From assembly GCA_022539475.1 (NCBI GenBank), contig VCMS01000080.1:62001-126000 (forward strand): a stretch of 64,000 nt of DNA, read 5' to 3'. Positions 1 to 64,000 of the stretch are shown here, in pieces. This stretch comes from Gracilaria domingensis (lineage: Eukaryota > Rhodophyta > Florideophyceae > Gracilariales > Gracilariaceae). The translations under genes and the position numbers were made by a program. The notes beneath the pieces were generated by a model that had not been told where the DNA came from, made no database searches, and was given only the letters and a program-made list of their open reading frames with translations. How positions within the stretch are numbered: position 1 is the first letter of the stretch; every line of letters begins with the position of its first letter.

Positions 1-152
1 TGCGCCTTGAGAAGGAGTCAACGGAGAAGAACTCACAACCTGAGGGGTTTTTTCGGGGAGGATCCACGACTTCGAGTGCCAATCGAGCTTAAATTGTAGG
101 CGTGGAGCCCCTGGATTGAAGGATGATCCTAGTGACCCGAACCGGATTCTCG

Positions 153-855
153 ATATTGGATGTCCCGCAGTGTTGGTGGAGTGCAATCTGCGATCCGCAT
201 TGCCTCTGCACTTGGTATTCCGTTTAAGCTCCGCCCCCTCGATCGAGAACCACTCTACCATGGTTACGGTGTTAATTGCGATGATTCACGGCTGACGTTC
301 GCTATCTGGGATCTTCCGCTCACGGACGTTGATGGCCACCAGAGTGCCCTACCCCTCTATATGGTGGAGGAGGATGGCCTGCTTCTAGTCGGAAACAATC
401 TCCTCCATCAATCCAATTTGCTTGGGAGCGAGGAACTCATGATGGTTCCGCAGGGATTGCTCTCGGCGTCAGAACTACGTCTCCAAACGTATAGCTCACG
501 TCTCCGGCCTGACCCAGAAGATACCGTAAGCACGAGGCTACTGGTGGTTCCATCCACCATTGAAGCAATTAGCTCCTACTCAGCCTCGTACCGGAGTCTT
601 GTTACGAGAACCATCGTTCGAGTGTTGAGAAAGAAGTGCTCGGATCACAAAGTGTGCCGTCGCTTCGTCGCAAAACTTCACGGCTTCACTCATATGCCGA
701 TTGACGTTATGCGAGAGATCTGCCGACGTTTCGGTGTTCTCACGCCGGTGCTTGAGCAGGCTCTGAAAGCTGTGGTGAAGATATGCACGACCTGTCGGTC
801 CACTGGGAGACCCTTCTCTTCGAGAAAGGTTTCGTTCCGACGCCTTCTTGTCTAA
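153..855 (+). pseudogene. copia protease end and integrase zinc-binding domain (pre-integrase)
   Basis: The retropepsin active-site region is visible at about 150-180. It reads as an LDxG motif with Ile in place of the usual Thr/Ser (LDIGCP), followed by RSVGG in a different frame, so a small deletion has shifted the frame at the catalytic loop. Downstream in the 160-855 frame is a typical protease C-terminal half (LPLYMVEEDGLLLVG). After it comes an H-x3-H...C-x2-C arrangement (HGFTH...CTTC) of the integrase zinc-binding domain. The product would be part of the Pol polyprotein. The mutated catalytic motif and the broken frame make it non-functional. Confidence 0.7.
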
Positions 856-867
856 TTCAACAAACAT

Positions 868-1482
868 GTGCAGCTTGACTTTTTCTTCATCTCGGAGATG
901 GACAATATGCCCACTCTTCATATGGTGGATTTGTCTTCAGCATACTCTGTAACGGTTATGCTAGAAACTAGGAAGCTGAGTGAGGCCAAGGCTGCTTTCG
1001 AGCAGCATTGGATTAATATTCATGGGCCTCCTTCCTCGCTTTCTGGGGACCTTGAGTTTGATAGGGGTACGTTCAAGGACTTTTTCACTGCTAACTCCAT
1101 CACATTTGAGCCCCGTCCTGCACGAAGGCATAACAAAATGGTTGTAGTAGAGTGCAAGAACCAAATCTTTAGGCTTATAGCCACAAGACTCCTGCGCGAT
1201 GTCAGTTACGTCTCGGCTGTAGGCAAAACGCAGTTCACTTACATGGAGATTCTATCCCGTGCTAATTTCCTCACCATCCCAAGTATTCTTGCTCTCCCAC
1301 AGTCTAAAACAACCGAAGAACTTATCGATGCATACCAGGAACAGATGGCCAAAGAGCGATACTGCCTCCTAAGAAAACCCGAAGCCCTCATGTCCTCTCT
1401 CATGTACACTTCCCGAGGAATACGGCCGTCTACTACTTCAAGAGAGGCCCAAAGTACGGTGAATGGAAGGTCGGATTCGTGA
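868..1482 (+). pseudogene. copia integrase catalytic core
   Basis: This is the rve-type integrase core. The first catalytic Asp sits in QLDFFF near the start, the second acidic block is SGDLEFDRGTF about 55 residues later, and the Glu is in the motif NKMVVVECKNQ. In active copies the last motif reads close to HNxNGxxE, so this one has drifted. The frame is open for about 204 codons and is separated from the zinc-binding part by a stop near 853. Integrase would join cDNA to the target; here it is a remnant. Confidence 0.7.
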
Positions 1483-1607
1483 GAGAAGCTCAGGAACACT
1501 CACTTCTGTTGTCCTCCCATGAGCAACATCACAGGCCGAGCATCCGGGCGGCTTATGAAGATGTCTGACTCGTACCTACTTCCGCTCTGCTGGTAGAACT
1601 GGACGGT

Positions 1608-2684
1608 ATGGGATACACTTCGTCACTATCTCTTGGAATAGTTGATTCAGAGGACGGTTCTGCAAAAGATCTCCCAGAGCCAATAGGTTGCCAAAAGACG
1701 CCTAAGCCAGATCAATCGACTGTGCATCAGAGGTCAAATAAGGTGCCTGTTGACTTCCTTCTGAACAACGATGAGGCCCCACTATGGTCCTCTCATCCGA
1801 ATGTTCGTTCGCTTCTTGCTGGTGATAAGCTGAAAGTGGTGGACCTGCCAGACAGGGATACTGGTACGCCTTATGATCCACCGCGTCTCGAGAAGGATAT
1901 TGGAGACACCGCTGTGCAGAACATCGCTCCTCCCTTGCAGCTGCAGTCAACTGAACAGTACATCCTGAAGAATTCAATGCAAGTTCTTTGCAAGGAGCAA
2001 GTGTCAGAGTTCCGTACTCAGTTCCTACCACGATGGGTGGTTTAGAAGGCAATTGAAAAGGAGAAGGCGGTTTACAAAGGGCGATATAGGCAAATTCGTC
2101 GATCATCCCTCCCGAAACATGCCAACATCGTCAGCTCTTACCACTTCGTTCACATCAAGGACGAGGCTGAGAGTGGTGCCTTGCGCCTTAAGTGTCGACT
2201 AGTCTCTCATGAGAATAGAGACAAAGAGAAGGAAAGCATACGGAAAGCTTTGTCTTCTGCTCAATTTGCCGTTATACGGACGGTGTTGTTCATAGCGGCC
2301 ACTCTCGGTCTTCCTTTGGACACCATTGATATCAAGGGAGCCTTTCTTCAAGGCGGTGAACTTACGCGAGGCATCTACATGATCCCTCCCAAGGGTTTGG
2401 TAGAGCCAGGCCACGTTTGGAAACTCTTAGCTCCAACCTACGGGCTCGTCGAGTCCGGACGCCTTTGTCAACTCGCCGTGGAGAAATGCTTGGCAGAGAA
2501 CAACGTGGAGCAAGTACCCGGACTTCCGCAACTATTTGTTCTTCCCAACAAAGACCGCTCCATAAGGCTAGTGACGGCTAAAGTAGTCGATGATATGCTC
2601 TTAGCCGGGCTCATGCCAGACCTCCAGAACTTCCGTGCCAACATTAGCAGGAAATTTACCGTTGGTAAGTTCGATACTTCGTAG
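1608..2684 (+). pseudogene. copia reverse transcriptase (RVT_2) with upstream linker
   Basis: One frame runs from 1608 to 2684, interrupted by a single in-frame TAG at 2043-2045. After the stop come the RVT_2 landmarks. They are a segment near 2046-2200 resembling the usual copia RT start, the first catalytic block DTIDIKGAFLQG, the block KLLAPTYGLVESGRLC, and the site VVDDMLL, which stands where active copies have YVDD. Two adjacent Asp are kept although Tyr is Val. The stop at 2685 cuts the protein before the thumb. The family assignment is secure; function is lost. Confidence 0.8.
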
Positions 2685-3545
2685 AAACTCATCTTCAACC
2701 GACTTCGGATCCTGCAACACGAAGATAAGTACATTTCAGTGAACATGGAAAAGTATATGGGTGGCACAACCAAGCTTCCCATCACAAGGGGGCGCCGCAA
2801 GTGTCACAATTCACCATGCACATCGGATGAGCGGACGACCTTTCTTGGGCTGACCGGTTCCCTTAATTTCCTCGGTCATGGGGTCCTACCGCAAGCTTCA
2901 TTCGCCGCTAGCTATTTGCAGCAAAAGACAGCTAAGTTGCTGGTCTCCTTATCTCATCCTCGCGAGCCAAGTTCTCGGAGACATCCTGGCTCTCAAGCCC
3001 GAGTTCACATACCGTCGTCCTGCTTCTCTAAACACTGCACCGCGATATCTCGCTTTCTCGGATGCTAGCCAAAGGGAAAGGGTCATGTGGACAAACAGGT
3101 TATATTTCGGGGCTCTTCATGACGGGGAGGGTTGGGAGTGCTATATTCCACGCACTAGACTGGACGAGCTGGAAGCGATTGAGAGTCTCCTTCAGATCGA
3201 TTGGAGCCGAGATCCTCGCGGCTGCTCTCTCAGCTGACCATGGAGCTTCAATTTCAAGCTCCATCGTGATGATATACAATACGAAGAAGACTCTTCCGTT
3301 CGTCTTAACGGTGGGTTCCGAAGGTCTCTATTCGATTATAACCACTCTACATGAAGGCAGAGATTATCGCTTCCGCCCAACCGTCGCAAACTCTTTCGAG
3401 ATTGGGTAAATATCCATTCTTCAATGGATTCAAGTCTCTCTAAATCTCGCGTTGACGAAGCGGAATGTGGTCATGTTTCGCAAACTGAACGAGGTTATGT
3501 GCGACGGAATTATCAATGAGGGTGTCTTACAGCACGCCAAGAGGA
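2685..3545 (+). pseudogene. copia RT thumb and RNase H remnant
   Basis: Homology continues in at least two further frames. A segment after 2739 resembles the connection region (LTGSLNFLGHG). A frame from 2878 contains the RNase H strand LAFSDAS. A frame near 3430-3560 resembles the element's C-terminus (KRNVVMFRKLNEVMCDG). The frame changes show at least two indels. No active-site assessment is possible because the remaining RNase H carboxylates cannot be placed with confidence. Confidence 0.55.
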
Positions 3546-3550
3546 TCTCA

Positions 3551-6500
3551 AGCGCAATGACATAATCGATGGGTGGAGGGTTTACTTGGGAGAATCTGAT
3601 ATCTCTTGTATCCTCTTGACTCCCTTGAAGCTTCCCCCAAAGGTAAGCCTACGAAGCTTCATCACCCTAACTCCCTCTCCCATTCCTCCGAAACAGCCGC
3701 ACAATGCTTCGCAGGAGAATTCCATCGGAATCGGTTCAACCGCAACTAGGACCTCTAATTTTTCGGCATCAACAGAGACCACGTGGTCTGCATTTTTAGC
3801 TCGAAGACGCACAATGTAACACCGACTTTTTGTGGTACTACCTATCGCAGCTTGTTCACTTCTTTCGTTATCCTCTTGATTCGCTCCAGCTACAGGCTTT
3901 CCAGGTTCTACTTAAACCATCTCCCAGCTTCAGTAAAATTCATGAGTGCCTGTAAGCTGGAAGACAAGAGGGTAAAGTTGGTAAAACGATGGCCGACAAC
4001 TCGAGAAGCATCATTGATGACAGACGCCTGCACACAATAGAAATCTGTGTTCGATATCATCATTGTTGAATTGTGCACGTGATATTTCCGTGAGCAGTTA
4101 AAGCGAGGCATGTGGCCAGGACTTGAGACCCGCACAGGTGTTCTTGGATGAGCAACACAATGGCGGTCTAAAGAGTCGATTGCATGGGGAGTCTGACGGG
4201 GTGCTAGTGAAACCCGATTCCCAACTCTGTGGATTTCGCAATGCAGCTATCCATGCCAGATGCCCTGCTGCATCAGAGCAGCATTGAGCCCTGGACCCGC
4301 AAAGCTGTTTAGGGCGACGCAGCTCCAGCCCCATTCGGGCTCGTCATGATTGTGCGCATAATATGCCGGACCGTGGAATATTCGCATGCAGAACTGGCCT
4401 GCTAGAACACAGTTTTGTTCAATGTACTTGATTTAATCGATCGACCACAACTCTCCGGCACTTTCGTCCTACAAGTAATACCTGTTTTCTACTTTGTCGT
4501 TCAGAGCAACCCCGAGCCGTTTCACGGCACCAATGATAAATGGTGGATCCTAACACGATGTCACACTCGGTGGGAGTGAAGAGCCGCACGCCGACAGATT
4601 GGTGCTCTATGATGTCTGATTCGTGCGCTGCATTTTCATCTCGAGTCCCAGTGAGTACTTCAATAGAACTCCATGTCTCACAAACAGCGTCTTCGGAGGC
4701 TGCTTCAGTGCCATTGACATCTTCCCTGCTTGGCCAGATATCTCTGATTAAGAAATATCGAGATCTACGCTGACGTTGGGGGTATTGGTACAACCAAGTT
4801 CTGTGGGATCCAATGTTTGGATTTTCTTCATTCGCACCGGTTCTCTCATTCTGATTCGCTACCATCGACATCCCGTCTTGCCCTGAGTTTGTGGCAGAAT
4901 GCGCTGCTGGGGTTCGCAGGACTTGGTGTGATTTATGATGTTCATTTTCCTTCTATGCGTTTACACGCCGCCGCGCGACAGTACGGGACCCACGCTGCCT
5001 GCCATGGGTAACCTCCTCTTCTTCCTGGCGGGGTTTTACGCGTCGCAGGTGGCTTGCAGATGGCGTCGCACCACTCTGTGTCGACATAATCGTGCTCAGG
5101 CCCTCTTCTGGTGCTCTGCGCTTTTGTCCTGCGGCCACAGCGGCCCCCGGAATGGACTAGTCGGTGGTCGTCTTCGCAAAACGCGGGAGACACCCCAACG
5201 AGAACGTGCCATAATGATGCACGTTAAGAAGCAGAACCAAAGCTGAAACAAGGCTCGCGACTTGTGCCTTGTTGTTGACAAAGTCTTCCACAAAACTTCG
5301 GGGTGAATCGACTGATCAGCATCAGGTTTGATCGAGCGAAGAACGCTGTCGGCTCTTTTATACTGATTACTACAATAGGGACGAGTCACTGTTATTTGAG
5401 TGCAGTTTCTTTCTGCACTGGTTGGTTCTATTCTACCGCTTCGGTTTCTGTAGGTGGGTGTGTTCCGTGTTGACAAGGCGGATTGCAAAGAGCTTTGGTT
5501 AGCGCGCTGGGCGGTTCTTGAATACTATGTTGCTGTCTGGCGGTCGGCGGTGGCTGCAGTGGATGTCAGTCTCACAATCGGACTTACGGCATGGACGGGG
5601 AGCCCAATTATTAGGGGTACTTTGCTTTATGGGCACGGAACGCTGACGCAGACTACTCAGTGTTGTCTCGCAAGGAGTTTGTTGTTAATACTACCATCTT
5701 CTTTCGAATTTACGTTCTTTTCGGTATTATGCTTCATTCTTCAGCCCCACCGGAACGAGCGGGGTGGGGTGTAGCATGGCGTACAGAGAGACACGCGCTG
5801 TGAACGTATGTCTCAAGCGAGAGTGAGCTCGAGCTGCTCACGCAGCTCGAGAAGTTTGCACCGCTGGGGGTTCTAGACAATAAACTTGACGCTGTTTGGC
5901 CCCGGAGAAGGCTCTCCGAAGGTCCGGACAGACCGGAATCTTGGTCTCGAAAAGGTTTCTGCTGCAGCGACTACGACGCGAAGCGACGACGTTTGTTCTA
6001 CTGCGTACGACGAGCACGCTCCAGTTCACTTAGCGTACAATAGAGACAATTCTGCTCATTAAACTGTGCAGTGCACGTGACTACTTACATATAAAAAACG
6101 CACCCAGTGAGACGTGCAGGGCATGCGCCAATGCATGCGTCACGCACGTGTGGCACGTGTGGCACCCTCAAAGACGCGTGCGCGGCATTTCGGACACCGA
6201 TGGCACGTGTTACAGGCGCCATGACACGATTCGTGGGCCCCAGATGCGCGCTGACACTTGTCGCACTACAATGGCTCTTGCACTGCGCGTGCATGAGGTT
6301 CTTCAGCGTGACTAGCTGGAGGATGAAAAGCGCTATTTAAGCGGCTATCAGGCCACCTCCAGTCAACTCACTTGAACAACTATCAAGGGACCTCAACTAG
6401 CAACCAGCACTAAATCTCTAGTACTTATTGTTTAGTAAAACCCCTTTCAGGTGCCTGATCTTTCTTTCTACCTTGGTGTATTGCAACTCGTTCGCGGCCA

Positions 6501-6681
6501 CTTTACCGCTGTTGCAGCTCATCACATACGGCGCGATGCGAGGGATGGTACCTCAAATTATAAGTTGATGTGCAAGACCCATAAGGGCGGAATGTACGTT
6601 GGAGTGAATCCAGGTGATGTGCACAGCATGAAGAGCAACTTCCTTCCGCTACTGGATGAATCATGTCGCTCATAATGAGAT
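3551..6681. other. about 3.1 kb without a recognisable gene
   Basis: Only short, mutually overlapping open frames occur, with no domain, no signal peptide and no retroelement motif. It may include the copia 3' LTR and further solo LTRs. A short inverted repeat, CTCGAGCTGCTCACGCAGCTCGAG, lies near 5828-5852. A GCAC/GTGC-rich patch lies at about 6120-6300. The stretch 6310-6440, with TATTTAAG and a run of short direct motifs, looks promoter-like but has no assignable gene. Confidence 0.5.
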
Positions 6682-6686
6682 GATAC
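6682..6686. repeat. candidate target-site duplication of Element 1, left (GATAC)
   Basis: GATAC directly precedes the TG of the 5' LTR. GGTAC follows the last LTR end at 34024-34028, matching at four of five positions. Five-base duplications are normal for LTR elements and the other two elements in the nest also have five. Confidence 0.55.
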
Positions 6687-7455
6687 TGCAGAGCAAACCC
6701 CTTTTTATTGAGAACTCTTTCGCGGTCGATTTTTAGTTTTGATGGAGACATAGTGAGCATGTACATATTTGTGTAGTGTATAGCCAGTGCTCAGTCTCTC
6801 TAGACACCCTGATAGTGGGTAAGCCACTTGTGTGGACCTGTGGAGGTGTACGCTATATTAGTTGATAGTTGCTAGTTAGTTTAATGTCTACTTGAACCTA
6901 CTTAGGTGAGGGTGACCTAGCCGTCGTGAGCACTGAGTAAACCTAACTGAGGTAGCCTTGTCAAACCAGGGGCTTGGTTCTAGTTGTTACTACCTTCGTA
7001 GGTCTACGTAGGTCTACGACCCTAGTGCGTACGGAAGTCACTACGTTCGGTTCCTGTACGAGTATCCACTCAAAATTGTCCAGGAAGTCTGGTAACTTTA
7101 GTAACAGGTTTGTCGTAACGAGGAGGCATTAGAGTGTGTTACAGATATCCACCCCTGTATAGGGTTTTCTACCGCCTTTTGTTGCGGTTGCTGCTTCCGC
7201 TTCGGGTCTCTGGTGCATACCACAGGACCCTCGGCTACCACTTGTTCTGGTTTGTTCTCCGTAGAGAGTCACCCGTTTTCACGTTCAAATCTTGGTCTTC
7301 TTAGTATTCCGCTCTGTAGGTACATCCAGTATCCACCCCGGCTTTACAACCGACTTTTGGAGGTACAGAGAGCTCTGTCGCTGGTCTACCATCTCTCAAA
7401 AGAGCGGAGCCTCCAGCAGTATGGTGGATTTTCACTCTTCCGAGTTTGCCCGACA
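6687..7455 (+). repeat. 5' LTR of Element 1
   Basis: It begins TGCAGAGCAAAC and ends TTTGCCCGACA, followed by a 3-nt gap and the primer-binding site. About 700 bases are clearly similar to 33101-33899 (for example CCAGGGGCTTGGTTCT and CCGTAGAGAGTCACCCG in both). It is also similar, in reverse complement, to the LTRs of Element 3, which fixes the element as plus strand. Confidence 0.85.
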
Positions 7456-7458
7456 AAG

Positions 7459-7476
7459 AGGTCTTCCGACTTAGAA
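7459..7476 (+). other. primer-binding site of Element 1, mutated
   Basis: AGGTCTTCCGACTTAGAA differs at two positions from the 18-mer TGGTCTCCCGACTTAGAA. That 18-mer sits three bases after the LTR in Element 3 and in the element at 61.8 kb. The primer would be a tRNA whose 3' end reads TTCTAAGTCGGGAGACCA; I cannot name the tRNA. Confidence 0.7.
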
Positions 7477-7650
7477 AATCAAGGTCTGTTTTTGAATTAC
7501 TCATTGGAGTGCGGATTCTTGAAAATTGAGATCCGCTTTCCTTCGATATCGGCTGTTTTAATACCATCTTCTGGTTTCAAAAGAGTCATTCTCTTGTCTC
7601 TTTCCACTTTTTGGAAGTTTGTTGAACGATTTCGTATACGTCTGATCGAA

Positions 7651-8816
7651 ATGATGTTTATGTGGTTTAATCCCCTCACGGATGATTTCGAGGATAGATC
7701 CACTGGTTTTACAAGTGATAGTAAGGATACGTAGTGGATTTGTAACTCTGGCTCTCCCCAGATTGATGATAAGGAGTGCCGTTCAAACTGTCAGGAAGGG
7801 TGTTCTTTTCGTCTGTATCGGAGACTGGGTTGTCCAGCAAGCCCACACCTACGGTTGGTGGAATACCGGAACCTCAGAGTACCGACATTGATAGTGTCTC
7901 CAGGTTGGAGTTATTCACCAAGGCGTTTATACTTGGTGAGGACTCCCTGTTGGAGAGTCTGCGAGATTTCAGAAGAGATATTTCCGATATCAGACTCCGA
8001 GATATCTCTTCAGACATTCACGCGTTGCGAACTGATGTTGCCTCTGTTCTTGAGTGGCTTGGTTTTCCTGAAACCTCATTTCAGGATCCTACCGTGAAGT
8101 TACACCGTTTCAAGGAACGTTTGGATACAATGGAGACAATGTCGTAATGGTTCCACCGTTTTGTCAGTTATTGATTCTCGCCGGAGGAAGACCTTCCGTT
8201 CCAATGGTCGTCAATCTCGAAAGAGATGCTTCTCTTCAGAGAGTTCAACTTCTGACACTGACTCATCCTCTTCGGGTTCGAGTTCTCAATCCATATCGGA
8301 AACTGAGCTCCGTCGCGGGAAGAGTCTCAAACGTTCGCATTCACGCCGTCGAGGTTCTCGAAAGAGATTGAATAGAGGACATACCGATTCATCTGGTCGT
8401 GATGTTTTAACCGCAAATTGGTATACCCTCCTGTGAGCTCTTCTGGCACGGACACGTCTACCTCAGATACGTCGTCATCCTCTTTGGATTTGAACTGGTA
8501 TGAAAACATGAAGAGAGAGCTTGGTCAGTTGAAATCTCCTGAAGATCATAAGGTTTCTCGGCTACGGGAAGTTCCAGAAAGGGCGGCTTTACCCACGGAG
8601 AGCGCTTCCGAATTATACGGCAAAGTTACCCACGCTGGAGTTCGACACGTTGCTCCTGAAACAAACTCCTTTGAGTATACCACGCCTTTTGTAGAGGACA
8701 CTAAATCGCAACATCTTGTGCACGTTCTTCCATACTATGAACCGACCACGGTGGTGTGTTATGCTTGTCAACGAGTTGGTCACACGACATCGCAGTGCAC
8801 GCTCTCTCCGCGGTAG
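7651..8816 (+). pseudogene. gag-like protein of Element 1, frameshifted
   Basis: This is homologous along its length to the intact 472-residue protein of Element 3. The parts lie in several frames: an N-terminus starting MMFM (7651), a coiled-coil block with RRDISDIRLRDISSDI (about 7960-8030), a Ser/Arg-rich block (8220-8390), a block with DTSSSSLDLNWYE (8480), and the zinc knuckle CYACQRVGHTTSQC (CX2CX4HX4C, about 8760). As in Element 3, no capsid-like (Retrotrans_gag) domain lies between the Ser/Arg part and the knuckle. The multiple frameshifts make it inactive. Confidence 0.8.
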
Positions 8817-9049
8817 AGGTGGACCAATGTTGGTTATTATGAGTCAAGTTCACCTGAGAACGACACCAAAAGTATTGAAATAACTGTTCCAGCTCAGACC
8901 CAAAGTGAGGTGACAGGATTCAAACCGGCAATCGGAGATTATTCGGTACCCCAGGATGGGTTTCAACCGAGCCATTTGGTTACACCTAATGAGAAAAACT
9001 GATATCGGGAGCCTCGCATTCGGAAGAGGTACCCTTTGAACAGGGTTCA

Positions 9050-10251
9050 ATGACACCTGAGGCTTCGCAGTCTCGCTCCCCAGTGAAAATTCTTTCCAGG
9101 AAGATATCTTCATTCTGATCTAATTCGCTCCCTGCGATGGGCCAACTCACTCGCCCGTGGATACGGAAGACTGATCCGAAACGTTCACATCGCGTAATGA
9201 TGCTCTCTAAGAGACATTACAAGATTCACGCCGATATGGGGTTTTCTCACGATCTCATGGTTTGTCATGTTGCTCTGTTTGATAGCGGAGCCGGTCCTAA
9301 CTGTATACTGGAGTCGTTTATTCCAGAAGAGTGTCATGAATTTATCCGTTGCGGTCACCCGACAGAAATCGCTGATGTAAATGATCATCGAATTGATACT
9401 GTAGTGCAGTGAGAGGTACCGCCCTGACGAGTGGATAGTAGTAGTTTATTTAGTTAGAGTATACACAGGGTTCAACTCGGGGTTCCACACGTGGTGGGTT
9501 GTGACAGTTGTCGTGTCGCCCTTCGGGACCCCCCCTTTATAGCTAGATAGTTTATTATTTTCGACACATGGCTACGGCCCGTGGGAGGTGCACTTATGCA
9601 TCTCCCGCCGGGCAGAGCTCACCGTGGTAAACTTCAAGCACTTCCTAGCCGATTTCCTTATCGTATAGGGTCATCTTTCCGTCACTACCGGTGCTCCACG
9701 CCAATCTCGTGGCGTTGCTAGCGTCTCTTGAGTGCTCTTTTGTCCCCGCTTGGGTGCTGCGCAATTTGTTCTTTTACCAGGGCATAGTAAGTTGTCACAG
9801 CTGAAGCTGTACTACAGATACAATAGGTACAATACCAGTAATGGTTCGTCTAGGATTAACCGCTGCTTCGGTTGAGTTTCTTGTCTGCAGAATGCTTGCT
9901 CCACCAATTGTTCTTGGTTGACACTATTTTGATCTTCACGTAGAGTCAATCAAACCCATACTTTCAGAGGGTAGAACTTGTCGACGGTTCGTCCATTCCA
10001 TTTTCTGGAAGGGCGTCGGGACGAGCAAAGAAACGTTGGGAACGTAACCTGGCGCCATTGCCTCCTGCTCAACAGTACGCGCCACCATGTCCTGGTTCAT
10101 CGAAGTTGCGAGTGGCTGCCTTTGCGCAGATATCTGCGATGTCACAAGCTTGGGATTCTGTTGCAGCAGAGGAAGGAGGTCTCGTTATGATCCACCATCT
10201 ACCATCTCTGTTGGAGAATTACGGTCTGGCCGTCGCTCGTGGTGTCGTCTA
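9050..10251 (+). pseudogene. aspartic protease region of Element 1, interrupted by a solo LTR
   Basis: The retropepsin core is recognised by ALFDSGAGPNCILES (active-site DSGA) at about 9270-9320, in the frame starting 9137. The frame is cut at 9399 by the solo LTR. Removing the LTR and one TSD copy joins ...RIDT directly to IGTIPVMVRLG in the same frame, as in the Element 3 protease. Downstream, LAPPIVLG and DLHVESIKP follow with a stop at about 9919. Further fragments to 10251 match the Element 3 protein (PAQQY, HHLPSLLEN, GLAVARG). Confidence 0.75.
9400..9816. repeat. solo LTR inserted in the Element 1 protease (TSD GATAC)
   Basis: The 417-bp sequence starts TGTAGTGCAG and ends CTGTACTACA, an inverted-terminal pair. 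It is flanked by perfect five-base duplications GATAC at 9395-9399 and 9817-9821. Excising it with one TSD restores the reading frame of the protease. It contains no coding sequence. The full element has gone, presumably by LTR-LTR recombination. Confidence 0.85.
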
Positions 10252-10311
10252 ATGTAAGCTGGTAAACCTTTTCAGGTACTTGTTTCGAACTGTTCTGATT
10301 CTCTGCAGACG

Positions 10312-11166
10312 TTGCATAACCGACAAGTGGTTGGTCAGATTACCTGGCACTCTCAAGGTGCGTTTCCCACTAATTTGTCTGTTTCCGATGTTGTCGGCTT
10401 GTCCTGTGAAGAGGAAGTCAAGGATTTGAACGCTGTGTGGAAGAGAAAACCATCGAATCATGGTTCGAATGGTACAAGTATGGAAAAGTTAGTTCCTGAA
10501 CGAGATTCAATGTTGGATAACCATCGTCGGTCTGAAAGTTTTGGTGATGAGAAGTCTAGTCCTCTTATTGAGTATGTCACCACCGTGTGGTCTTGTATGG
10601 CTGGTGTCTTGAAAAAGAAGACTCGTCTGAGTTTTGTCCCGTTTGTTCGGTCGTTATTTCATTCAAAGCGTACCACATGTTCGGATTCGCCAGTTGCGGT
10701 TGTTTCAATGAAGGACAGTGCACTCCAGTTCTGTCTGGATTGCAGGCATGTTGGTCCGAACATGTCGGGAACGTACAGTATAGAACCAGAGAAAATTGCT
10801 GTTTACCCTGACCCTGGATTAGGTCGTTTCGTCGTTCAAAACTAATCCGGGGTACATGAAACCGGTGCGCCCGAAGTTATGGCGAACAGTTCACCTGTGT
10901 TTCAGTTGAGCTCGATCGAGTCGCTCGATACCTCTAATGATTTTGGTTACATTTACTGTGTTGATTCAGATGTTGCTGTACTCAATATCCCGGTGGATCA
11001 TAGCTCTGGAAGAGATGAACCCGCTGGGTTGGTTAAGAAGAAAGAAGGAAGAGATGAACTTACCGTTGTTGGTTACTCCGCCGCTGGAGGCCTTTTCACT
11101 CGTTTCAGTGATTGGCGCGTTACCGAAGGACCAATACATGGTACTAGGATTGCTTCTATCCTCTAG
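10312..11166 (+). pseudogene. RT stub and family-specific tail of Element 1
   Basis: The stretch 10312-10845 contains SPVAVVSMKDSALQFCLD, a drifted version of the first RT block (in active elements close to SPVxxVxKKDGSxRFCVDYRxLN). After RHVG the similarity to RT ends; no palm Asp or YxDD motif follows. A further segment (10879-11166) aligns with the Element 3 tail by short shared motifs around GRDxPxGxVK. The shared truncation in two diverged copies shows that the RT loss is older than both insertions. Confidence 0.6.
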
Positions 11167-13880
11167 AGGTTCCCACATATTGGTTTCGTATCAGAAAATA
11201 TTGAGATACCCCCGTGGGTTTGCAACAGGTTCCCATCGTGATGGTTGTTATCGTTTATTTAGCATTCTGCAATCTGTTGAGTTGTTTACTGCTTTTTCAC
11301 CGTGGAAGGTTCTTTACTTGAAAAAATGCTGTACTCATGAGAGGAGAAAGTAAACTGCACTCAAAAGTTTGTTGTTTTTCGTCTTGTACCCTGATCGGTT
11401 GCTCAAGTTGTTCTCTCTTGGCCAGCATGAATATGACATGGTGGTTTTTCATCCGACTCGCTATGATATGCGTATACGAATGAACGGTTTTTCCCATAAT
11501 GGGAGATATTTTTCGTCTCATTTGAGAAGACCCCGAACAAAGAAGTATCGCTTGATGTATACTCGTTTGAGTTTTTCGTGTTTTCTGTGATGGTAACATT
11601 TTCTGAACTGTACTTGAGTCGTTTCCACAATATCTGGGTTGTTCTTTTACTACATATATCACATTTTTTTATTATACATTCTACGATTGGCATCCGAAAT
11701 GTTTTATATATTGGCTCCGACTTATGAAAAGGATGGAGCTCGTGGAACCGCTTTTGGTTTGGTCGGCGCCGCCGTTTAATCCATTTAATGGACGTACTCT
11801 GGAACACGGGTTTGTATTTTCATGACCATTTTTGGTGGTCTCGCTTCGCGGAACATCCACTGTGGACACGCTTCGCACATCGCATTCGCCGAATTAACTC
11901 TTGTTCTTGAGTACTCAACCATTGGTAAGGACGTTATCTCTGAGATATGGCCCCCCTCAATCGGGTTTCTAATGCTACACCAGGGATAGTGACTTTAGCA
12001 TACCCATGCCAACGCGTTTGATCATTGCACCGACCACGGTTCTGCACCCTTCGCAAAGCTATCCCTGTAAATCACCGCATGCCGTTCGACTTGGAATTGG
12101 TCCCATCCGATTTTGGAATGAGAAATGTCGATTACGAACCGCTGTGATTGCATCTGGGTGCCACTCCAATTGGCTCGGATGAAGTCTAGAATGTACCGTC
12201 GTATCGGTATTCGCATCTGCTGCAGCTTCGCGGAGTGCTGGAAAGTTCATGTAGATCACCAGCGTGGTGGTAAACCGCTTTCGGTTAGCAAAAATACCGC
12301 TCTGCCTCGCCGGTTTTGCCTCCCTCGAAGTGCAATGTACTGAAAAGTCAGTTACAGTCACCGTTGCACGGTTTGTGTTAAGAGGAACCACCGCCAGTAT
12401 GCGCAGGGCAGTCTCAGTTGGCTTGGACCCACATGGGTTGGGTTTGGAGAGGAACGCTCGTCGCGTGATGCAGCTCAACACGCGCGGAACGTGGAAGTAG
12501 TAGCAGCGTGTGGCATTTACGGTGCCCGTGCAAGACTTCTCTGAAGCGCCGCCGGAAACAAGCCCGAGCGCATAACCAATGGCCGGTCAAAACATTGCAA
12601 TTTTTTGGAGTGCAAACCGTTGCCGGTACATGCCGTACGATAATATGCACCCCTTTTGGTTTGGCCTGTGCAGGCTTGGGAAATTGATTTATTTGATTTT
12701 TCGGCTTGACACGGCCCGTGGATGACCTGCAATCGGATGATAGTGCACACCGCCACTTGGCCCCTCACTCGTCCAATAGGGTGGTCTTGCACAGTCTACA
12801 CGTGGCTTCTTGAAACACCGATCCGGTGAAGAGGCATTGCTGTACATGTGGAGCAAAAGCGAACCATGCAGTGGTACGAAGAGCGACCAAAACGGGTTTT
12901 GACCAAAATGGAACTTGATGTTATAACCCCGTAGGGCGAAGTTTGAAGTGATTTAAGGAGCAACCGATGCCCGGAAAACCACGGTATGTGGGTAAGCTGC
13001 AAATGACGCACGTGCGTGGAGCCCAACATGGCAGGTGACCTCTGGACGTATGTACCGTACTGGCGGCGCGGATAAACTGGATTCAGTCATTCCAAGACGG
13101 CAATGATCTTCATGCACGGTGCGCAGTGTACGGTATCACCCGTGAATGAACTCGAGACCAGTGATGCTATAAATCGAACCCGTGATGAGTGAAAACTGTT
13201 CATATGCAGACGATGGTTCGTGAAGCACCTTGTGAGGCCAATCTGACGTATGGCGCAAGTGACTGTGATGCTCTTCGTTCCTATTGTTACAGTCGATCCG
13301 AATGAATGACGTTCGGCAACTCGATATTCCGACATCACCGTTTTTCGGTTTCCAATTTAACCTTCATGAACACCTCTCGTTGTGCCCAGGAGAGAGTCAC
13401 TGCAGTGAAAACCGTTTAGGTATGACCATGCTCGGTTGTTTTACGGTTTATGACCGCAGTGCGGGAAGGCTGGAAGAGTTCTAGAAGCACAGAATTCGTG
13501 TTGTGCACCAGGAAATGGTGGTTGCCCGAGTAGGGATCAAGGAAACCAAGGAGAAAGGTGCGCACTCGCTGGAGTTCAATTAGACGTACTGCAAGCACAG
13601 TGATTACCATTGAGTTGTGCCGCATGAGTCGAAACTCTGCAGCGGTGATGGTTCGAGTCATTTTGTGGTACATACAAACCTTGACGAGGTTGAACCACTG
13701 TTTTGTCTCTGGAAACAGAAAATACAATAGACGTGAAAAGTTGCGACAGGACCGAATTCAGGTGTGAGGGTGTGAGTGAAATCGTATTTCCGGTAACCTC
13801 AACTATGAGAAGAACGTGATTTGCTGGGCTGTTTTTCCGTCTTCGTCTCTCTGGCGTTTGCTCCCGTGAATCCATGAATT
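11167..13880. other. non-coding 3' part of Element 1
   Basis: No RT, RNase H or integrase motif is seen in any frame. Segments match the reverse complement of the Element 3 3' part. For example, TTTTTCCCATAATGGGAG and GTCTCATTTGAGAAG at about 11490-11535 pair with 24050-24075. Sequence near 12590-12660 also matches 22360-22410. It is rich in short hairpins. Open frames here are short and not conserved between the copies. Confidence 0.6.
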
Positions 13881-13892
13881 AGGAACGGGATA
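13881..13892 (+). other. polypurine tract of Element 1, mutated
   Basis: AGGAACGGGATA lies immediately before the TG of the 3' LTR and aligns with AAGAAGGGGGGTA, which precedes the 3' LTR of Element 3 in its own orientation. Two pyrimidines now interrupt it. It would prime plus-strand DNA synthesis. Confidence 0.55.
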
Positions 13893-13904
13893 TGCAGAGC
13901 AAAC

Positions 13905-14893
13905 TGTAGTGCAAAACCAGGACGGGTGAAACACGCACAGGATGTCCGACGTCCAGCTCCTTGGGGGATGGTAACTTGTTGGACGAGCCTCTATTTACAG
14001 AGGAGACCTGGGCGTAAGACCAGTAGTATACTGAGAAAATCCTACAGAGCTGAATGCAGAAAGTCCAGTATCAGGAGAATCACCAGACGAGAACGGTGCA
14101 AAAGTGAGAAATACCCGAAAAGAGGTGATCTAGACACTCCAAGGGGAGGCGTAGCTCAAGGGGCAAGGGAAAAACAGATATTCCAAAGAGGAGACGCGGA
14201 CCGCGCACACACAGGCAAAAGGCCGGACGTCGTGTAAAGCAAGAACGAACCAGGAAGTCACCCAATACTGAGGCGGAGATCTGTCCTGCAATCAGGAATT
14301 AATATTAATAATGGATGTCAATACCACACGGTATACGCAGATTCCTTAGGCGTCCCATGGAGAGTACGCGTACTTAGACCTCCTGAGCTGACTCTCCGAG
14401 CAAAGTAGTGCAGCGGTAAGGGCAGTAGCGCATAGGGCCCACTCTCGAGATGAGTCTCAAGTACCTTCTGATCTGAGTGGCAGTTCTCGAAGGAGGGGCT
14501 TGGTTGCTTTACCATCAGGTGGTGTTCAGACGCCCCTGCACCTCAAAGTACCCCAGGTGCAGGGCTGGTGCAATGATTACAGTAGTGCACACACGTACGG
14601 GATATACACGTACGCACTCCGACTGTCAGGGTGCCAAAATAAAGTCAAACTAAAAATCCCCCAAATGACTCACAAAGTGCACTAGCCATTCACCTCCACG
14701 TGTCCACGCCCAGTCAGGGGCCTTAGCCCATTCACGCTCCTCTACGGGTGCTAATTAAGATTAAATTAACCAACGGTTGAAGGCTATCATAGGGGATGCA
14801 CCTCATAACTTCAAATGCCACGTGCACTGGCGCATCGGTCGTATATGAAGAGTTTCTTCATCAAAACACCCCTAGAATTGGGTTTGCTCCACA
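13905..14893 (-). repeat. 3' LTR of Element 2
   Basis: This 989-bp sequence begins (+ strand) TGTAGTGCAAAACC and ends TTTGCTCCACA. The last ~320 bp match 32775-33095, the 5' LTR remnant. The polypurine tract lies directly right of it on the minus strand, which fixes the orientation. TSD copy CAAAC lies at 13900-13904. Confidence 0.85.
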
Positions 14894-14907
14894 TACCCCC
14901 TCCTTAG
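14894..14907 (-). other. polypurine tract of Element 2
   Basis: On the minus strand it reads CTAAGGAGGGGGTA, directly followed by the LTR start TGTGGAGC. It is nearly the same as the tract of Element 3. Confidence 0.8.
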
Positions 14908-14974
14908 TCCGGGTTCGCCGTTGTGAGGTCTTGAGGCCGAGACGGAAAGGCTTTAAATAGGCGGGCATCCCGCA

Positions 14975-16820
14975 ATGGACAGCACCGAAATCCCGGTTTC
15001 AAGCATACAGCGCACCCTCGAGGTGATAGTAACTCACGCAGCGACTACACTCCCGAGGTCTGACACATCAGCCGTCCTTATCTCTCTGTCTGGGATGAAT
15101 CCGTTTCCGACCCACCCCGTCGGGGGAGCTCCTTCTTCCTCCGGTGCTGGACAGCGAAACAACGCGCTCGCCTCTTCTGGGCAGCGGCAAACCCCGCAGT
15201 ACGTCGGTGGTTTCCTTTCGGCCCCGCTCCCTCAGAGGAACGCTCCAATTCACGCACACCCGACACAGGGTTCTTATGCCGCCGCAGTGGCGTGGAATTT
15301 GCAGCAAGTGATGTTTTTGACAGCGACCCCCGATGGGTGGATCTCCAAGGAGTCTCTGCAAGTGCGCGAATCTAAAGCAGATAGTTTGACCACTCCCGGG
15401 CTCCGTGGTTCCACCCCGATGCGGTACAGAACGATGCGGTCATGAACTCCAACGTGGAGAACGGTAAGCTCGCGGGTGGGACTCTGGTGGAACTCGTCCG
15501 ATGCCCGAACTGGCGTGGGCGTATTGCGATACCGCCGTATCTCCTGTATCGATCTCGCGGTGAATCTCATGACAGTGCCCGGGCGGGCTTGGCGACGTTA
15601 GCATATCAAGACGTGGGTCAAACTCGCAACGAGCATTTAATACTCGCCTTCTATGGGTTTGAGCCGGCGTTCTACCGAAATTACGGTGAGGTCTCATACG
15701 GAGATGCGTTGGCCGAGTTTACTGAACAGTCCTTTGGAAAAATCGCCCGTTGGGAGCCGTGCATGCTCTGCTGGGAGAGACCCATCCTCCGAGCGGAGTT
15801 CCAATATATCAGCCGATATGACACCTAGCAGGGGTTGGACCTGCGAGTCAAGTTCGAGCGCAAGACATGCATCCGCCATGGGTTTCTGGTTCCGTACTCC
15901 ACCGTGGAGATTGAACGTATTCGAAGTAACGCCAAGACTGGCCGGTATGTTCAATTGCCCCCAAGGTGGCGTCTGGTTGAGGTACCCTGTGGGTTCTTTG
16001 CTGAGTTTCCACCCTGTATCCATTACGATGGGTCCAAATTGATTTCGAACTCGCAGTCTGGGTACTGGTCATTGGTTCTCGCCAAATGGGCGGCACGCGT
16101 AGCTGCGAATATCGTTTGGGAGGTCTATGATCATCACCGTTTGTGGTATTTACCTTCTAAGTTGATCATGGCCATGCGTGGTTTGGACTTGTCGATACCC
16201 CTTGGGTCACAGAACAATGCGGATGAACTCAGGTCCCTCTTAGGAACGGTCGAGTCGATCAATTGGAACCTGGTACCGGTGGAGAATCAACCCAAGCGAC
16301 AGGGTAACGTGCGCGAGTACGACCATTCGTCTGGTAGGCAGCATCCCAATTCCGGTAACTCGTGTACTTCAACCCACAGGAGGGTAGCATGATCACCCGA
16401 CACTATGCGGAGGTGCTTTAGCGCACGCAGCGACCAGTCCCGCGTGGGCACCCCACTGGATTTGTCTTCACGGATGATTATGTGCCCGATGTGGCGTGCG
16501 ATGATCCAGTTTTGGACGTTGAGGACGTGAGTCCAGCGAGTGCGGCCCAACCAATGGTGGTAGTGCCTTGTGTAGGCGAGGATGCTACTACGGGACCAAG
16601 TGGTGAACAGACAGCCCCGGCGGGCTGGCAGGTTGCCATAACTTCAAGGGGAGAGCAGCTACCTCTTCAGTTTCACGCCCTTAAGGACGCCCTCGTGGGC
16701 TTAGGAACGACCATTCCCCCTGAGATGACGGGTCCGCACCAAATGGCGGCGTTGTACGCGAACAGCCCCCCTTCCCAGCACGGGAATACGGGCGTTGCCG
16801 GACCCTCCACTGGTGGATAA
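14975..16820 (+). pseudogene. unrecognised gene on the strand opposite to Element 2, broken
   Basis: About 610 codons of protein-like sequence run on the plus strand between the chromodomain and the 3' LTR of Element 2. A Ser/Gly/Pro-rich N-terminal part starts at ATG 14975, 22 bp after a TTTAAATAG box. A shift to the next frame falls between about 15390 and 15440. A long globular-looking part (Trp, Tyr and Cys-containing, e.g. WEPCMLCWERP and YDHHRLWYLPSKLI) follows to 16392, with one in-frame TAG at 15826-15828. Then come another frameshift near 16360, a TAG at 16419, and an acidic Pro-rich C-terminus to 16820. I recognise no family. Plant Tat-lineage Ty3/gypsy elements carry antisense ORFs in the same position, so this could be an equivalent or a captured host gene. 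Confidence 0.55.
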
Positions 16821-17179
16821 ACGGCGCTCTAACCCATGCCACAGGGTATGGTGTAGTATAACTTGAGATAGAGAAGTAAAAACCAATTAGTGGTATCTTG
16901 TGCTTCATCCTTTCCTTCCATTGGACCTTCACCACTTCCTGACCTTCCTCTTCACCCCCCTGTTCTAGGCATTCATAGCTTCATCTTCACCTTCTTCATC
17001 ACTCACAAGAGTATCTTTCTTCATCACTCATAAGTGTCATTGTAACCGTAAATCGGTAGTGTTTTTAAACTGTGAACCGGTGATTATAACTTCTAATTCT
17101 CTCTAATCGAGACTGTACCTGCGAGACCCGTGCTTGGGTTTGCCCCTTCTTCCTTTGAGAGAGCCACCTGTTGCGCGTG

Positions 17180-18291
17180 TTAGCCCACCTGGGCGTTATC
17201 CAACGTTTGCCAAAGAGACGTGCGTATCCTACGGTGATAGGAAAGAACCGGTGACCTCAGTAGGTGTTCAATTGGCTTCTCAGTGTCATCCTCGGGTGGA
17301 TAACCATACCACCAGACCCGGTACAACTGTGTCCCATCGAGAGTATAAGCGTGGCTCACAATGCGGTCCATGACAAACTCCTGTGAGTAAGTACGGGTCT
17401 CCTCGGTGTTCTGAGACTTCTCTTCCATGGGAGCACAAGATATATACCCCAAAAATGGGTCTTGGCCAGCGAAGGGGTTTCGAACTTTCCCCATCAGCGG
17501 GTTGTGTAGTGCTCTACCCGTCGTGTGGGCGGTATTCTTAACTTCGCCTTTTCGCGGCCACGGCTGCTTCTTCTTTTCCTTCTCCGTTCCCGTTTCCATG
17601 GGAGAACGCGCGCGGCGGTAAAAGTTGCGCACTGCGCTTTCTGTGCACGGGAAGGCGGGACGGCCAAGAGATCAGGCTACAGCATTGGTTGCCGGTGGTG
17701 GTGCGCGCGTGGCGCGTGCCACGGAGCACCAGTAGTAGTGAGCCTTTGCGCAACGGTCTCCAACGCACTGGCAGCTCGGATTGTTCCCTTTGGGCGGCGG
17801 CGGTGCGCGAGCTATCCAAAAATTTGGATATTTTCCGCATGTGCGCGTTCTACGCGCCACCCAATCTTCCGGGTGTAATGTGGCAAGCGCGAGCTAGCGA
17901 CGTTGAACCCCAGTGGGTACCATACTTATCATTCCCTCATGGAAGGTGTACCTTCCACCCGTCCTGTGTTCTCATTCTTCCTACTTCAGCATCCGAGAAG
18001 AGGTTATTGTGACACTTCTTCATCGTCTTCGGCTTGCTCATAGGTACCTGAAGGGTCTGCGGAGACCTGCTTTTGCTGCGAGACAGGCTCTTCGAGCGGC
18101 CTCGGTGACGGAGTATTTTGGTTCTTCTCGTTCATCTCCCTTACTGGGAGCTCCTTAACATTGCTACCGTGCTCTTGAGCGTTCTCGGTGTGCGTAAGTC
18201 GAGTCACTACAGCGGAAGTTCCGTTCGCGGTCAATGGCGACGTCTCACCAGCAATGGTGGTTCCCACTTGTGGAGAAGGCGGCGAAGTCAA
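17180..18291 (-). pseudogene. Pol tail and chromodomain of Element 2
   Basis: Reading leftwards from the Element 3 insertion point, a Ser/Thr/Pro-rich linker runs to a stop at 18004. After a gap, the frame 17632-17180 ends in a chromodomain at about 17383-17228: EFVMDRIVSH, YRVWWYGYPPEDDT, EHLL and VLSYHRR match the chromodomain fold, including the aromatic YRVWW strand. Such domains in chromovirus integrases target insertion to modified histones. The linker frame is continuous with sequence at 28734 and beyond once Element 3 and one TSD are removed, showing that the insertion cut an open frame. Confidence 0.75.
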
Positions 18292-19282
18292 TGTAGAGCA
18301 AACCCCTGCGACTAGCGCAATGGGGGAACCTCCACTAGGATGTCCGAGTCCCACTCCCTAATAGGGCAGACTCAGCAGAAGAGCCCTCTGTCCGTACTCG
18401 TGTCGAGTGACAAGCCGGGTGTAAGACCGGAGACGGTGCCTGGATATACCTACAGAGGTGAAAACAGAGAAGGAAATAGTGACCAAAAGTGGTGAGGAAA
18501 CCCAGAGAAAGGGGGAAAGAAAGGGGAAAGGAACCGAGATCCCTCCAGGCAAATCAACCCAGAGCGGAGCAAGGCCCGTGCCAACCGGCGGAAACAGGGC
18601 CGGAAGCGGAGCGACACGCCACAGTGGTGCCGAAATAAACCCAATACTGGGGTGGAAGCGATACCTAAACCAGGGGAAACAAACAGAAAGAATGTGCCTC
18701 ACAGGGACACGCCGTGTACAAAACGGAACAAACAACAAACAGAAACAACAAACAAAAGCAACAATAACAACAGAAATATACCTGGTAGGGGTTCCTAGGT
18801 GATTCTGAGGGGATAGTTATGCAAGAACCACACGTGGTTACCGGCCCGAGGGGGATGTAAACCTACGAAGGTTGCATGAACTAGAACCAAGCCTTGGGTT
18901 GAAGAAGGCGGCCTCAGTTGGCTATTTACTTAGAGGCTCAAGGGTGCGATCACCCGAGCATATATACTACTACTACAGTAACCGACAACTACGGTGCACA
19001 CCTCTCGAGGTCCGTACACGTGGACAACCCACTGTCAGGGTGCCAGATACTTCCCAGCGGGGATGGCACAAATATCTAAATGCCAGATCCACCACGTGGA
19101 CTACTACAATACCTACCAATAGGTTCCAACTTCCAATCCACCTAGCAAGGTTCCACAGAACACACAAGAATTCTCCCAATTATTGGGGCCAGAGTCCACA
19201 TCACAACACACCTTCCCAAAGGAATTCCATCTCCTCAGAGCAAGACAAATAGTGCCCCAGTACGGGATGGCATTGCTCCACA
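18292..19282 (-). repeat. 3' LTR of Element 3
   Basis: It is identical as far as read to 27739-28729. Ends are TGTAGAGCAAAC...TTGCTCCACA. It holds many short stem-loops, e.g. ACCTACGAAGGT, GGTGCGATCACC and CCCAATTATTGGG. TSD GTCAA immediately precedes it. Confidence 0.95.
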
Positions 19283-19296
19283 TACCCCCCTTCTTA
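19283..19296 (-). other. polypurine tract of Element 3
   Basis: On the minus strand it reads TAAGAAGGGGGGTA, abutting the LTR start TGTGGAGC. This fixes the element as minus strand. Confidence 0.88.
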
Positions 19297-22200
19297 GCCG
19301 AGGGTGCACACGCCCGAAAGCGGGAAGAAACCAACTTCCACCTCGTACAACCGAACGTTCGGTTGTTCACCATCACCATCTTCCGCACCGCGGCGCTTAA
19401 TTCTGTAGCACTCAACCGCGCGGCGGTGTTCTTCTTCTTATACCACTTAGGGTCTTCTCCTTCCGAGGATCGATCACGAACACGAGACCAGCTCACTCCC
19501 CAAACTCGTTGCACGACATCAGGGGCCAATCCGAATTCGGCGATTAGCGTTCCTTCCCAAGAGGGATCACCTCAACAACGTTCAAGTTCTGACACCATTA
19601 TGGATTCAAACCTGCGAAGGTTCGTATCCCTCACTGGGCACCTGTCAAAGTTCACTGCGCTCCGCGTACAACCGATTGCGGACGGTCACTACACCGGTGT
19701 CCGGTTCGTTCCTCCCAGTCATCTCCACATGAGAGCTCGTCCGATTGCGGCAGTGTCCCTTATGGCATAAGAACACTGTACCACGGTCTCCCATACGGGG
19801 GCGCAACAGACCTTCCAAGGTTAAAACAAACACAATCCAATTACTGGCGTAAGCCTCACATACCTTCCTGACAAGGCGATACCCAAACAGTAACAAAAGT
19901 AGACGGTAGGCAAACGTATCCCGACAATGGGAGCTTCCTTATGTAAAGAACTGCAGACGGAAAACGTCCAACCGATCCATCGGGTTCTTCTTACAACATC
20001 TTCTTCATCTTCCTTACAAGGACCATCTTCTCTTCTTCGAGCTTCTTCTTCGTACTTCACAAACGGTTAGTTGGGGAACATATCTTTTCTGACCTTTCGG
20101 AGACAATCTACCACACTCTGACGTAGAGTCATGGTCAATCCAGAACACTCAGTAGTATTCCTCACATCACCGCATCGCGGGCACGTTCAGAGTCACTACC
20201 GGCAACGGGCATCATCCACAGTTGGATATACAATCAACATCAACCATTACTCGCAACAATCCTGAACAGGCACCATCCCATCGGTTCAACCACCGTTTCC
20301 CAACTTTGGGCTGCTTCTCTACACACTACCCATATGGGTTCGATACCATCTTGAAAACGTTCCGGCATCGGAGACACATGAAGTCCAAAACATGTAAGCC
20401 GTAGTGACGGAGACGTGCAACCTCCCGCCACGGGCGTCCAGTCACTCAACAACAGACATGAAACAATTCCACAAACATCCGAATCCCAGACAACAACTTC
20501 TTATCCCAATAGGGCGACAATCTAACGAATGGTAACTTCCGACACTCAAGTGCGAAGTTCTCTCCACCAGACATATCCGTGGCAGCGGCGAAGCGGTCAC
20601 CAGCATTCCTAACGAAGGGCGAAAGAATAAGCTGACCACAGCGTGGTGTTTCATATTACCAGTTCTGGGATAACGCGCAAGAGCGATGCACACCGGTCAC
20701 GGTAACATTCTTTCACTGACACCGATGAACGGGTCACACAACTCACGTCGCATTCGCAACCAAATATCTTCCGAAACGGAGTCCAAGTTACCCACAAAGT
20801 TGGTATGCAATACCGCATTACCGGTTACAACGACTATACTGCGTGACACTTCACGTCCACTACCCTCATGGGGTCTCAAGTCATCTTCCTAGGACAGGAC
20901 TTCTTCAAGTATCCACCAGGATTCTTCTCTTCCAAACCCCACAACAGGGTGACACCGACAGTTTCGATCACGTCTTCTCCCAAAAAAGCGCTCTAGAATA
21001 CCAAAAACTCGGTTGCCACACAGCACACAAATCTCTAGTGTGAGCAACGAGAACTTCCAACAATCTGGATGAATTCCCATCAGGGCCACTTCACTTTCAT
21101 GTAACTTCTTCCCTTCCCAAGGTTTCCTCCGACATGAACTCTCGTAAGGGATGCATCTGTTTCAACGGCGTTAACAAGTCTCCTCAAACAGGATATATGG
21201 CTGTGAGTCATCTCAGAACTCACCATCAGTGGTTACGCACCGAAGCTTCCGGCTCGACAACAACTATCACCGGTAACCGGGTTTCCCAACGCCAACAGTG
21301 CGTCTCGGTTCAACTCTGCGCACCCGGGTTCTTCTAACTTCTTCCTGAATCAGGACTTCCAGCAACTCCGAATGGATCCATTCCGATGAGACCTTACAAC
21401 AGGGAATACATTACCATCATTGGTAATCATCACTTTCATCTATTCCCTCCGTGGGATCATTTAGACCCGGTTCTCGGTGATAGTGCAACGCGCGAGACGC
21501 TCTTGCACGTTTCAACATACTTCCACAATTAGGGTCACTTCCCTTACGGGCTTCTTCAAATCTTCACGAACTTCTATCCGAATCGGCACACATCATATCA
21601 TCCAAATCTTAAATGAGAGCATTCCGGATGATCGGACTCGAAGCAGACCAACACACTCCATTCATGGATGTCGCATGGAATACAACTCGTTGTAACTCCC
21701 ACCCGCACAGGGTACTGACCATACTTTAGGTTAACCAACAATACTCATCGTTCAACGGTATACACGGCAGCAAACCGACATTCGAGGCGTTCACTTTGTT
21801 CGCAATCCGTAAGCACGGCTCTTTTCTGTACCACACGTATTGGGTTCAGCCTTCTCCGAAGTCGGACTCAAACCAAACGCCAAAACTCACAGAAAGTGTT
21901 GTGCGTACCATACCCATTCCAACACGTTCGGAGCCCACAAAGTCTCACTTCCTCTCAAAGGAGCACTAAACCGACAACTGGTGATGTCTCACATCCTTTT
22001 CAGGAGCTTCTCCGTCGCAAAGTACCGTGTGCACGGGGAACATGCAGTCACTGCACTCCCTGCACTGTTGCGACGGTTTGCGACACGTCGGGTTGTCCCA
22101 AAATACCTGCGCCAGGTGACAGAATTGCCAAAATATCCACTATGTGGCTCATCCAGTCCATACGGCACGACAGCAATGCACCGCAGTCTCATTGGTTCTG

Positions 22201-24335
22201 CATTTCCACACGTGGCGGTGGGCAACTCATCCCGATTGGGCATATACAGTGTCAAGTGTCCATGTGCACTATCGTCCGATTCCGGAGGGTCCACGCGCCG
22301 TGGCAAGCCAAAAAATCAAATAAATTATTTTGGCACGCCGGCTAGCGCTGCCACCAGGGTGGTGCATATTATGCAGAATGCACTGGCAACGGTTTGCACT
22401 TCAAAAAATTGCATTTTTTTTTTTGACCGGCCACCGGTGCACGCGCGCGCGCGCAGCCATGCGGCATTCCAGCGGAACATCTCCCGATTACAGGGCACTT
22501 AATATACATCAGTGCTGTACTTTAGCAAACCTCATGAGGGCATAATCATCTCTCTCTCCTCCCGGAACTGGGTTAATCCGACTACGGCACATCAGCACAC
22601 CGTCGACGGTTCTTCTCTCAACAAACCTGCATTCAGGAAACTCGAACTAACTTTACACTGCGTGGCGCGTCAACTACGCCGATATTGCCCGCCTTTTTGG
22701 TACAGTAGCATCCATTTCCGACAACAGCGGAGCAGTTTGATCATGAACCGAGCACGGTAATACCAATGTGACAAAATTCTATCCCGCAGCAAGGGAATCA
22801 TTCGACAACCGTTGTTCTTCAAGCAGACCTTCATAAGGGAGCTAGTATTGACTTCTCCATTGTATGACGCGACGCCTGCATCAACGTAAACCGAATCTTC
22901 GGGATAGCGACAAGCCAGGCCGAAGCATCGGAGCGACATCTCGAACAACCCACAGGGGTTCAGAGCGGCAACCCGACAACGGTATACGGCGATGTAGACC
23001 TTCCTCAGGGTGAACGATCTGACTTTTTCTACATCCTTCTCGTACATTGGGATTACAGAAACCGACCATACGGTACATGCGCGACAAAATCCGAGGAAAC
23101 GGAGCTACGCGACCCAAACTTTCGGTACATTCATAGGAACTGCCGAGCAAATCGGAAAAGAATCTTCATGCACCCAATGGGGTTCTAGATCAACATCAAA
23201 CATTCCCGAACGCGGGCCAGCATCAAATCAAACTTCTACCGCCTGTGGTTTATCACCAATGCCATAATGCAATGGGTCCGAAACCGTATCCGGTGTAGTC
23301 AACGAGCGCGATAGGCGACCGAAACTATCCGAACTGCGGCATCCATTTCCCGAACGGGACAGAATCAAACTCAGTGATGAAATCCCCAAACAGGGTTCAA
23401 ACTTCACAAACGCAACTTCTTCCAACCAATCTGGAACGACTAGATTATCCCATAGGGCATTTCTTAGAATCGATACCACCGTGTTCGGTCAGTAAAATAC
23501 CAGCTCGTGCATACGAGAGCTTCCAGAAACTGGACCAGACGGCGACGCTGACCAATTCAAAAGCGTACTACAGCCACTCCCCCCTTCCTAGGCGGAGCCA
23601 CCACTGGTGGTGTGAACTAAACAAGAGTGAACAGAATACTCCGTTCGCGGAATCCAAACCCATAGGGTGTAACAAATCGTACATCCCGAAACCAGTACCA
23701 TTTCCAGTTGGTGATAAACCTCACAGAGGTAATTCAAACATTACCAATCAACTCGACAGAGTGAACCAAATCCATGAATGGATATTCAAGAGTAGAATAA
23801 CTGTATCCATCGGTGCAATCCTTTCAAAGGAGACCGATAACAAAGATGAAACTCCAAGTAGACCGAATGTTCTCGGGGATATCCAAGAATGGACATTAAC
23901 ATCATGTGACATGTGTAGTAACGAAGAAAACCAGAAAAACTGGGAACCACTCAGGTAGAGTACGAAAGCTATTCCCGAGTAGGGTTCGACAACGAACTCA
24001 ACAGAGGTAGCATAAAATAATATTCCATGGTTTGGAGACTTCTCAAATGAGACGAAACAGTCTCCCACGATGGGAAAAAACCGCACTTACGGGGAAACCT
24101 ACCCCGGTAGTCGGGTGAAAAAACCACCATGGTAACCACGACAAAAGATATTCACAGAACTCAAGTAGAGTGTAACACGAAAAAGCACAAGCATGTGAGC
24201 AGAATCACTTCTCCCTCAACTGGGCACAGTACTTCCATGAAGAAATAACCGTTCCGCGGTGAGTAAAGAGTGACTCACTCAGAAATCACGAAACAAGCAA
24301 ACAACCAAAACAATCCTTACATTAGGAAACAGTCC
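19297..24335 (-). other. non-coding 3' part of Element 3
   Basis: About 5 kb contains no RT palm, RNase H, integrase or chromodomain motif on either strand. Short frames exist (for example +21840-22502 and -22670-23047) but match no family, and I could not confirm their conservation in Element 1. Short inverted repeats with 3-5 nt loops are frequent, for example CCACCACTGGTGG, GTTCGACAACGAAC and TCCCACGATGGGA. A GC dinucleotide run lies at about 22441-22455 and a T run at about 22415-22425. Confidence 0.6.
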
Positions 24336-24884
24336 TCAACCCATATGGGTGTTCAAAGAAATAGTGTCCTTCCAGGAATCAGATGAAGCAAAACCCTGCG
24401 CAGGGTGACAATCCTCATTAACGCCGGAACCTGAATTGAGCGTAACGCTTTCGCCTCCCATGCGGGCTTCACTACTCACCTCGGATGGCAAGGGTTTAAA
24501 CTTGACCATCCCTGGTGACGCATCTCTTCCTTCATGAGGCTCAACAGTAGTGGCAACCACATTTCCATTGGATACAACCGCTTCAACGGTACCATCACAT
24601 CCTTCTGGATTACACACCGAATCAATCGGGTTCAGATACGAAAGAACCGAAAATGTCTCCCGAGTCTCCGGTACCAAAGAATCTTCCACCAAAACCTGGT
24701 TATCAACGACAACATAAACGAACCCAGCTTCAGAGTACACACCGTTTTTCATCGGCTTCATGCCATAGATTCCAACGGCATTCAGACCAACATGGCGGTA
24801 GTCTAGAACAGAACTGGAGAGACCTATCCTTCTTAGGAACCACCAAAACTGGTGCCACCGAACGTTCGGTAGGAGTCGAATCAA
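24336..24884 (-). pseudogene. RT stub plus family-specific tail of Element 3
   Basis: The frame opens with the RT block LDYRHVGLNAVGIYGMKPM, which continues the end of the protease frame (VVPKKDRSLQFC). One extra T near 24807 separates the two frames; Element 1 lacks it. After KPM the sequence no longer resembles RT: about 140 residues rich in Val, Glu and Ser follow, ending at 24336. No catalytic Asp motif exists. The tail is shared with Element 1 (GRDxPxGxVK region). Confidence 0.6.
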
Positions 24885-26091
24885 AAAGAGACCGTACGAA
24901 CGGGACGAAAGTGAAGCGCTTCCTTCCTTTCAGGGCATCAACCACAGTAGACCACAGAGTGGTGAGCACCTCAAGTAGGGAACCAGATTTCACAACATCA
25001 GAACTTTCAAACCCACGGCGGGTATCCAACTTCAAATCCTGTTTAGGGACCGACTTCTCCATACGTGGAACAACTGAGTCATGCCGCGACGGTTTCAAAT
25101 CCCAAAGGGCGTTCAACTTCTCAGCTTCGAGCTTATCAGACAAGCCGACAACATCTGAAACACCCAAATCAGTGGCAAACATACTCAAAGGGTGCGCAGT
25201 AGTTTGACCAACCACTTGCTGGTGCTGTAGCGTCTGCGCGGAACGCGAGAAGTTAGCAACAAGAACCTGAAAAGGTTTCCCACCTTCACAAAGGGTAATG
25301 CCTCGAGCAACAGCGAGACCATGTTTCTCCAAAAGAGACGGTAAGTGGTGCACAATTGCAAGTCCATTTCTCTCAGTTGAGACAGTAACCCAAGTTTGGG
25401 ACATCGGAGGTATCCGGACAAACTCGGAAACGCGTACCTTCGAGGAATCAAGACCTTGAGATTCATACTGCTGAGCTGGTGGCAGCGGAGCCGCGTTACG
25501 TGCGGAGCGCTTCTTTGCCCGTTCCCACGGTTTTCCAGCAAATGGAACAGACGAGCCATCTACCAGCTCCACCCTCGAAAGTCTGGGTTTTATAGACTCC
25601 ACATGGAGGTCGCAAAAATCACAACCGAGCACAATCGGGGCTGCAAGCGTCTTGCACACAACAAAGTTACCCGAAACAGCGGTCATTCCTAAACGAACCA
25701 TAATTGGTATCATGCCCATCGTAACAATTGGGCGATCATTTGCATCAGCGATTTCCATCAGGGGACCGTAACCGATAAGTGCATGACACTCCTGCGGAAG
25801 GAACGAATCCAGTATACAGTTGGAACCGGCTCCGGTATCCAATAGAGCGACATGATGAACCATGAGATGGTCAGAGAAGCCGAAGTCGGCGTGAACCTTG
25901 TAACTTCTCTTCGAGAGCATCATAACACGTTCCGGACGCTTCGGATTGACCTTCCGTTTCCACGGCCGAACGAGTTGACCCATCTCAGGGTGCGAATCCG
26001 CAAGGGATAAAGATATCTTCCTCGAAAGAATCTTCATCGGGGAGCGAGGCGGCAAAGCCTCAGGTGGCCATGACCCCTGTTCACAGGTCAC
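24730..26091 (-). CDS. retroviral-type aspartic protease protein of Element 3
   Basis: An open frame of about 453 residues. The active site is ALLDTGAGSNCILDS near residue 85, followed by the second conserved block APIVLGCDFC and then DLHVESIKP, a complete retropepsin domain. The N-terminal segment (PWKRKVNPKRPERVMMLSKRSYKVHADFG) is shared with the Element 1 and Element 2 proteases. The C-terminal ~200 residues are family-specific and end in the RT block VVPKKDRSLQFC, where a one-base insertion breaks the frame. The frame lies -1 to gag and is open upstream through the gag stop, so expression as a Gag-Pro fusion by frameshifting is likely. No ATG precedes the domain in frame. The protease would mature Gag. 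Confidence 0.8.
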   Translation of the reverse strand: MTCEQGSWPPEALPPRSPMKILSRKISLSLADSHPEMGQLVRPWKRKVNPKRPERVMMLSKRSYKVHADFGFSDHLMVHHVALLDTGAGSNCILDSFLPQECHALIGYGPLMEIADANDRPIVTMGMIPIMVRLGMTAVSGNFVVCKTLAAPIVLGCDFCDLHVESIKPRLSRVELVDGSSVPFAGKPWERAKKRSARNAAPLPPAQQYESQGLDSSKVRVSEFVRIPPMSQTWVTVSTERNGLAIVHHLPSLLEKHGLAVARGITLCEGGKPFQVLVANFSRSAQTLQHQQVVGQTTAHPLSMFATDLGVSDVVGLSDKLEAEKLNALWDLKPSRHDSVVPRMEKSVPKQDLKLDTRRGFESSDVVKSGSLLEVLTTLWSTVVDALKGRKRFTFVPFVRSLFDSTPTERSVAPVLVVPKKDRSLQFCSRLPPCWSECRWNLWHEADEKRCVL

Positions 26092-26117
26092 CTCTCCCGA
26101 ATGGGAGGCTCCCGAAA

Positions 26118-26127
26118 TCAGTTTTTC
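26118..26127 (-). other. candidate -1 ribosomal frameshift site at the gag/protease junction
   Basis: The minus-strand mRNA reads G AAA AAC UGA, with the zero-frame codons AAA AAC directly before the gag stop. The protease frame is the -1 frame and is open across the site (GAA AAA CUG AUU). It resembles the A AAA AAC slippery heptamer except for the first base. I have not established a downstream pseudoknot. Confidence 0.5.
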
Positions 26128-27536
26128 GGAACAGTCGTCACCGAATGACTCGGTTTAGACCCATCCGGGGGAACTGAAAAGTCCCCGGTCTTGGGAAGGA
26201 ATTCCTCCACCACGTCTTGGTTCTGAACCGTAACGGTGTTTCCACTATTTCTAAAATCGTTTCGGTTCATCACTGCGACTTCATAAGATGCTCTCGACAC
26301 ACGAGCAATGCCCTCAGGTGGGAGTGATTCATAATTCCCAATAATGGTCGACCAATCCCGAAGTGGGAACGTGCACTGCGGTGCCGGATGCCCAAACTGG
26401 TAACATCGATAACAAAGCACCGTGGCCGGCTCGCCAACATGACGAGCGTGCAAAGCAAGTTGCGGCGACGAGTACCTGACCTCAGGTTTTCTGTACTCAA
26501 CTGAGTTCGCTCCAGGAGCAACCTGTTGAAACCCAGCATGGGTACCTTCACCGTTCAAAGCGGGATCATTCTGCATCGTCAACGCTGACCTCTGCGGAAG
26601 TTCCGGCTCCGGAGAAGACCCAAAATCTTGGTGAGAATACAACTCATCTATCTCGCGCTGCGAGTGTTCAAACCAATTCAAATCCAAGGAGGATGACGAC
26701 ACATCTGACGTAGACGTCTCAGTGTCAGACGTGCTCATATGAGAGTGAACCGTCTTGCGGTGTCCAGAACTAAAACCAGATGACTTGGTACGCTTTCCTT
26801 TCAATCTCTTTCGAGAACTTCTACCGTGTGAACGGGAACGCTTGCGACTCTTCCGAGAAGGAAGTTCAGTATCCGATGAGTCGGAAGATGAACTCGAATC
26901 CGATGTGGATAAGTCAGTGTCAATTGATGAACTATCCGAAGAGGACAATCTCCTTCGAGAGCGGCGGCGCAAACCGAAATTACGGCTTCCTTTCCGAGAA
27001 CAGAAACCATCAACAACCGTAGCATCGGGGAGATCCTTCCTGGCCTTCAAAGGCTTCTCCAATGCATCCAAACGTTCACCAATTTGGTTCAACTTAACAG
27101 TAAACTCCTCATCTGAGGCTTCAGAAAAACCAATCATCTCGATAATCGAGGAAACGTCGAGTCGCAACTCGCGAATATCTGCCGACACGTCTCGGAGTTT
27201 GATATCAGAAATATCTCGTCTGAGATTCGACAGCATTTCCAACTGGACTCGCTGACCAAGGACCAAATCTTTGGTAGCAGACTCCATCCTGGAGAACAAC
27301 AAAGCGTCCGTATCACGGCAGTCAGATGTTCGGTGAACCACAGGCGTGGGATCAACAGACCACCCGACTTCGGGAACCGACAAAACGGACAATACTTTCC
27401 GAGAATCGGATGAAACTTCGCCAACACCAATCCCTTGGGGAACAGTGTGCAAATCCATACGCGGAGAATCGTCAGCATCTCCCGAATGGGTCGAACCGTC
27501 ATCGGTGTTGTCTGATGACAACATGAACATCATCAT
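26118..27536 (-). CDS. gag-like nucleocapsid protein of Element 3, apparently without a capsid domain
   Basis: An intact frame of 472 residues. Order: an acidic N-terminus, a heptad-like coiled coil near residues 95-170 (RRDISDIKLRDVSADIRELRLDV), Arg/Ser-rich blocks near 185-260 (RRRSRRRLSSSDSSS, RKSRKRSRSHGRSSRKR), a second Ser/Thr-rich block, and one zinc knuckle CYRCYQFGHPAPQC near residue 380. The coiled-coil and Ser region align with the gag N-terminus of the element at 61.8 kb (VRDVSSDVRVLRSDV). That gag then has a Retrotrans_gag capsid-like domain (MSEAQAY...) which has no counterpart here. The protein would bind RNA and could pair with another element's Gag through the coiled coil; this is inference. 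Confidence 0.8.
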   Translation of the reverse strand: MMMFMLSSDNTDDGSTHSGDADDSPRMDLHTVPQGIGVGEVSSDSRKVLSVLSVPEVGWSVDPTPVVHRTSDCRDTDALLFSRMESATKDLVLGQRVQLEMLSNLRRDISDIKLRDVSADIRELRLDVSSIIEMIGFSEASDEEFTVKLNQIGERLDALEKPLKARKDLPDATVVDGFCSRKGSRNFGLRRRSRRRLSSSDSSSIDTDLSTSDSSSSSDSSDTELPSRKSRKRSRSHGRSSRKRLKGKRTKSSGFSSGHRKTVHSHMSTSDTETSTSDVSSSSLDLNWFEHSQREIDELYSHQDFGSSPEPELPQRSALTMQNDPALNGEGTHAGFQQVAPGANSVEYRKPEVRYSSPQLALHARHVGEPATVLCYRCYQFGHPAPQCTFPLRDWSTIIGNYESLPPEGIARVSRASYEVAVMNRNDFRNSGNTVTVQNQDVVEEFLPKTGDFSVPPDGSKPSHSVTTVPKN

Positions 27537-27717
27537 GATGAACCGAAAGTTCGGTGCGAACGAAAACGCTCACCACAACTTCCGAAAAGCGGAGAACAAC
27601 GAGAAAATGATTCAACCGAACCGAAAAACGGTATCAATCGAAACTAATCTCCTAAAAGGGGAACCCAATCTCAAAGATTCCAAACTCGAAAGAGTACTTC
27701 ACAATTGATACAATCCC

Positions 27718-27735
27718 TTCTAAGTCGGGAGACCA
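27718..27735 (-). other. primer-binding site of Element 3
   Basis: On the minus strand TGGTCTCCCGACTTAGAA starts three bases after the 5' LTR end. The identical 18-mer lies at 62676-62693 with the same three-base gap. It begins with TGG, the complement of a tRNA CCA end. Confidence 0.85.
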
Positions 27736-27738
27736 AAA

Positions 27739-28729
27739 TGTAGAGCAAACCCCTGCGACTAGCGCAATGGGGGAACCTCCACTAGGATGTCCGAGTCCCA
27801 CTCCCTAATAGGGCAGACTCAGCAGAAGAGCCCTCTGTCCGTACTCGTGTCGAGTGACAAGCCGGGTGTAAGACCGGAGACGGTGCCTGGATATACCTAC
27901 AGAGGTGAAAACAGAGAAGGAAATAGTGACCAAAAGTGGTGAGGAAACCCAGAGAAAGGGGGAAAGAAAGGGGAAAGGAACCGAGATCCCTCCAGGCAAA
28001 TCAACCCAGAGCGGAGCAAGGCCCGTGCCAACCGGCGGAAACAGGGCCGGAAGCGGAGCGACACGCCACAGTGGTGCCGAAATAAACCCAATACTGGGGT
28101 GGAAGCGATACCTAAACCAGGGGAAACAAACAGAAAGAATGTGCCTCACAGGGACACGCCGTGTACAAAACGGAACAAACAACAAACAGAAACAACAAAC
28201 AAAAGCAACAATAACAACAGAAATATACCTGGTAGGGGTTCCTAGGTGATTCTGAGGGGATAGTTATGCAAGAACCACACGTGGTTACCGGCCCGAGGGG
28301 GATGTAAACCTACGAAGGTTGCATGAACTAGAACCAAGCCTTGGGTTGAAGAAGGCGGCCTCAGTTGGCTATTTACTTAGAGGCTCAAGGGTGCGATCAC
28401 CCGAGCATATATACTACTACTACAGTAACCGACAACTACGGTGCACACCTCTCGAGGTCCGTACACGTGGACAACCCACTGTCAGGGTGCCAGATACTTC
28501 CCAGCGGGGATGGCACAAATATCTAAATGCCAGATCCACCACGTGGACTACTACAATACCTACCAATAGGTTCCAACTTCCAATCCACCTAGCAAGGTTC
28601 CACAGAACACACAAGAATTCTCCCAATTATTGGGGCCAGAGTCCACATCACAACACACCTTCCCAAAGGAATTCCATCTCCTCAGAGCAAGACAAATAGT
28701 GCCCCAGTACGGGATGGCATTGCTCCACA
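27739..28729 (-). repeat. 5' LTR of Element 3
   Basis: This 991-bp sequence reads identical to 18292-19282. It is followed by TSD GTCAA at 28730-28734. Confidence 0.95.
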
Positions 28730-28734
28730 GTCAA

Positions 28735-28976
28735 CGAAACCAAACCGGTATTACCAGCGGTAGCAGCACCGTCCTTCCCTTCCTTAGGTGTTGCCGCCTG
28801 GGGTGTTGAAACCACGTCGGGTGGGGGGTGACGGTTTGAACTCGCATAGAGTCCTCGGACTGGGCCTTAGGTAGGCGATCTGACCCAGTGAGTACAGTCT
28901 TCGATATGTCCGTTAGTCGGATAAACCGCGTTTCGGGTGAGAAAGTACCGCCCGACGCGACAATTCCGAGGGTTGA
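28735..28976 (-). pseudogene. Pol tail of Element 2 left of the insertion site
   Basis: A Pro/Ala/Thr-rich linker frame reads through this part and continues at 18291 after removal of Element 3. A stop at 28977-28979 separates it from the integrase C-terminus. No domain is visible. Confidence 0.45.
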
Positions 28977-30093
28977 TCACCCACAGAGGTTGTAGCAGCA
29001 GGAGGAAAAAGCCTGTGTAGGCATAGGGGCTTTCCTGACGCGATCGTATGATATCCGCTCGTGCGTACCGTCAATATCCTTTACAACGATGTCTGGCGTA
29101 AGAGATACCACCCCGTAGGGTCCACCTGCAATGAGGGAGAGTTTGTGACGACGTTTCTTTTCAGGATTATAGTACTTTTCTCGTAGGAACAAAAAGTAGT
29201 TCACTCGCAACTCGGGTAATGGTTTGCCGACTGGTTCGTCGAAGTTTCTCTTGAACGTAGCCTGGGTTTTATCCATCGCCTTCTGGGCTTTCGGCACCAT
29301 CTTCGTCAGCTAAGTTTTCCACGCGTCGCGGTACTGCGTCGGGGACGGGTAACTCGCAGGAGTAGGTTGGGCTTCAATAGCAACCGGTGGCAGTGGCCTT
29401 GAGAGCACCAATTGAAAGGGTGATAGCGAGGTTACCCGATGCACGTGGGTGTTGTACGCATAAGACCTCAGTATAAAGATCCCACTCCTTGGGGTGATCT
29501 GCCACATAGGAACGGAGTGCATTAACCATCGTAAGGTTAAACCGTTCTACCTGCCCATTACACTTGGGGTGATAGGAGGTTGTGAACAAGTTCTTGACGT
29601 CTAGGATTCTGCATACTTCTTGTAAGAACTTCGATGTGAATTAGGATCCGTTGTCGGAGAGTACGTTAACCGGCAGTCCAGAAACGAACACCCAGTGGGA
29701 TACGAATGCTTGCGCAATAATCGCAGGGGACATTCGCTTAAGGGATACAGTCCTGACCAATTTGGAGAAGTGATCCGTGATCACCAAGGGGTACCGGTTC
29801 TCTCTCAGAGTACTGATTAACTCGCCCAATATGTCGATAGCGACAAACTTCAACGGGCTTCTCGCAGGGAACAAGGTGAACTCCTTTTCGTACTTCCGAA
29901 GTCAGACATCGTTCTTGGCGCATTCCACGCATGATAGTCTAATTGCGTAGCAGTCAAACGCCATAGCGGGCGAATGAAAGTTCTTTCTCAATGTAATATA
30001 CAACTTTCGACCCCCAGGGTGTGCACCAACCTTACCGTAATGTGAAAGGTATAGTACAAAGTGCGGAACAAATCTCCTGTACACATTGCGCAA
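28977..30093 (-). pseudogene. integrase of Element 2, broken
   Basis: From right to left: a zinc-binding part (HPGGRKLY...CVECAK) at about 30040-29905, the core with FVAIDILGEL and VLSDNGS (both Asp) at 29874-29641, a stop at 29641, then the Glu motif HPKCNGQVERFN at about 29570-29530. A GPYGVV...ISYDRVRKAP C-terminal barrel follows at about 29110-29010. The order and motifs are typical Ty3/gypsy integrase. At least four breaks (near 29902, 29641, 29400 and 29310) make it inactive. It would insert element cDNA, guided by the chromodomain at 17.2-17.4 kb. Confidence 0.82.
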
Positions 30094-30855
30094 TCCTAAG
30101 AAGGAGCGTAACTCAGTTTCAGTTGTAGAGTGTTAGGATTCCTTCAAGGAGCTGACGCGCACGTTGTCGATCGAGAGCTGGCCTGGGCAGACTATGAGGC
30201 CCAATTACTTCACCGAATCGGTGAAAAACTCACACCTCTTGAATTTCAATGTGATTCCGGCGTCACGCAATACCTGCATGACATACCGGACATGGGAGAG
30301 ATGCTATTCCATACTGTTGGAGAAGGTTATGATATAGTCCAAATATACCAAACAGGTGCGCCACTTGAAGGGTGACAACAGAATGTCGATCGCCCGTTCA
30401 AATGTGATGGGGGCATTAGTTAGCCCAAAGGGCATTCGCTTGAAGCGATATAGCTCCTGGTGGCATACGAATGCGGTCTTATCACGATCTTCCTCCCGAA
30501 TGGGAAGTTGCCAGTAACCCCAGTTGTCATCGAGGGCAGTAAAGACCTTCGTACTCCCAAGTGAGTCAATATATTCATCCAATCGTGGAATTGGATAAAC
30601 GTTCTTTACCGTGACGGTGTTCAATCGGAGGTAGTAGATGCCGAACGTCCATGACCGGTCGGGTTTAGGTATAAGCACTACAGGGGACGCCCATGACGAC
30701 TGTGCGGGCTCAATACCCTCTGCGCGCAGCATTTTCTCGACTTGAGACTGTTCCTTTTCACGAGCCTTCGGCCCAGCCCGATAAGGGTGTTTTGAAATTG
30801 GCCGAGTGTTCGGTAGTAGACCAATGCGATGTTCCGTGATCCCGATGGTTCCCAA
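30094..30855 (-). pseudogene. reverse transcriptase of Element 2, catalytic site mutated and RNase H missing
   Basis: Ty3/gypsy RT is clear: SSWASPVVLIPKPDRSW, LNTVTVKNVYPIPRLDE, the palm Asp in FTALDDNWGYWQL, MPFGLTNAP, and YLDYII where active copies have YLDDII. The second catalytic Asp is now Tyr. The thumb end TELRSFLGLRNVYRRFVPHF runs directly, in frame, into the integrase zinc-binding part, so the connection and RNase H domains have been deleted. Stops lie at about 30215 and 30135. Confidence 0.85.
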
Positions 30856-30992
30856 AGAACCACCCTAAAGGGTTAATCTGGATTGAAAGTAACGATTCTT
30901 CTAGCAACTGAAAGTTGTTTTTCGGCAAAGAGAGTAGACAGGGGTTCTACGATGTGCAATCCTACCTGTTTGGAAGAGGGAGGCACCCATAC

Positions 30993-31562
30993 TTAGGATT
31001 CCGATGGTATCCGAACGAATTGAGCGATTCTGAGTTTCGTTGAGACCGGTTTCGGTTTCGGCGTCTCTTGAACAACAGGCAAGGGGACACGCTTGCGCGA
31101 AGCGCTCTTCAATGTCTTCCGCACTATTGGAATCGACGAGCCATCAACTATTTCTACGGTTCGGGCCCTAGAGCGTATAGCTTCCACGAAGCGATCACAA
31201 AAATCACAACTCAGAATAACGGGTGCTGTAAATGCTTTGCAGACAACGAAATCCAACTGACATAAGTATGTCCTGAGTCTCACCACGAGAGATAAGTGTC
31301 TTACCGTGCGTATCGGGCGGTTATTCGCGTTGGCGATATCCAAGTTTGGACCGTAGCGAATATGTTCCCGAAGTGCGGGCGGTGTCAACGAGATGTGAAT
31401 CAGATTGGGCGCAGCGCCTGTATCCAATACAGCTAATTGACGTACCATGTACTGGTTTGATAAGCCTAAGTTGGCGTACACTTTGTAATTCTGTTTAGCC
31501 ATTATCATGAGCCGGTTCGGGTTTCGCAAATAGCGGGAGCGAATCCACGGTCGATGCAACAC
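30993..31562 (-). pseudogene. aspartic protease region of Element 2
   Basis: An open stretch of 189 residues. The retropepsin active site is AVLDTGAAPNLI and the second block is APVILSCDFCDRFVEAIR. The N-terminal PWIRSRYLRNPNRLMIMAKQNYKVYANLG matches the proteases of Elements 1 and 3, showing a common origin. It lies between the zinc knuckle and RT with stops on both sides. Confidence 0.8.
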
Positions 31563-31756
31563 TTCGAGGAGTTTCGAGTCAGAATCTGTATCAGCAACCC
31601 TCCTGGATAGGATTCGAATTGCCGGGGAGCGAAGCGGTGACGCCTCAGACGTCCTCTGCTTCGACTCAGAAGATGCCCTTCCCGTAGATGAGACTTCCGA
31701 ATCTAGTTTTCCGGGGCAGGGTCGACGGCCGGTTGCGGTTCATTCCCACCTCGGGA

Positions 31757-32014
31757 CTATAGAGAAACTCCGTTTGCCAGTGTCGAATCCTTCAACCCAT
31801 GATTGGGGTCTGTGTCTGCTGTAGATTGAGACGGTTGTTGACGTCCGTACTTGGATTTCGCATCGTCATATGAGGCAGATGACACACGTTCCCGTTCTTC
31901 TGGGGTCAAAGACTCGTACTGTACGATTACTTTTGGTATCTTACTCAAGGCAAACGAGCACCGAGATGAGATATGTCCGTGTTGATAACACACGTGACAT
32001 ATCAGCGACACCAA
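31757..32014 (-). pseudogene. nucleocapsid zinc-knuckle part of Element 2 gag
   Basis: It contains CHVCYQHGHISSRC (CX2CX4HX4C) followed by the block VIVQYESLTPEERERVSSASYDDA, which Element 3 also has downstream of its knuckle (NYESLPPEGIARVSRASYEVA). Frame breaks separate it from the capsid part at 32.27-32.76 kb and from the protease. Confidence 0.75.
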
Positions 32015-32266
32015 TTTGTTCAGCGAGCGTGAAGCCGCCGGTCGTTGAGGCCGTGTATTCCGCTAGCCCGAGCGTGCAAAGCGAGTGTGGTTGTTGCCAC
32101 AGTCCAGCGATGGCGCAGGAAGGTTATAGTTCCCCATATACCCCACAGGGTCGTTATACATTGTTTCTTCTGTAATGGATGAGGGTAATCCCGAAGTTCC
32201 TACTGAAATACGGTTTCCCGCGAAGTGGAACTGATCATAGTCTACAGGTAGACGGTTATCCTGTAA

Positions 32267-32785
32267 CTAGGAGAGAGATGAGTCAGATCCTTCAGCCACG
32301 AGAGCCTTCGTGGGCCTGTGTGTTGGATTCCGTCTCGCTCGGAACGTATCTCCCTCAGTCTGGGTGTATTGAACCAATTCCAAATAGGAGGTCTTTCTGT
32401 TCAGCTCCCGATAACGGGATACTAGCGTCCGGATGGCGGGGTCTAATCCCTCCACAAACGTTGTGCACCTCTCAGCTGAGGAGTAAACGTTACCGCAACT
32501 GTGAAATGCTTTGTTAAAGCGCGTTGAATAATTCGTTTCTGTTTCCCCCGAATTCTGTTTTCTCGCCCGTAGGCCCAGAATGGCGTATGGAATCGCCTTG
32601 CCCCTGGCATACGACCTCAGTAGGTAGTGAACTGCTTCGGACCAACACGTGACCCCGCCTTTAGAGGCTCTCGCTGATCCACGAACGGAGTGAAATTGCT
32701 CTTCTGCCATCCTCTTTAGGAAACGTAGGAGGGCCACATATGCCTGTGCTTCACTCATACAGAGTATGTCCGCTTGATTACACTA
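32267..32785 (-). pseudogene. capsid-like (Retrotrans_gag) part of Element 2 gag, N-terminus deleted
   Basis: From MSEAQAYVALLRFLKRMAEEQF (32758) on, this aligns closely with the gag of the element at 61.8 kb (MSEAQAYIALPYFL at 63839). Its features are typical of the domain: GGVTCWSEAVHYLL, ETETNYSTRFNKAF and FVEGLDPAIR. Upstream similarity ends at about 32785, where LTR sequence begins, so the coiled-coil N-terminus, leader and primer site have been deleted. It would form the particle shell. Confidence 0.8.
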
Positions 32786-33095
32786 GTGCATACCCGTACG
32801 GGTTATACACGTACGCACTCCGACTCTCAGGGTGCCAAAATAAAGACAAACTAAAATATTCCCCAAAATACTCACAAAGTGCTCTAGCCATCCACCTCCA
32901 CGTGTCCACGCCCCGTCAGGGGCCTTGGCCCATACACGGCCCTGTACGGGTGCTAATGAAGATTAAAGTAACCAACGGTTGAAGGCTCGCATAAATGATG
33001 CACCTCATAAATTCAAATGCCAGGTGTACTGGCGCATCGCTCGTATATGAAGAGCTTCTTCATCAAAACACCCCTAGAATTGGGTTTGTTCCACA
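32775..33095 (-). repeat. truncated 5' LTR of Element 2
   Basis: It matches the last ~320 bp of 13905-14893 (for example ACACGTACGCACTCCGACT and CAACGGTTGAAGGCT in both) and ends TTTGTTCCACA, followed by TSD CAAAC. In element orientation only the first ~320 bp of the LTR remain; the rest was lost together with the gag start. Confidence 0.82.
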
Positions 33096-33100
33096 CAAAC

Positions 33101-34023
33101 CCCTTGTTGAGAGAACTCTTTCGCGGTCGATTTTCAGTGTTGCTGGGGCGTAGTGAGCATGTACCTATTTGTGTAGTGTATAGCCTGTGCTCAGCCTCTC
33201 TAGACACCCTAACAGTGGGTTAGCCACTTGTGTGGACCTCGGGAGGTATGCGCTATATTACTTAATAGTTGTTAGTTAGTTTAATGTCTACTTGAACCTA
33301 CTTAGGTGAGAGTGACCTAGCCGTCGCGAACACTGAGAAAACCTGACTGAAGTCGCCTTGTCAAACCAGGGGCTTGGTTCTGGTTGTTACTACCTTCGTC
33401 GGTCTACGACCCAGGTCCGTACGGAAGTCACTACGTTCGGTTCCTGTACGACTATCCCCTTGGAATGGTCCAGGAAGTCTGGTAACTTTAGTAACAAGTT
33501 TGTCGTACCGAGGAGGTATTAGAGTGTGTTACAGATATCCACCCCTGTATAGGGTTTTATACCGGCTTTTGTTGCGGTTGCTGCTTCTGCTTCGGGTCTC
33601 TGGTCCATACCGCAGGACCCTTGGCTCACAGTTGTTCTGGTTTTATTTCCGTAGAGAGTCACCCGTTTTCACGTCACTTCTTTCTCCTTTTCTCGCCTCT
33701 TTCTCTCGGCTTTCCGTGCGTTCACATTCAAATCTTGGTCTTCTTAGTATTCACCTCTGTAGGTAGATCCAGTACCCACCCTGGCTTTACAACTGACTCT
33801 TGGCGGTACCGAGAGCTCTTTCGCTTCTCTGGTATCTCTGAAAACAGCGTAGCCTTCGGCAGTCTGCTGGGTTTTCACTCTTCTGAAATTGCCCGACAAA
33901 GAGGTTTCCCTACCTAGAAGATCAAGGTCGGTTTTTGACTTACTCATTAAAGTGTAGAAGTTGGCAGATTGAGATCCGTTTAAGCAGTCTGGTTGGTTTT
34001 TACTCTTCAGATATTGCCCTACA
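33101..34023 (+). repeat. main part of the 3' LTR of Element 1, with a leader segment and a second LTR end
   Basis: 33101-33899 aligns with the 5' LTR 6699-7455. After the LTR end TTGCCCGACA, about 90 bp resemble the primer site and leader that follow the 5' LTR (AAGATCAAGGTCGG, TTACTCATT, GAGATCCG). Then a second copy of the LTR end follows (CAGTCTGGTTGG...TTGCCCTACA), ending at 34023 before GGTAC. This looks like an aberrant reverse-transcription or recombination product. Confidence 0.65.
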
Positions 34024-34028
34024 GGTAC

Positions 34029-36961
34029 CCATGGCCGGTGATGTGGCTAAGTTATGAGAACTCTTTTTAATTTTGAGCAGTTTCCGGAGGGTTTTAATGA
34101 AGCCTTGATGTATGAATTCTCTCATAGGAAGTCCATATTAAGTGGACGAGTTGGCCACATGTAGAGCGTGGCATGAAGATAGTTGTTACACATCCGGTGG
34201 GAGCTACAGCAGCCTTTGAGAGAGTGTTGTCTACGTGTATAATCTTCAGGAGATGTACAACGTAGGCATCGTAGCTGTATATACGCTCGTTTGATGTCAT
34301 TTTGGAGCCAGAAAGTAATTGGCTAACTATGTCGACACTCAAGTCGAATTCTGTTCAAAGTAAAGCTATAATTGCTTGATGCTTTACGCGGTTTTGCAAA
34401 GTTTTGCTATTTAAGGATAGTAAGCAAGTGTACGATTACATTGGAAGAATAAACATGACTGATGTTGGCAATACAACGTTTTAAAGTCACTTAGGAAGCG
34501 CTGGTCTTTCCATCTTTTTGGTTTTGACTATGGGGATTGCATTTTCTGTTGTTTGTGTTTTAAGATTGCTTTTTTTTTGTCGCGTTTTTAAGTTTGGTTG
34601 TGTACATGTGTTAAAATCGTACAGATATGGGTTTCATCTTTAGTATTGGGTTTATTTCAAGCCTTTTTGAATCTGTTGCTCTGCTTTTGGAATGTTTTTG
34701 TCGGCTGCTACGGTCAGTATCTTTGTTACGTTGTTTTTAACTGTAAGAAGGCCGTTTTTAGCACGGTTTTATTTCGTTTCTCTTGGCTCAAGTTTTGGAT
34801 CATAATCTTTCTCGAACATTGCACTTATTTTTTAACCTGCTTTTGTACGTAGAGCTAATTACCGTCTTTGATCTAACACCCGGATTGTCACTCGATTTGA
34901 ATACGGAAAGAAGGTTGTATCGCTGAGTTCATCTTTTATAGGAAGTAAGACTCGGACGTGTTAGTGAAGATTTCCCATACCGTTAATCGCAGAGTTTTGG
35001 TCTACAAGGATGGAAGATTTTTTAAAGGCTACTACTAAGTTTTCCATTGAAATTTTATCAGTGGTTTTTCGTAATTGGTTGACAAGGGGTTTCATGCACA
35101 GCTGTACATATGATGATTATTTCAGAAATAATATATAAGGGACGCTTAAAAACAGAAACAATTTGAAGGTTGTCGCAAACACACGTCGGCCTACAAAAAG
35201 AACGATTGCTTGTTCCTGGCTTTAGAATGCTGAACTCTTGCTAGAAGATTTTTGCGAATGTTCTTTGAGACTTTGTTCTCAAAATGAATTCTCTTAGCAT
35301 CGCACGGGTGACTCTGGCTGTCATATGGGAAACGATTCATCAATCTTTAGAAAGAAATAAGAAAGCAATACTAGTATTGCCACTGGAAGGCTTCTTGAAG
35401 CCACGATCGCGCTGCGATCTCTGATTCAGTTAGTGTTCTCTTTTTCCCACCCAACCTGAACCCGGATAGTTGATCTTGTGGAGATTCAAGGAGGCAGACA
35501 GGATGCGGTCCTTGCCTCACTTGTTTCCAAAGCTAAACAAAACACAGATATCTTGTGATCTCTGCGATAGAATAAAATGTATTAACGAACTGAAGTTTAT
35601 AATTCTCATTCCTTGTCCTAAGCCGTGGTATTGTCGTACTGCAATTGTGGTTGATGAAAGGGCTTTCAAAAGCCATGCCTTCTGCACGTAGAGGTAAGGC
35701 TGACTGAAGCGCTTTTAAAGAATCATATAGTGTTCTGGATTGGTCTATCTGTACGAAAAAGGTGCAAGCTAGTTGACGTGTAAATACAAGTGACCTAATG
35801 TCTCCTAGAGTCTGAGCTACGAGCCGATAACGATGATTAAGCGTGATATTGAATTGTAGTGCCAGAGAGCGCTGGGAAGGATTCCATGAGCTTGTGGACA
35901 GAATGCGTTTCCTGCATTGGAGCAAATGTCGCACAGTCTCGCAATCTTCATGTATTTCCAATTGATGAAGTGTTTATGTTTCACTCCTTCACGAGACGGA
36001 TGTCAGCGCTTAGAACGCGAGAAAGAGTGTGTCGCGAAGCCGAAGCAAAGAGCTGCGACCCTCCAACATCGTGGTTAACCGACACTTTTGTTTTCATTCA
36101 GTCAATTCTTTCTATCTTGTGAAAAGCATTGTAGATATCGTTTAGCTTTTCCTTCTACAAGCTATTTCTGTATTGATGGACGACAAGCAGTACAAATCGT
36201 TTATGGATTGCAAGGAACAGAACATGTCAGCCTTTGTGTGTAGTCCACTGTCACAATAATCCTTATTGGGTGTGATTCCGTCGCATGAACTATTTTTTGT
36301 GTTTGGTCCTGTGAGGGAGTGACTTCTTTCGCGACCGATTCTGTGCGACAAGACATTCTATTTGACAGCGCCGCGCAGTGCTCTCGATATTTCGATAACT
36401 GTTGGGGAGCATGAGTGTACAAAGGAAACGAGGTAGTGAATATCTCCTCATGATCTGCATTGAACACTAGTATTTGGGCAAGAAGATTGCTACGATTCGT
36501 GAACTTAGGATGAGTTCGCAGCTGTGGCTCCAATAGAACTCTAATTTCCTGTCATACTGCTCTCTACACGTACTTGTACTAGAGACGCAGGAAATGATTT
36601 CCACACTCTCCTGACCTCTGGTGCTCCTTTGGAGACTTAAACTCGGAATCAATGTCTCACGCTACAAAGATATTCTATTCACCTTTATCGTTAGAACTAT
36701 TCACGACAGACAGGAAAAAAAGTTTAATATCTATGAACACGTGGCGATACTTTCGAACCAATTGTCAAGACTAGAAGATGCTCCCTGACAGATTCGAGGA
36801 TTTGGTCAAGGCTCTGGAAGGCGTCGACAATGTAAAAGCAGCTCGGTTCAGCCATGTGACTATCGCATCCGAGTAAAACAGAACGAAGTATAAGAATACT
36901 CAGTAGTCTCTGAAGCACTATCCTAACATACACACTTTGTCTCTCAGCCAAGAAGCTCGAA
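34029..36961. other. about 2.9 kb of AT-rich DNA without a supported gene
   Basis: Open frames are short and without domains. A T-rich stretch at 34500-34850 gives a hydrophobic frame that looks like base composition only. About 70 bp at 35790-35860 (GTGACCTAATGTCTCCTAG and following) resemble one arm of the foldback at 42.6 kb, so a related, decayed repeat lies here. Confidence 0.5.
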
Positions 36962-37264
36962 ATGAGGGGAAACGAAAAGAAGTTGAAAGCAAAACACTCT
37001 CAATCCACCCCGGCTACAAACAACATCCCGAAATATGAGGCGAAACCAGCACCCACTGAGCATCCATTCGTCCCGCCGAGTGATATGGAGGATATTATGT
37101 ACGCGCATCCTATGGGTTCTTCAAGTCAACCCAATAATTCTAATGGGAAGCATGCGACAGTTGCGCAAAGGGGTGGCTCATCTTCTCGTGGTGGAGGAAG
37201 TAATGGCTCAAAATCTAATGGAGGAATTAACGGTTCTACATCTGGAAGTGGTTCTTCCAAATGA
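36962..37264 (+). CDS. possible small Ser/Gly-rich protein
   Basis: This is a 100-residue frame with a basic N-terminus (MRGNEKKLKAKHSQS), a short middle (PPSDMEDIMYAHPMG) and a low-complexity tail of Gly, Ser and Asn ending GSGSSK. No domain or signal peptide. The surrounding DNA is gene-poor. It could be a real small gene or the end of a spliced one, or chance; the orderly low-complexity tail is the only positive sign. Confidence 0.25.
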   Translation: MRGNEKKLKAKHSQSTPATNNIPKYEAKPAPTEHPFVPPSDMEDIMYAHPMGSSSQPNNSNGKHATVAQRGGSSSRGGGSNGSKSNGGINGSTSGSGSSK

Positions 37265-37782
37265 TAAGGAAAACAGAGAAGATGCTCGAACGTCATGATA
37301 TATGTGAATGCTGCGAAAAGGATGAAGATCTTGGCCGCTCATCCGCTAAACCTGAAGCGGGCAGAGAAGGAGTGGAAATGTACCAGTTATTATACAGTGC
37401 AAGTGCGGAAAAGTCATCGGAATGATCCCTCGAAGCTGATTTCGTGAATGACAACAGTCCCTAATTTACGTACATAAGTTTGCAGGGGAATGTTGAAGCC
37501 CAACGCGTAGGAAAAAATGGAATTGATTGAAACAGAAAGCCGTAGCCACACTCCCGTGTGAAGTTATGCAACCTTCTTGTAGAGGTTTTTAGAAGCATCT
37601 GAAAGCCTTTGAGAGAACTTGAAACTGCTTATGTTTAGAAATATCTAGAAAGTTCTATAGAGAAATATTCTAAACCTACTTCTTGCTTCAATAGGGGAAG
37701 ACATCTCGCGTTTGAACTACACTCAGTGACCGCAATTAGAGTGGGCTACACTATTTAGCGTAAGGGTTTTGGAGCTGGGAAA

Positions 37783-37895
37783 CCTATATTAATGTGGGCC
37801 ACATTATAATGTGTACCACATTAAATACGGTTCAAAATCATATAGTGTGGCCCACATTATATATGTCGGACTCAAATAGTGTAAGTATTTATAGG
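37783..37895. repeat. foldback with three near-palindromic 15-mers
   Basis: It is bounded by CCTATA and TATAGG. Inside are AATGTGGGCCACATT (37791-37805), AATGTGTACCACATT (37808-37822) and AGTGTGGCCCACATT (37844-37858), each a near-palindrome. The whole can fold on itself. It looks like a small MITE or a cluster of protein-binding sites. Confidence 0.6.
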
Positions 37896-38399
37896 TTCAT
37901 TGTGTAAAAACATTTTATTAAGCTCGTTGGCGTTCTGACTTTCGCCTTTTACCTTCGCAGATGGCATCAAGCGTTAGATTTGAGCCACGTCGACAAAATT
38001 CGATCTTATAATCTATATGTTGCTCATACATTGTGTCATCTCAGGGCTGTCTTTCAATTTCACCACGACGTTACGTAACGTCATGACTGACATTGTTGCA
38101 TCCTTATCAGTGCTTTGAAAGCAAGCTTTTCAAAGTAAAATCGCAAAGCTGAGCTCCGATCTATAAATCTTTGCATTTTTGAGTGTATTATATTACGAGA
38201 AAAGGACATATTTCTGAAAAAGAAATCGTAGCGTTTCAAGAGAGTGAGGATAAAAATTCGAATCTAGAGGCACAAACAAAGCAAAAAAGACAAGAAGTCA
38301 CTGTGTAGATAATTCAAAACTGTATAGCAAAGTGGAAAAGAATTCACCGTAACAATAACGTAAAAATAATGTCATCTTTTTATAGAAGAAAAAATACAA

Positions 38400-39790
38400 C
38401 ATATTTGAGAAAGAGACTATGTTCCACGTTTCCATTTTTTGGAGGCAATATCAGGAATTCATCTACACTTGCATTATGTACAAAAAAAGGTTCTGGATAT
38501 TACCTTAGCACACCTCCCAAATTTATGCATACAAGGAATATTTTTTCGTCAAAATATCATTTGTTGGTATGGCATTGATCTAATCTGAAGGGCATGCGAA
38601 AAAAGCCCGAAATGCGCCGTGTGACACTTCGCATGCTAGTAAGAAAAAATATTGACTAACAATAGTATCTTTGAAACAATTTCTTCGAATCTATTTATAA
38701 AGTGTGAAAACGGCCAATCCTCCAATTTTGAGATAAAATCCCAAAAGTTAAGAAGTAGATTGTGTTTGAAATGATTTTTTTAGAAAAGGCTTTATTTCAG
38801 ATCAGAGTAGGTGGCTGGAGTTTCTGTATGGAGCTTTGCTATCACGACATAAACTTGAAAATGAGGCAAGGTAAGTACGAAGTCCATATAATCAGTGCTT
38901 TGAGTAGCGAGCTTCTCCAAAAAAAACCTCGCAAAGCTCCTTCGGAAACCCAGTTAGCCATTGAATCAAAATTGAAAGCACAAAATGTTAAAAAGTATGA
39001 TTGTTGTATGCAATACAGTGTCGCCGCAGAATATTTTTGCCTTAATACACTGTTTTTCTATCTACAGATATATACGGATAAATCTCAAAAATTTGTAAGT
39101 ACGGCTTTAGAAAACGAAGTTTGTAGACGTAGTTTTTGTAAGCAAGCCGCTAGTCATCTTGTTTGGGATCTAACTACGTGTCAAATCTAGTATTGGAAAT
39201 CTAGTAATTATTGTTACATGTAGCATTAATGTATTAGCTGTTGCACTGGCACACAAATTAGAATATACAAACAATATTGGCTAAGAAAAATCATAGTATA
39301 AACCTCGAGAAAAGGAAACCTTGTATCAAAAGACTGTATTCAACGTTTCCGCAAAGTGGAAGCTTTGGAATATTTTAACCTACAGTTGCATTATAGACAA
39401 AGTGTAGTTTTGGATACTACCTCCAGGAAGGTATCCTAAATTTGTGCATGCAATGATTTTGTTTTGGTCCAAATCTCATTTGTTGGTATGGAAGTGATCT
39501 AATCTAACCAGCCTCCAGAAAAAGTCCGAAATTACTTAATAGCATGCGCCGTGTGACACGGCGCATGCTATTAAGTAAAAATATAGACTAATAGTAGTTT
39601 CTTTGTAACAAATTCTTGAAATCTATATATAAAGTGTAAAAACGGTGAATCCTCCATTTTTGAGGTAAGATCCCAAAACTTGGCGAATTTTTAGTTTTTG
39701 CACGGACTTTTCTTCATAAAGGCTTTATTTGAGATCAGAAGAGATGGCTGGAGTTCTTGTAGGGAGCTTTGCTACTATGAAGTTAGGCCT
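38400..39790 (+). repeat. diverged direct duplication, two copies of about 460 bp spaced about 930 bp apart
   Basis: Copy 1 (about 38400-38860) and copy 2 (about 39330-39790) share ordered blocks: AACATTT/AACGTTTCC near the start, TCATTTGTTGGTATGG, TGATCTAATCT, GCGCCGTGTGACAC, ATCTAT-TATAAAGTGT-AAAACGG, AATCCTCCA, GATCCCAAAA/AATCCCAAAA, AAGGCTTTATTT, and GGAGCTTTGCTA. Identity is moderate with small indels. The intervening sequence is unique. Confidence 0.65.
39532..39578. repeat. perfect hairpin with 22-bp arms and a 3-nt loop
   Basis: Arm 39532-39553, loop TGA, arm 39557-39578; the arms are exact reverse complements around GCGCCGTG-TGA-CACGGCGC. In the other copy of the duplication the corresponding region (38592-38633) has only GCATGCGAA/TTCGCATGC arms around a longer loop. 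Confidence 0.9.
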
Positions 39791-40385
39791 AAATTAGGCC
39801 TAACCTCATTCTCATTGCAAAAATGTTGTGGTGAGCGTCCGTCTACCAGAGATATTGTGACCACGCTCCAAGCTTTTTGCTTTATTTTGTCATGTTGGTC
39901 CAGCTCTTAGAGCGATCGTTGATCTTTTGGCGGCAGAGAGATATTCCGTAAACACAGAAAAACACAGGAAAAGATTACGTAGTAGTCTAACTAGTTTTGT
40001 ATCTTGAAGATATTACACGTCTGGGTGTGGGTGGGTCGGTAAACAAACTTGACAGCGGAACTCACCGGGGTGCACGACAGATCGATGCAAACGACTGTCA
40101 AACCGCTGCTGCAGGGCGACCGAAGCTTTTGTGCAGCTTGGCGGCAAAACTGTCCAGAAAAGATCAAAATCGCAGCATCCAATTTTCCAGTAAATCCACT
40201 TATTGTTTCCGGAAAATCCATTAAAGAAATGTTTTGGCGCGTATCACTTTTTTCTCAATAAATATTACATTCGAAATGCAATCAATTTTGCTTCAATCAA
40301 TGTGCTACACGTACACAAGCTCAACGCATAATGCTGTGATACACTCAAGAGAACTTGGCGACGGAATCATATCTTCTTCAAGAAT

Positions 40386-42203
40386 ATGATAGAGTCCTCA
40401 CGATCTGATGCAATCCGACTCCGCAGCGTTTCACGCTGCCAACGGACCGAGCGATACCGACACTCAAACACGTTCTCTATCCCAGTGGACCGTGTCTACC
40501 TATCAACTGAACACCATCCATGGGGCTCAAACAATCGTCCATATCGACCACCCAAACAACATGGGCACGGACGATCATACAGGCCTAGCAGCCGAAAAGT
40601 CGCGTTTCCCGCCAATCCTTACATCTCTCAGCCGCTGCACGACGCCGCAACAGGTCGCACCAATGGAATCGCCGCTGCCTTCTTCCGACGGTCAGCTAGT
40701 TCGCAGCTGCTTGCTCAATGTATGCAGAAGACCTGTTACCGTAAAGAGGACCTATCGATTCCCCGTCCGCCTTCTAGTAGTCGGATCTACATTGATAACG
40801 GCGTCCCTGACGCTGTACGAAGAAGCCTTTCTGCACTCACGGACGCTACGGATCTGTACGGCGCAGAGGTCATTGACGATGTCCAACTGGGATTTTCGAA
40901 ACCCATTTCCCTACAAGAGCTACGAGCACCGAACGCCCAACTCCCTTTAGTCGCCGACTGCATCCCCACGAACAAAACAAGCTCCGCTCCATCACAGGAA
41001 AACGTACTGTCAGTCGTTGTATCTTACCGACACACTACCGAGAAGAGAGGCTACATCCTCAACGTCAATGAAAACGCCTGGCGTAACATTGCGAGTTCCG
41101 CATCGAAGCTGTGTGAAGCTGCTGGTCGCACGGCTGTCCGCTTGTGGACCGATCAGATCTTGTCTTGTCGCAAGCCAGCTGCTGCACTGCGATGGGTGTC
41201 ATCCGGCGTGCTGCCGTACGCAATCTATCCCGTGCTCTATTTACATTCAGACGCGGCACAGCTGCGGCGAGATTTGCGTCGCATGTGGATCTCGGTAGAA
41301 CATCTCATGGCTGCATTCGGGCAGGGTCTTGTGCATGTCGGCCACGCTCTCGAGGAGGATGAGCTTCCGTTGGAATGGCCTACGACGTTCGTTTCAGTTC
41401 AACGGGAAGTGAATTGGATGGTCGGACTTGGACTTAAATTGGATGCCTGTGTGCTTAAGCTGTGCTCTGCGCTTATGTGTGGGCTTGTACGGAATAAGGA
41501 AATGAGTTGGCCAGGAGATGCACAAGACCTGCTGGACTGGGCATCGGCCATCACTTGTTCCCTGTTGCATCGGGATATTGCACACTCGTTCGATTGCGAT
41601 GATTGCCGGGTGCCTTTAGGATTCACTTCAAGGCAACGGCTTATCACACTCTACAGCACTGCCATCGTGATCAACCCGCACGACCCAGAGGTTCTGCGCA
41701 ACGAAACGCACCCACGTTTGGATGTTCCGGCCCTCTCCCTTGAGTATGAGGGAAGGACATGGGATGGCTTTCGTGAGTGGGTTCCAGAGAGCTGTCTATG
41801 GGGCTTGAAGAGAGATGAGACGAAGGAAGATACTTCACTGATTATGAAAGAGACGAAAGCTCTGGTGATGTCTCATGGGGGCAGTCGTGCAGTCGCTATT
41901 GTGCAGTTTTGCAAAATTGCGACACAAGAGAATGTCCTCATCACAGCTTATCTACTTGTAGGGCTGATAGAAGTGAGACGAGGCGCCCGGCGCGCAAGAG
42001 TGGAGTGGTCCAAACGATTCTGGCCAGTTTTTCCGTTGCGTATGTGGAGATCATTCGAAGGAGTGTGGAGAGACTTGAACGATCGCGAAGCCTTCGTTGA
42101 GCTGGGTAAAAACGTTGGCGCGTCTTCGGGCATTGACTACACCGACCTGACAGGGGCAAGTGATGTGAAACGCTTAACTGGAAGACAGATTCATTGGAGG
42201 TAA
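40386..42203 (+). CDS. protein of unknown function, weak HET-like signature, paralogue of the gene at 49.5 kb
   Basis: An intact 605-residue frame from ATG 40386. The first ~150 residues are polar and low in structure; the rest looks globular and is Trp-rich. Residues about 205-280 read VVSYRHTTE...LCEAAGRTAVRLWTDQIL...LPYAIYPVLYL. The gene at 49.5 kb has the parallel order ALSYKGK...AIAERRGARKIRLWIDRLV...LFAYAVCPVIRL, and both end in a similar xxIHWR/xxIRWK. The order (AL)SY...LWIDxL resembles the fungal HET domain, but the canonical Trp-Gly and CINQ residues are absent, so this is a suggestion only. No signal peptide or membrane segment. No intron is needed. Confidence 0.75.
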   Translation: MIESSRSDAIRLRSVSRCQRTERYRHSNTFSIPVDRVYLSTEHHPWGSNNRPYRPPKQHGHGRSYRPSSRKVAFPANPYISQPLHDAATGRTNGIAAAFFRRSASSQLLAQCMQKTCYRKEDLSIPRPPSSSRIYIDNGVPDAVRRSLSALTDATDLYGAEVIDDVQLGFSKPISLQELRAPNAQLPLVADCIPTNKTSSAPSQENVLSVVVSYRHTTEKRGYILNVNENAWRNIASSASKLCEAAGRTAVRLWTDQILSCRKPAAALRWVSSGVLPYAIYPVLYLHSDAAQLRRDLRRMWISVEHLMAAFGQGLVHVGHALEEDELPLEWPTTFVSVQREVNWMVGLGLKLDACVLKLCSALMCGLVRNKEMSWPGDAQDLLDWASAITCSLLHRDIAHSFDCDDCRVPLGFTSRQRLITLYSTAIVINPHDPEVLRNETHPRLDVPALSLEYEGRTWDGFREWVPESCLWGLKRDETKEDTSLIMKETKALVMSHGGSRAVAIVQFCKIATQENVLITAYLLVGLIEVRRGARRARVEWSKRFWPVFPLRMWRSFEGVWRDLNDREAFVELGKNVGASSGIDYTDLTGASDVKRLTGRQIHWR

Positions 42204-42235
42204 ACCGGTGCCGAAAAACGGAGCAGAAACTTTTG

Positions 42236-42690
42236 TGTCACACAATGTGTAACACAGAGGACAGCCTACAAGCCGAAGTCACGCCTGATCACCGTGCTTG
42301 GCTTGTAGCTGACGTGTTACGAGACAGTCAGAGACAGTAGACATCTTGTAGGATAGTTGTAGACATCTGTAGACTGCTACAAGATCTGTATTAAAGGAAC
42401 GTCAGCCGGCATTCCCCTCCATCGAGGAAGGCCAGACTTCACTCAACCATCATAGTGTTGCACAATGAGTTTGGATGAAACCTGGCCTTCTACGATAGCG
42501 AGAAAGGCCGGCTGACACTCTCTTTATAAATGTTGCAGCTGTCCATCTATCTGTCTGACTAAACTACAAGCTAGCTGCCATGTCATCACAGAGTGACCTA
42601 CTGCCTCCTAGTACGTGAGCTACCAGCCGATCTCCGTGATCAAGCGTGATATCGGCTTGAAGCTCTACGTCTGTGTCACATTTTGTGTTA
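42236..42690. mobile_element. foldback (MITE-like) element of about 455 bp with long imperfect inverted repeats
   Basis: The left ~90 bp (ACACAATGTGTAACACAG, CAAGCCGAAGTCACGC, TGATCACCG, TAGCTGACGTG) match the reverse complement of the right ~90 bp (CAAGCCGATATCACGC, TGATCACGG, TAGCTCACGT) in order, at about 70-75 percent. It contains no coding sequence. A second foldback sits inside it. A related arm occurs at 35790-35860. Confidence 0.75.
42401..42516. mobile_element. smaller foldback nested in the 42236-42690 element
   Basis: Arms 42401-42435 and 42482-42516 are inverted repeats, 28 of 35 positions matching (GTCAGCCGGC at both outer ends, GAAGGCCAG at both inner ends). The loop is 46 bp. 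It could be a separate MITE or an extension of the outer element's fold. Confidence 0.7.
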
Positions 42691-43305
42691 TGGAAATAGA
42701 TTGTCACAGTCTAATCAAAACACAAGCCAGGCTATAATTAGCACGTCTCATGGTAGTAGACAAATTACACAATATTAGTATGATTAGGTTGCTGTCTCTT
42801 CTCAGAAGCTTCCCTCTAGTCCCTTCGAAGGATTCACTTGTAGTGATACAATAGATAGCATGCAGATTTCAGGCTGTCAAGAAGCGAAGAAGTTGCTACG
42901 CGAGCTGGAGGACTCGGGAGAGCTGTTCAAGGCGGGCTCTTCGTTCTGCTTTCGAGTTTCACTAACATGGATACCTTTCGGAAGTTTACGGTCTGGGAAG
43001 GCCGGAGGCGGCAACGAGGCTCGCGAGGTAGTGACACGTTAGCACGTCAGAGAGGGTGCTGCAACGTAGGGGGCCTTCTTGTATGTGTGTTTTTAGATAT
43101 GTTGAAGACCTTGTTGACGGCGATAGGCCCCATGTATAGAATGAACGAAGGGAGATGCAAAAGCCCAACAAACAAAGGTCAGGCTTGAATTGAGTATACA
43201 GCCTTGTTGATGAGGAGTCTATACGAAAGTCGAGGCATTGGGCACGGCAACAGCAAATTAGCCGATCGTCACAGCAATGGAACTCTTCGTCTTTCCCCAT
43301 CGCCA
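42691..43305. other. gap before the first vWA gene
   Basis: It holds a 60-codon frame (42860-43042, MQISGCQEAKKLLREL...) of unknown status and otherwise nothing recognisable. It should contain the upstream region of the gene starting at 43384. Confidence 0.4.
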
Positions 43306-43313
43306 TATAAAAG
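43306..43313 (+). promoter_or_regulatory. TATA box of vWA gene A
   Basis: TATAAAAG lies 71 bp before the ATG at 43384, in the context CCATATAAAAGGGGG. The vWA gene on the minus strand at 52.8 kb has the same octamer. Confidence 0.65.
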
Positions 43314-43383
43314 GGGGTGTCCTCGAGCAGGGCGATGAAGGCCATCGATATCACTCGATGCAGGATTGCGAAGCGTTCGCAAA

Positions 43384-44244
43384 ATGAAGATGCACATATT
43401 GGAGTTGCTGCTTCTGACATGTCTGATGGCAGTTCTCCAGAAGGCTCTATGCGAAAACTACGCCGCCGAAATCGTGGAGTCATATCTGGAGCCACCGGTA
43501 CCAGCACAGGGACCTGCCTCTGCCCCGTTTCCGATGATCGGCCTGTCCGCGCTTGCAGCGTCCTCCTCACTCACTGTGCAATCTTCATCAGACGGAACAG
43601 AAAGTCCCACGACGATGAACAACGAAGAACCTGCTCTCAAGCCTACGGTGCAAACGGCAACGAAAGTTCGCTCGGCACTTCAGATCGTGAAGGAACGACA
43701 GTGCAACCCGTCACTATGCTTCGCGCTTGACGGAAGTTCGCAACTATCGCGCCTCGAGTTCCGACAGCAGGTAGACTTCATCAAGCTGGTATCCGCCATC
43801 ATCTCGCTTGACGAAAAAGCGGCATTCGCAGCGGTGCAGTACACGAACCAAGTGAAAAGTGTATCAAGGCTGACGAGCAACGCGACACGCTTTCTTCGAA
43901 GAGTGCACCGCTTGAAGAGGCGATGTCCTTGCGCAGAAAACGGTGATGCATGGAGGGGCGTCGTGAGGTGCGAGAGGGTGTTGAGGGGCGTAGAAGGTGT
44001 GCGGAAGATGGTTGTGTTCAGCGATAAAAGGCGCGGGCTGGGCGGACGGGCGGCGAGGCTGTTCTTGGAGGAGGAGGGCGCTGGCATCTGCGGCGTGGAG
44101 GTCGGCGGAGGGGAGGGCGGCGAGACGCTGCGAGACTCGGTTGGCAACGGCGCGCACGTGGTGACGGTGGACGGCTGGTATGCCATCGTCGACATTGTGG
44201 ACGAGCTGGTGCTCGCCGTTTGCGACGCTCTGCCGGTGTTTTGA
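43384..44244 (+). CDS. secreted vWA-like protein A, divergent
   Basis: 286 residues from ATG 43384, chosen because it starts the signal peptide (MKMHILELLLLTCLMAVLQKALC); an earlier ATG at 43366 adds six polar residues. A low-complexity linker (25-105) precedes a vWA-like domain starting CNPSLCFALDGSSQ. The first metal-site motif DxSxS is incomplete (Gln120 for the second Ser). The segment that carries the metal-site Thr in the three relatives (RTF) is replaced by a Cys/Arg-rich stretch. The third motif reads VVFSDK instead of LGDG. The C-terminal half is Gly- and Arg-rich with strongly GC-rich codons. It is a paralogue of the genes at 52.1, 54.7 and 56.9 kb, probably without metal-ion binding. 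Confidence 0.78.
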   Translation: MKMHILELLLLTCLMAVLQKALCENYAAEIVESYLEPPVPAQGPASAPFPMIGLSALAASSSLTVQSSSDGTESPTTMNNEEPALKPTVQTATKVRSALQIVKERQCNPSLCFALDGSSQLSRLEFRQQVDFIKLVSAIISLDEKAAFAAVQYTNQVKSVSRLTSNATRFLRRVHRLKRRCPCAENGDAWRGVVRCERVLRGVEGVRKMVVFSDKRRGLGGRAARLFLEEEGAGICGVEVGGGEGGETLRDSVGNGAHVVTVDGWYAIVDIVDELVLAVCDALPVF

Positions 44245-44484
44245 CGGCGGATAGTGGTCCTTCCGGACCAGGAAGTAGATCTAATTGAAAGTTGGGGTCT
44301 GCGACTGGATCTTTGCCGGGAAATGCGGGAAATGCCGAAACTAAGAAGAATTTAAAAATAAAATATATCCTGTAAGGCATACATATAAATGAAGCGTTGA
44401 AATTCATTTCGAGTAAGCCTTTTGGTGTATGTAAGTTACAACAATTCAGAGAAAAGCATTGTTGTGAGGAAAATTCAAAAGGTG

Positions 44485-44641
44485 CACAATACACAAGAGA
44501 CCTCAAAAAAAGACCTACCGCGACAATTTCCTTAGCATGATAACTCTGATGTTATCATGTGATAACTTTGTAGTTATCATTAAAATAATTCTAAGGAAAT
44601 TGTCGCGGTAGGTCTTCTTTTGAGGTCTCTTGTGTATTGTG
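44485..44641. mobile_element. 157-bp foldback MITE with 51-bp terminal inverted repeats
   Basis: Arms 44485-44535 and 44591-44641 are inverted copies with one mismatch. The outer ends are CACAATACAC/GTGTATTGTG. The 55-bp middle has repeated GATAAC/GTTATC units that also fold. No coding capacity. The near-perfect arms suggest recent origin. No convincing TSD is visible beyond TG/TG. It lies about 240 bp after the stop of vWA gene A. Confidence 0.85.
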
Positions 44642-44749
44642 TGGAAGCGGTTCCAAGGGAGTGTCCCGCACTCCCTTGGACACGGCCGAAAGATTTTTTT
44701 ATCTCCGGAGATTGCTCCTAAGATAAAATCACCATCCACCCCTGAACTG

Positions 44750-45060
44750 CGCCCGCCGCCGCGCCGCCGCATTAGACAGCCCGCCGCCGCACTATAAAGC
44801 GCCGCCGCAACAGGAAGCCCGCCGCCGCACCAAGAAGCGCCGCCGCAGCCGCGCCGCCGCAAGAGGAAGCGCCGGCGCCGCGCCGCTGCGCAAGAAGAAG
44901 CGCCGCCGCCGCCGCGCCGCCGCGAGAAGAACCGCCGCCGCCGCCGCGACGCTGCGCAAAAAAAAGTGCCACCGCGCGCGCGCGAGGCCGCAGAAGAATC
45001 GAGGCGCGTGCCGCGCCGCGCCGGCGCGACGCCACACGGACGAACAAATTGACACCCCAA
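44750..45060. repeat. degenerate GC-rich repeat, GCCGCC-based
   Basis: A run of GCCGCCGC units is separated by purine-rich spacers (AACAGGAAGC, ACCAAGAAGC, AAGAGGAAGC, AAGAAGAAGC) at intervals of roughly 20-35 bp. It is open in several frames on both strands because of composition, giving Arg/Ala- or Ala/Pro-rich translations. I do not treat these as genes. Confidence 0.7.
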
Positions 45061-46392
45061 TGTGACAATGCCGAAGACACCCCCCTACATGACTGAATCA
45101 CCAGATCACCAACCGCCAACCACCGATCTACATAACGAAGAACCGTATGTCGACATCACTACCTACTATGGATATGGTTAGCAGACTAGGGTATTTGGTG
45201 GAAGCCGATGTTCAGCATGCAACTTAAGATACACCAAGCATTGAGATTGTAGATATAAACCCCCGAACCTGAGTGTTAAAAAAGCAACTCGGTTCAGGCA
45301 GACCACCTTCCCTCTCGACGACCCCCCCCCCCTATTCTTTCCTCCTTCGCCTTTCTTCCTCCCTTTCCGTCGTCACCAATCTTCTTTCCTTTGGCAATCC
45401 TACCTTCCCTCAGCGCAGTCTGCGCCTCCCTGCCACCAACCTTTTCCCCTACATTTCCTAATTCCCGGCGGCCCGGTCTCCCGCCGCTCCCTACCCAGTT
45501 TTGCTGCCCTCCATTGGGCTCGTCCGCACATTGCGATCATATCTACAACCCCGTTTTCTCGGACGGACGTTGGCAGTGTTACGCATTGCACTGGTTCCAT
45601 TCCTGTCGCCACTTTGCCTGGTTGTTAGGTTTGTGGTGGTATCGACGACAGAATCGAGCGCTTTAGCCCCGCCCATTCTACTGTTCCGCCGACAGCCTTT
45701 GTGTTTTGGTCTGTTGGCACTGCATTCTGTCGTTGTGTTAGCATTCGGCATCGAACGCCGAACCACACTCTCGTTTAATTATTCTCCCGGCTTCCTGTTA
45801 GCGGAGAGTTTCTACTATCTTGAAGTTATCTTGTCTGCTCCTGCAGGCATCTGAGCTACGTTAACTTGTCGCCCCTTTTGGGCTGGTACTCTCGAGCATT
45901 TATTGTGTCGCTCTCCTTGGGTTTGTCACCACCCGCGCTGTTTCCCCCAAAAATGGCGTCCACATATTGTAAGTCGTTAAGATAACTTTAATTACATCAC
46001 AGTTTTGGGGCCCGAGCTTCATGGTTAGAATTATGGTCAGGGAGGTGCGGGAAAATCGTGTTCTGTCCAAAAAAATCCTTGTAGTGGACTACATCACTCA
46101 CAATACTCGGATATAGCCCGACAAATTTCATTGTTGCATCGTTACAATTATGCTTACATTAAAGAGTCACTCTTAAAGGTGTATCTTTATTATTATTTTA
46201 ACTAAAAAGGCATAATTACGTAGACTGAAATCAAGTTCTTGTTATTTCTATTCCAAAAAGACGCAATACTTTTTTACTACTCATATTAGTGTCGCGAAGC
46301 GCCATCACAGAGTTGCTTGGTTTGCTACATAACTTTTGCAAGTCTCCGTCATGGATGGATTCGAATCGTGAAACGAGATCATCCTTGTTTGA
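45061..46392. other. intergenic stretch with a pyrimidine-rich block
   Basis: It contains a C run near 45321-45333 and a long pyrimidine-rich tract to about 45470. A TATA-like GATATAAACC lies at about 45254. No domain was found. The stretch 45130-45970 has the look of an LTR (TATA-like box, pyrimidine-rich later part) but no ends or TSD could be set. The last ~350 bp is the 3' flank of the cysteine-repeat gene. Confidence 0.4.
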
Positions 46393-48372
46393 CTAAACCT
46401 GAGATTTTGGAACACAGACGTTAAATTGATTGCATTGCAAGTCCCTTGTAGCACACGCAACATTATCTTCGGCGGAGCACTGCTCGAATAAACCGACAAC
46501 CTGTTGGCAAATGTTTCGGCCGTTTTTCGGTATGCACATCAGAGGTACATCGTTGAAGCTATACTGGAAATTTGGGTCCGTCTCAACTGCCGCCACACAC
46601 CTTGGCTCGTCGGGGCGAGGATGCGGATTGCAGGAATCTCCGATGTTGAGAGAAAGAGATGGGTCAAAGCACCTTGACTGGAAAGGCTCTTGCCTGAAGG
46701 ATGGATCACACTCCAGGTCTCCAATGCATGAATCGTCAACTTCACATATACCGCCTATTCCTCTCTTCGGACGACACAATCTTACGCCTTCACCCAGGAA
46801 GTTTAGAGAACATTGCAATTCGTCCTTGCATCTCTACCGTTGGGAAAAAGTCAAATCACAGACAAGAATGGTTAGCAGTCGGGGAGATGTGGTAGTAGAA
46901 ATTATAGTGGGACTTACCAGTTGAAATTGAGCAGAATCAAAACACGGTTGCCATAGACCAGCCTCTCGAATTGGGAGTCTGCAAGACTGGAATGCGTCAG
47001 GTATGTCTGAGTCGCTAGCGCAAACTGTTCCAGGGGGGCAGGACAATTGGGAGCAGTCCTCACTAATTGGCGCGAACGTAATTGGAATTGTCGGAGAAGT
47101 CTGTGTTCTTTGACAAGTTCCGTCCACACACATAGAACCCTCCTCACACTTGAAGCGAAACTGGTCCGGACAAGGGGCTCCAACAGGCAAAACCTTCATG
47201 CAAGTACGCTGCCGCGGGGGTGCGAAACGGCCAGAGGGTGCCCTAACGCCCGGAGCCACAGCACAAACAGCTCCTTGCTGGCAGACTGCAAATTCCTTGT
47301 TCTGACAAGGGTTTCCCAAAGGCACAAACTGTCGACGTGTTCTACAGGCAAACGTGCCCTCAAATTGCTTGGAAAGGGACAACGCACGACGACACTCACG
47401 AAGATTGCCCTGACTGTCCGGCGGGCAGCTGCTGAGTGGAGAGTTGGGCGTGCAGTAGTGGCGGAATGAATCCGGTCCCAAGCCTCTTTGCACGCACTTG
47501 AATTGGCCTCCGACACGTGCACAGCTAAGCCCCCTCCTTGCATCACAAGCATCGCTCGAGGGGTTGCACGCGGCACCCAGTTCGCGGATGAGGTCGGTCT
47601 CCAGAACGCAGACGCCCGTTTTTCCAGTCGGACGGTTGCAGAGCAGATCGGCAGAGCGAGAGTCTTCGAAGAATACGCTTGTACGGCATTGGCGATCTTC
47701 ATTGCACTTCTCTCCTGCCCTCTGAAGGCGTTGGCAAATTCCTGGCGCCGAGCCGAAGCCACCGCGGGCGCTTACGCAGAAGCCCTCACACTCGAAGTTG
47801 TTGGGCTCGAGCTCGCATTCTCCGCCTGGCGGTCGCTTTGGAGCGCATCGACCGACGTTGGAGCGACAGAAGAAGCCCTGTTCCTGCTGGCAGTGACGAT
47901 CAAAAACGCACGTATCTCCCTCGAAGCCAAACGTGAATGCGCGGCATGTCGGCTCAAACTCGCACACTAGATCGCCCTGGCACGGTTCAGATGCAGTGAG
48001 AGCGCAGCTCGAGCCTTCCGGAGCCTGACGAAGACATCGCAACGGCGTAGGGCTGAAGTCATCGAGAAAGCCGCAAAAGGTGCCCTCTTCACACTCGACA
48101 GTTCCGACGTTGGTGCAGTTAGAACCCTCGGGCAGTCGCGGCACGCACGTGGATGCCTCCGGAGAGCTGAAGCCAAAGAAGGAGAAGTCATTCTGCGCCA
48201 AGGTCGGCGGCTTGCAATACTGATCGGGCGGACATTCGACGTCGGAGAGACACGACTCCGGCGACGTGATGAGCTGCAGCGGCGGGATCGGGGCCGAGGA
48301 GCTGCGCGAGGCGAGGGCGGCGGGCAGATGGGTCACGAGGGCAAGCAGGATGGAGGCGATCACAGGAGCCAT
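46393..48372 (-). CDS. secreted cysteine-repeat protein, two exons
   Basis: Exon 1 is 48372-46918, exon 2 is 46833-46393, giving 631 residues. The signal peptide is MAPVIASILLALVTHLPAALAS. The mature chain is made of about 13 short Cys modules of the form C-x(4-8)-C-x(4-7)-C, e.g. CLSDVECPPDQYC, CVFDRHCQQEQGFFC, CPDQFRFKCEEGSMC, and in exon 2 CEVDDSCIGDLEC. Most are introduced by a GxxC turn, reminiscent of Dickkopf/EGF-like disulfide modules. The intron keeps the frame and the module pattern continues across it. No membrane anchor is seen at the C-terminus (...CVPKSQV). It is likely an extracellular or cell-wall protein. It lies between vWA-type genes on the minus strand. No TATA box is evident; two CCAAT palindromes lie about 210-245 bp upstream. 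Confidence 0.85.
46834..46917 (-). other. 84-nt spliceosomal intron in the cysteine-repeat gene
   Basis: Donor GTAAGT follows CAACTG; a branch-like CTGCTAACC sits about 30 nt before the acceptor ...ACGGTAG. Splicing at phase 0 joins ...AQFQL to RCKDELQC and continues the Cys modules. Without splicing the frame ends 27 codons later. Confidence 0.88.
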
Positions 48373-49452
48373 GGTGGGTGGGTGGGTGGTGGGGTGCCCG
48401 TCGGTTTGTCGTGCAACGGCGAAATGGCACTGACGGCTTGTCTTTTGAAGCTCGGAGCGCGGGCACTCGGTTTACAGGAGGCGGAACCGCACGTGCGCTC
48501 GGCGCGCATGTCGACGTGGAGTTGTCCCCGTGGCACGAGCGAATTCGTTGGCAACAATTCTGAAATTCTTTTACAAACCAATCCATTGGAAATAAAAAAA
48601 AAAACCAATCCATTGGAAAAAATCTGTTGACGATATCTGGATTCAAAGAATTTCAAAAAAAATTAAAAATTAAAAAACATTATTGTCTGAGTTTTTCAGT
48701 GCTTTTTTGGGAGGAAGCAAAAATGAAAATGCACAAAAATAAATCAATGATGAAATTTTCAACGAAACCAGTGGAATTTCCACTTGTGGAACGCGACGGA
48801 TCGGCGCATGTCCGAGATTGGCTGCTTACCTATTAGTCAATATACCCTTTTGGCGCCAAGAAGTTCCAGCAAGGATCCAAATCAAAGTTCCCAAATATTC
48901 TTCCTGTTTCCCGAAAATCCCAATATATTTTAACTGTTTGCAACGAAACTTCTTGCACAAGCTTCGTACGGAAGAAGTTGGACGAATCCTCTCCGAGAGG
49001 AGTCAACCCTCTTTCACCACCCTATCATATCCCGTTCCCCGTGCAGACATCCACCCTTTCATGAGGTGATTCCCCCAAAGCACAGTTGAGTTACACTATC
49101 TCCAACTCTATTCGCACGGTCAGAACTGCTATGCGTGTAGTCAGACCGCAAGATTGATAATGCTTGTCCGCTCGTGCTTGTCTCTAATTGAGACAATTAG
49201 AGCACGTAAGAACCTGGTGGTAATACTCCTGGGCGAAGACTAGGGAGCGTTCCCTCCCGCTGAATTTGCACACATTATTCCAGTCGACCACCTCTGGTGC
49301 GTAAGAAGAACGGGGTTCTTTCCCATTCCTCTCCTTGCACAACCTGGACCGGGGAAAGCTCCGCACTTCAGTCTCCAGCCTGTGCAGTCTTCAGAACCCA
49401 CGAAAACTTCACTGGCGTCTGTATCTTTGCCGTCTCGGCATCATCTACAGCC
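48373..49452. other. intergenic region between divergent genes
   Basis: It separates the cysteine-repeat gene (minus) and the HET-like gene (plus), so it holds both upstream regions. Apart from the CCAAT palindromes it is AT-rich with A runs. No other gene is supported. Confidence 0.5.
48578..48616. promoter_or_regulatory. two CCAATCCATTGG palindromes
   Basis: The 12-mer occurs at 48578-48589 and 48605-48616, 27 bp apart, separated by an A run. Each carries a CCAAT box on both strands. The position, about 210-245 bp upstream of the cysteine-repeat gene start, would suit NF-Y-type binding; function is inferred. Confidence 0.35.
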
Positions 49453-51453
49453 ATGGACGCTCGGAAAGAAAGTAGCAGCCGCAATGGAAGAACTGTCGCC
49501 GATTTAATGATCGAGGGGATGAATTGTTGTCTTCTCTGTTGCAATCCGCAGAAGGGCACCAATTTCCGATGGGCAAACAGTGAAAGAGACGCTTCTTTCT
49601 TAAGAGGACAGTTTACTAAGGGGCAATACACAAAGATATACGGGCGTGCCGGTTCCAAGTACAAATATCATCCCCAACAGCAGTTTGAGAACGCTGTGCG
49701 AAAATTTGATGTAGTCGAAGCCCTGAGAGCTCAAATGCAGCAAAATGGTAACCAAGCATTCTACAGAGCATTACTTGAAGCGAATGACATGCCGCAAGTA
49801 CGTAACTATGCAGCCGACCTCACCAGAATCACGGACCTTAACACTGTCTCCACCTCCGCTGACTACGTGTATCGCGAAGTCTGTTCTCGAAAAGGCAAAG
49901 AGGCAGCCCAGGCCGCACGAACGAGCTTTGCAAGAGGTTTCAGTCGAGTGGTGAATGTCACGGATTACGAAGACTGGACGCGACTTCGAACCGAACTTCG
50001 GACTGGGAAACATCACGGGGCTCGAAATGAAGACACCTCAGAGGACCGCGTAATCTTAATTGCACTATCATATAAGGGTAAGAGCGTCAACATCACGCGT
50101 CGGATGCGTCTGCTCAATGAAGATGGAACTCCATCGGAAGACGAAGGCGTCTTGGCTCAGGAAGGGATCGACATAACCTCCGATTTTGTCGATGACTTCC
50201 GTTGGAGTCAGGTCATAAGATCCTGTATGGCTATCGCAGAACGTAGGGGTGCAAGGAAGATTCGACTTTGGATTGACAGACTTGTAATGATGGAACTGTC
50301 CAGCGAGGAACGTAGTAGAATATATGAACTCGTTGACTGGGAAGAGTTCGGCCTCTTTGCTTACGCCGTCTGTCCCGTAATTCGCTTGTACGATGCGCAA
50401 GAACCTCTTTACGGGACTGACTTCTGGCGAAAGCTGGAGACTGTTCTCGGGGTTGCCGGAAGAGGAATTGTGGTTGATGATTACATGCTCCGCAAGTATG
50501 ACAATACCATCTATTTCGGATCTTCCATGTATAAGAGGTATGGCAACGGCATCTGTAAGATCGGAGGCAGGGGGGTCTATCTGAGATCTGTTACTCTCGC
50601 GCTTGCTACTGCAGTTCTGACTGACGGTGTGACTGTGTCGGCTGCTAATGAGGATCTTCGAACTGTCCGAGCTGCAAGTGCTTGGAAAGCGTGGGCACTG
50701 CGAACAATAGCCGAGGGCGCATACAGCCAAAACCACACCTCGATGTTGAGACAAGAAGAAGCATTCGTTCTGTCTTATCATGAGTTCATGAAGATCGTGT
50801 TTTGGGAATCGATGGTATCGCGATGCCGTATGCTGACCGGAGGTAGTTACCTTGACATGTCGTTCCAGAGATCTATGTCTTGGCGAAAGTGTTCAGATTG
50901 GGATGGGATTATCGAATGGGTCGGAATGATACCAGCGTGCTGTGAGATTAAGGAGCGTGGAGAGATCATCAGGTTTCTGAACCAGTACGCTCAGTTGAGT
51001 ACGTGGACATCAACGACAGGGCATGTGGCTTCTATTATCACGTTGCGAAGCGCAGACTTGCAACATAAGAGATGTCTTGTCGTTGACTTGGCAAGATTCT
51101 CGACTGTACGACATGGTCATGTGGTTGCTGTCGCAGAGGGCACAGGCCTATGGGCTGGAAACATCCTTCCTCGGCACCGGGTTTTCGTACCAAACCCGGA
51201 TAGGGATCAAACGGCTACGATTGATGGCAGTGGGGTGGTGTACACATACCAACAAATGGAAATCAAAATGAAGTCTTTTCTTCCTTTCCCACGGTCTGGT
51301 TGTTGCGAATCACGGGAGTGGCCTTGGGTAGATTCCTGTGACGTTGGAGAGGCAGTGTTCGATAATTTGTTGCTACATGCTCTTTATGCATCCGGAGTCA
51401 AGAAACAATACAGGAATTTGGGAGGGGAGTTCAGAGATATAAGATGGAAATAG
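49453..51453 (+). CDS. protein of unknown function, weak HET-like signature, paralogue of the gene at 40.4 kb
   Basis: 666 residues from ATG 49453 (context CAGCCATGG); the frame is open further upstream to 49297 but without an ATG. The N-terminal ~200 residues are polar (KGTNFRWANSERDASFLRGQF...). Next comes VILIALSYKGKSVNITRR, then AIAERRGARKIRLWIDRLVMMELSSEERSR, then LFAYAVCPVIRLYD and GRGIVVDDYML. The C-terminus ends FRDIRWK. The ALSY...RLWIDRL arrangement resembles the HET domain (ALSYxWG...LWIDxLCIxQ), with key residues missing. It shares the order of these blocks with the gene at 40.4 kb. No signal peptide or membrane segment. Intronless. Confidence 0.8.
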   Translation: MDARKESSSRNGRTVADLMIEGMNCCLLCCNPQKGTNFRWANSERDASFLRGQFTKGQYTKIYGRAGSKYKYHPQQQFENAVRKFDVVEALRAQMQQNGNQAFYRALLEANDMPQVRNYAADLTRITDLNTVSTSADYVYREVCSRKGKEAAQAARTSFARGFSRVVNVTDYEDWTRLRTELRTGKHHGARNEDTSEDRVILIALSYKGKSVNITRRMRLLNEDGTPSEDEGVLAQEGIDITSDFVDDFRWSQVIRSCMAIAERRGARKIRLWIDRLVMMELSSEERSRIYELVDWEEFGLFAYAVCPVIRLYDAQEPLYGTDFWRKLETVLGVAGRGIVVDDYMLRKYDNTIYFGSSMYKRYGNGICKIGGRGVYLRSVTLALATAVLTDGVTVSAANEDLRTVRAASAWKAWALRTIAEGAYSQNHTSMLRQEEAFVLSYHEFMKIVFWESMVSRCRMLTGGSYLDMSFQRSMSWRKCSDWDGIIEWVGMIPACCEIKERGEIIRFLNQYAQLSTWTSTTGHVASIITLRSADLQHKRCLVVDLARFSTVRHGHVVAVAEGTGLWAGNILPRHRVFVPNPDRDQTATIDGSGVVYTYQQMEIKMKSFLPFPRSGCCESREWPWVDSCDVGEAVFDNLLLHALYASGVKKQYRNLGGEFRDIRWK

Positions 51454-52050
51454 GGGTTATAAGGAAAGACCTCAAACCTACGTGTAGTTTCGACCCAATC
51501 AAATTTGATGAAGTTCATGAAACCTTGAGTTGAATTTCGTAAGGCGCAATTTGAATTGACATCTTTATTTTTATTTACTGCTTTTATTAGTATTGTGATA
51601 TTTACAACTCTTGATTGAAAATCTATTGAACCATTGAAAAAAATAGGGCAAATTCAAGCACAACGTGGAAACTTCGTCTAAAGGGAGATTCCTTCCTTGT
51701 GCTTTTGGTATTTTTCAAAGAAGCGAAGGATATTTGCGGCATTCTCTTTTGAGAAGCTCGCTTCTCAAAGAATCTGATTATGTCTCGCATTACCCCTGTA
51801 TATGCTTGAACTGATTTGAGAGGACTCGGGGGATAGAAATCAACAGGTTCATAAATTATTTACTAAATTGACTCAAATTTTAAATTGCCGAGAAGCATCT
51901 GCTACAGATGGTTGGTCTTTCGACACATGGCCGCGACTAGAAAGAGAGCTTGATTTAGTTCATTTCGGAGATTTGTTTGCTGCTGTCCAGCTCATAACGT
52001 CTTCTCCAAAACTACAGTACATGACTGAAAGAATATATACTTATCTTAAG
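51454..52050. other. shared 3' flank of convergent genes, with a hairpin
   Basis: It lies between the stop of the HET-like gene (plus) and of vWA gene B (minus). A hairpin with 10-bp arms TTTGAGAAGC/GCTTCTCAAA and a 2-nt loop is at 51748-51769. No gene is supported. Confidence 0.5.
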
Positions 52051-52791
52051 TTAGAATTCCACATTTTCCAAGCCGCACACATCGGCGACAAGGTCAGCAA
52101 GAACAAATATGACATCCAACCACTGGGCCACCTTGAAAACCCTGTCAGGGGAACCAGCGATGCCTTCAAGCATATCAGGATCCTGGAAATTTCCAACACC
52201 AATGGCAGAAATCGATGCATTTGGACTAGCAAGGAAGCTCTGGGCAATGGAAGGCGGGTCAAGCGGGGGAGCTAGAGCGTCGAAGTTACTGCGACCATCA
52301 CCAAGAAGAATGATCTTCTGGGGCTGACCCTGAACCCTTCTGAGCTGTCTCATGCAAGCGCCGAGACCAGGGGCGATGAAAGTTCTTGGTGCGTCCAAGG
52401 ATTGAGCGGCATCGACGTTAAGGAGGAACGCATCGGCGTCTTCAGTGAGCGTGCTCACAAATGCAGGGCGCAATCCATATTGTACGGCTGCATACTTAGA
52501 TTGCGGATCCAGAGCGACAACTGCCGCAACCAGCTTAACGAAGTCTTTCTCAAGAGTGAACTCAGTTTCGTCCATGGACCCACTGCCATCAATTGCGAAA
52601 CAGATGTTGGGATTGCAGTTCGTGGCGTTCACAATAGCCACGGCCGTATCAACCTCTGCCTGTTCAGCTTCACCATCAGTGAGAGGAGTGTCGATTTCCT
52701 CGATTCTGCGTTCGGCGCTCTCAGCGGACACTTCGGCAAGAACCAGCGAGATGAACAGGGAGATAAACAGAATGAATAGAGGGCGGAACAT
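52051..52791 (-). CDS. secreted vWA-like protein B
   Basis: 246 residues from the ATG at 52791, chosen because the signal peptide starts there (MFRPLFILFISLFISLVLAEVSA); the frame is open further upstream but lies in the leader after the TATA box. An acidic linker (20-58) leads to the vWA domain. The metal-site motif is D68-G-S70-G-S72 in CNPNICFAIDGSGSM, Thr137 is in RTF, and Asp165 is in ILLGDGRSN. All five MIDAS positions are in place, so binding of a divalent ion and an acidic ligand is plausible. Cys59, Cys64 and Cys146 are conserved in relatives. The end ...LVADVCGLENVEF is almost shared with gene D. Probably extracellular; ligand unknown. Confidence 0.9.
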   Translation of the reverse strand: MFRPLFILFISLFISLVLAEVSAESAERRIEEIDTPLTDGEAEQAEVDTAVAIVNATNCNPNICFAIDGSGSMDETEFTLEKDFVKLVAAVVALDPQSKYAAVQYGLRPAFVSTLTEDADAFLLNVDAAQSLDAPRTFIAPGLGACMRQLRRVQGQPQKIILLGDGRSNFDALAPPLDPPSIAQSFLASPNASISAIGVGNFQDPDMLEGIAGSPDRVFKVAQWLDVIFVLADLVADVCGLENVEF

Positions 52792-52912
52792 TTTAAATAC
52801 GGCTATGGAAAGAAATGAAAACGTCTGACGTTTGGAGATGTACTTCTGTTGGGTGGTTGGTTTTGTGATGAAGAATGAAGACAAAGAGAAGTTGTGGTGT
52901 GTTGGTAGTTCC

Positions 52913-52920
52913 CTTTTATA
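52913..52920 (-). promoter_or_regulatory. TATA box of vWA gene B
   Basis: On the minus strand TATAAAAG in CCCTATAAAAGGGAA, about 120 bp before the ATG. It is the same octamer as upstream of gene A. Confidence 0.65.
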
Positions 52921-54740
52921 GGGTTCAGGCGTCAAGATAACCCGCATATGCGTCAAGTGCAAATTCGACAGGGGGCACGCTACGGTAGTATCCGCCATTT
53001 CACGCTTTATCAATGTTTACATCACAGGGTAATACATACAACTCCAAGGAGTAGGATGAAACCCCAGGGTTATCGATAATTACTCAATTCATTTTGAACG
53101 ATGGTTCTATTGAGTAAAGCAACATGTTAAATGTAACAATGAGGCGTTGCATAATAGAACTTCCACGCCATATTTCCTTGCTGACGACGTGGTTCCCGTT
53201 ATCACCGTGCGGATGTGTACAGGATGGCCCTGGTGGTGATGCAAACGTATGTGTGCAACCGCTACAACAACAGAAGAATTTGTTAAGGGGCTCGATATGC
53301 ATTCTCCATCCTACTACTGCCCGATGTTCATGGATCTATTTTGCTTACAGGCGATTTAAGTTATCGTAGAAGGGCATGTTCCGACAAGAAATTCTGTGGG
53401 ATATCTTGGATATTCGTACATACCCAAGAGAACGGCGAAGACTCCACAATCGAGAATGCGGACATCAAGGCATGATCAACATCTTTGCCTCCTAATTTGC
53501 GGTTTAGAACGAAAGACGTCGGCATCCAGTTGAGAGCAGAATTAATGACAATGGATTCTTCTCCTGTGCTTTGAATCCAATGCCATATGACCCTCGAATG
53601 AAGATGTTGTTTACAATTTGGGTCTACTGCCCATCTCCAACCAGTCTGTTTCCCGTGGGAACTCCATCCACAAGCATCGCATGTGGAATGAAGCAATACC
53701 CATGAATCGGGAACTGGTTGGCTACACAACAATAGTTCAAGCATGAAAAAGAGGGCAAATACCGAGCAACAGAGCTAACACGTGACATCAGTTTCCGTGG
53801 AAAGCACTTGCAGGAGAAAGAGAGGGCGCCCAACACATCCCTCTCTACGTATCTACACGACAAGGTTTGGTTGAAAGATTTGAACTGACTTTTAAGGGCC
53901 TTAATAGACAATGACAATGACAATGATCTTGGATGCAGGGCATATCTTTTGTCGCTTCAAAGTGAAACCCATTGGCTAGAGTCATACGCGTCTTCATGCT
54001 GCATTGAACGCAAAGCTCACGAAATAGATTCGAAACTCAGCAAACAACCCATGGACGCTTCATGAATGGTGCACTTGCACAGCACAGTTCGATCTTGTTT
54101 TGTATCGTCCTCCCTTCGGAGCAGAGGAGCTCTGCATTTTCGGGTACTGTGATATATTTCAGATTACGATTGGAATGATTTGTAGCAGTGGCAAGCAACC
54201 ATGAGGTTTGGGAAACTCTTTTGATTGCAAGAAGTCTATCCTGTTTCTGAATTCGGGAGCTCAAAGATTGTCCGGAACAACAATTGGGTGCTAAAGCTCG
54301 AAGAGCTTGTGCGTATCGATTACAAAAAGCTTTTGTTGTCCGCCATGGTCACGCGAGCCACGGTGACATCCAATAAACAGCAGCATGGAAAGCACCTGAA
54401 AATGTTTACAAAAAATTGAAAACGCAACGAACTTACACGCAAGCCTAGGTGTTCCCACCATGGACACAGCAGTGCGGCACGAAGAAAAGGAGGGAGCAGC
54501 TCTCGAATGGCAAGCGCGAAGCTTCCACTTCACGGCCATCAATTCATTTCGGCGGTCATGGTGACATTCGCGCCAAGCTCACCGCCTTCACGCACGCCGA
54601 CGCATCAAGCGCAAGTTGTGTAACTCGCCAAAGTGCACGGGTGGATCAATGCATCACGTAACCAACATCTAAACCAAGCGTGCTCCCCAGTTCTCGACGG
54701 TGCGTTCAGGACCGACTCAATCGTGTATCGAATCTTCAGT
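52921..54740. other. intergenic stretch before vWA gene C
   Basis: Two overlapping minus-strand frames (53923-53624 and 53744-53361) look somewhat protein-like (e.g. CKQHLHSRVIWHWIQST) but I recognise no family; they might be a decayed transposase. Nothing else is supported. No clear TATA box precedes gene C. Confidence 0.4.
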
Positions 54741-55493
54741 ATGTCTGCTAAATTTACCATTGTCCCGCTCTTCGCCGCCATCTTCCTGCTCGGGTGTTCA
54801 GCGTCTGGGACCCCTATACGCGACCCGACCATTCCGCCATGGCGTGAAATCCTTCAAAGTCGTACCGACACGCTCATCGAGGAGAATCTGGTCGCACAGG
54901 ATCTCGGCGCGGATCTGGTGCTCAGGATCCAGCAGAATATCGTCCGCAAAGGGCGATGTGATAGTCGATCATGCTTTGCACTCGACGGAAGTGCATCAGT
55001 ACCGGCCACCGCATTCGAATTCCAGCGAGATCTGGTGAAGTTACTGGCTTCGTTCGCTGCGCTTGACGACGAAGCAGAGTTTTCCGCGGTGCAATACGGA
55101 TTGGCAAATCGTGACATCTCGCTGGAAACGTCGAACATCACCGAGTTTCTCGCGCGTGTGGATGGCGCTACGCAGGTGAATGCGAGCCGAACGTTTATTG
55201 GCGCTGGAATTGGAAGTTGTCTTCGTCGCATTCGACGTGGGTCGAGTGAGACTGCGGAGGGGACGATATTCGTTCTAGGAGATGGACGCGCGAACTTTGG
55301 GTTGGAGTTTCTGGATGAGGTGTTGGCTGAGGTGCAGGACGAGAGGATTGTTTCGGTGGGATTCGGAAGCTTTGACAGACAGCTGCTGGAGAGGATTGCC
55401 ACCGAGGAGGACGGAGTGTTCTTGCTGGGAACGTACACTAACTTCGAGATGATTGTGTATTCTCTATTGCTCAACATATGTACGTTTGGGTAA
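54741..55493 (+). CDS. secreted vWA-like protein C
   Basis: 250 residues from ATG 54741, which starts the signal peptide (MSAKFTIVPLFAAIFLLGCSASG; the Cys could also suggest other processing). The vWA domain is CDSRSCFALDGSASV (D82, S84, S86), Thr151 in SRTFIGAGIGSC and Asp181 in VLGDGRANF, so all MIDAS residues are present. The conserved Cys positions are 73, 78 and 160. The end (NICTFG) is shorter than in B and D. It lies head-to-tail with gene D on the plus strand. Confidence 0.88.
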   Translation: MSAKFTIVPLFAAIFLLGCSASGTPIRDPTIPPWREILQSRTDTLIEENLVAQDLGADLVLRIQQNIVRKGRCDSRSCFALDGSASVPATAFEFQRDLVKLLASFAALDDEAEFSAVQYGLANRDISLETSNITEFLARVDGATQVNASRTFIGAGIGSCLRRIRRGSSETAEGTIFVLGDGRANFGLEFLDEVLAEVQDERIVSVGFGSFDRQLLERIATEEDGVFLLGTYTNFEMIVYSLLLNICTFG

Positions 55494-56869
55494 AGGAAAG
55501 TGTGGTGTAGTGTAGGGTTGGTGCTTGTTAGGGACGACGTGAGGGAAGTACAACTGGCTTTGCTCGTTTCATAAAACAAAAGCTCTTCCTCACGAGCGCG
55601 AAATCGACAATAGCGCCTAAGGAGTGTCGTGACTCGATGTGCCATTTCTACAAGATAGCCTAGCAGCGGCAACACTTCGCTCGTAATGCACGACGGTACC
55701 ACGCGAACGCTTGTTGGAACAATTCCAAAGTAACTCTAGTCAAATTACAAGATGACATCACAGAAACAAGAAACAGATCGATAAGGCTACACGTGTGTGC
55801 GCAAAAGTAATAAATAGATACAATTGTTTTTGCTATTCGTGAAACTGTGATAGGCTAAAATGGCAAAACTTTGATGCCAACAACGAGGTGCTTTTTGATC
55901 GACCGTGGCAGTGCTGACGTAGCAGCTTCTTCGCGTGGCCCGGTGAGCAGAAATCTGCCATGAGACGTGAGACGGCTATCTACCTCCCACGTGCCAAAGG
56001 GAGCTACTACCTCGTTCGGGAACGAAACGTACCAAGGGTACACACAAATGCTTGTTGGAGTGCCATCCATACGAGGACTCATCTTCGCGATAGCTCTGCA
56101 TCGTTTCGAATTCGCTCGGTGCACCGACACAACGAACCAAGAGATGCAAACCCTCGCCACTGTAGTTTGATTTTGGGCAACTGTCGATGCGTGCAGCGGC
56201 GCTTGTCTCCTCTTACGAAGTGAACTTGAGGAGATGTCGATCACGCATGATTTTATTCACGACAAATCTGCTACAGATCCCAGGTGCCTCTTCCTTTCAA
56301 CGACTTTCCAGTCAGAGTCATTGGCTTCCACTTTCGCTGAACCGTGAGCACAATTCGCCGAATCCGAAACTCATCTGGAGCAAAGAGCATAATTATACAT
56401 ATTGGCGGCTCCAACCAAATTCAAGCTACCACTTGTTATCATATCTACAACTCTTTCGTCCCATCTCTCTCCGCTTGAGATGCTCGTGCCGTACAAATTC
56501 ATTTTCATCATCAACAACGGCTTGCTACCGTTGTTATTGACCAGCTGATGGTTTCTGCATCAAAATAATGCCCAACTCGGAGAGGCGCTCCATCGACAGC
56601 AATGAAACACGCGCGATTCTCAACAAAAGTGCACGCCCGATACTCGTCACCCTATATCCATCATCTTCTTCATATGATTTTGATTGCGAAGCACCAGCTG
56701 TGAACCGTTCTTACTTTGCACATGTCTCGCTGTCAAAACAATCCCTTCCCTTGTTATTAAACCCCGCCGCCTTCAGCCTCATCGCTCTCGCGATTCGACT
56801 TCTTCACTCTTTTGCTTCAAGTCATCACGCAATTGCTCTCTTTTGACTTCTTTACTGATCACCATCATC
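55494..56869. other. intergenic stretch between vWA genes C and D
   Basis: Only short frames without domains or conserved features. It contains the 3' flank of gene C and the promoter of gene D; no strong TATA box is seen (TATTAAAC at about 56755 is a weak candidate). Confidence 0.4.
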
Positions 56870-57679
56870 ATGAAAGGCTTGACAATTCTATCTCTGCTAT
56901 CGCTTGTCATTTTGGCGAGTGCTCAATTCGTGCCTCCCGTTCCCGTCAGCCTCCCTTTTGGCCTGGGAGACATACCACTTTCGATCACCCCTCGCATTCA
57001 AGCGCGAATTGACGATACTAAAGCACGAATTGAGTCGATTCGATCACCCTTGGTATCTCGCCCGCAGGGCGCCAGGGCTTTGGCACTAGCTTTCGGCGAA
57101 GTGGCCGAAGGAGGATGCGATCCCAACGTTTGCTTTGCCCTGGATGGAAGTGTCTCCATCGATGAGGATAGTTTCCAACTGCAAAAGGATTTCGTTAAGT
57201 TGGTGGCAGGCGTAATTTCTCTCGACGAACAATCACAGTTTGCCGCCTTGCAGTATGGCATCACCACTTCGATCATCAGCGACCTAACCATTGACGCGAA
57301 TGATTTCTTGCTCAAGGTAGACGCTGCTGTTCAAATTGGCGCAAGCAGAACATTTGTTGCAAGGGGTATCTTTGGTTGTGTTCTACAGCTACTTCGCACT
57401 CCGTTCGAGGCAAATCATATCGTGTTGCTTGGTGATGGAGAGGATAGCGATTTGTCTCGTTTTACATCTTTCGGAAGCGCTGGAATTGCTCGTCAATTCC
57501 TGCGCAACCCAAACAACCAGATTTCGGCAGTAGCGGTTGGATTCAGTGACACTTCTGGTCTGGAAAGTATTGTTGGTAGCCCAGATCGTGTGTTTACCGT
57601 GGATCAGTGGGCAGAAGTTGTAGATGTAACAGCAGATCTTGTGGCGGATGTTTGCGGAGTTGATGCAATTGAGTTCTAA
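56870..57679 (+). CDS. secreted vWA-like protein D
   Basis: 269 residues from ATG 56870, which starts the signal peptide (MKGLTILSLLSLVILASAQ). A Pro-rich start and an Arg/Ile-containing linker (20-80) precede the vWA domain. The metal site is D92-G-S94-V-S96 in CDPNVCFALDGSVSI, Thr161 in SRTFVARGIFGC and Asp189 in VLLGDGEDSD, so it is complete. Cys at 83, 88 and 170 match the relatives. The C-terminus LVADVCGVDAIEF is nearly that of gene B, so B and D are the closest pair although on opposite strands. Confidence 0.9.
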   Translation: MKGLTILSLLSLVILASAQFVPPVPVSLPFGLGDIPLSITPRIQARIDDTKARIESIRSPLVSRPQGARALALAFGEVAEGGCDPNVCFALDGSVSIDEDSFQLQKDFVKLVAGVISLDEQSQFAALQYGITTSIISDLTIDANDFLLKVDAAVQIGASRTFVARGIFGCVLQLLRTPFEANHIVLLGDGEDSDLSRFTSFGSAGIARQFLRNPNNQISAVAVGFSDTSGLESIVGSPDRVFTVDQWAEVVDVTADLVADVCGVDAIEF

Positions 57680-57825
57680 GAGACTAGGAGGGGTTGTACA
57701 GGGTACGATTATAGGAAAGTAATAAGATTTAATAATTAAACTTTGAAAGAGTTAAAGGGCAGTCTACGCGTGGTTCGAGAAATTTACGAGGATTTACAAT
57801 AGGCTAGCAAACTTAGCGAAAACTT

Positions 57826-57887
57826 GCAAAGCTTTCGCTATTCACTAGAATCTAGTGCAAAGCTTTCGCTATTTACTAGAATCTAGT
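57826..57887 (+). repeat. 31-bp tandem duplication
   Basis: Units 57826-57856 and 57857-57887 differ at one base. Each contains AAAGCTTT and ACTAGAATCTAGT, both palindromic. Confidence 0.9.
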
Positions 57888-57901
57888 GCTTCAGGCACTA
57901 C

Positions 57902-57974
57902 GGCTCAAGCGTTACGCTGCACACGCGTAACGGCTGAGCCAAAAGATCTCAGATCTCGCCGAGACAGCGAGATC
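57902..57974. repeat. two adjacent hairpins upstream of the transposase gene
   Basis: The first has 16-nt arms (57902-57917 and 57925-57940), 14 of 16 paired, starting GGCTCA. The second has perfect 8-bp arms GATCTCGC/GCGAGATC (57952-57959 and 57967-57974). They may be part of a transposon end, but no matching copy was found 3' of the transposase gene. Confidence 0.6.
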
Positions 57975-58124
57975 GTAGGCGTCACGCACAGAAAACAAAT
58001 GCGGTCGAATTGAGATCTTGACGTTATACGTCAATCCGTATGCGACGGTAATCGCTTGTGGTAAATACAAACCGTCGGCGCACAGCATTGCTCGTAAACA
58101 TGTAGTAGCCTAGAAGGCTACGCT

Positions 58125-59420
58125 ATGACAAGGATTCACCAACGAACTCGCAAACTCACCAATCGCCTCCTCGCAATATGTGGAGCACTCACAGCTCTCA
58201 TGGCAACAACCAGGACCCCTCCCACACGAGTGGAACGCGAAAGGCGGTGCTTTGCACAGGTTAATCAGAGACTGAGCGATTCGGAGTTTCGGTCTTGCTA
58301 CCGTCTTTGTCGCCATACATTTTTCCTGCTTTTGGCGCAATTGCGTCCGTTTCTCTCACAATATAATGAAGAGGAGTATGAATCCGAAATACAAGCGCAC
58401 CTCAGTGGTTCGGCAATTGAGGCCGCAACAAAACTAGGAATCTTTCTCAGATTCATGGCTGGCGCGAGCTACTGGGATCTTATGCTAACATACGGAATCG
58501 GAAGGTCAACATGTTATTCAATCTTTCGCGAAGTTTTGACTATTTGCGACTCGTACCTAACGTTTGAAGGTCTGCCTCCAAAAGAAGATATAGCGGCCTA
58601 CAAACAAAGAGCAATAGATTTTGCCATCTCGCGACGAAACTTGAACTTACTTCCTGGCTGTGTTGGTGCCTTGGATGGCACTTTAATTTTCTTGCAAAAG
58701 CCTTCGAAAGAGCTTAGCAACCAACAGTTCTACACGAGAAAAGGTGGTTTCGGGGTGCCTGTGCAGGCTCTGGTGGATGCTAAGTACCGTTTTATTGCTT
58801 CTTCGGCTGTCTGTGTTGGTTGTACCGTTGATGCTGTTGCGTTCGCTCACTCTAATATTGGTAGGTTTCTTCAAGAAGAAGGTCTACCAGCAGGTTTTTG
58901 GATTGCCGGTGATGAGGCCTATAGATGCACAATGTTCATTGTGACGCCAATTCCAAGGAGTATGGCCCATCGTTATCAAGATGGTTTTAATTTCTGTCTG
59001 TCATCGCATCGGGTGCATGTTGAGCAAGCGTTTGGACGCTTGAAAAACCGCTGGGGAATACTGTGGAGACCACTGAAGTTTGAACTGCAGACGTCTTTAA
59101 TCATTGTTAATACAGCAATGAGGCTGGAAAACTTGTGCATTAACTCTGGTGATGCTGCGCAAATGAATGCTTCAGCTGGTGTAGAATTCGAACATGAAGC
59201 TCTTCAATGGCTTCATATCTGGCTGGCGTGGTGGGAGAACGGTTTTGATTACTTATTCGATCCGCCGAATGAGTTTGCGGGGTTTGAATCAGATGAAGGT
59301 ACTCTCCTTAGTTCAACAACAACTTGTTCTGTTGGTTTCGATGATAATTACTCGCTTACGCGTATACGGTTATGTATGATAACCGAGAAGTATCGGTTTA
59401 AGCGACCAATGTTCAATTAG
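58125..59420 (+). CDS. PIF/Harbinger-type DDE transposase or domesticated derivative (HARBI1-like)
   Basis: An intact 431-residue frame. The N-terminal helical part includes KLGIFLRFMAGASYWDLMLTYGIGRSTCYSIF, the usual helix-turn-helix of DDE_Tnp_4 proteins. The catalytic triad is visible: D184 in GALDGT, D263 in AGDEAY, and E300 in HVEQAFGRLKNRW. All three acids are kept, so catalysis is possible. It is intronless. I found no terminal inverted repeats with TWA duplications around it, and no MADF/Myb partner gene (the next gene is IST1-like). It could therefore be a decayed element with an intact gene, or a host gene. Confidence 0.9.
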   Translation: MTRIHQRTRKLTNRLLAICGALTALMATTRTPPTRVERERRCFAQVNQRLSDSEFRSCYRLCRHTFFLLLAQLRPFLSQYNEEEYESEIQAHLSGSAIEAATKLGIFLRFMAGASYWDLMLTYGIGRSTCYSIFREVLTICDSYLTFEGLPPKEDIAAYKQRAIDFAISRRNLNLLPGCVGALDGTLIFLQKPSKELSNQQFYTRKGGFGVPVQALVDAKYRFIASSAVCVGCTVDAVAFAHSNIGRFLQEEGLPAGFWIAGDEAYRCTMFIVTPIPRSMAHRYQDGFNFCLSSHRVHVEQAFGRLKNRWGILWRPLKFELQTSLIIVNTAMRLENLCINSGDAAQMNASAGVEFEHEALQWLHIWLAWWENGFDYLFDPPNEFAGFESDEGTLLSSTTTCSVGFDDNYSLTRIRLCMITEKYRFKRPMFN

Positions 59421-59627
59421 CAGAGGTCATGAGTACAACTCTGGTCTCAAGAGCCGCGAGACTTACGTCTGTAAACAGAGAAGTAAAACAAATATCGCCT
59501 TCAGCATCCAATAGGAGAAAGCTACTTCTGCTCTGCAGATTTGTGGTGACTACCTTGTCGGAAAACGTTGCAGCGTTCCGGAGTCTTCCCCTCGGTATAG
59601 CGATTTTCATTCTGCGTGTTTGTCAAC

Positions 59628-60944
59628 ATGGGGGTTTTCCGCCGCAGAAAGTCACGCCAGGTTACCAACGAGCCTCTTCCGGAATGGGAGGACAAACGCT
59701 GGCGTTCTCATCTTCGAGCTTGCGCACTTGGTGTTGAACACCACTGCAACTTGTACGTTGAAGTGATCAACAACGAAAGAAGGGAAGCTGACACATACTT
59801 CATAGACAACGATGAGGCGCGAGCAAGAAGTCACGCGGAGTCCTCTTTTGAGAACAAACGCATCATTTCCGATCTTGGCGCATTAGCCCCGATTACGAAC
59901 GCACTTCATCAAAGACCAGAGCCGCTGGCTGGTTATAGTTCTATTGCGACAATCCCGGACCCTGCTCGTTCCGACATCATAACCATCATCTACGCTGCTA
60001 GCCGCTTGCAAATGTCATACCTTACGGACATGGTCGAGTTTCTTCGTGAACAGTTCGGATCCTACCATATTGAGCAAATTCAGCAAGGCAGTGTTGATTT
60101 ATTCCTGCATGTCAATCCAACCGTTCGTGACTCGCTCTCCACCATGATGCCATCTCGTGAGGACGCAAATACTGAGATAGCCTCGGCAGTGAAGGAATAT
60201 TGTGGTGTTTCCGTAATTCCAGTCCCCGTTCATCCCGTTACACAAAACTCAACCTCAGTTTCAAGCAGGGTCCCACCCCCACCATTTTCAGCTTTGGCGC
60301 AGAGCAATGTAGCCAACGTGCCACTGCCGCCGCCAATGCGAACGTCGAAAGATGCAATGCGCAAATCTCACACGACACCGTTATCTGGTCATTCTTCTGA
60401 AATTGGGCCAACGTCACCCGAGCTTCATAACCAACAGGGTGTACCGCGACATGAGCATAATCTTAAGACCCCGTCTCCCCCGCGTCCAGAACGGAATAGA
60501 ATGTTCGCCGCTCGTACGGAAACGCCACAACAGAATACGGAGCATACGCTTCAGAATCAGGAACAAATGGAAAAGCCGTTTACTTCTGTTGCTGACGATA
60601 TCGGTATACCGACGGGACGTTCTTGGTTCACGGACCAGGTTGAAGCACCCAAGAACGCGGAACAGCGCGCAGTGTCGATATCGCAACCAAGGGAACTAGT
60701 TCAAATGAACAATACTCCTGCATCAGTGAAAAAGACTCAGGATGTTTCGTCGCAGAAGTCTTGTTCTTTGCGCGAAGACAATTTGAAGCCAGATCGAAGT
60801 ACACCGGATCACTTGAAGAATTTTCAGGATTCAGATGAGATGCTGTTCAGGAGATATGAACAACTGAAGGAAGTTTGGGAACTTGTTGCAGTTTCACAAG
60901 CAAGTGATACACAGCCACGGCAAGTTCTGTGGACTTCAACTTGA
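59628..60944 (+). CDS. IST1: IST1-like regulator of ESCRT-III/Vps4
   Basis: 438 residues from ATG 59628 (MGVFRRRK; family members commonly start MGFF). Residues about 25-190 fit the IST1 helical domain: a basic first helix, then ARARSHAESSFENKRIISDLGALAPITNAL, an invariant-like IYAASRLQMSYLTDMVEFLREQFG, and a closing EIASAVKEYCGV. A Pro/Ser-rich linker follows. Near the C-terminus LFRRYEQLK fits the MIM1 pattern (LxxR(L)xxLK) that binds MIT domains of Vps4. The protein should act at endosomal membranes and in cytokinesis by tuning ESCRT-III disassembly. Intronless. Identification rests on pattern, not on a search. Confidence 0.72.
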   Translation: MGVFRRRKSRQVTNEPLPEWEDKRWRSHLRACALGVEHHCNLYVEVINNERREADTYFIDNDEARARSHAESSFENKRIISDLGALAPITNALHQRPEPLAGYSSIATIPDPARSDIITIIYAASRLQMSYLTDMVEFLREQFGSYHIEQIQQGSVDLFLHVNPTVRDSLSTMMPSREDANTEIASAVKEYCGVSVIPVPVHPVTQNSTSVSSRVPPPPFSALAQSNVANVPLPPPMRTSKDAMRKSHTTPLSGHSSEIGPTSPELHNQQGVPRHEHNLKTPSPPRPERNRMFAARTETPQQNTEHTLQNQEQMEKPFTSVADDIGIPTGRSWFTDQVEAPKNAEQRAVSISQPRELVQMNNTPASVKKTQDVSSQKSCSLREDNLKPDRSTPDHLKNFQDSDEMLFRRYEQLKEVWELVAVSQASDTQPRQVLWTST

Positions 60945-61352
60945 GATGGACATTTTGACGGACGTTCCAATAAATGCAATTGGTTATCATGTATTACTGA
61001 TGCTTGACTTACGGAATACGTGGTTGATATGTTGATATCACTTGCAATTGCGATAGCCAGACACATGTACCATGCGGTAGGATAGAGTGATCAGCAGTTG
61101 ACGATAGAAACGTGGAGCCTTATCGCTTGTGTGTGCCGGATAAGAATCTTTGTTCACTGCGTTCAACAGGGTGTGGTGCGACGGTACCGGAGATGGGCTA
61201 TGGCGTTGCCTGCGGCGCCACGCTCGTTCACTGACCCCGCATTCCAAGCTCGCGTAGAGGCCATCGTATGCGGCTAGAAATGATAGACTGTATGCTGGGC
61301 AGAAGAAAGCCATTCGTTGCTTCAAACCGTATCCAAGTGACTGTCCTCGAAG
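60945..61352. other. intergenic gap of about 400 bp
   Basis: Nothing recognisable; it holds the IST1 3' flank and the upstream region of the hydrolase gene. Confidence 0.5.
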
Positions 61353-61817
61353 ATGAATACGGAAGTGCTGTGGTACTTCTTCCTTGCTGTTCTGGCAGTC
61401 TACGGAGTCCTGGCTGTGGTGCTCCTGATAATCTTACCAGCTAAAGTGGCAAAACCGCCGTGGCATCTGCAAAGCCCGGGAAAGGCGCTTCAGGACAAAA
61501 CTATTCCGCCTTCGTGGTTCGGTGCAACTAATCCCAAACAGCTAAATCTTGCATTTCAAGATGTTGCGTTTCTCACTCCTGCAGGCCTCTCTCTTAGAGG
61601 ATGGTTGATGCCATCAGCTCAGAGTCGTCGCAGCACTCCGTCTACAGTTGCTTTCGCGTGCGTCCATGGCGCTGGGCGCGACCGGCGCGCATTTTTGCGT
61701 CACGCCGTCTTCCTGACCGAAGCGGGATTTGATGTTTTGTTGTTTGACTGCTCTAATCATGGAGCAAGTGACAGCTTTCCCATGTGGCCAAGAGGACCTT
61801 GGCCAGGTCGGGCAGTG
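61353..61817 (+). pseudogene. alpha/beta-hydrolase gene, cut by an LTR insertion
   Basis: 154 residues remain. There is an N-terminal membrane anchor (about 5-29, WYFFLAVLAVYGVLAVVLLIIL), then the start of an alpha/beta-hydrolase fold: LTPAGLSLRGWLMP, the oxyanion-hole strand FACVHGAGRDR, and VLLFDCSNHGASD. The layout resembles membrane-anchored ABHD-type hydrolases. The frame then meets the TG of an LTR at 61816 and stops within it (TAG 61818-61820). The nucleophile GxSxG, the acid and the His would all lie beyond the insertion, outside this window. The retained part is open, so the gene was probably active until recently. Confidence 0.75.
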
Positions 61818-62672
61818 TAGAGCAAAACGCCCTTTGTGGGGATGCACCGAGGTGCTTTTCATAGTTTGTTGATCCGTTACCGGCTTCGACACCTCAGGTT
61901 ATGAGAGGCTACTGGGGTAGTGCCCCTATTTTGGGGTATGCCTAGGAAGGGTAGTATTTCTGCACACGTGTGCCAAGTTGGCCCGATAGCGGGTGCGCCG
62001 TGGCAAGCCTGCCACGGTTGCACACCTGTAATGTATTGGCCGGCAGCGCCGGACAGTTAGATATTTTAATTGATATTTTCAAGTGCCGTATATAAGTGGC
62101 GGCACTTGCCGCCACTGTACGGGAAGTAAACCTCAACGAGGCCTTTGGCTCTGATCTTCTTGCCGCTTGCGCACGGTCACCAGCCCCATCCTGGGGAATA
62201 CCGCCGCAATTCCGGGCTGTTCAACCAACCTCCGTCCCTGAGGAGTACTAATCCGTCGTCACGGCACTTTTCTTATCTATTTTATTATTGTCATTTCCGT
62301 CTTACGGCTTTCGCTACTCTGCCCTACATTGTAGGTTTGTTTTATTTGTCTCGGGAGTTTTCCCGCTTATCGCGAGTCAGTGCTCCGCAGTGCGGCTGGT
62401 TTGTTGATCTTTTGTCGTCCCATACCGTTGGGCTGGATACCCCCACTCGCTGTGGCTCGCCGGAACCATCCGGATACCTACGCCGATTCTACCCTTTCTA
62501 CCTCCGACTGCACGCCCAGATCGGGGCCACCCGGATTTACACCCGGCTCGTGTTGGCCCTATCGGAGGGTTCTGCCGCTCGACTGCCCTTCACAGGGAGC
62601 AGGGCCTGAACACCCTGAGGTGCTCGTCCGCGACGCGGCTTGTTGTTTTCCCGTCCAGGGTTTTGCACCACA
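61816..62672 (+). repeat. 5' LTR of the right-edge element
   Basis: 857 bp starting TGTAGAGCAAAA and ending TTTTGCACCACA, a clear inverted pair that resembles the Element 3 ends. TATATAAG at 62089-62096 is a likely TATA box. Confidence 0.85.
61992..62116 (+). promoter_or_regulatory. TATA box flanked by strong hairpins in the LTR
   Basis: Hairpin 1: CCGTGGCA-AGCC-TGCCACGG at 61998-62117-style spacing, precisely arms 61998-62005 and 62010-62017. Hairpin 2: AAGTGCCG (62081-62088) with CGGCACTT (62100-62107), whose loop holds the TATATAAG box. Hairpin 3: AGTGGCGGCA (62095-62104) with TGCCGCCACT (62107-62116), 10 bp and a 2-nt loop. Hairpins 2 and 3 exclude each other. Confidence 0.6.
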
Positions 62673-62675
62673 AAC

Positions 62676-62693
62676 TGGTCTCCCGACTTAGAA
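62676..62693 (+). other. primer-binding site of the right-edge element
   Basis: TGGTCTCCCGACTTAGAA, three bases after the LTR end, identical to the Element 3 site. Confidence 0.88.
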
Positions 62694-62836
62694 TCGGCTT
62701 AATTGGCCAACGTTCGTTGGAGTTGGTTCGTTTGTTTGGAGCCCAGATAGCTGGGAATATCCGTTCTTACGGTTCTCTCATTGTCCGTTTTCGGAAGTTG
62801 TTTTGGTTGCCCATTGGCCGACTGTGTCGGTGAACG

Positions 62837-64000
62837 ATGTCGTCCCGTCGCAGGAGTGGCGCGCCACGTGCCGCTTCTGTGCCCGGTTCGTCCGGCTTGC
62901 CGGCAAGTTTGCCTCCGTTGCCGAAGGATGCACTGGAGGTCCCAGGCAATGGCGACCCGAAACCGGCTTCCCGGGGCCGCCGTTCTGATAACGGGACCCC
63001 ACCCACTCGTGGGCCAACTGAAACCGCACCTGCGGCTGATGCCGCCGCAGCGGTTGACGTTATGTCGTCGCGGTCCGACGAGTATACCCTCCGTGAATTA
63101 GAGGCTCAGGTTCGCATCCTGCAGAACTCCCAAGTGGGCCTCATCCGGGACATTACGAAACTCCGGCAACGGCTCGATGAAGCCGGTGTCCGGGATGTTT
63201 CGAGCGACGTCCGTGTTTTACGGTCTGATGTCAACCAGATTATGGAACACCGACAGGTGTCGGCTGGTCTGCACGAGCAGGCTGCCGCACGCCTGGACCG
63301 CCTGGCTACCCGTCTGGAGACGGTCGAGCAAATCATCGTATCTGATGCTGTTGCGCCGGGAGCCCCGGTTTCTGAGGGTTCTCAGCACTCGCGCCGTTCC
63401 CGGGATCGTCCGGCAAAGAAGAAGGTCAAGGTTGAGTCTGACTCGTCTTCTTCATCCTCTTCTGATGAGGAGGGCCCCAAAAAGGGATCGTCTACCGACT
63501 CTTCGGACAGCGCGGAAGAGCGCTCTCGCTATCGTGCATCCCGTTCGCGGGCTACTGAAGCCACTTCTGGCGTTGCACGAGGCCGTACGAAAGGACGGAG
63601 ACACCTCGGATTGAAGGAGTTGAAGCCGACAAACTTACTGTATCGGAAGCTACTATCTTACCGATATTATCGGCTTGATGACACGACGCCACAGAGGACC
63701 CCACGTGGGACTGGCAAAGTGCGAAATCATCTCCGACAAATGGAGCTCACGTTAAAGCCCCACAAGTTCTCTGGGGAAGATCCAATTCTTGTCTTGGATT
63801 TTCTTAGCCGCTTCGTAGCGGAAGCCGATGTACTTCGGATGAGTGAGGCACAGGCCTACATCGCGCTGCCGTACTTTTTGACGGGTGTAGCCGAAGATCA
63901 ATTCAATTCGGTTCGTGGGTCGTCTCGCGCCTCCGAAGGAGGAGTTACGTGCTGGCCGGAAGCGGTACAATATCTCCTGCGCTCTTACGCGACAGGCAAT
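62837..64000 (+). CDS. Gag polyprotein, N-terminal 388 residues (open at the window edge)
   Basis: The start is ATG 62837; an in-frame TGA at 62831-62833 rules out an earlier start. An Ala/Pro/Arg-rich N-terminus is followed by a coiled coil from about residue 76 to 170 (LRELEAQVRILQ, VRDVSSDVRVLRSDV, LDRLATRLETVEQI), a Lys then Ser/Asp/Glu block near 190-225, and an Arg-rich stretch. The Retrotrans_gag capsid domain has begun by residue 335 (MSEAQAYIALPYFLTGVAEDQF...GGVTCWPEAVQYLL). It is the full-length counterpart of the Element 2 gag fragment, and shows what the Element 3 protein lacks. It should form the virus-like particle and bind element RNA. Confidence 0.88.
   Translation, partial: MSSRRRSGAPRAASVPGSSGLPASLPPLPKDALEVPGNGDPKPASRGRRSDNGTPPTRGPTETAPAADAAAAVDVMSSRSDEYTLRELEAQVRILQNSQVGLIRDITKLRQRLDEAGVRDVSSDVRVLRSDVNQIMEHRQVSAGLHEQAAARLDRLATRLETVEQIIVSDAVAPGAPVSEGSQHSRRSRDRPAKKKVKVESDSSSSSSSDEEGPKKGSSTDSSDSAEERSRYRASRSRATEATSGVARGRTKGRRHLGLKELKPTNLLYRKLLSYRYYRLDDTTPQRTPRGTGKVRNHLRQMELTLKPHKFSGEDPILVLDFLSRFVAEADVLRMSEAQAYIALPYFLTGVAEDQFNSVRGSSRASEGGVTCWPEAVQYLLRSYATGN

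What the first reader, a model, noticed from the sequence alone, without database searches (positions are those of the whole stretch)
7651..27536. A non-autonomous LTR family with a gag-like protein and protease but no capsid domain, RT core or integrase
Elements 1 and 3 are diverged copies of one family. In both, the gag-like protein runs from coiled coil through Ser/Arg blocks straight to the zinc knuckle. The Retrotrans_gag domain that the relatives at 32.3 and 63.8 kb possess is missing. In both, RT is cut after its first block and no RNase H or integrase follows. Because the older and younger copies share the truncation, it is a stable design, not decay. Element 3 moved recently, so it must use other elements' enzymes and perhaps co-assemble via the coiled coil. 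Known non-autonomous classes (TRIM, LARD, Morgane, BARE-2) lose different parts.
Basis: partly seen in the sequence, partly recalled or inferred. Interest (0 to 1): 0.8.

Follow-up and report, generated by a model that had tools for sequence, protein, structure and literature searches.

The report
Capsid-less passenger LTR retrotransposon family
A long-lived family of jumping genes in a 78-Mb eukaryotic genome has lost the shell-building part and the copying enzymes from its own proteins, yet keeps a trimmed coat protein and protease under selection while, most likely, moving in particles built by a complete relative.

Summary
Element 3 (18,292-28,729, minus strand) is a complete 10,438-bp LTR element: identical 991-bp LTRs, TSD TTGAC, PBS, PPT. 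ORF1 runs from coiled coil through Ser/Arg blocks to zinc knuckle; alignment with an autonomous chromovirus of the same genome shows the capsid segment missing. ORF2 keeps protease and an RT stub. Capsid, RT core, RNase H and integrase were found inside 0 of 22 fetched copies (some not whole). Corrections: close copies have a 605-aa ORF2 frame that element 3's copy leaves; a second family (B, about 8 kb) shares the design. A and B form one clade (100/100), sister to the autonomous element among 92 rows. Between subfamilies their ORFs are under purifying selection (protease dN/dS 0.13-0.30); most closest-copy pairs show none. The PBS and the exact frameshift-site motif (29 of 38 loci) are shared with the autonomous element. 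Perfect TSDs in 14 of 15 LTR pairs tested. So: a stable design, not decay. Gag-bearing passengers are known (Athila, Quinta, wheat Fatima); in nine literature searches I found no genomic family with a capsid-less Gag and a selected protease. Adaptor-like co-assembly with helper Gag is the favoured, untested mechanism.

The parts
18292..28729 (-). Element 3, family A, complete 10,438-bp non-autonomous LTR element
   Evidence: LTR pair 100% identical, TSD
27739..28729 (-). 5' LTR (991 bp)
18292..19282 (-). 3' LTR (991 bp), identical to the 5' LTR
28730..28734 (-). target-site duplication TTGAC, 5' side
18287..18291 (-). target-site duplication TTGAC, 3' side
27720..27735 (-). primer binding site TGGTCTCCCGACTTAG; family B and the autonomous element have the same apart from one variable base
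27718..27935 (-). end of the LTR plus PBS: a common RNA fold can be drawn for families A, B and the autonomous element (covariation evidence mixed)
26118..27536 (-). ORF1, 472 aa, Gag-like without capsid
27036..27320 (-). ORF1 residues 73-167: predicted helices/coiled coil, homologous to the N-terminal part of the autonomous Gag
26666..26744 (-). place in ORF1 (about residues 265-291) where the autonomous Gag has its capsid segment
26373..26414 (-). zinc knuckle CYRCYQFGHPAPQC (residues 375-388)
26118..26127 (-). GAAAAACTGA at the ORF1 stop, candidate -1 frameshift site
   Evidence: exact motif in 29 of 38 loci, both autonomous ones included
24730..26091 (-). ORF2 as listed (453 aa): protease and RT stub; the family frame starts at 26,154 and is 605 aa in close copies
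25828..25839 (-). protease active-site motif DTGA
   Evidence: meaning of the motif recalled
24725..24864 (-). RT stub (family residues about 431-476)
19283..24335 (-). 5.05-kb 3' tail without match to pol; stands where RT-RNase H-integrase would be
19283..19295 (-). polypurine tract AAGAAGGGGGGTA
6694..11043 (+). Element 1: older family A copy (LTR part, leader, broken ORF1 and ORF2 remnants); its outer ends were not fixed
28735..33095 (-). Element 2, 5' part: old autonomous relative (gag, protease, RT, integrase remnants) into which element 3 is inserted
14574..18286 (-). Element 2, 3' part (chromodomain 17,482-17,183; 3' LTR begins near 14,893, inferred)
62834..64000 (+). Gag start of a copy of the putative helper chromovirus (100% identical to L020 over 389 aa, cut by the window end)

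Best explanation
Element 3 belongs to an old lineage of non-autonomous Ty3/gypsy elements (families A and B, one clade) that split from an autonomous chromovirus and lost the Gag capsid segment and the RT-RNase H-integrase-chromodomain part of Pol. The lineage still encodes a trimmed Gag (coiled coil, Ser/Arg region, zinc knuckle) and, if the conserved motif at the ORF1 stop works as a frameshift site, a Gag-protease fusion; between subfamilies both ORFs are kept by selection. Most likely it is reverse transcribed and integrated by the enzymes of an autonomous chromovirus of this genome, inside that helper's particles. The favoured step is that the trimmed Gag works as an adaptor: its coiled coil joins the matching part of helper Gag, its zinc knuckle binds its own RNA, and its protease joins in maturation. 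Shown here: anatomy, clade, selection between subfamilies, shared PBS and frameshift motif, recent insertion, mosaic history. Inferred: protein expression, frameshifting, co-assembly, adaptor role, identity of the helper.
For: Protease in 22 of 22 fetched copies; capsid, RT core, RNase H, integrase, chromodomain inside the element on its strand in 0 of 22. Alignments with helper Gag and Pol. A+B one clade 100/100, sister to the autonomous element 100/97, among 92 rows, and a shared gap in the RT fingers. dN/dS of ORF2 between subfamilies 0.33-0.42 and of ORF1 0.61 (0.48-0.76) or 0.39 (A-B); 0 of 1000 neutral runs stay open for these pairs. Protease part 0.13-0.30. Exact frameshift motif in 29 of 38 loci incl. 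both autonomous ones. PBS shared. TSDs in 14 of 15 LTR pairs plus element 3; LTR identities 97.5-100%. Mosaic element 3. 45 helper-type rows, frames up to 1,900 aa, in the same genome.
Against: Among close family A copies most pairs give dN/dS 0.57-1.02; only ORF2 pairs with C290 are low (0.34-0.39), and for close pairs a frame stays open by chance in 18-104 of 1000 runs. ORF1 regions taken singly have intervals reaching 1 in 16 of 24 tests. Copy C415 has DAG instead of DTG in the protease. The helper shares with family B only about the last 180 bp of the LTR (73-78%), and with element 3 no blastn match at all there. R-U5 fold: percentage paired and covariation score beat all shuffles, but pairs with a change on both sides (4 against 3.3) and further pair types (9 against 12.8) do not. 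Folding after the frameshift motif is not beyond shuffles. Other autonomous families of this genome were not sampled in the tree. No RNA, protein or particle data.
Confidence: 0.55

Rival explanations
1. The proteins are irrelevant: the elements are pure RNA parasites that carry cis signals, and the ORFs are decaying leftovers.
For: Most closest-copy pairs look near neutral; 4 of 13 near-full-length ORF1 copies at 88% or more carry a stop.
Against: Between-subfamily dN/dS 0.33-0.42 for ORF2 and 0.39-0.61 for ORF1, with 0 of 1000 neutral runs staying open, in lineages that share the losses.
Confidence: 0.12
2. The trimmed Gag is a competitor or dominant-negative modulator of helper particles, as described for a Ty1 Gag fragment, kept because it tunes helper activity or favours its own RNA.
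For: Keeps coiled coil and zinc knuckle without the shell segment; capsid-less Gag isoforms in sunflower were discussed in this sense (PMC7730604, passages).
Against: Does not explain the retained, selected protease and the frameshift motif.
Confidence: 0.2
3. Cooperation: the family supplies protease (and RNA-binding Gag) in trans to the helper, as suggested for wheat Fatima subfamilies.
For: The protease and post-protease parts are the best conserved; wheat RLC_famc1.4/1.5 with gag and protease ORFs were interpreted so (PMC6097303, passage).
Against: The helper has its own protease region in one frame with RT, so it should need none.
Confidence: 0.15
4. Independent recent internal deletions of autonomous copies.
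For: Internal deletions are common in retroelements (general knowledge).
Against: One clade 100/100 with a long stem, shared gaps, no match of the tails to pol.
Confidence: 0.04

Closest known systems
Pol-less Athila families of Arabidopsis (PMC2410132: abstract, section on selection, passages)
   Same: Non-autonomous LTR families that keep ORFs under purifying selection and recombine among families
   Different: They keep Gag or Gag+Env; the word protease does not occur in the text; no loss of capsid in what I read
RLG_Quinta / RLG_Cereba pair of wheat (PMC11302176: abstract and passages)
   Same: Autonomous and non-autonomous partners sharing PBS and LTR ends; own Gag ORF; mosaic history
   Different: Quinta is said to contribute Gag for particles plus a domain of unknown function; here Gag lacks capsid and a protease is kept
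Wheat Fatima RLC_famc1.4/1.5 (PMC6097303: passage)
   Same: Subfamilies with gag and protease ORFs, RT and integrase from another subfamily
   Different: Named RLC (Copia); capsid status not given in the passage
Tyran/Varan short GAG isoforms of sunflower (PMC7730604: passages)
   Same: Gag with nucleocapsid motif but no capsid domain
   Different: Splice isoforms of elements, judged by the authors probably unable to form particles; not a genomic family; no protease mentioned in the passages
TR-GAG, TRIM, LARD, BARE-2 (search listings, a reference title, and recall)
   Same: Non-autonomous LTR elements needing a partner
   Different: As recalled: Gag only, no ORFs, or a disabled Gag with the rest retained; none is a capsid-less Gag plus protease

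Membership tests
Ty3/gypsy chromovirus (ancestry) | LTR element with 5-bp TSD, TG..CA ends, PBS and PPT | tested here: met
Ty3/gypsy chromovirus (ancestry) | Gag N-terminus, nucleocapsid and protease homologous to a chromodomain-bearing autonomous element | tested here: met
   tree
Ty3/gypsy chromovirus (autonomous member) | Capsid, RT, RNase H, integrase, chromodomain | tested here: not met
   inside 0 of 22 fetched copies
Non-autonomous LTR passenger with own Gag (Athila, Quinta type) | Lacks RT and integrase but moved recently | tested here: met
Non-autonomous LTR passenger with own Gag (Athila, Quinta type) | Identifiable autonomous partner sharing PBS and LTR ends | tested here: inconclusive
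   PBS shared; LTR start TGTAGTGC is that of the autonomous element in family B and copy C56 but not in element 3 (TGTGGAGC); other autonomous families not excluded
Non-autonomous LTR passenger with own Gag (Athila, Quinta type) | Gag able to build particles (capsid present) | tested here: not met
TR-GAG (definition recalled) | Short element with a Gag domain only | tested here: not met
   10.4 kb, capsid absent, protease present
LARD (definition recalled) | Large internal region without coding capacity | tested here: not met
   two ORFs under selection between subfamilies
BARE-2 type (definition recalled) | Gag not produced, pol domains retained | tested here: not met
   opposite pattern
Gag-protease expression by -1 frameshift | Frameshifting occurs at GAAAAACTGA | not testable with these tools
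   motif conserved; folding of the following bases not beyond shuffles (z -0.27 to -1.65 in 5 sequences)

The most novel reading that the evidence does not exclude
The A/B lineage is a satellite of a chromovirus whose capsid-less Gag-protease is a dedicated adaptor: it has no shell of its own but inserts, via a coiled coil shared with helper Gag, into the helper's particle and recruits its own RNA, the retrotransposon counterpart of satellites that hijack a helper's capsid.
Probability: 0.35. Interest if true: 0.8.

Novelty: new variant of a known kind. Interest (0 to 1): 0.6.

Why it matters
Capsid is the part of Gag held to be essential for particle assembly. A lineage that lost it, split into at least two families and still keeps the rest of Gag plus protease under selection makes a clean test possible: what do coiled coil, nucleocapsid and protease do for an element that cannot build a shell? 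It would separate RNA recruitment from assembly in LTR retrotransposons and show how long-term parasites of retrotransposons persist.

Tried and rejected
Decay of an ordinary element: rejected. A hidden capsid in ORF1: not found by profile; the structure model is too poor to decide (mean pLDDT 42.2), and the single-sequence model of the element 2 capsid piece was poor too (48.4), so no fold search was run. Pfam as proof that the relatives have Retrotrans_gag: failed, and the genome-wide Retrotrans_gag search was not matched up with the helper copies. PDB sequence searches gave nothing useful. Homologues of ORF1 and ORF2 in the 5.8-billion-protein set: none at E<=0.001 (only the 7,989 and 7,995 candidates sharing most words, of similar length, were scored). 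As control, RT to integrase of the helper Pol finds 4,681 of 7,976; this shows that the set holds such elements, not that it would hold truncated ones. The tail as structured RNA: 5-bp hairpins exceed shuffles (62 against 23.4), but control stretches do so too, less strongly (54 against 34.0 and 68 against 42.5; helper pol 55 against 29.1), and with 6-bp arms the C56 tail equals its shuffles; compensatory changes do not exceed random placement (4 against 2.5, sd 1.6), though unchanged pairs do (174 against 150, sd 10.5): no claim made. LTR sharing between copy C139 and the helper was at first sight a neighbouring solo LTR. Literature searches.
Full report
What was checked. Element 3 is delimited by 991-bp LTRs that are 100% identical (18,292-19,282 and 27,739-28,729), TG..CA ends, TSD TTGAC, a PBS and a polypurine tract. 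It sits inside an older autonomous element on the same strand (element 2: remnants of gag, protease, RT and integrase on one side, chromodomain on the other). Element 1 is an old family A copy with broken frames and a solo-LTR-like insertion. A copy of the putative helper starts near the right end of the window (gag 62,834-64,000, 100% over 389 aa).

Anatomy of the proteins. The same genome holds an autonomous chromovirus (L020, L017): a 670-aa Gag frame, and a 1,899-aa Pol frame with RVT_1, two RNase H models, Integrase_H2C2, rve and Chromo. Aligned with it, ORF1 of element 3 matches the N-terminal coiled-coil part and the nucleocapsid with zinc knuckle and lacks the segment between. That segment of the autonomous Gag (2 sequences) matches a profile of Retrotrans_gag regions cut from database proteins, most of them from one arachnid (probability 75%, P 2.5e-5). 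ORF1 (6 sequences) has no match (probability 0.2%); against the autonomous segment only the linker after it aligns (Retrotrans_gag places of the seed proteins). Pfam's own model does not reach the autonomous pieces at E<=10. AlphaFold2 of ORF1 gives helices at 73-167 with moderate confidence and pLDDT below 50 nearly everywhere else.

ORF2 and the missing enzymes. ORF2 relatives at 96-97% identity have open frames of 605 aa; element 3's 453-aa ORF follows them to about residue 429-449 and then leaves the frame. ORF2 holds the protease (DTGA), a conserved post-protease region, a short RT stub and a variable C-terminal part. In 22 loci with A/B elements (element 3, element 1, L013-L016, L019, L021-L035), tblastn with pieces of the autonomous proteins at E<=0.001 finds the protease in 22, the nucleocapsid in 19 and the Gag N-terminus in 14. 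Capsid, RT core, RNase H, integrase and chromodomain are found inside an A/B element on its own strand in 0 of 22. Stray hits: RT in L021, capsid in L022 and L032, and chromodomain in L030 lie outside the LTRs; a chromodomain hit in L016 is on the other strand, and the bounds of that element are not known. L019 ends with its contig, L014 lacks the end of its 3' LTR, and L016, L023, L033 and element 1 were not delimited at both ends. Of 93 rows, 48 are of A/B type, with open frames of at most 683 aa, and 45 of autonomous type, with frames up to 1,900 aa; these are lower bounds, and contigs may include duplicated haplotypes.

Two families, one lineage. Family A (element 3 type) has 13 near-full-length ORF1 copies at 88% or more, element 3 included, 9 of them without a stop. 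Family B (C139: 7,996 bp, 848-bp LTR) has open frames of 440 and 675 aa. In a maximum-likelihood tree of the protease region with 92 rows (9 A/B, 2 autonomous copies from this genome, 81 of the 120 database proteins listed, those with a long enough match), A+B is one clade (100/100), sister to the autonomous element (100/97). A and B also share a gap in the RT fingers. The losses therefore most likely predate the A/B split.

Selection. Between subfamilies dN/dS of ORF2 is 0.33 (0.26-0.42, C56-C121), 0.36 (0.29-0.46, C56-C415), 0.38 (0.31-0.48, C121-C415), 0.37 (0.29-0.46, C56-B139) and 0.42 (0.34-0.53, B139-B128). ORF1 gives 0.61 (0.48-0.76, C56-C415) and 0.39 (0.26-0.58, C56-B139). Neutral simulation to the same divergence keeps the frame open in 0 of 1000 runs for each of these. 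By region the protease has 0.13-0.30, the post-protease part 0.18-0.23, the RT stub 0.17-0.53, and the C-terminal part 0.61-0.72 with intervals near or over 1. Against this: among family A1 copies most pairs give 0.57-1.02, apart from near-identical ones and ORF2 pairs with C290 (0.34-0.39). C56-C290 is 0.57 (0.32-1.05) for ORF1 and 0.37 (0.23-0.64) for ORF2; C415-C53 is 0.67 (0.44-1.02) and 0.73 (0.48-1.20); for these close pairs 18-104 of 1000 neutral runs stay open. ORF1 regions taken singly reach 1 in 16 of 24 tests. Only copies with readable frames were used (11 for ORF1, 12 for ORF2); broken copies were left out. One of the eight aligned proteins (C415) has DAG for DTG.

Cis signals. The exact motif GAAAAACTGA at the ORF1 stop occurs in 29 of 38 loci, both autonomous ones included (L001, L009-L011 left out as stretches of element 3 itself, L002 and L012 as repeats of L013 and L019). 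The bases after it do not fold better than shuffles (5 sequences). The PBS TGGTCTCCCGAC.TAGAA is shared by A, B and the autonomous element. The last part of the LTR is 73-78% identical between family B and the autonomous element over about 180-200 bp; element 3 has no blastn match there and can be compared only in the multiple alignment. A common fold for 12 such sequences has 96.8% of cells paired (shuffles 92.1) and 21 cells with changes on both sides (shuffles 9.1), and falls to 59% or less when slid. But pairs with a change on both sides (4 against 3.3) and further pair types (9 against 12.8) do not exceed shuffles, and the changes follow clades. So the fold is plausible, not proven.

Activity. 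14 of 15 LTR pairs tested have a perfect 5-bp TSD; the script took the best offset near the LTR ends; L024 gave none by its rule; L014, L016, L019, L023, L033 and element 1 were not tested. LTR identities are 97.5-100%. Element 3 is a mosaic: positions about 950-4,860 are 95-100% like C56, while the tail after that is nearer to C121. This is the trace expected of template switching between co-packaged RNAs (established for retroelements; inference here).

Mechanism. Shown: loss of the capsid segment and the copying enzymes; retained coiled coil, nucleocapsid and protease, selected between subfamilies; retained PBS and frameshift motif; recent insertion. Inferred: movement by an autonomous chromovirus of this genome; the trimmed Gag as an adaptor that co-assembles with helper Gag through the shared N-terminal part and brings in its own RNA. 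A competitor role and a cooperative supply of protease remain possible.

Comparison. Pol-less Athila families keep ORFs under purifying selection and recombine (PMC2410132: abstract, one section, passages). Quinta is a Gag-bearing partner of the autonomous Cereba with shared PBS and LTR ends (PMC11302176: abstract, passages). Wheat Fatima subfamilies 1.4 and 1.5 contain gag and protease ORFs (PMC6097303: passage). Capsid-less Gag with a nucleocapsid motif is described for splice isoforms in sunflower; the authors think them probably unable to form particles and mention a dominant-negative role as in Ty1 (PMC7730604: passages). Oomycete Chronos elements carry a chromodomain and an added RNase H and are distinct from chromoviruses (PMC5348765: passages). 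In the nine searches listed in Tried and rejected I found no genomic family with a capsid-less Gag and a selected protease; most subscription papers are not in that library, and most hits were seen as listings only.

Noticed in passing
window 9400-9816: A 417-bp solo-LTR-like insert (TGTAGTGC...TACTACA) with TSD GATAC splits the ORF2 remnant of element 1; its ends resemble those of family B and the helper.
   Followed up: partly
window 14975-16392 (+ strand): ORFs of 156 and 185 aa run antisense to element 2 between its chromodomain and 3' LTR, recalling the antisense ORFs of plant Retand elements (PMC11963269, passages).
   Followed up: no
window 19283-24335; tails of C121 and C56: Family A tails hold 2.6-3 times more short-loop hairpins with 5-bp arms than shuffles; other stretches show a smaller excess (1.6-2.2 times) and no covariation was seen.
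   Followed up: partly
G000:C332 (L004, L005): Family A copies lie 7,862 bp apart in the same orientation with a third partial one at the contig end, as in a tandem array sharing LTRs.
   Followed up: no
L016:5351-7303: A 651-aa open frame without Pfam match at E<=0.1 lies downstream of the C415 family A ORFs.
   Followed up: no
L022, L015, L027, L032: Several family B copies lie in or beside sequence of autonomous elements, as element 3 lies in element 2.
   Followed up: partly
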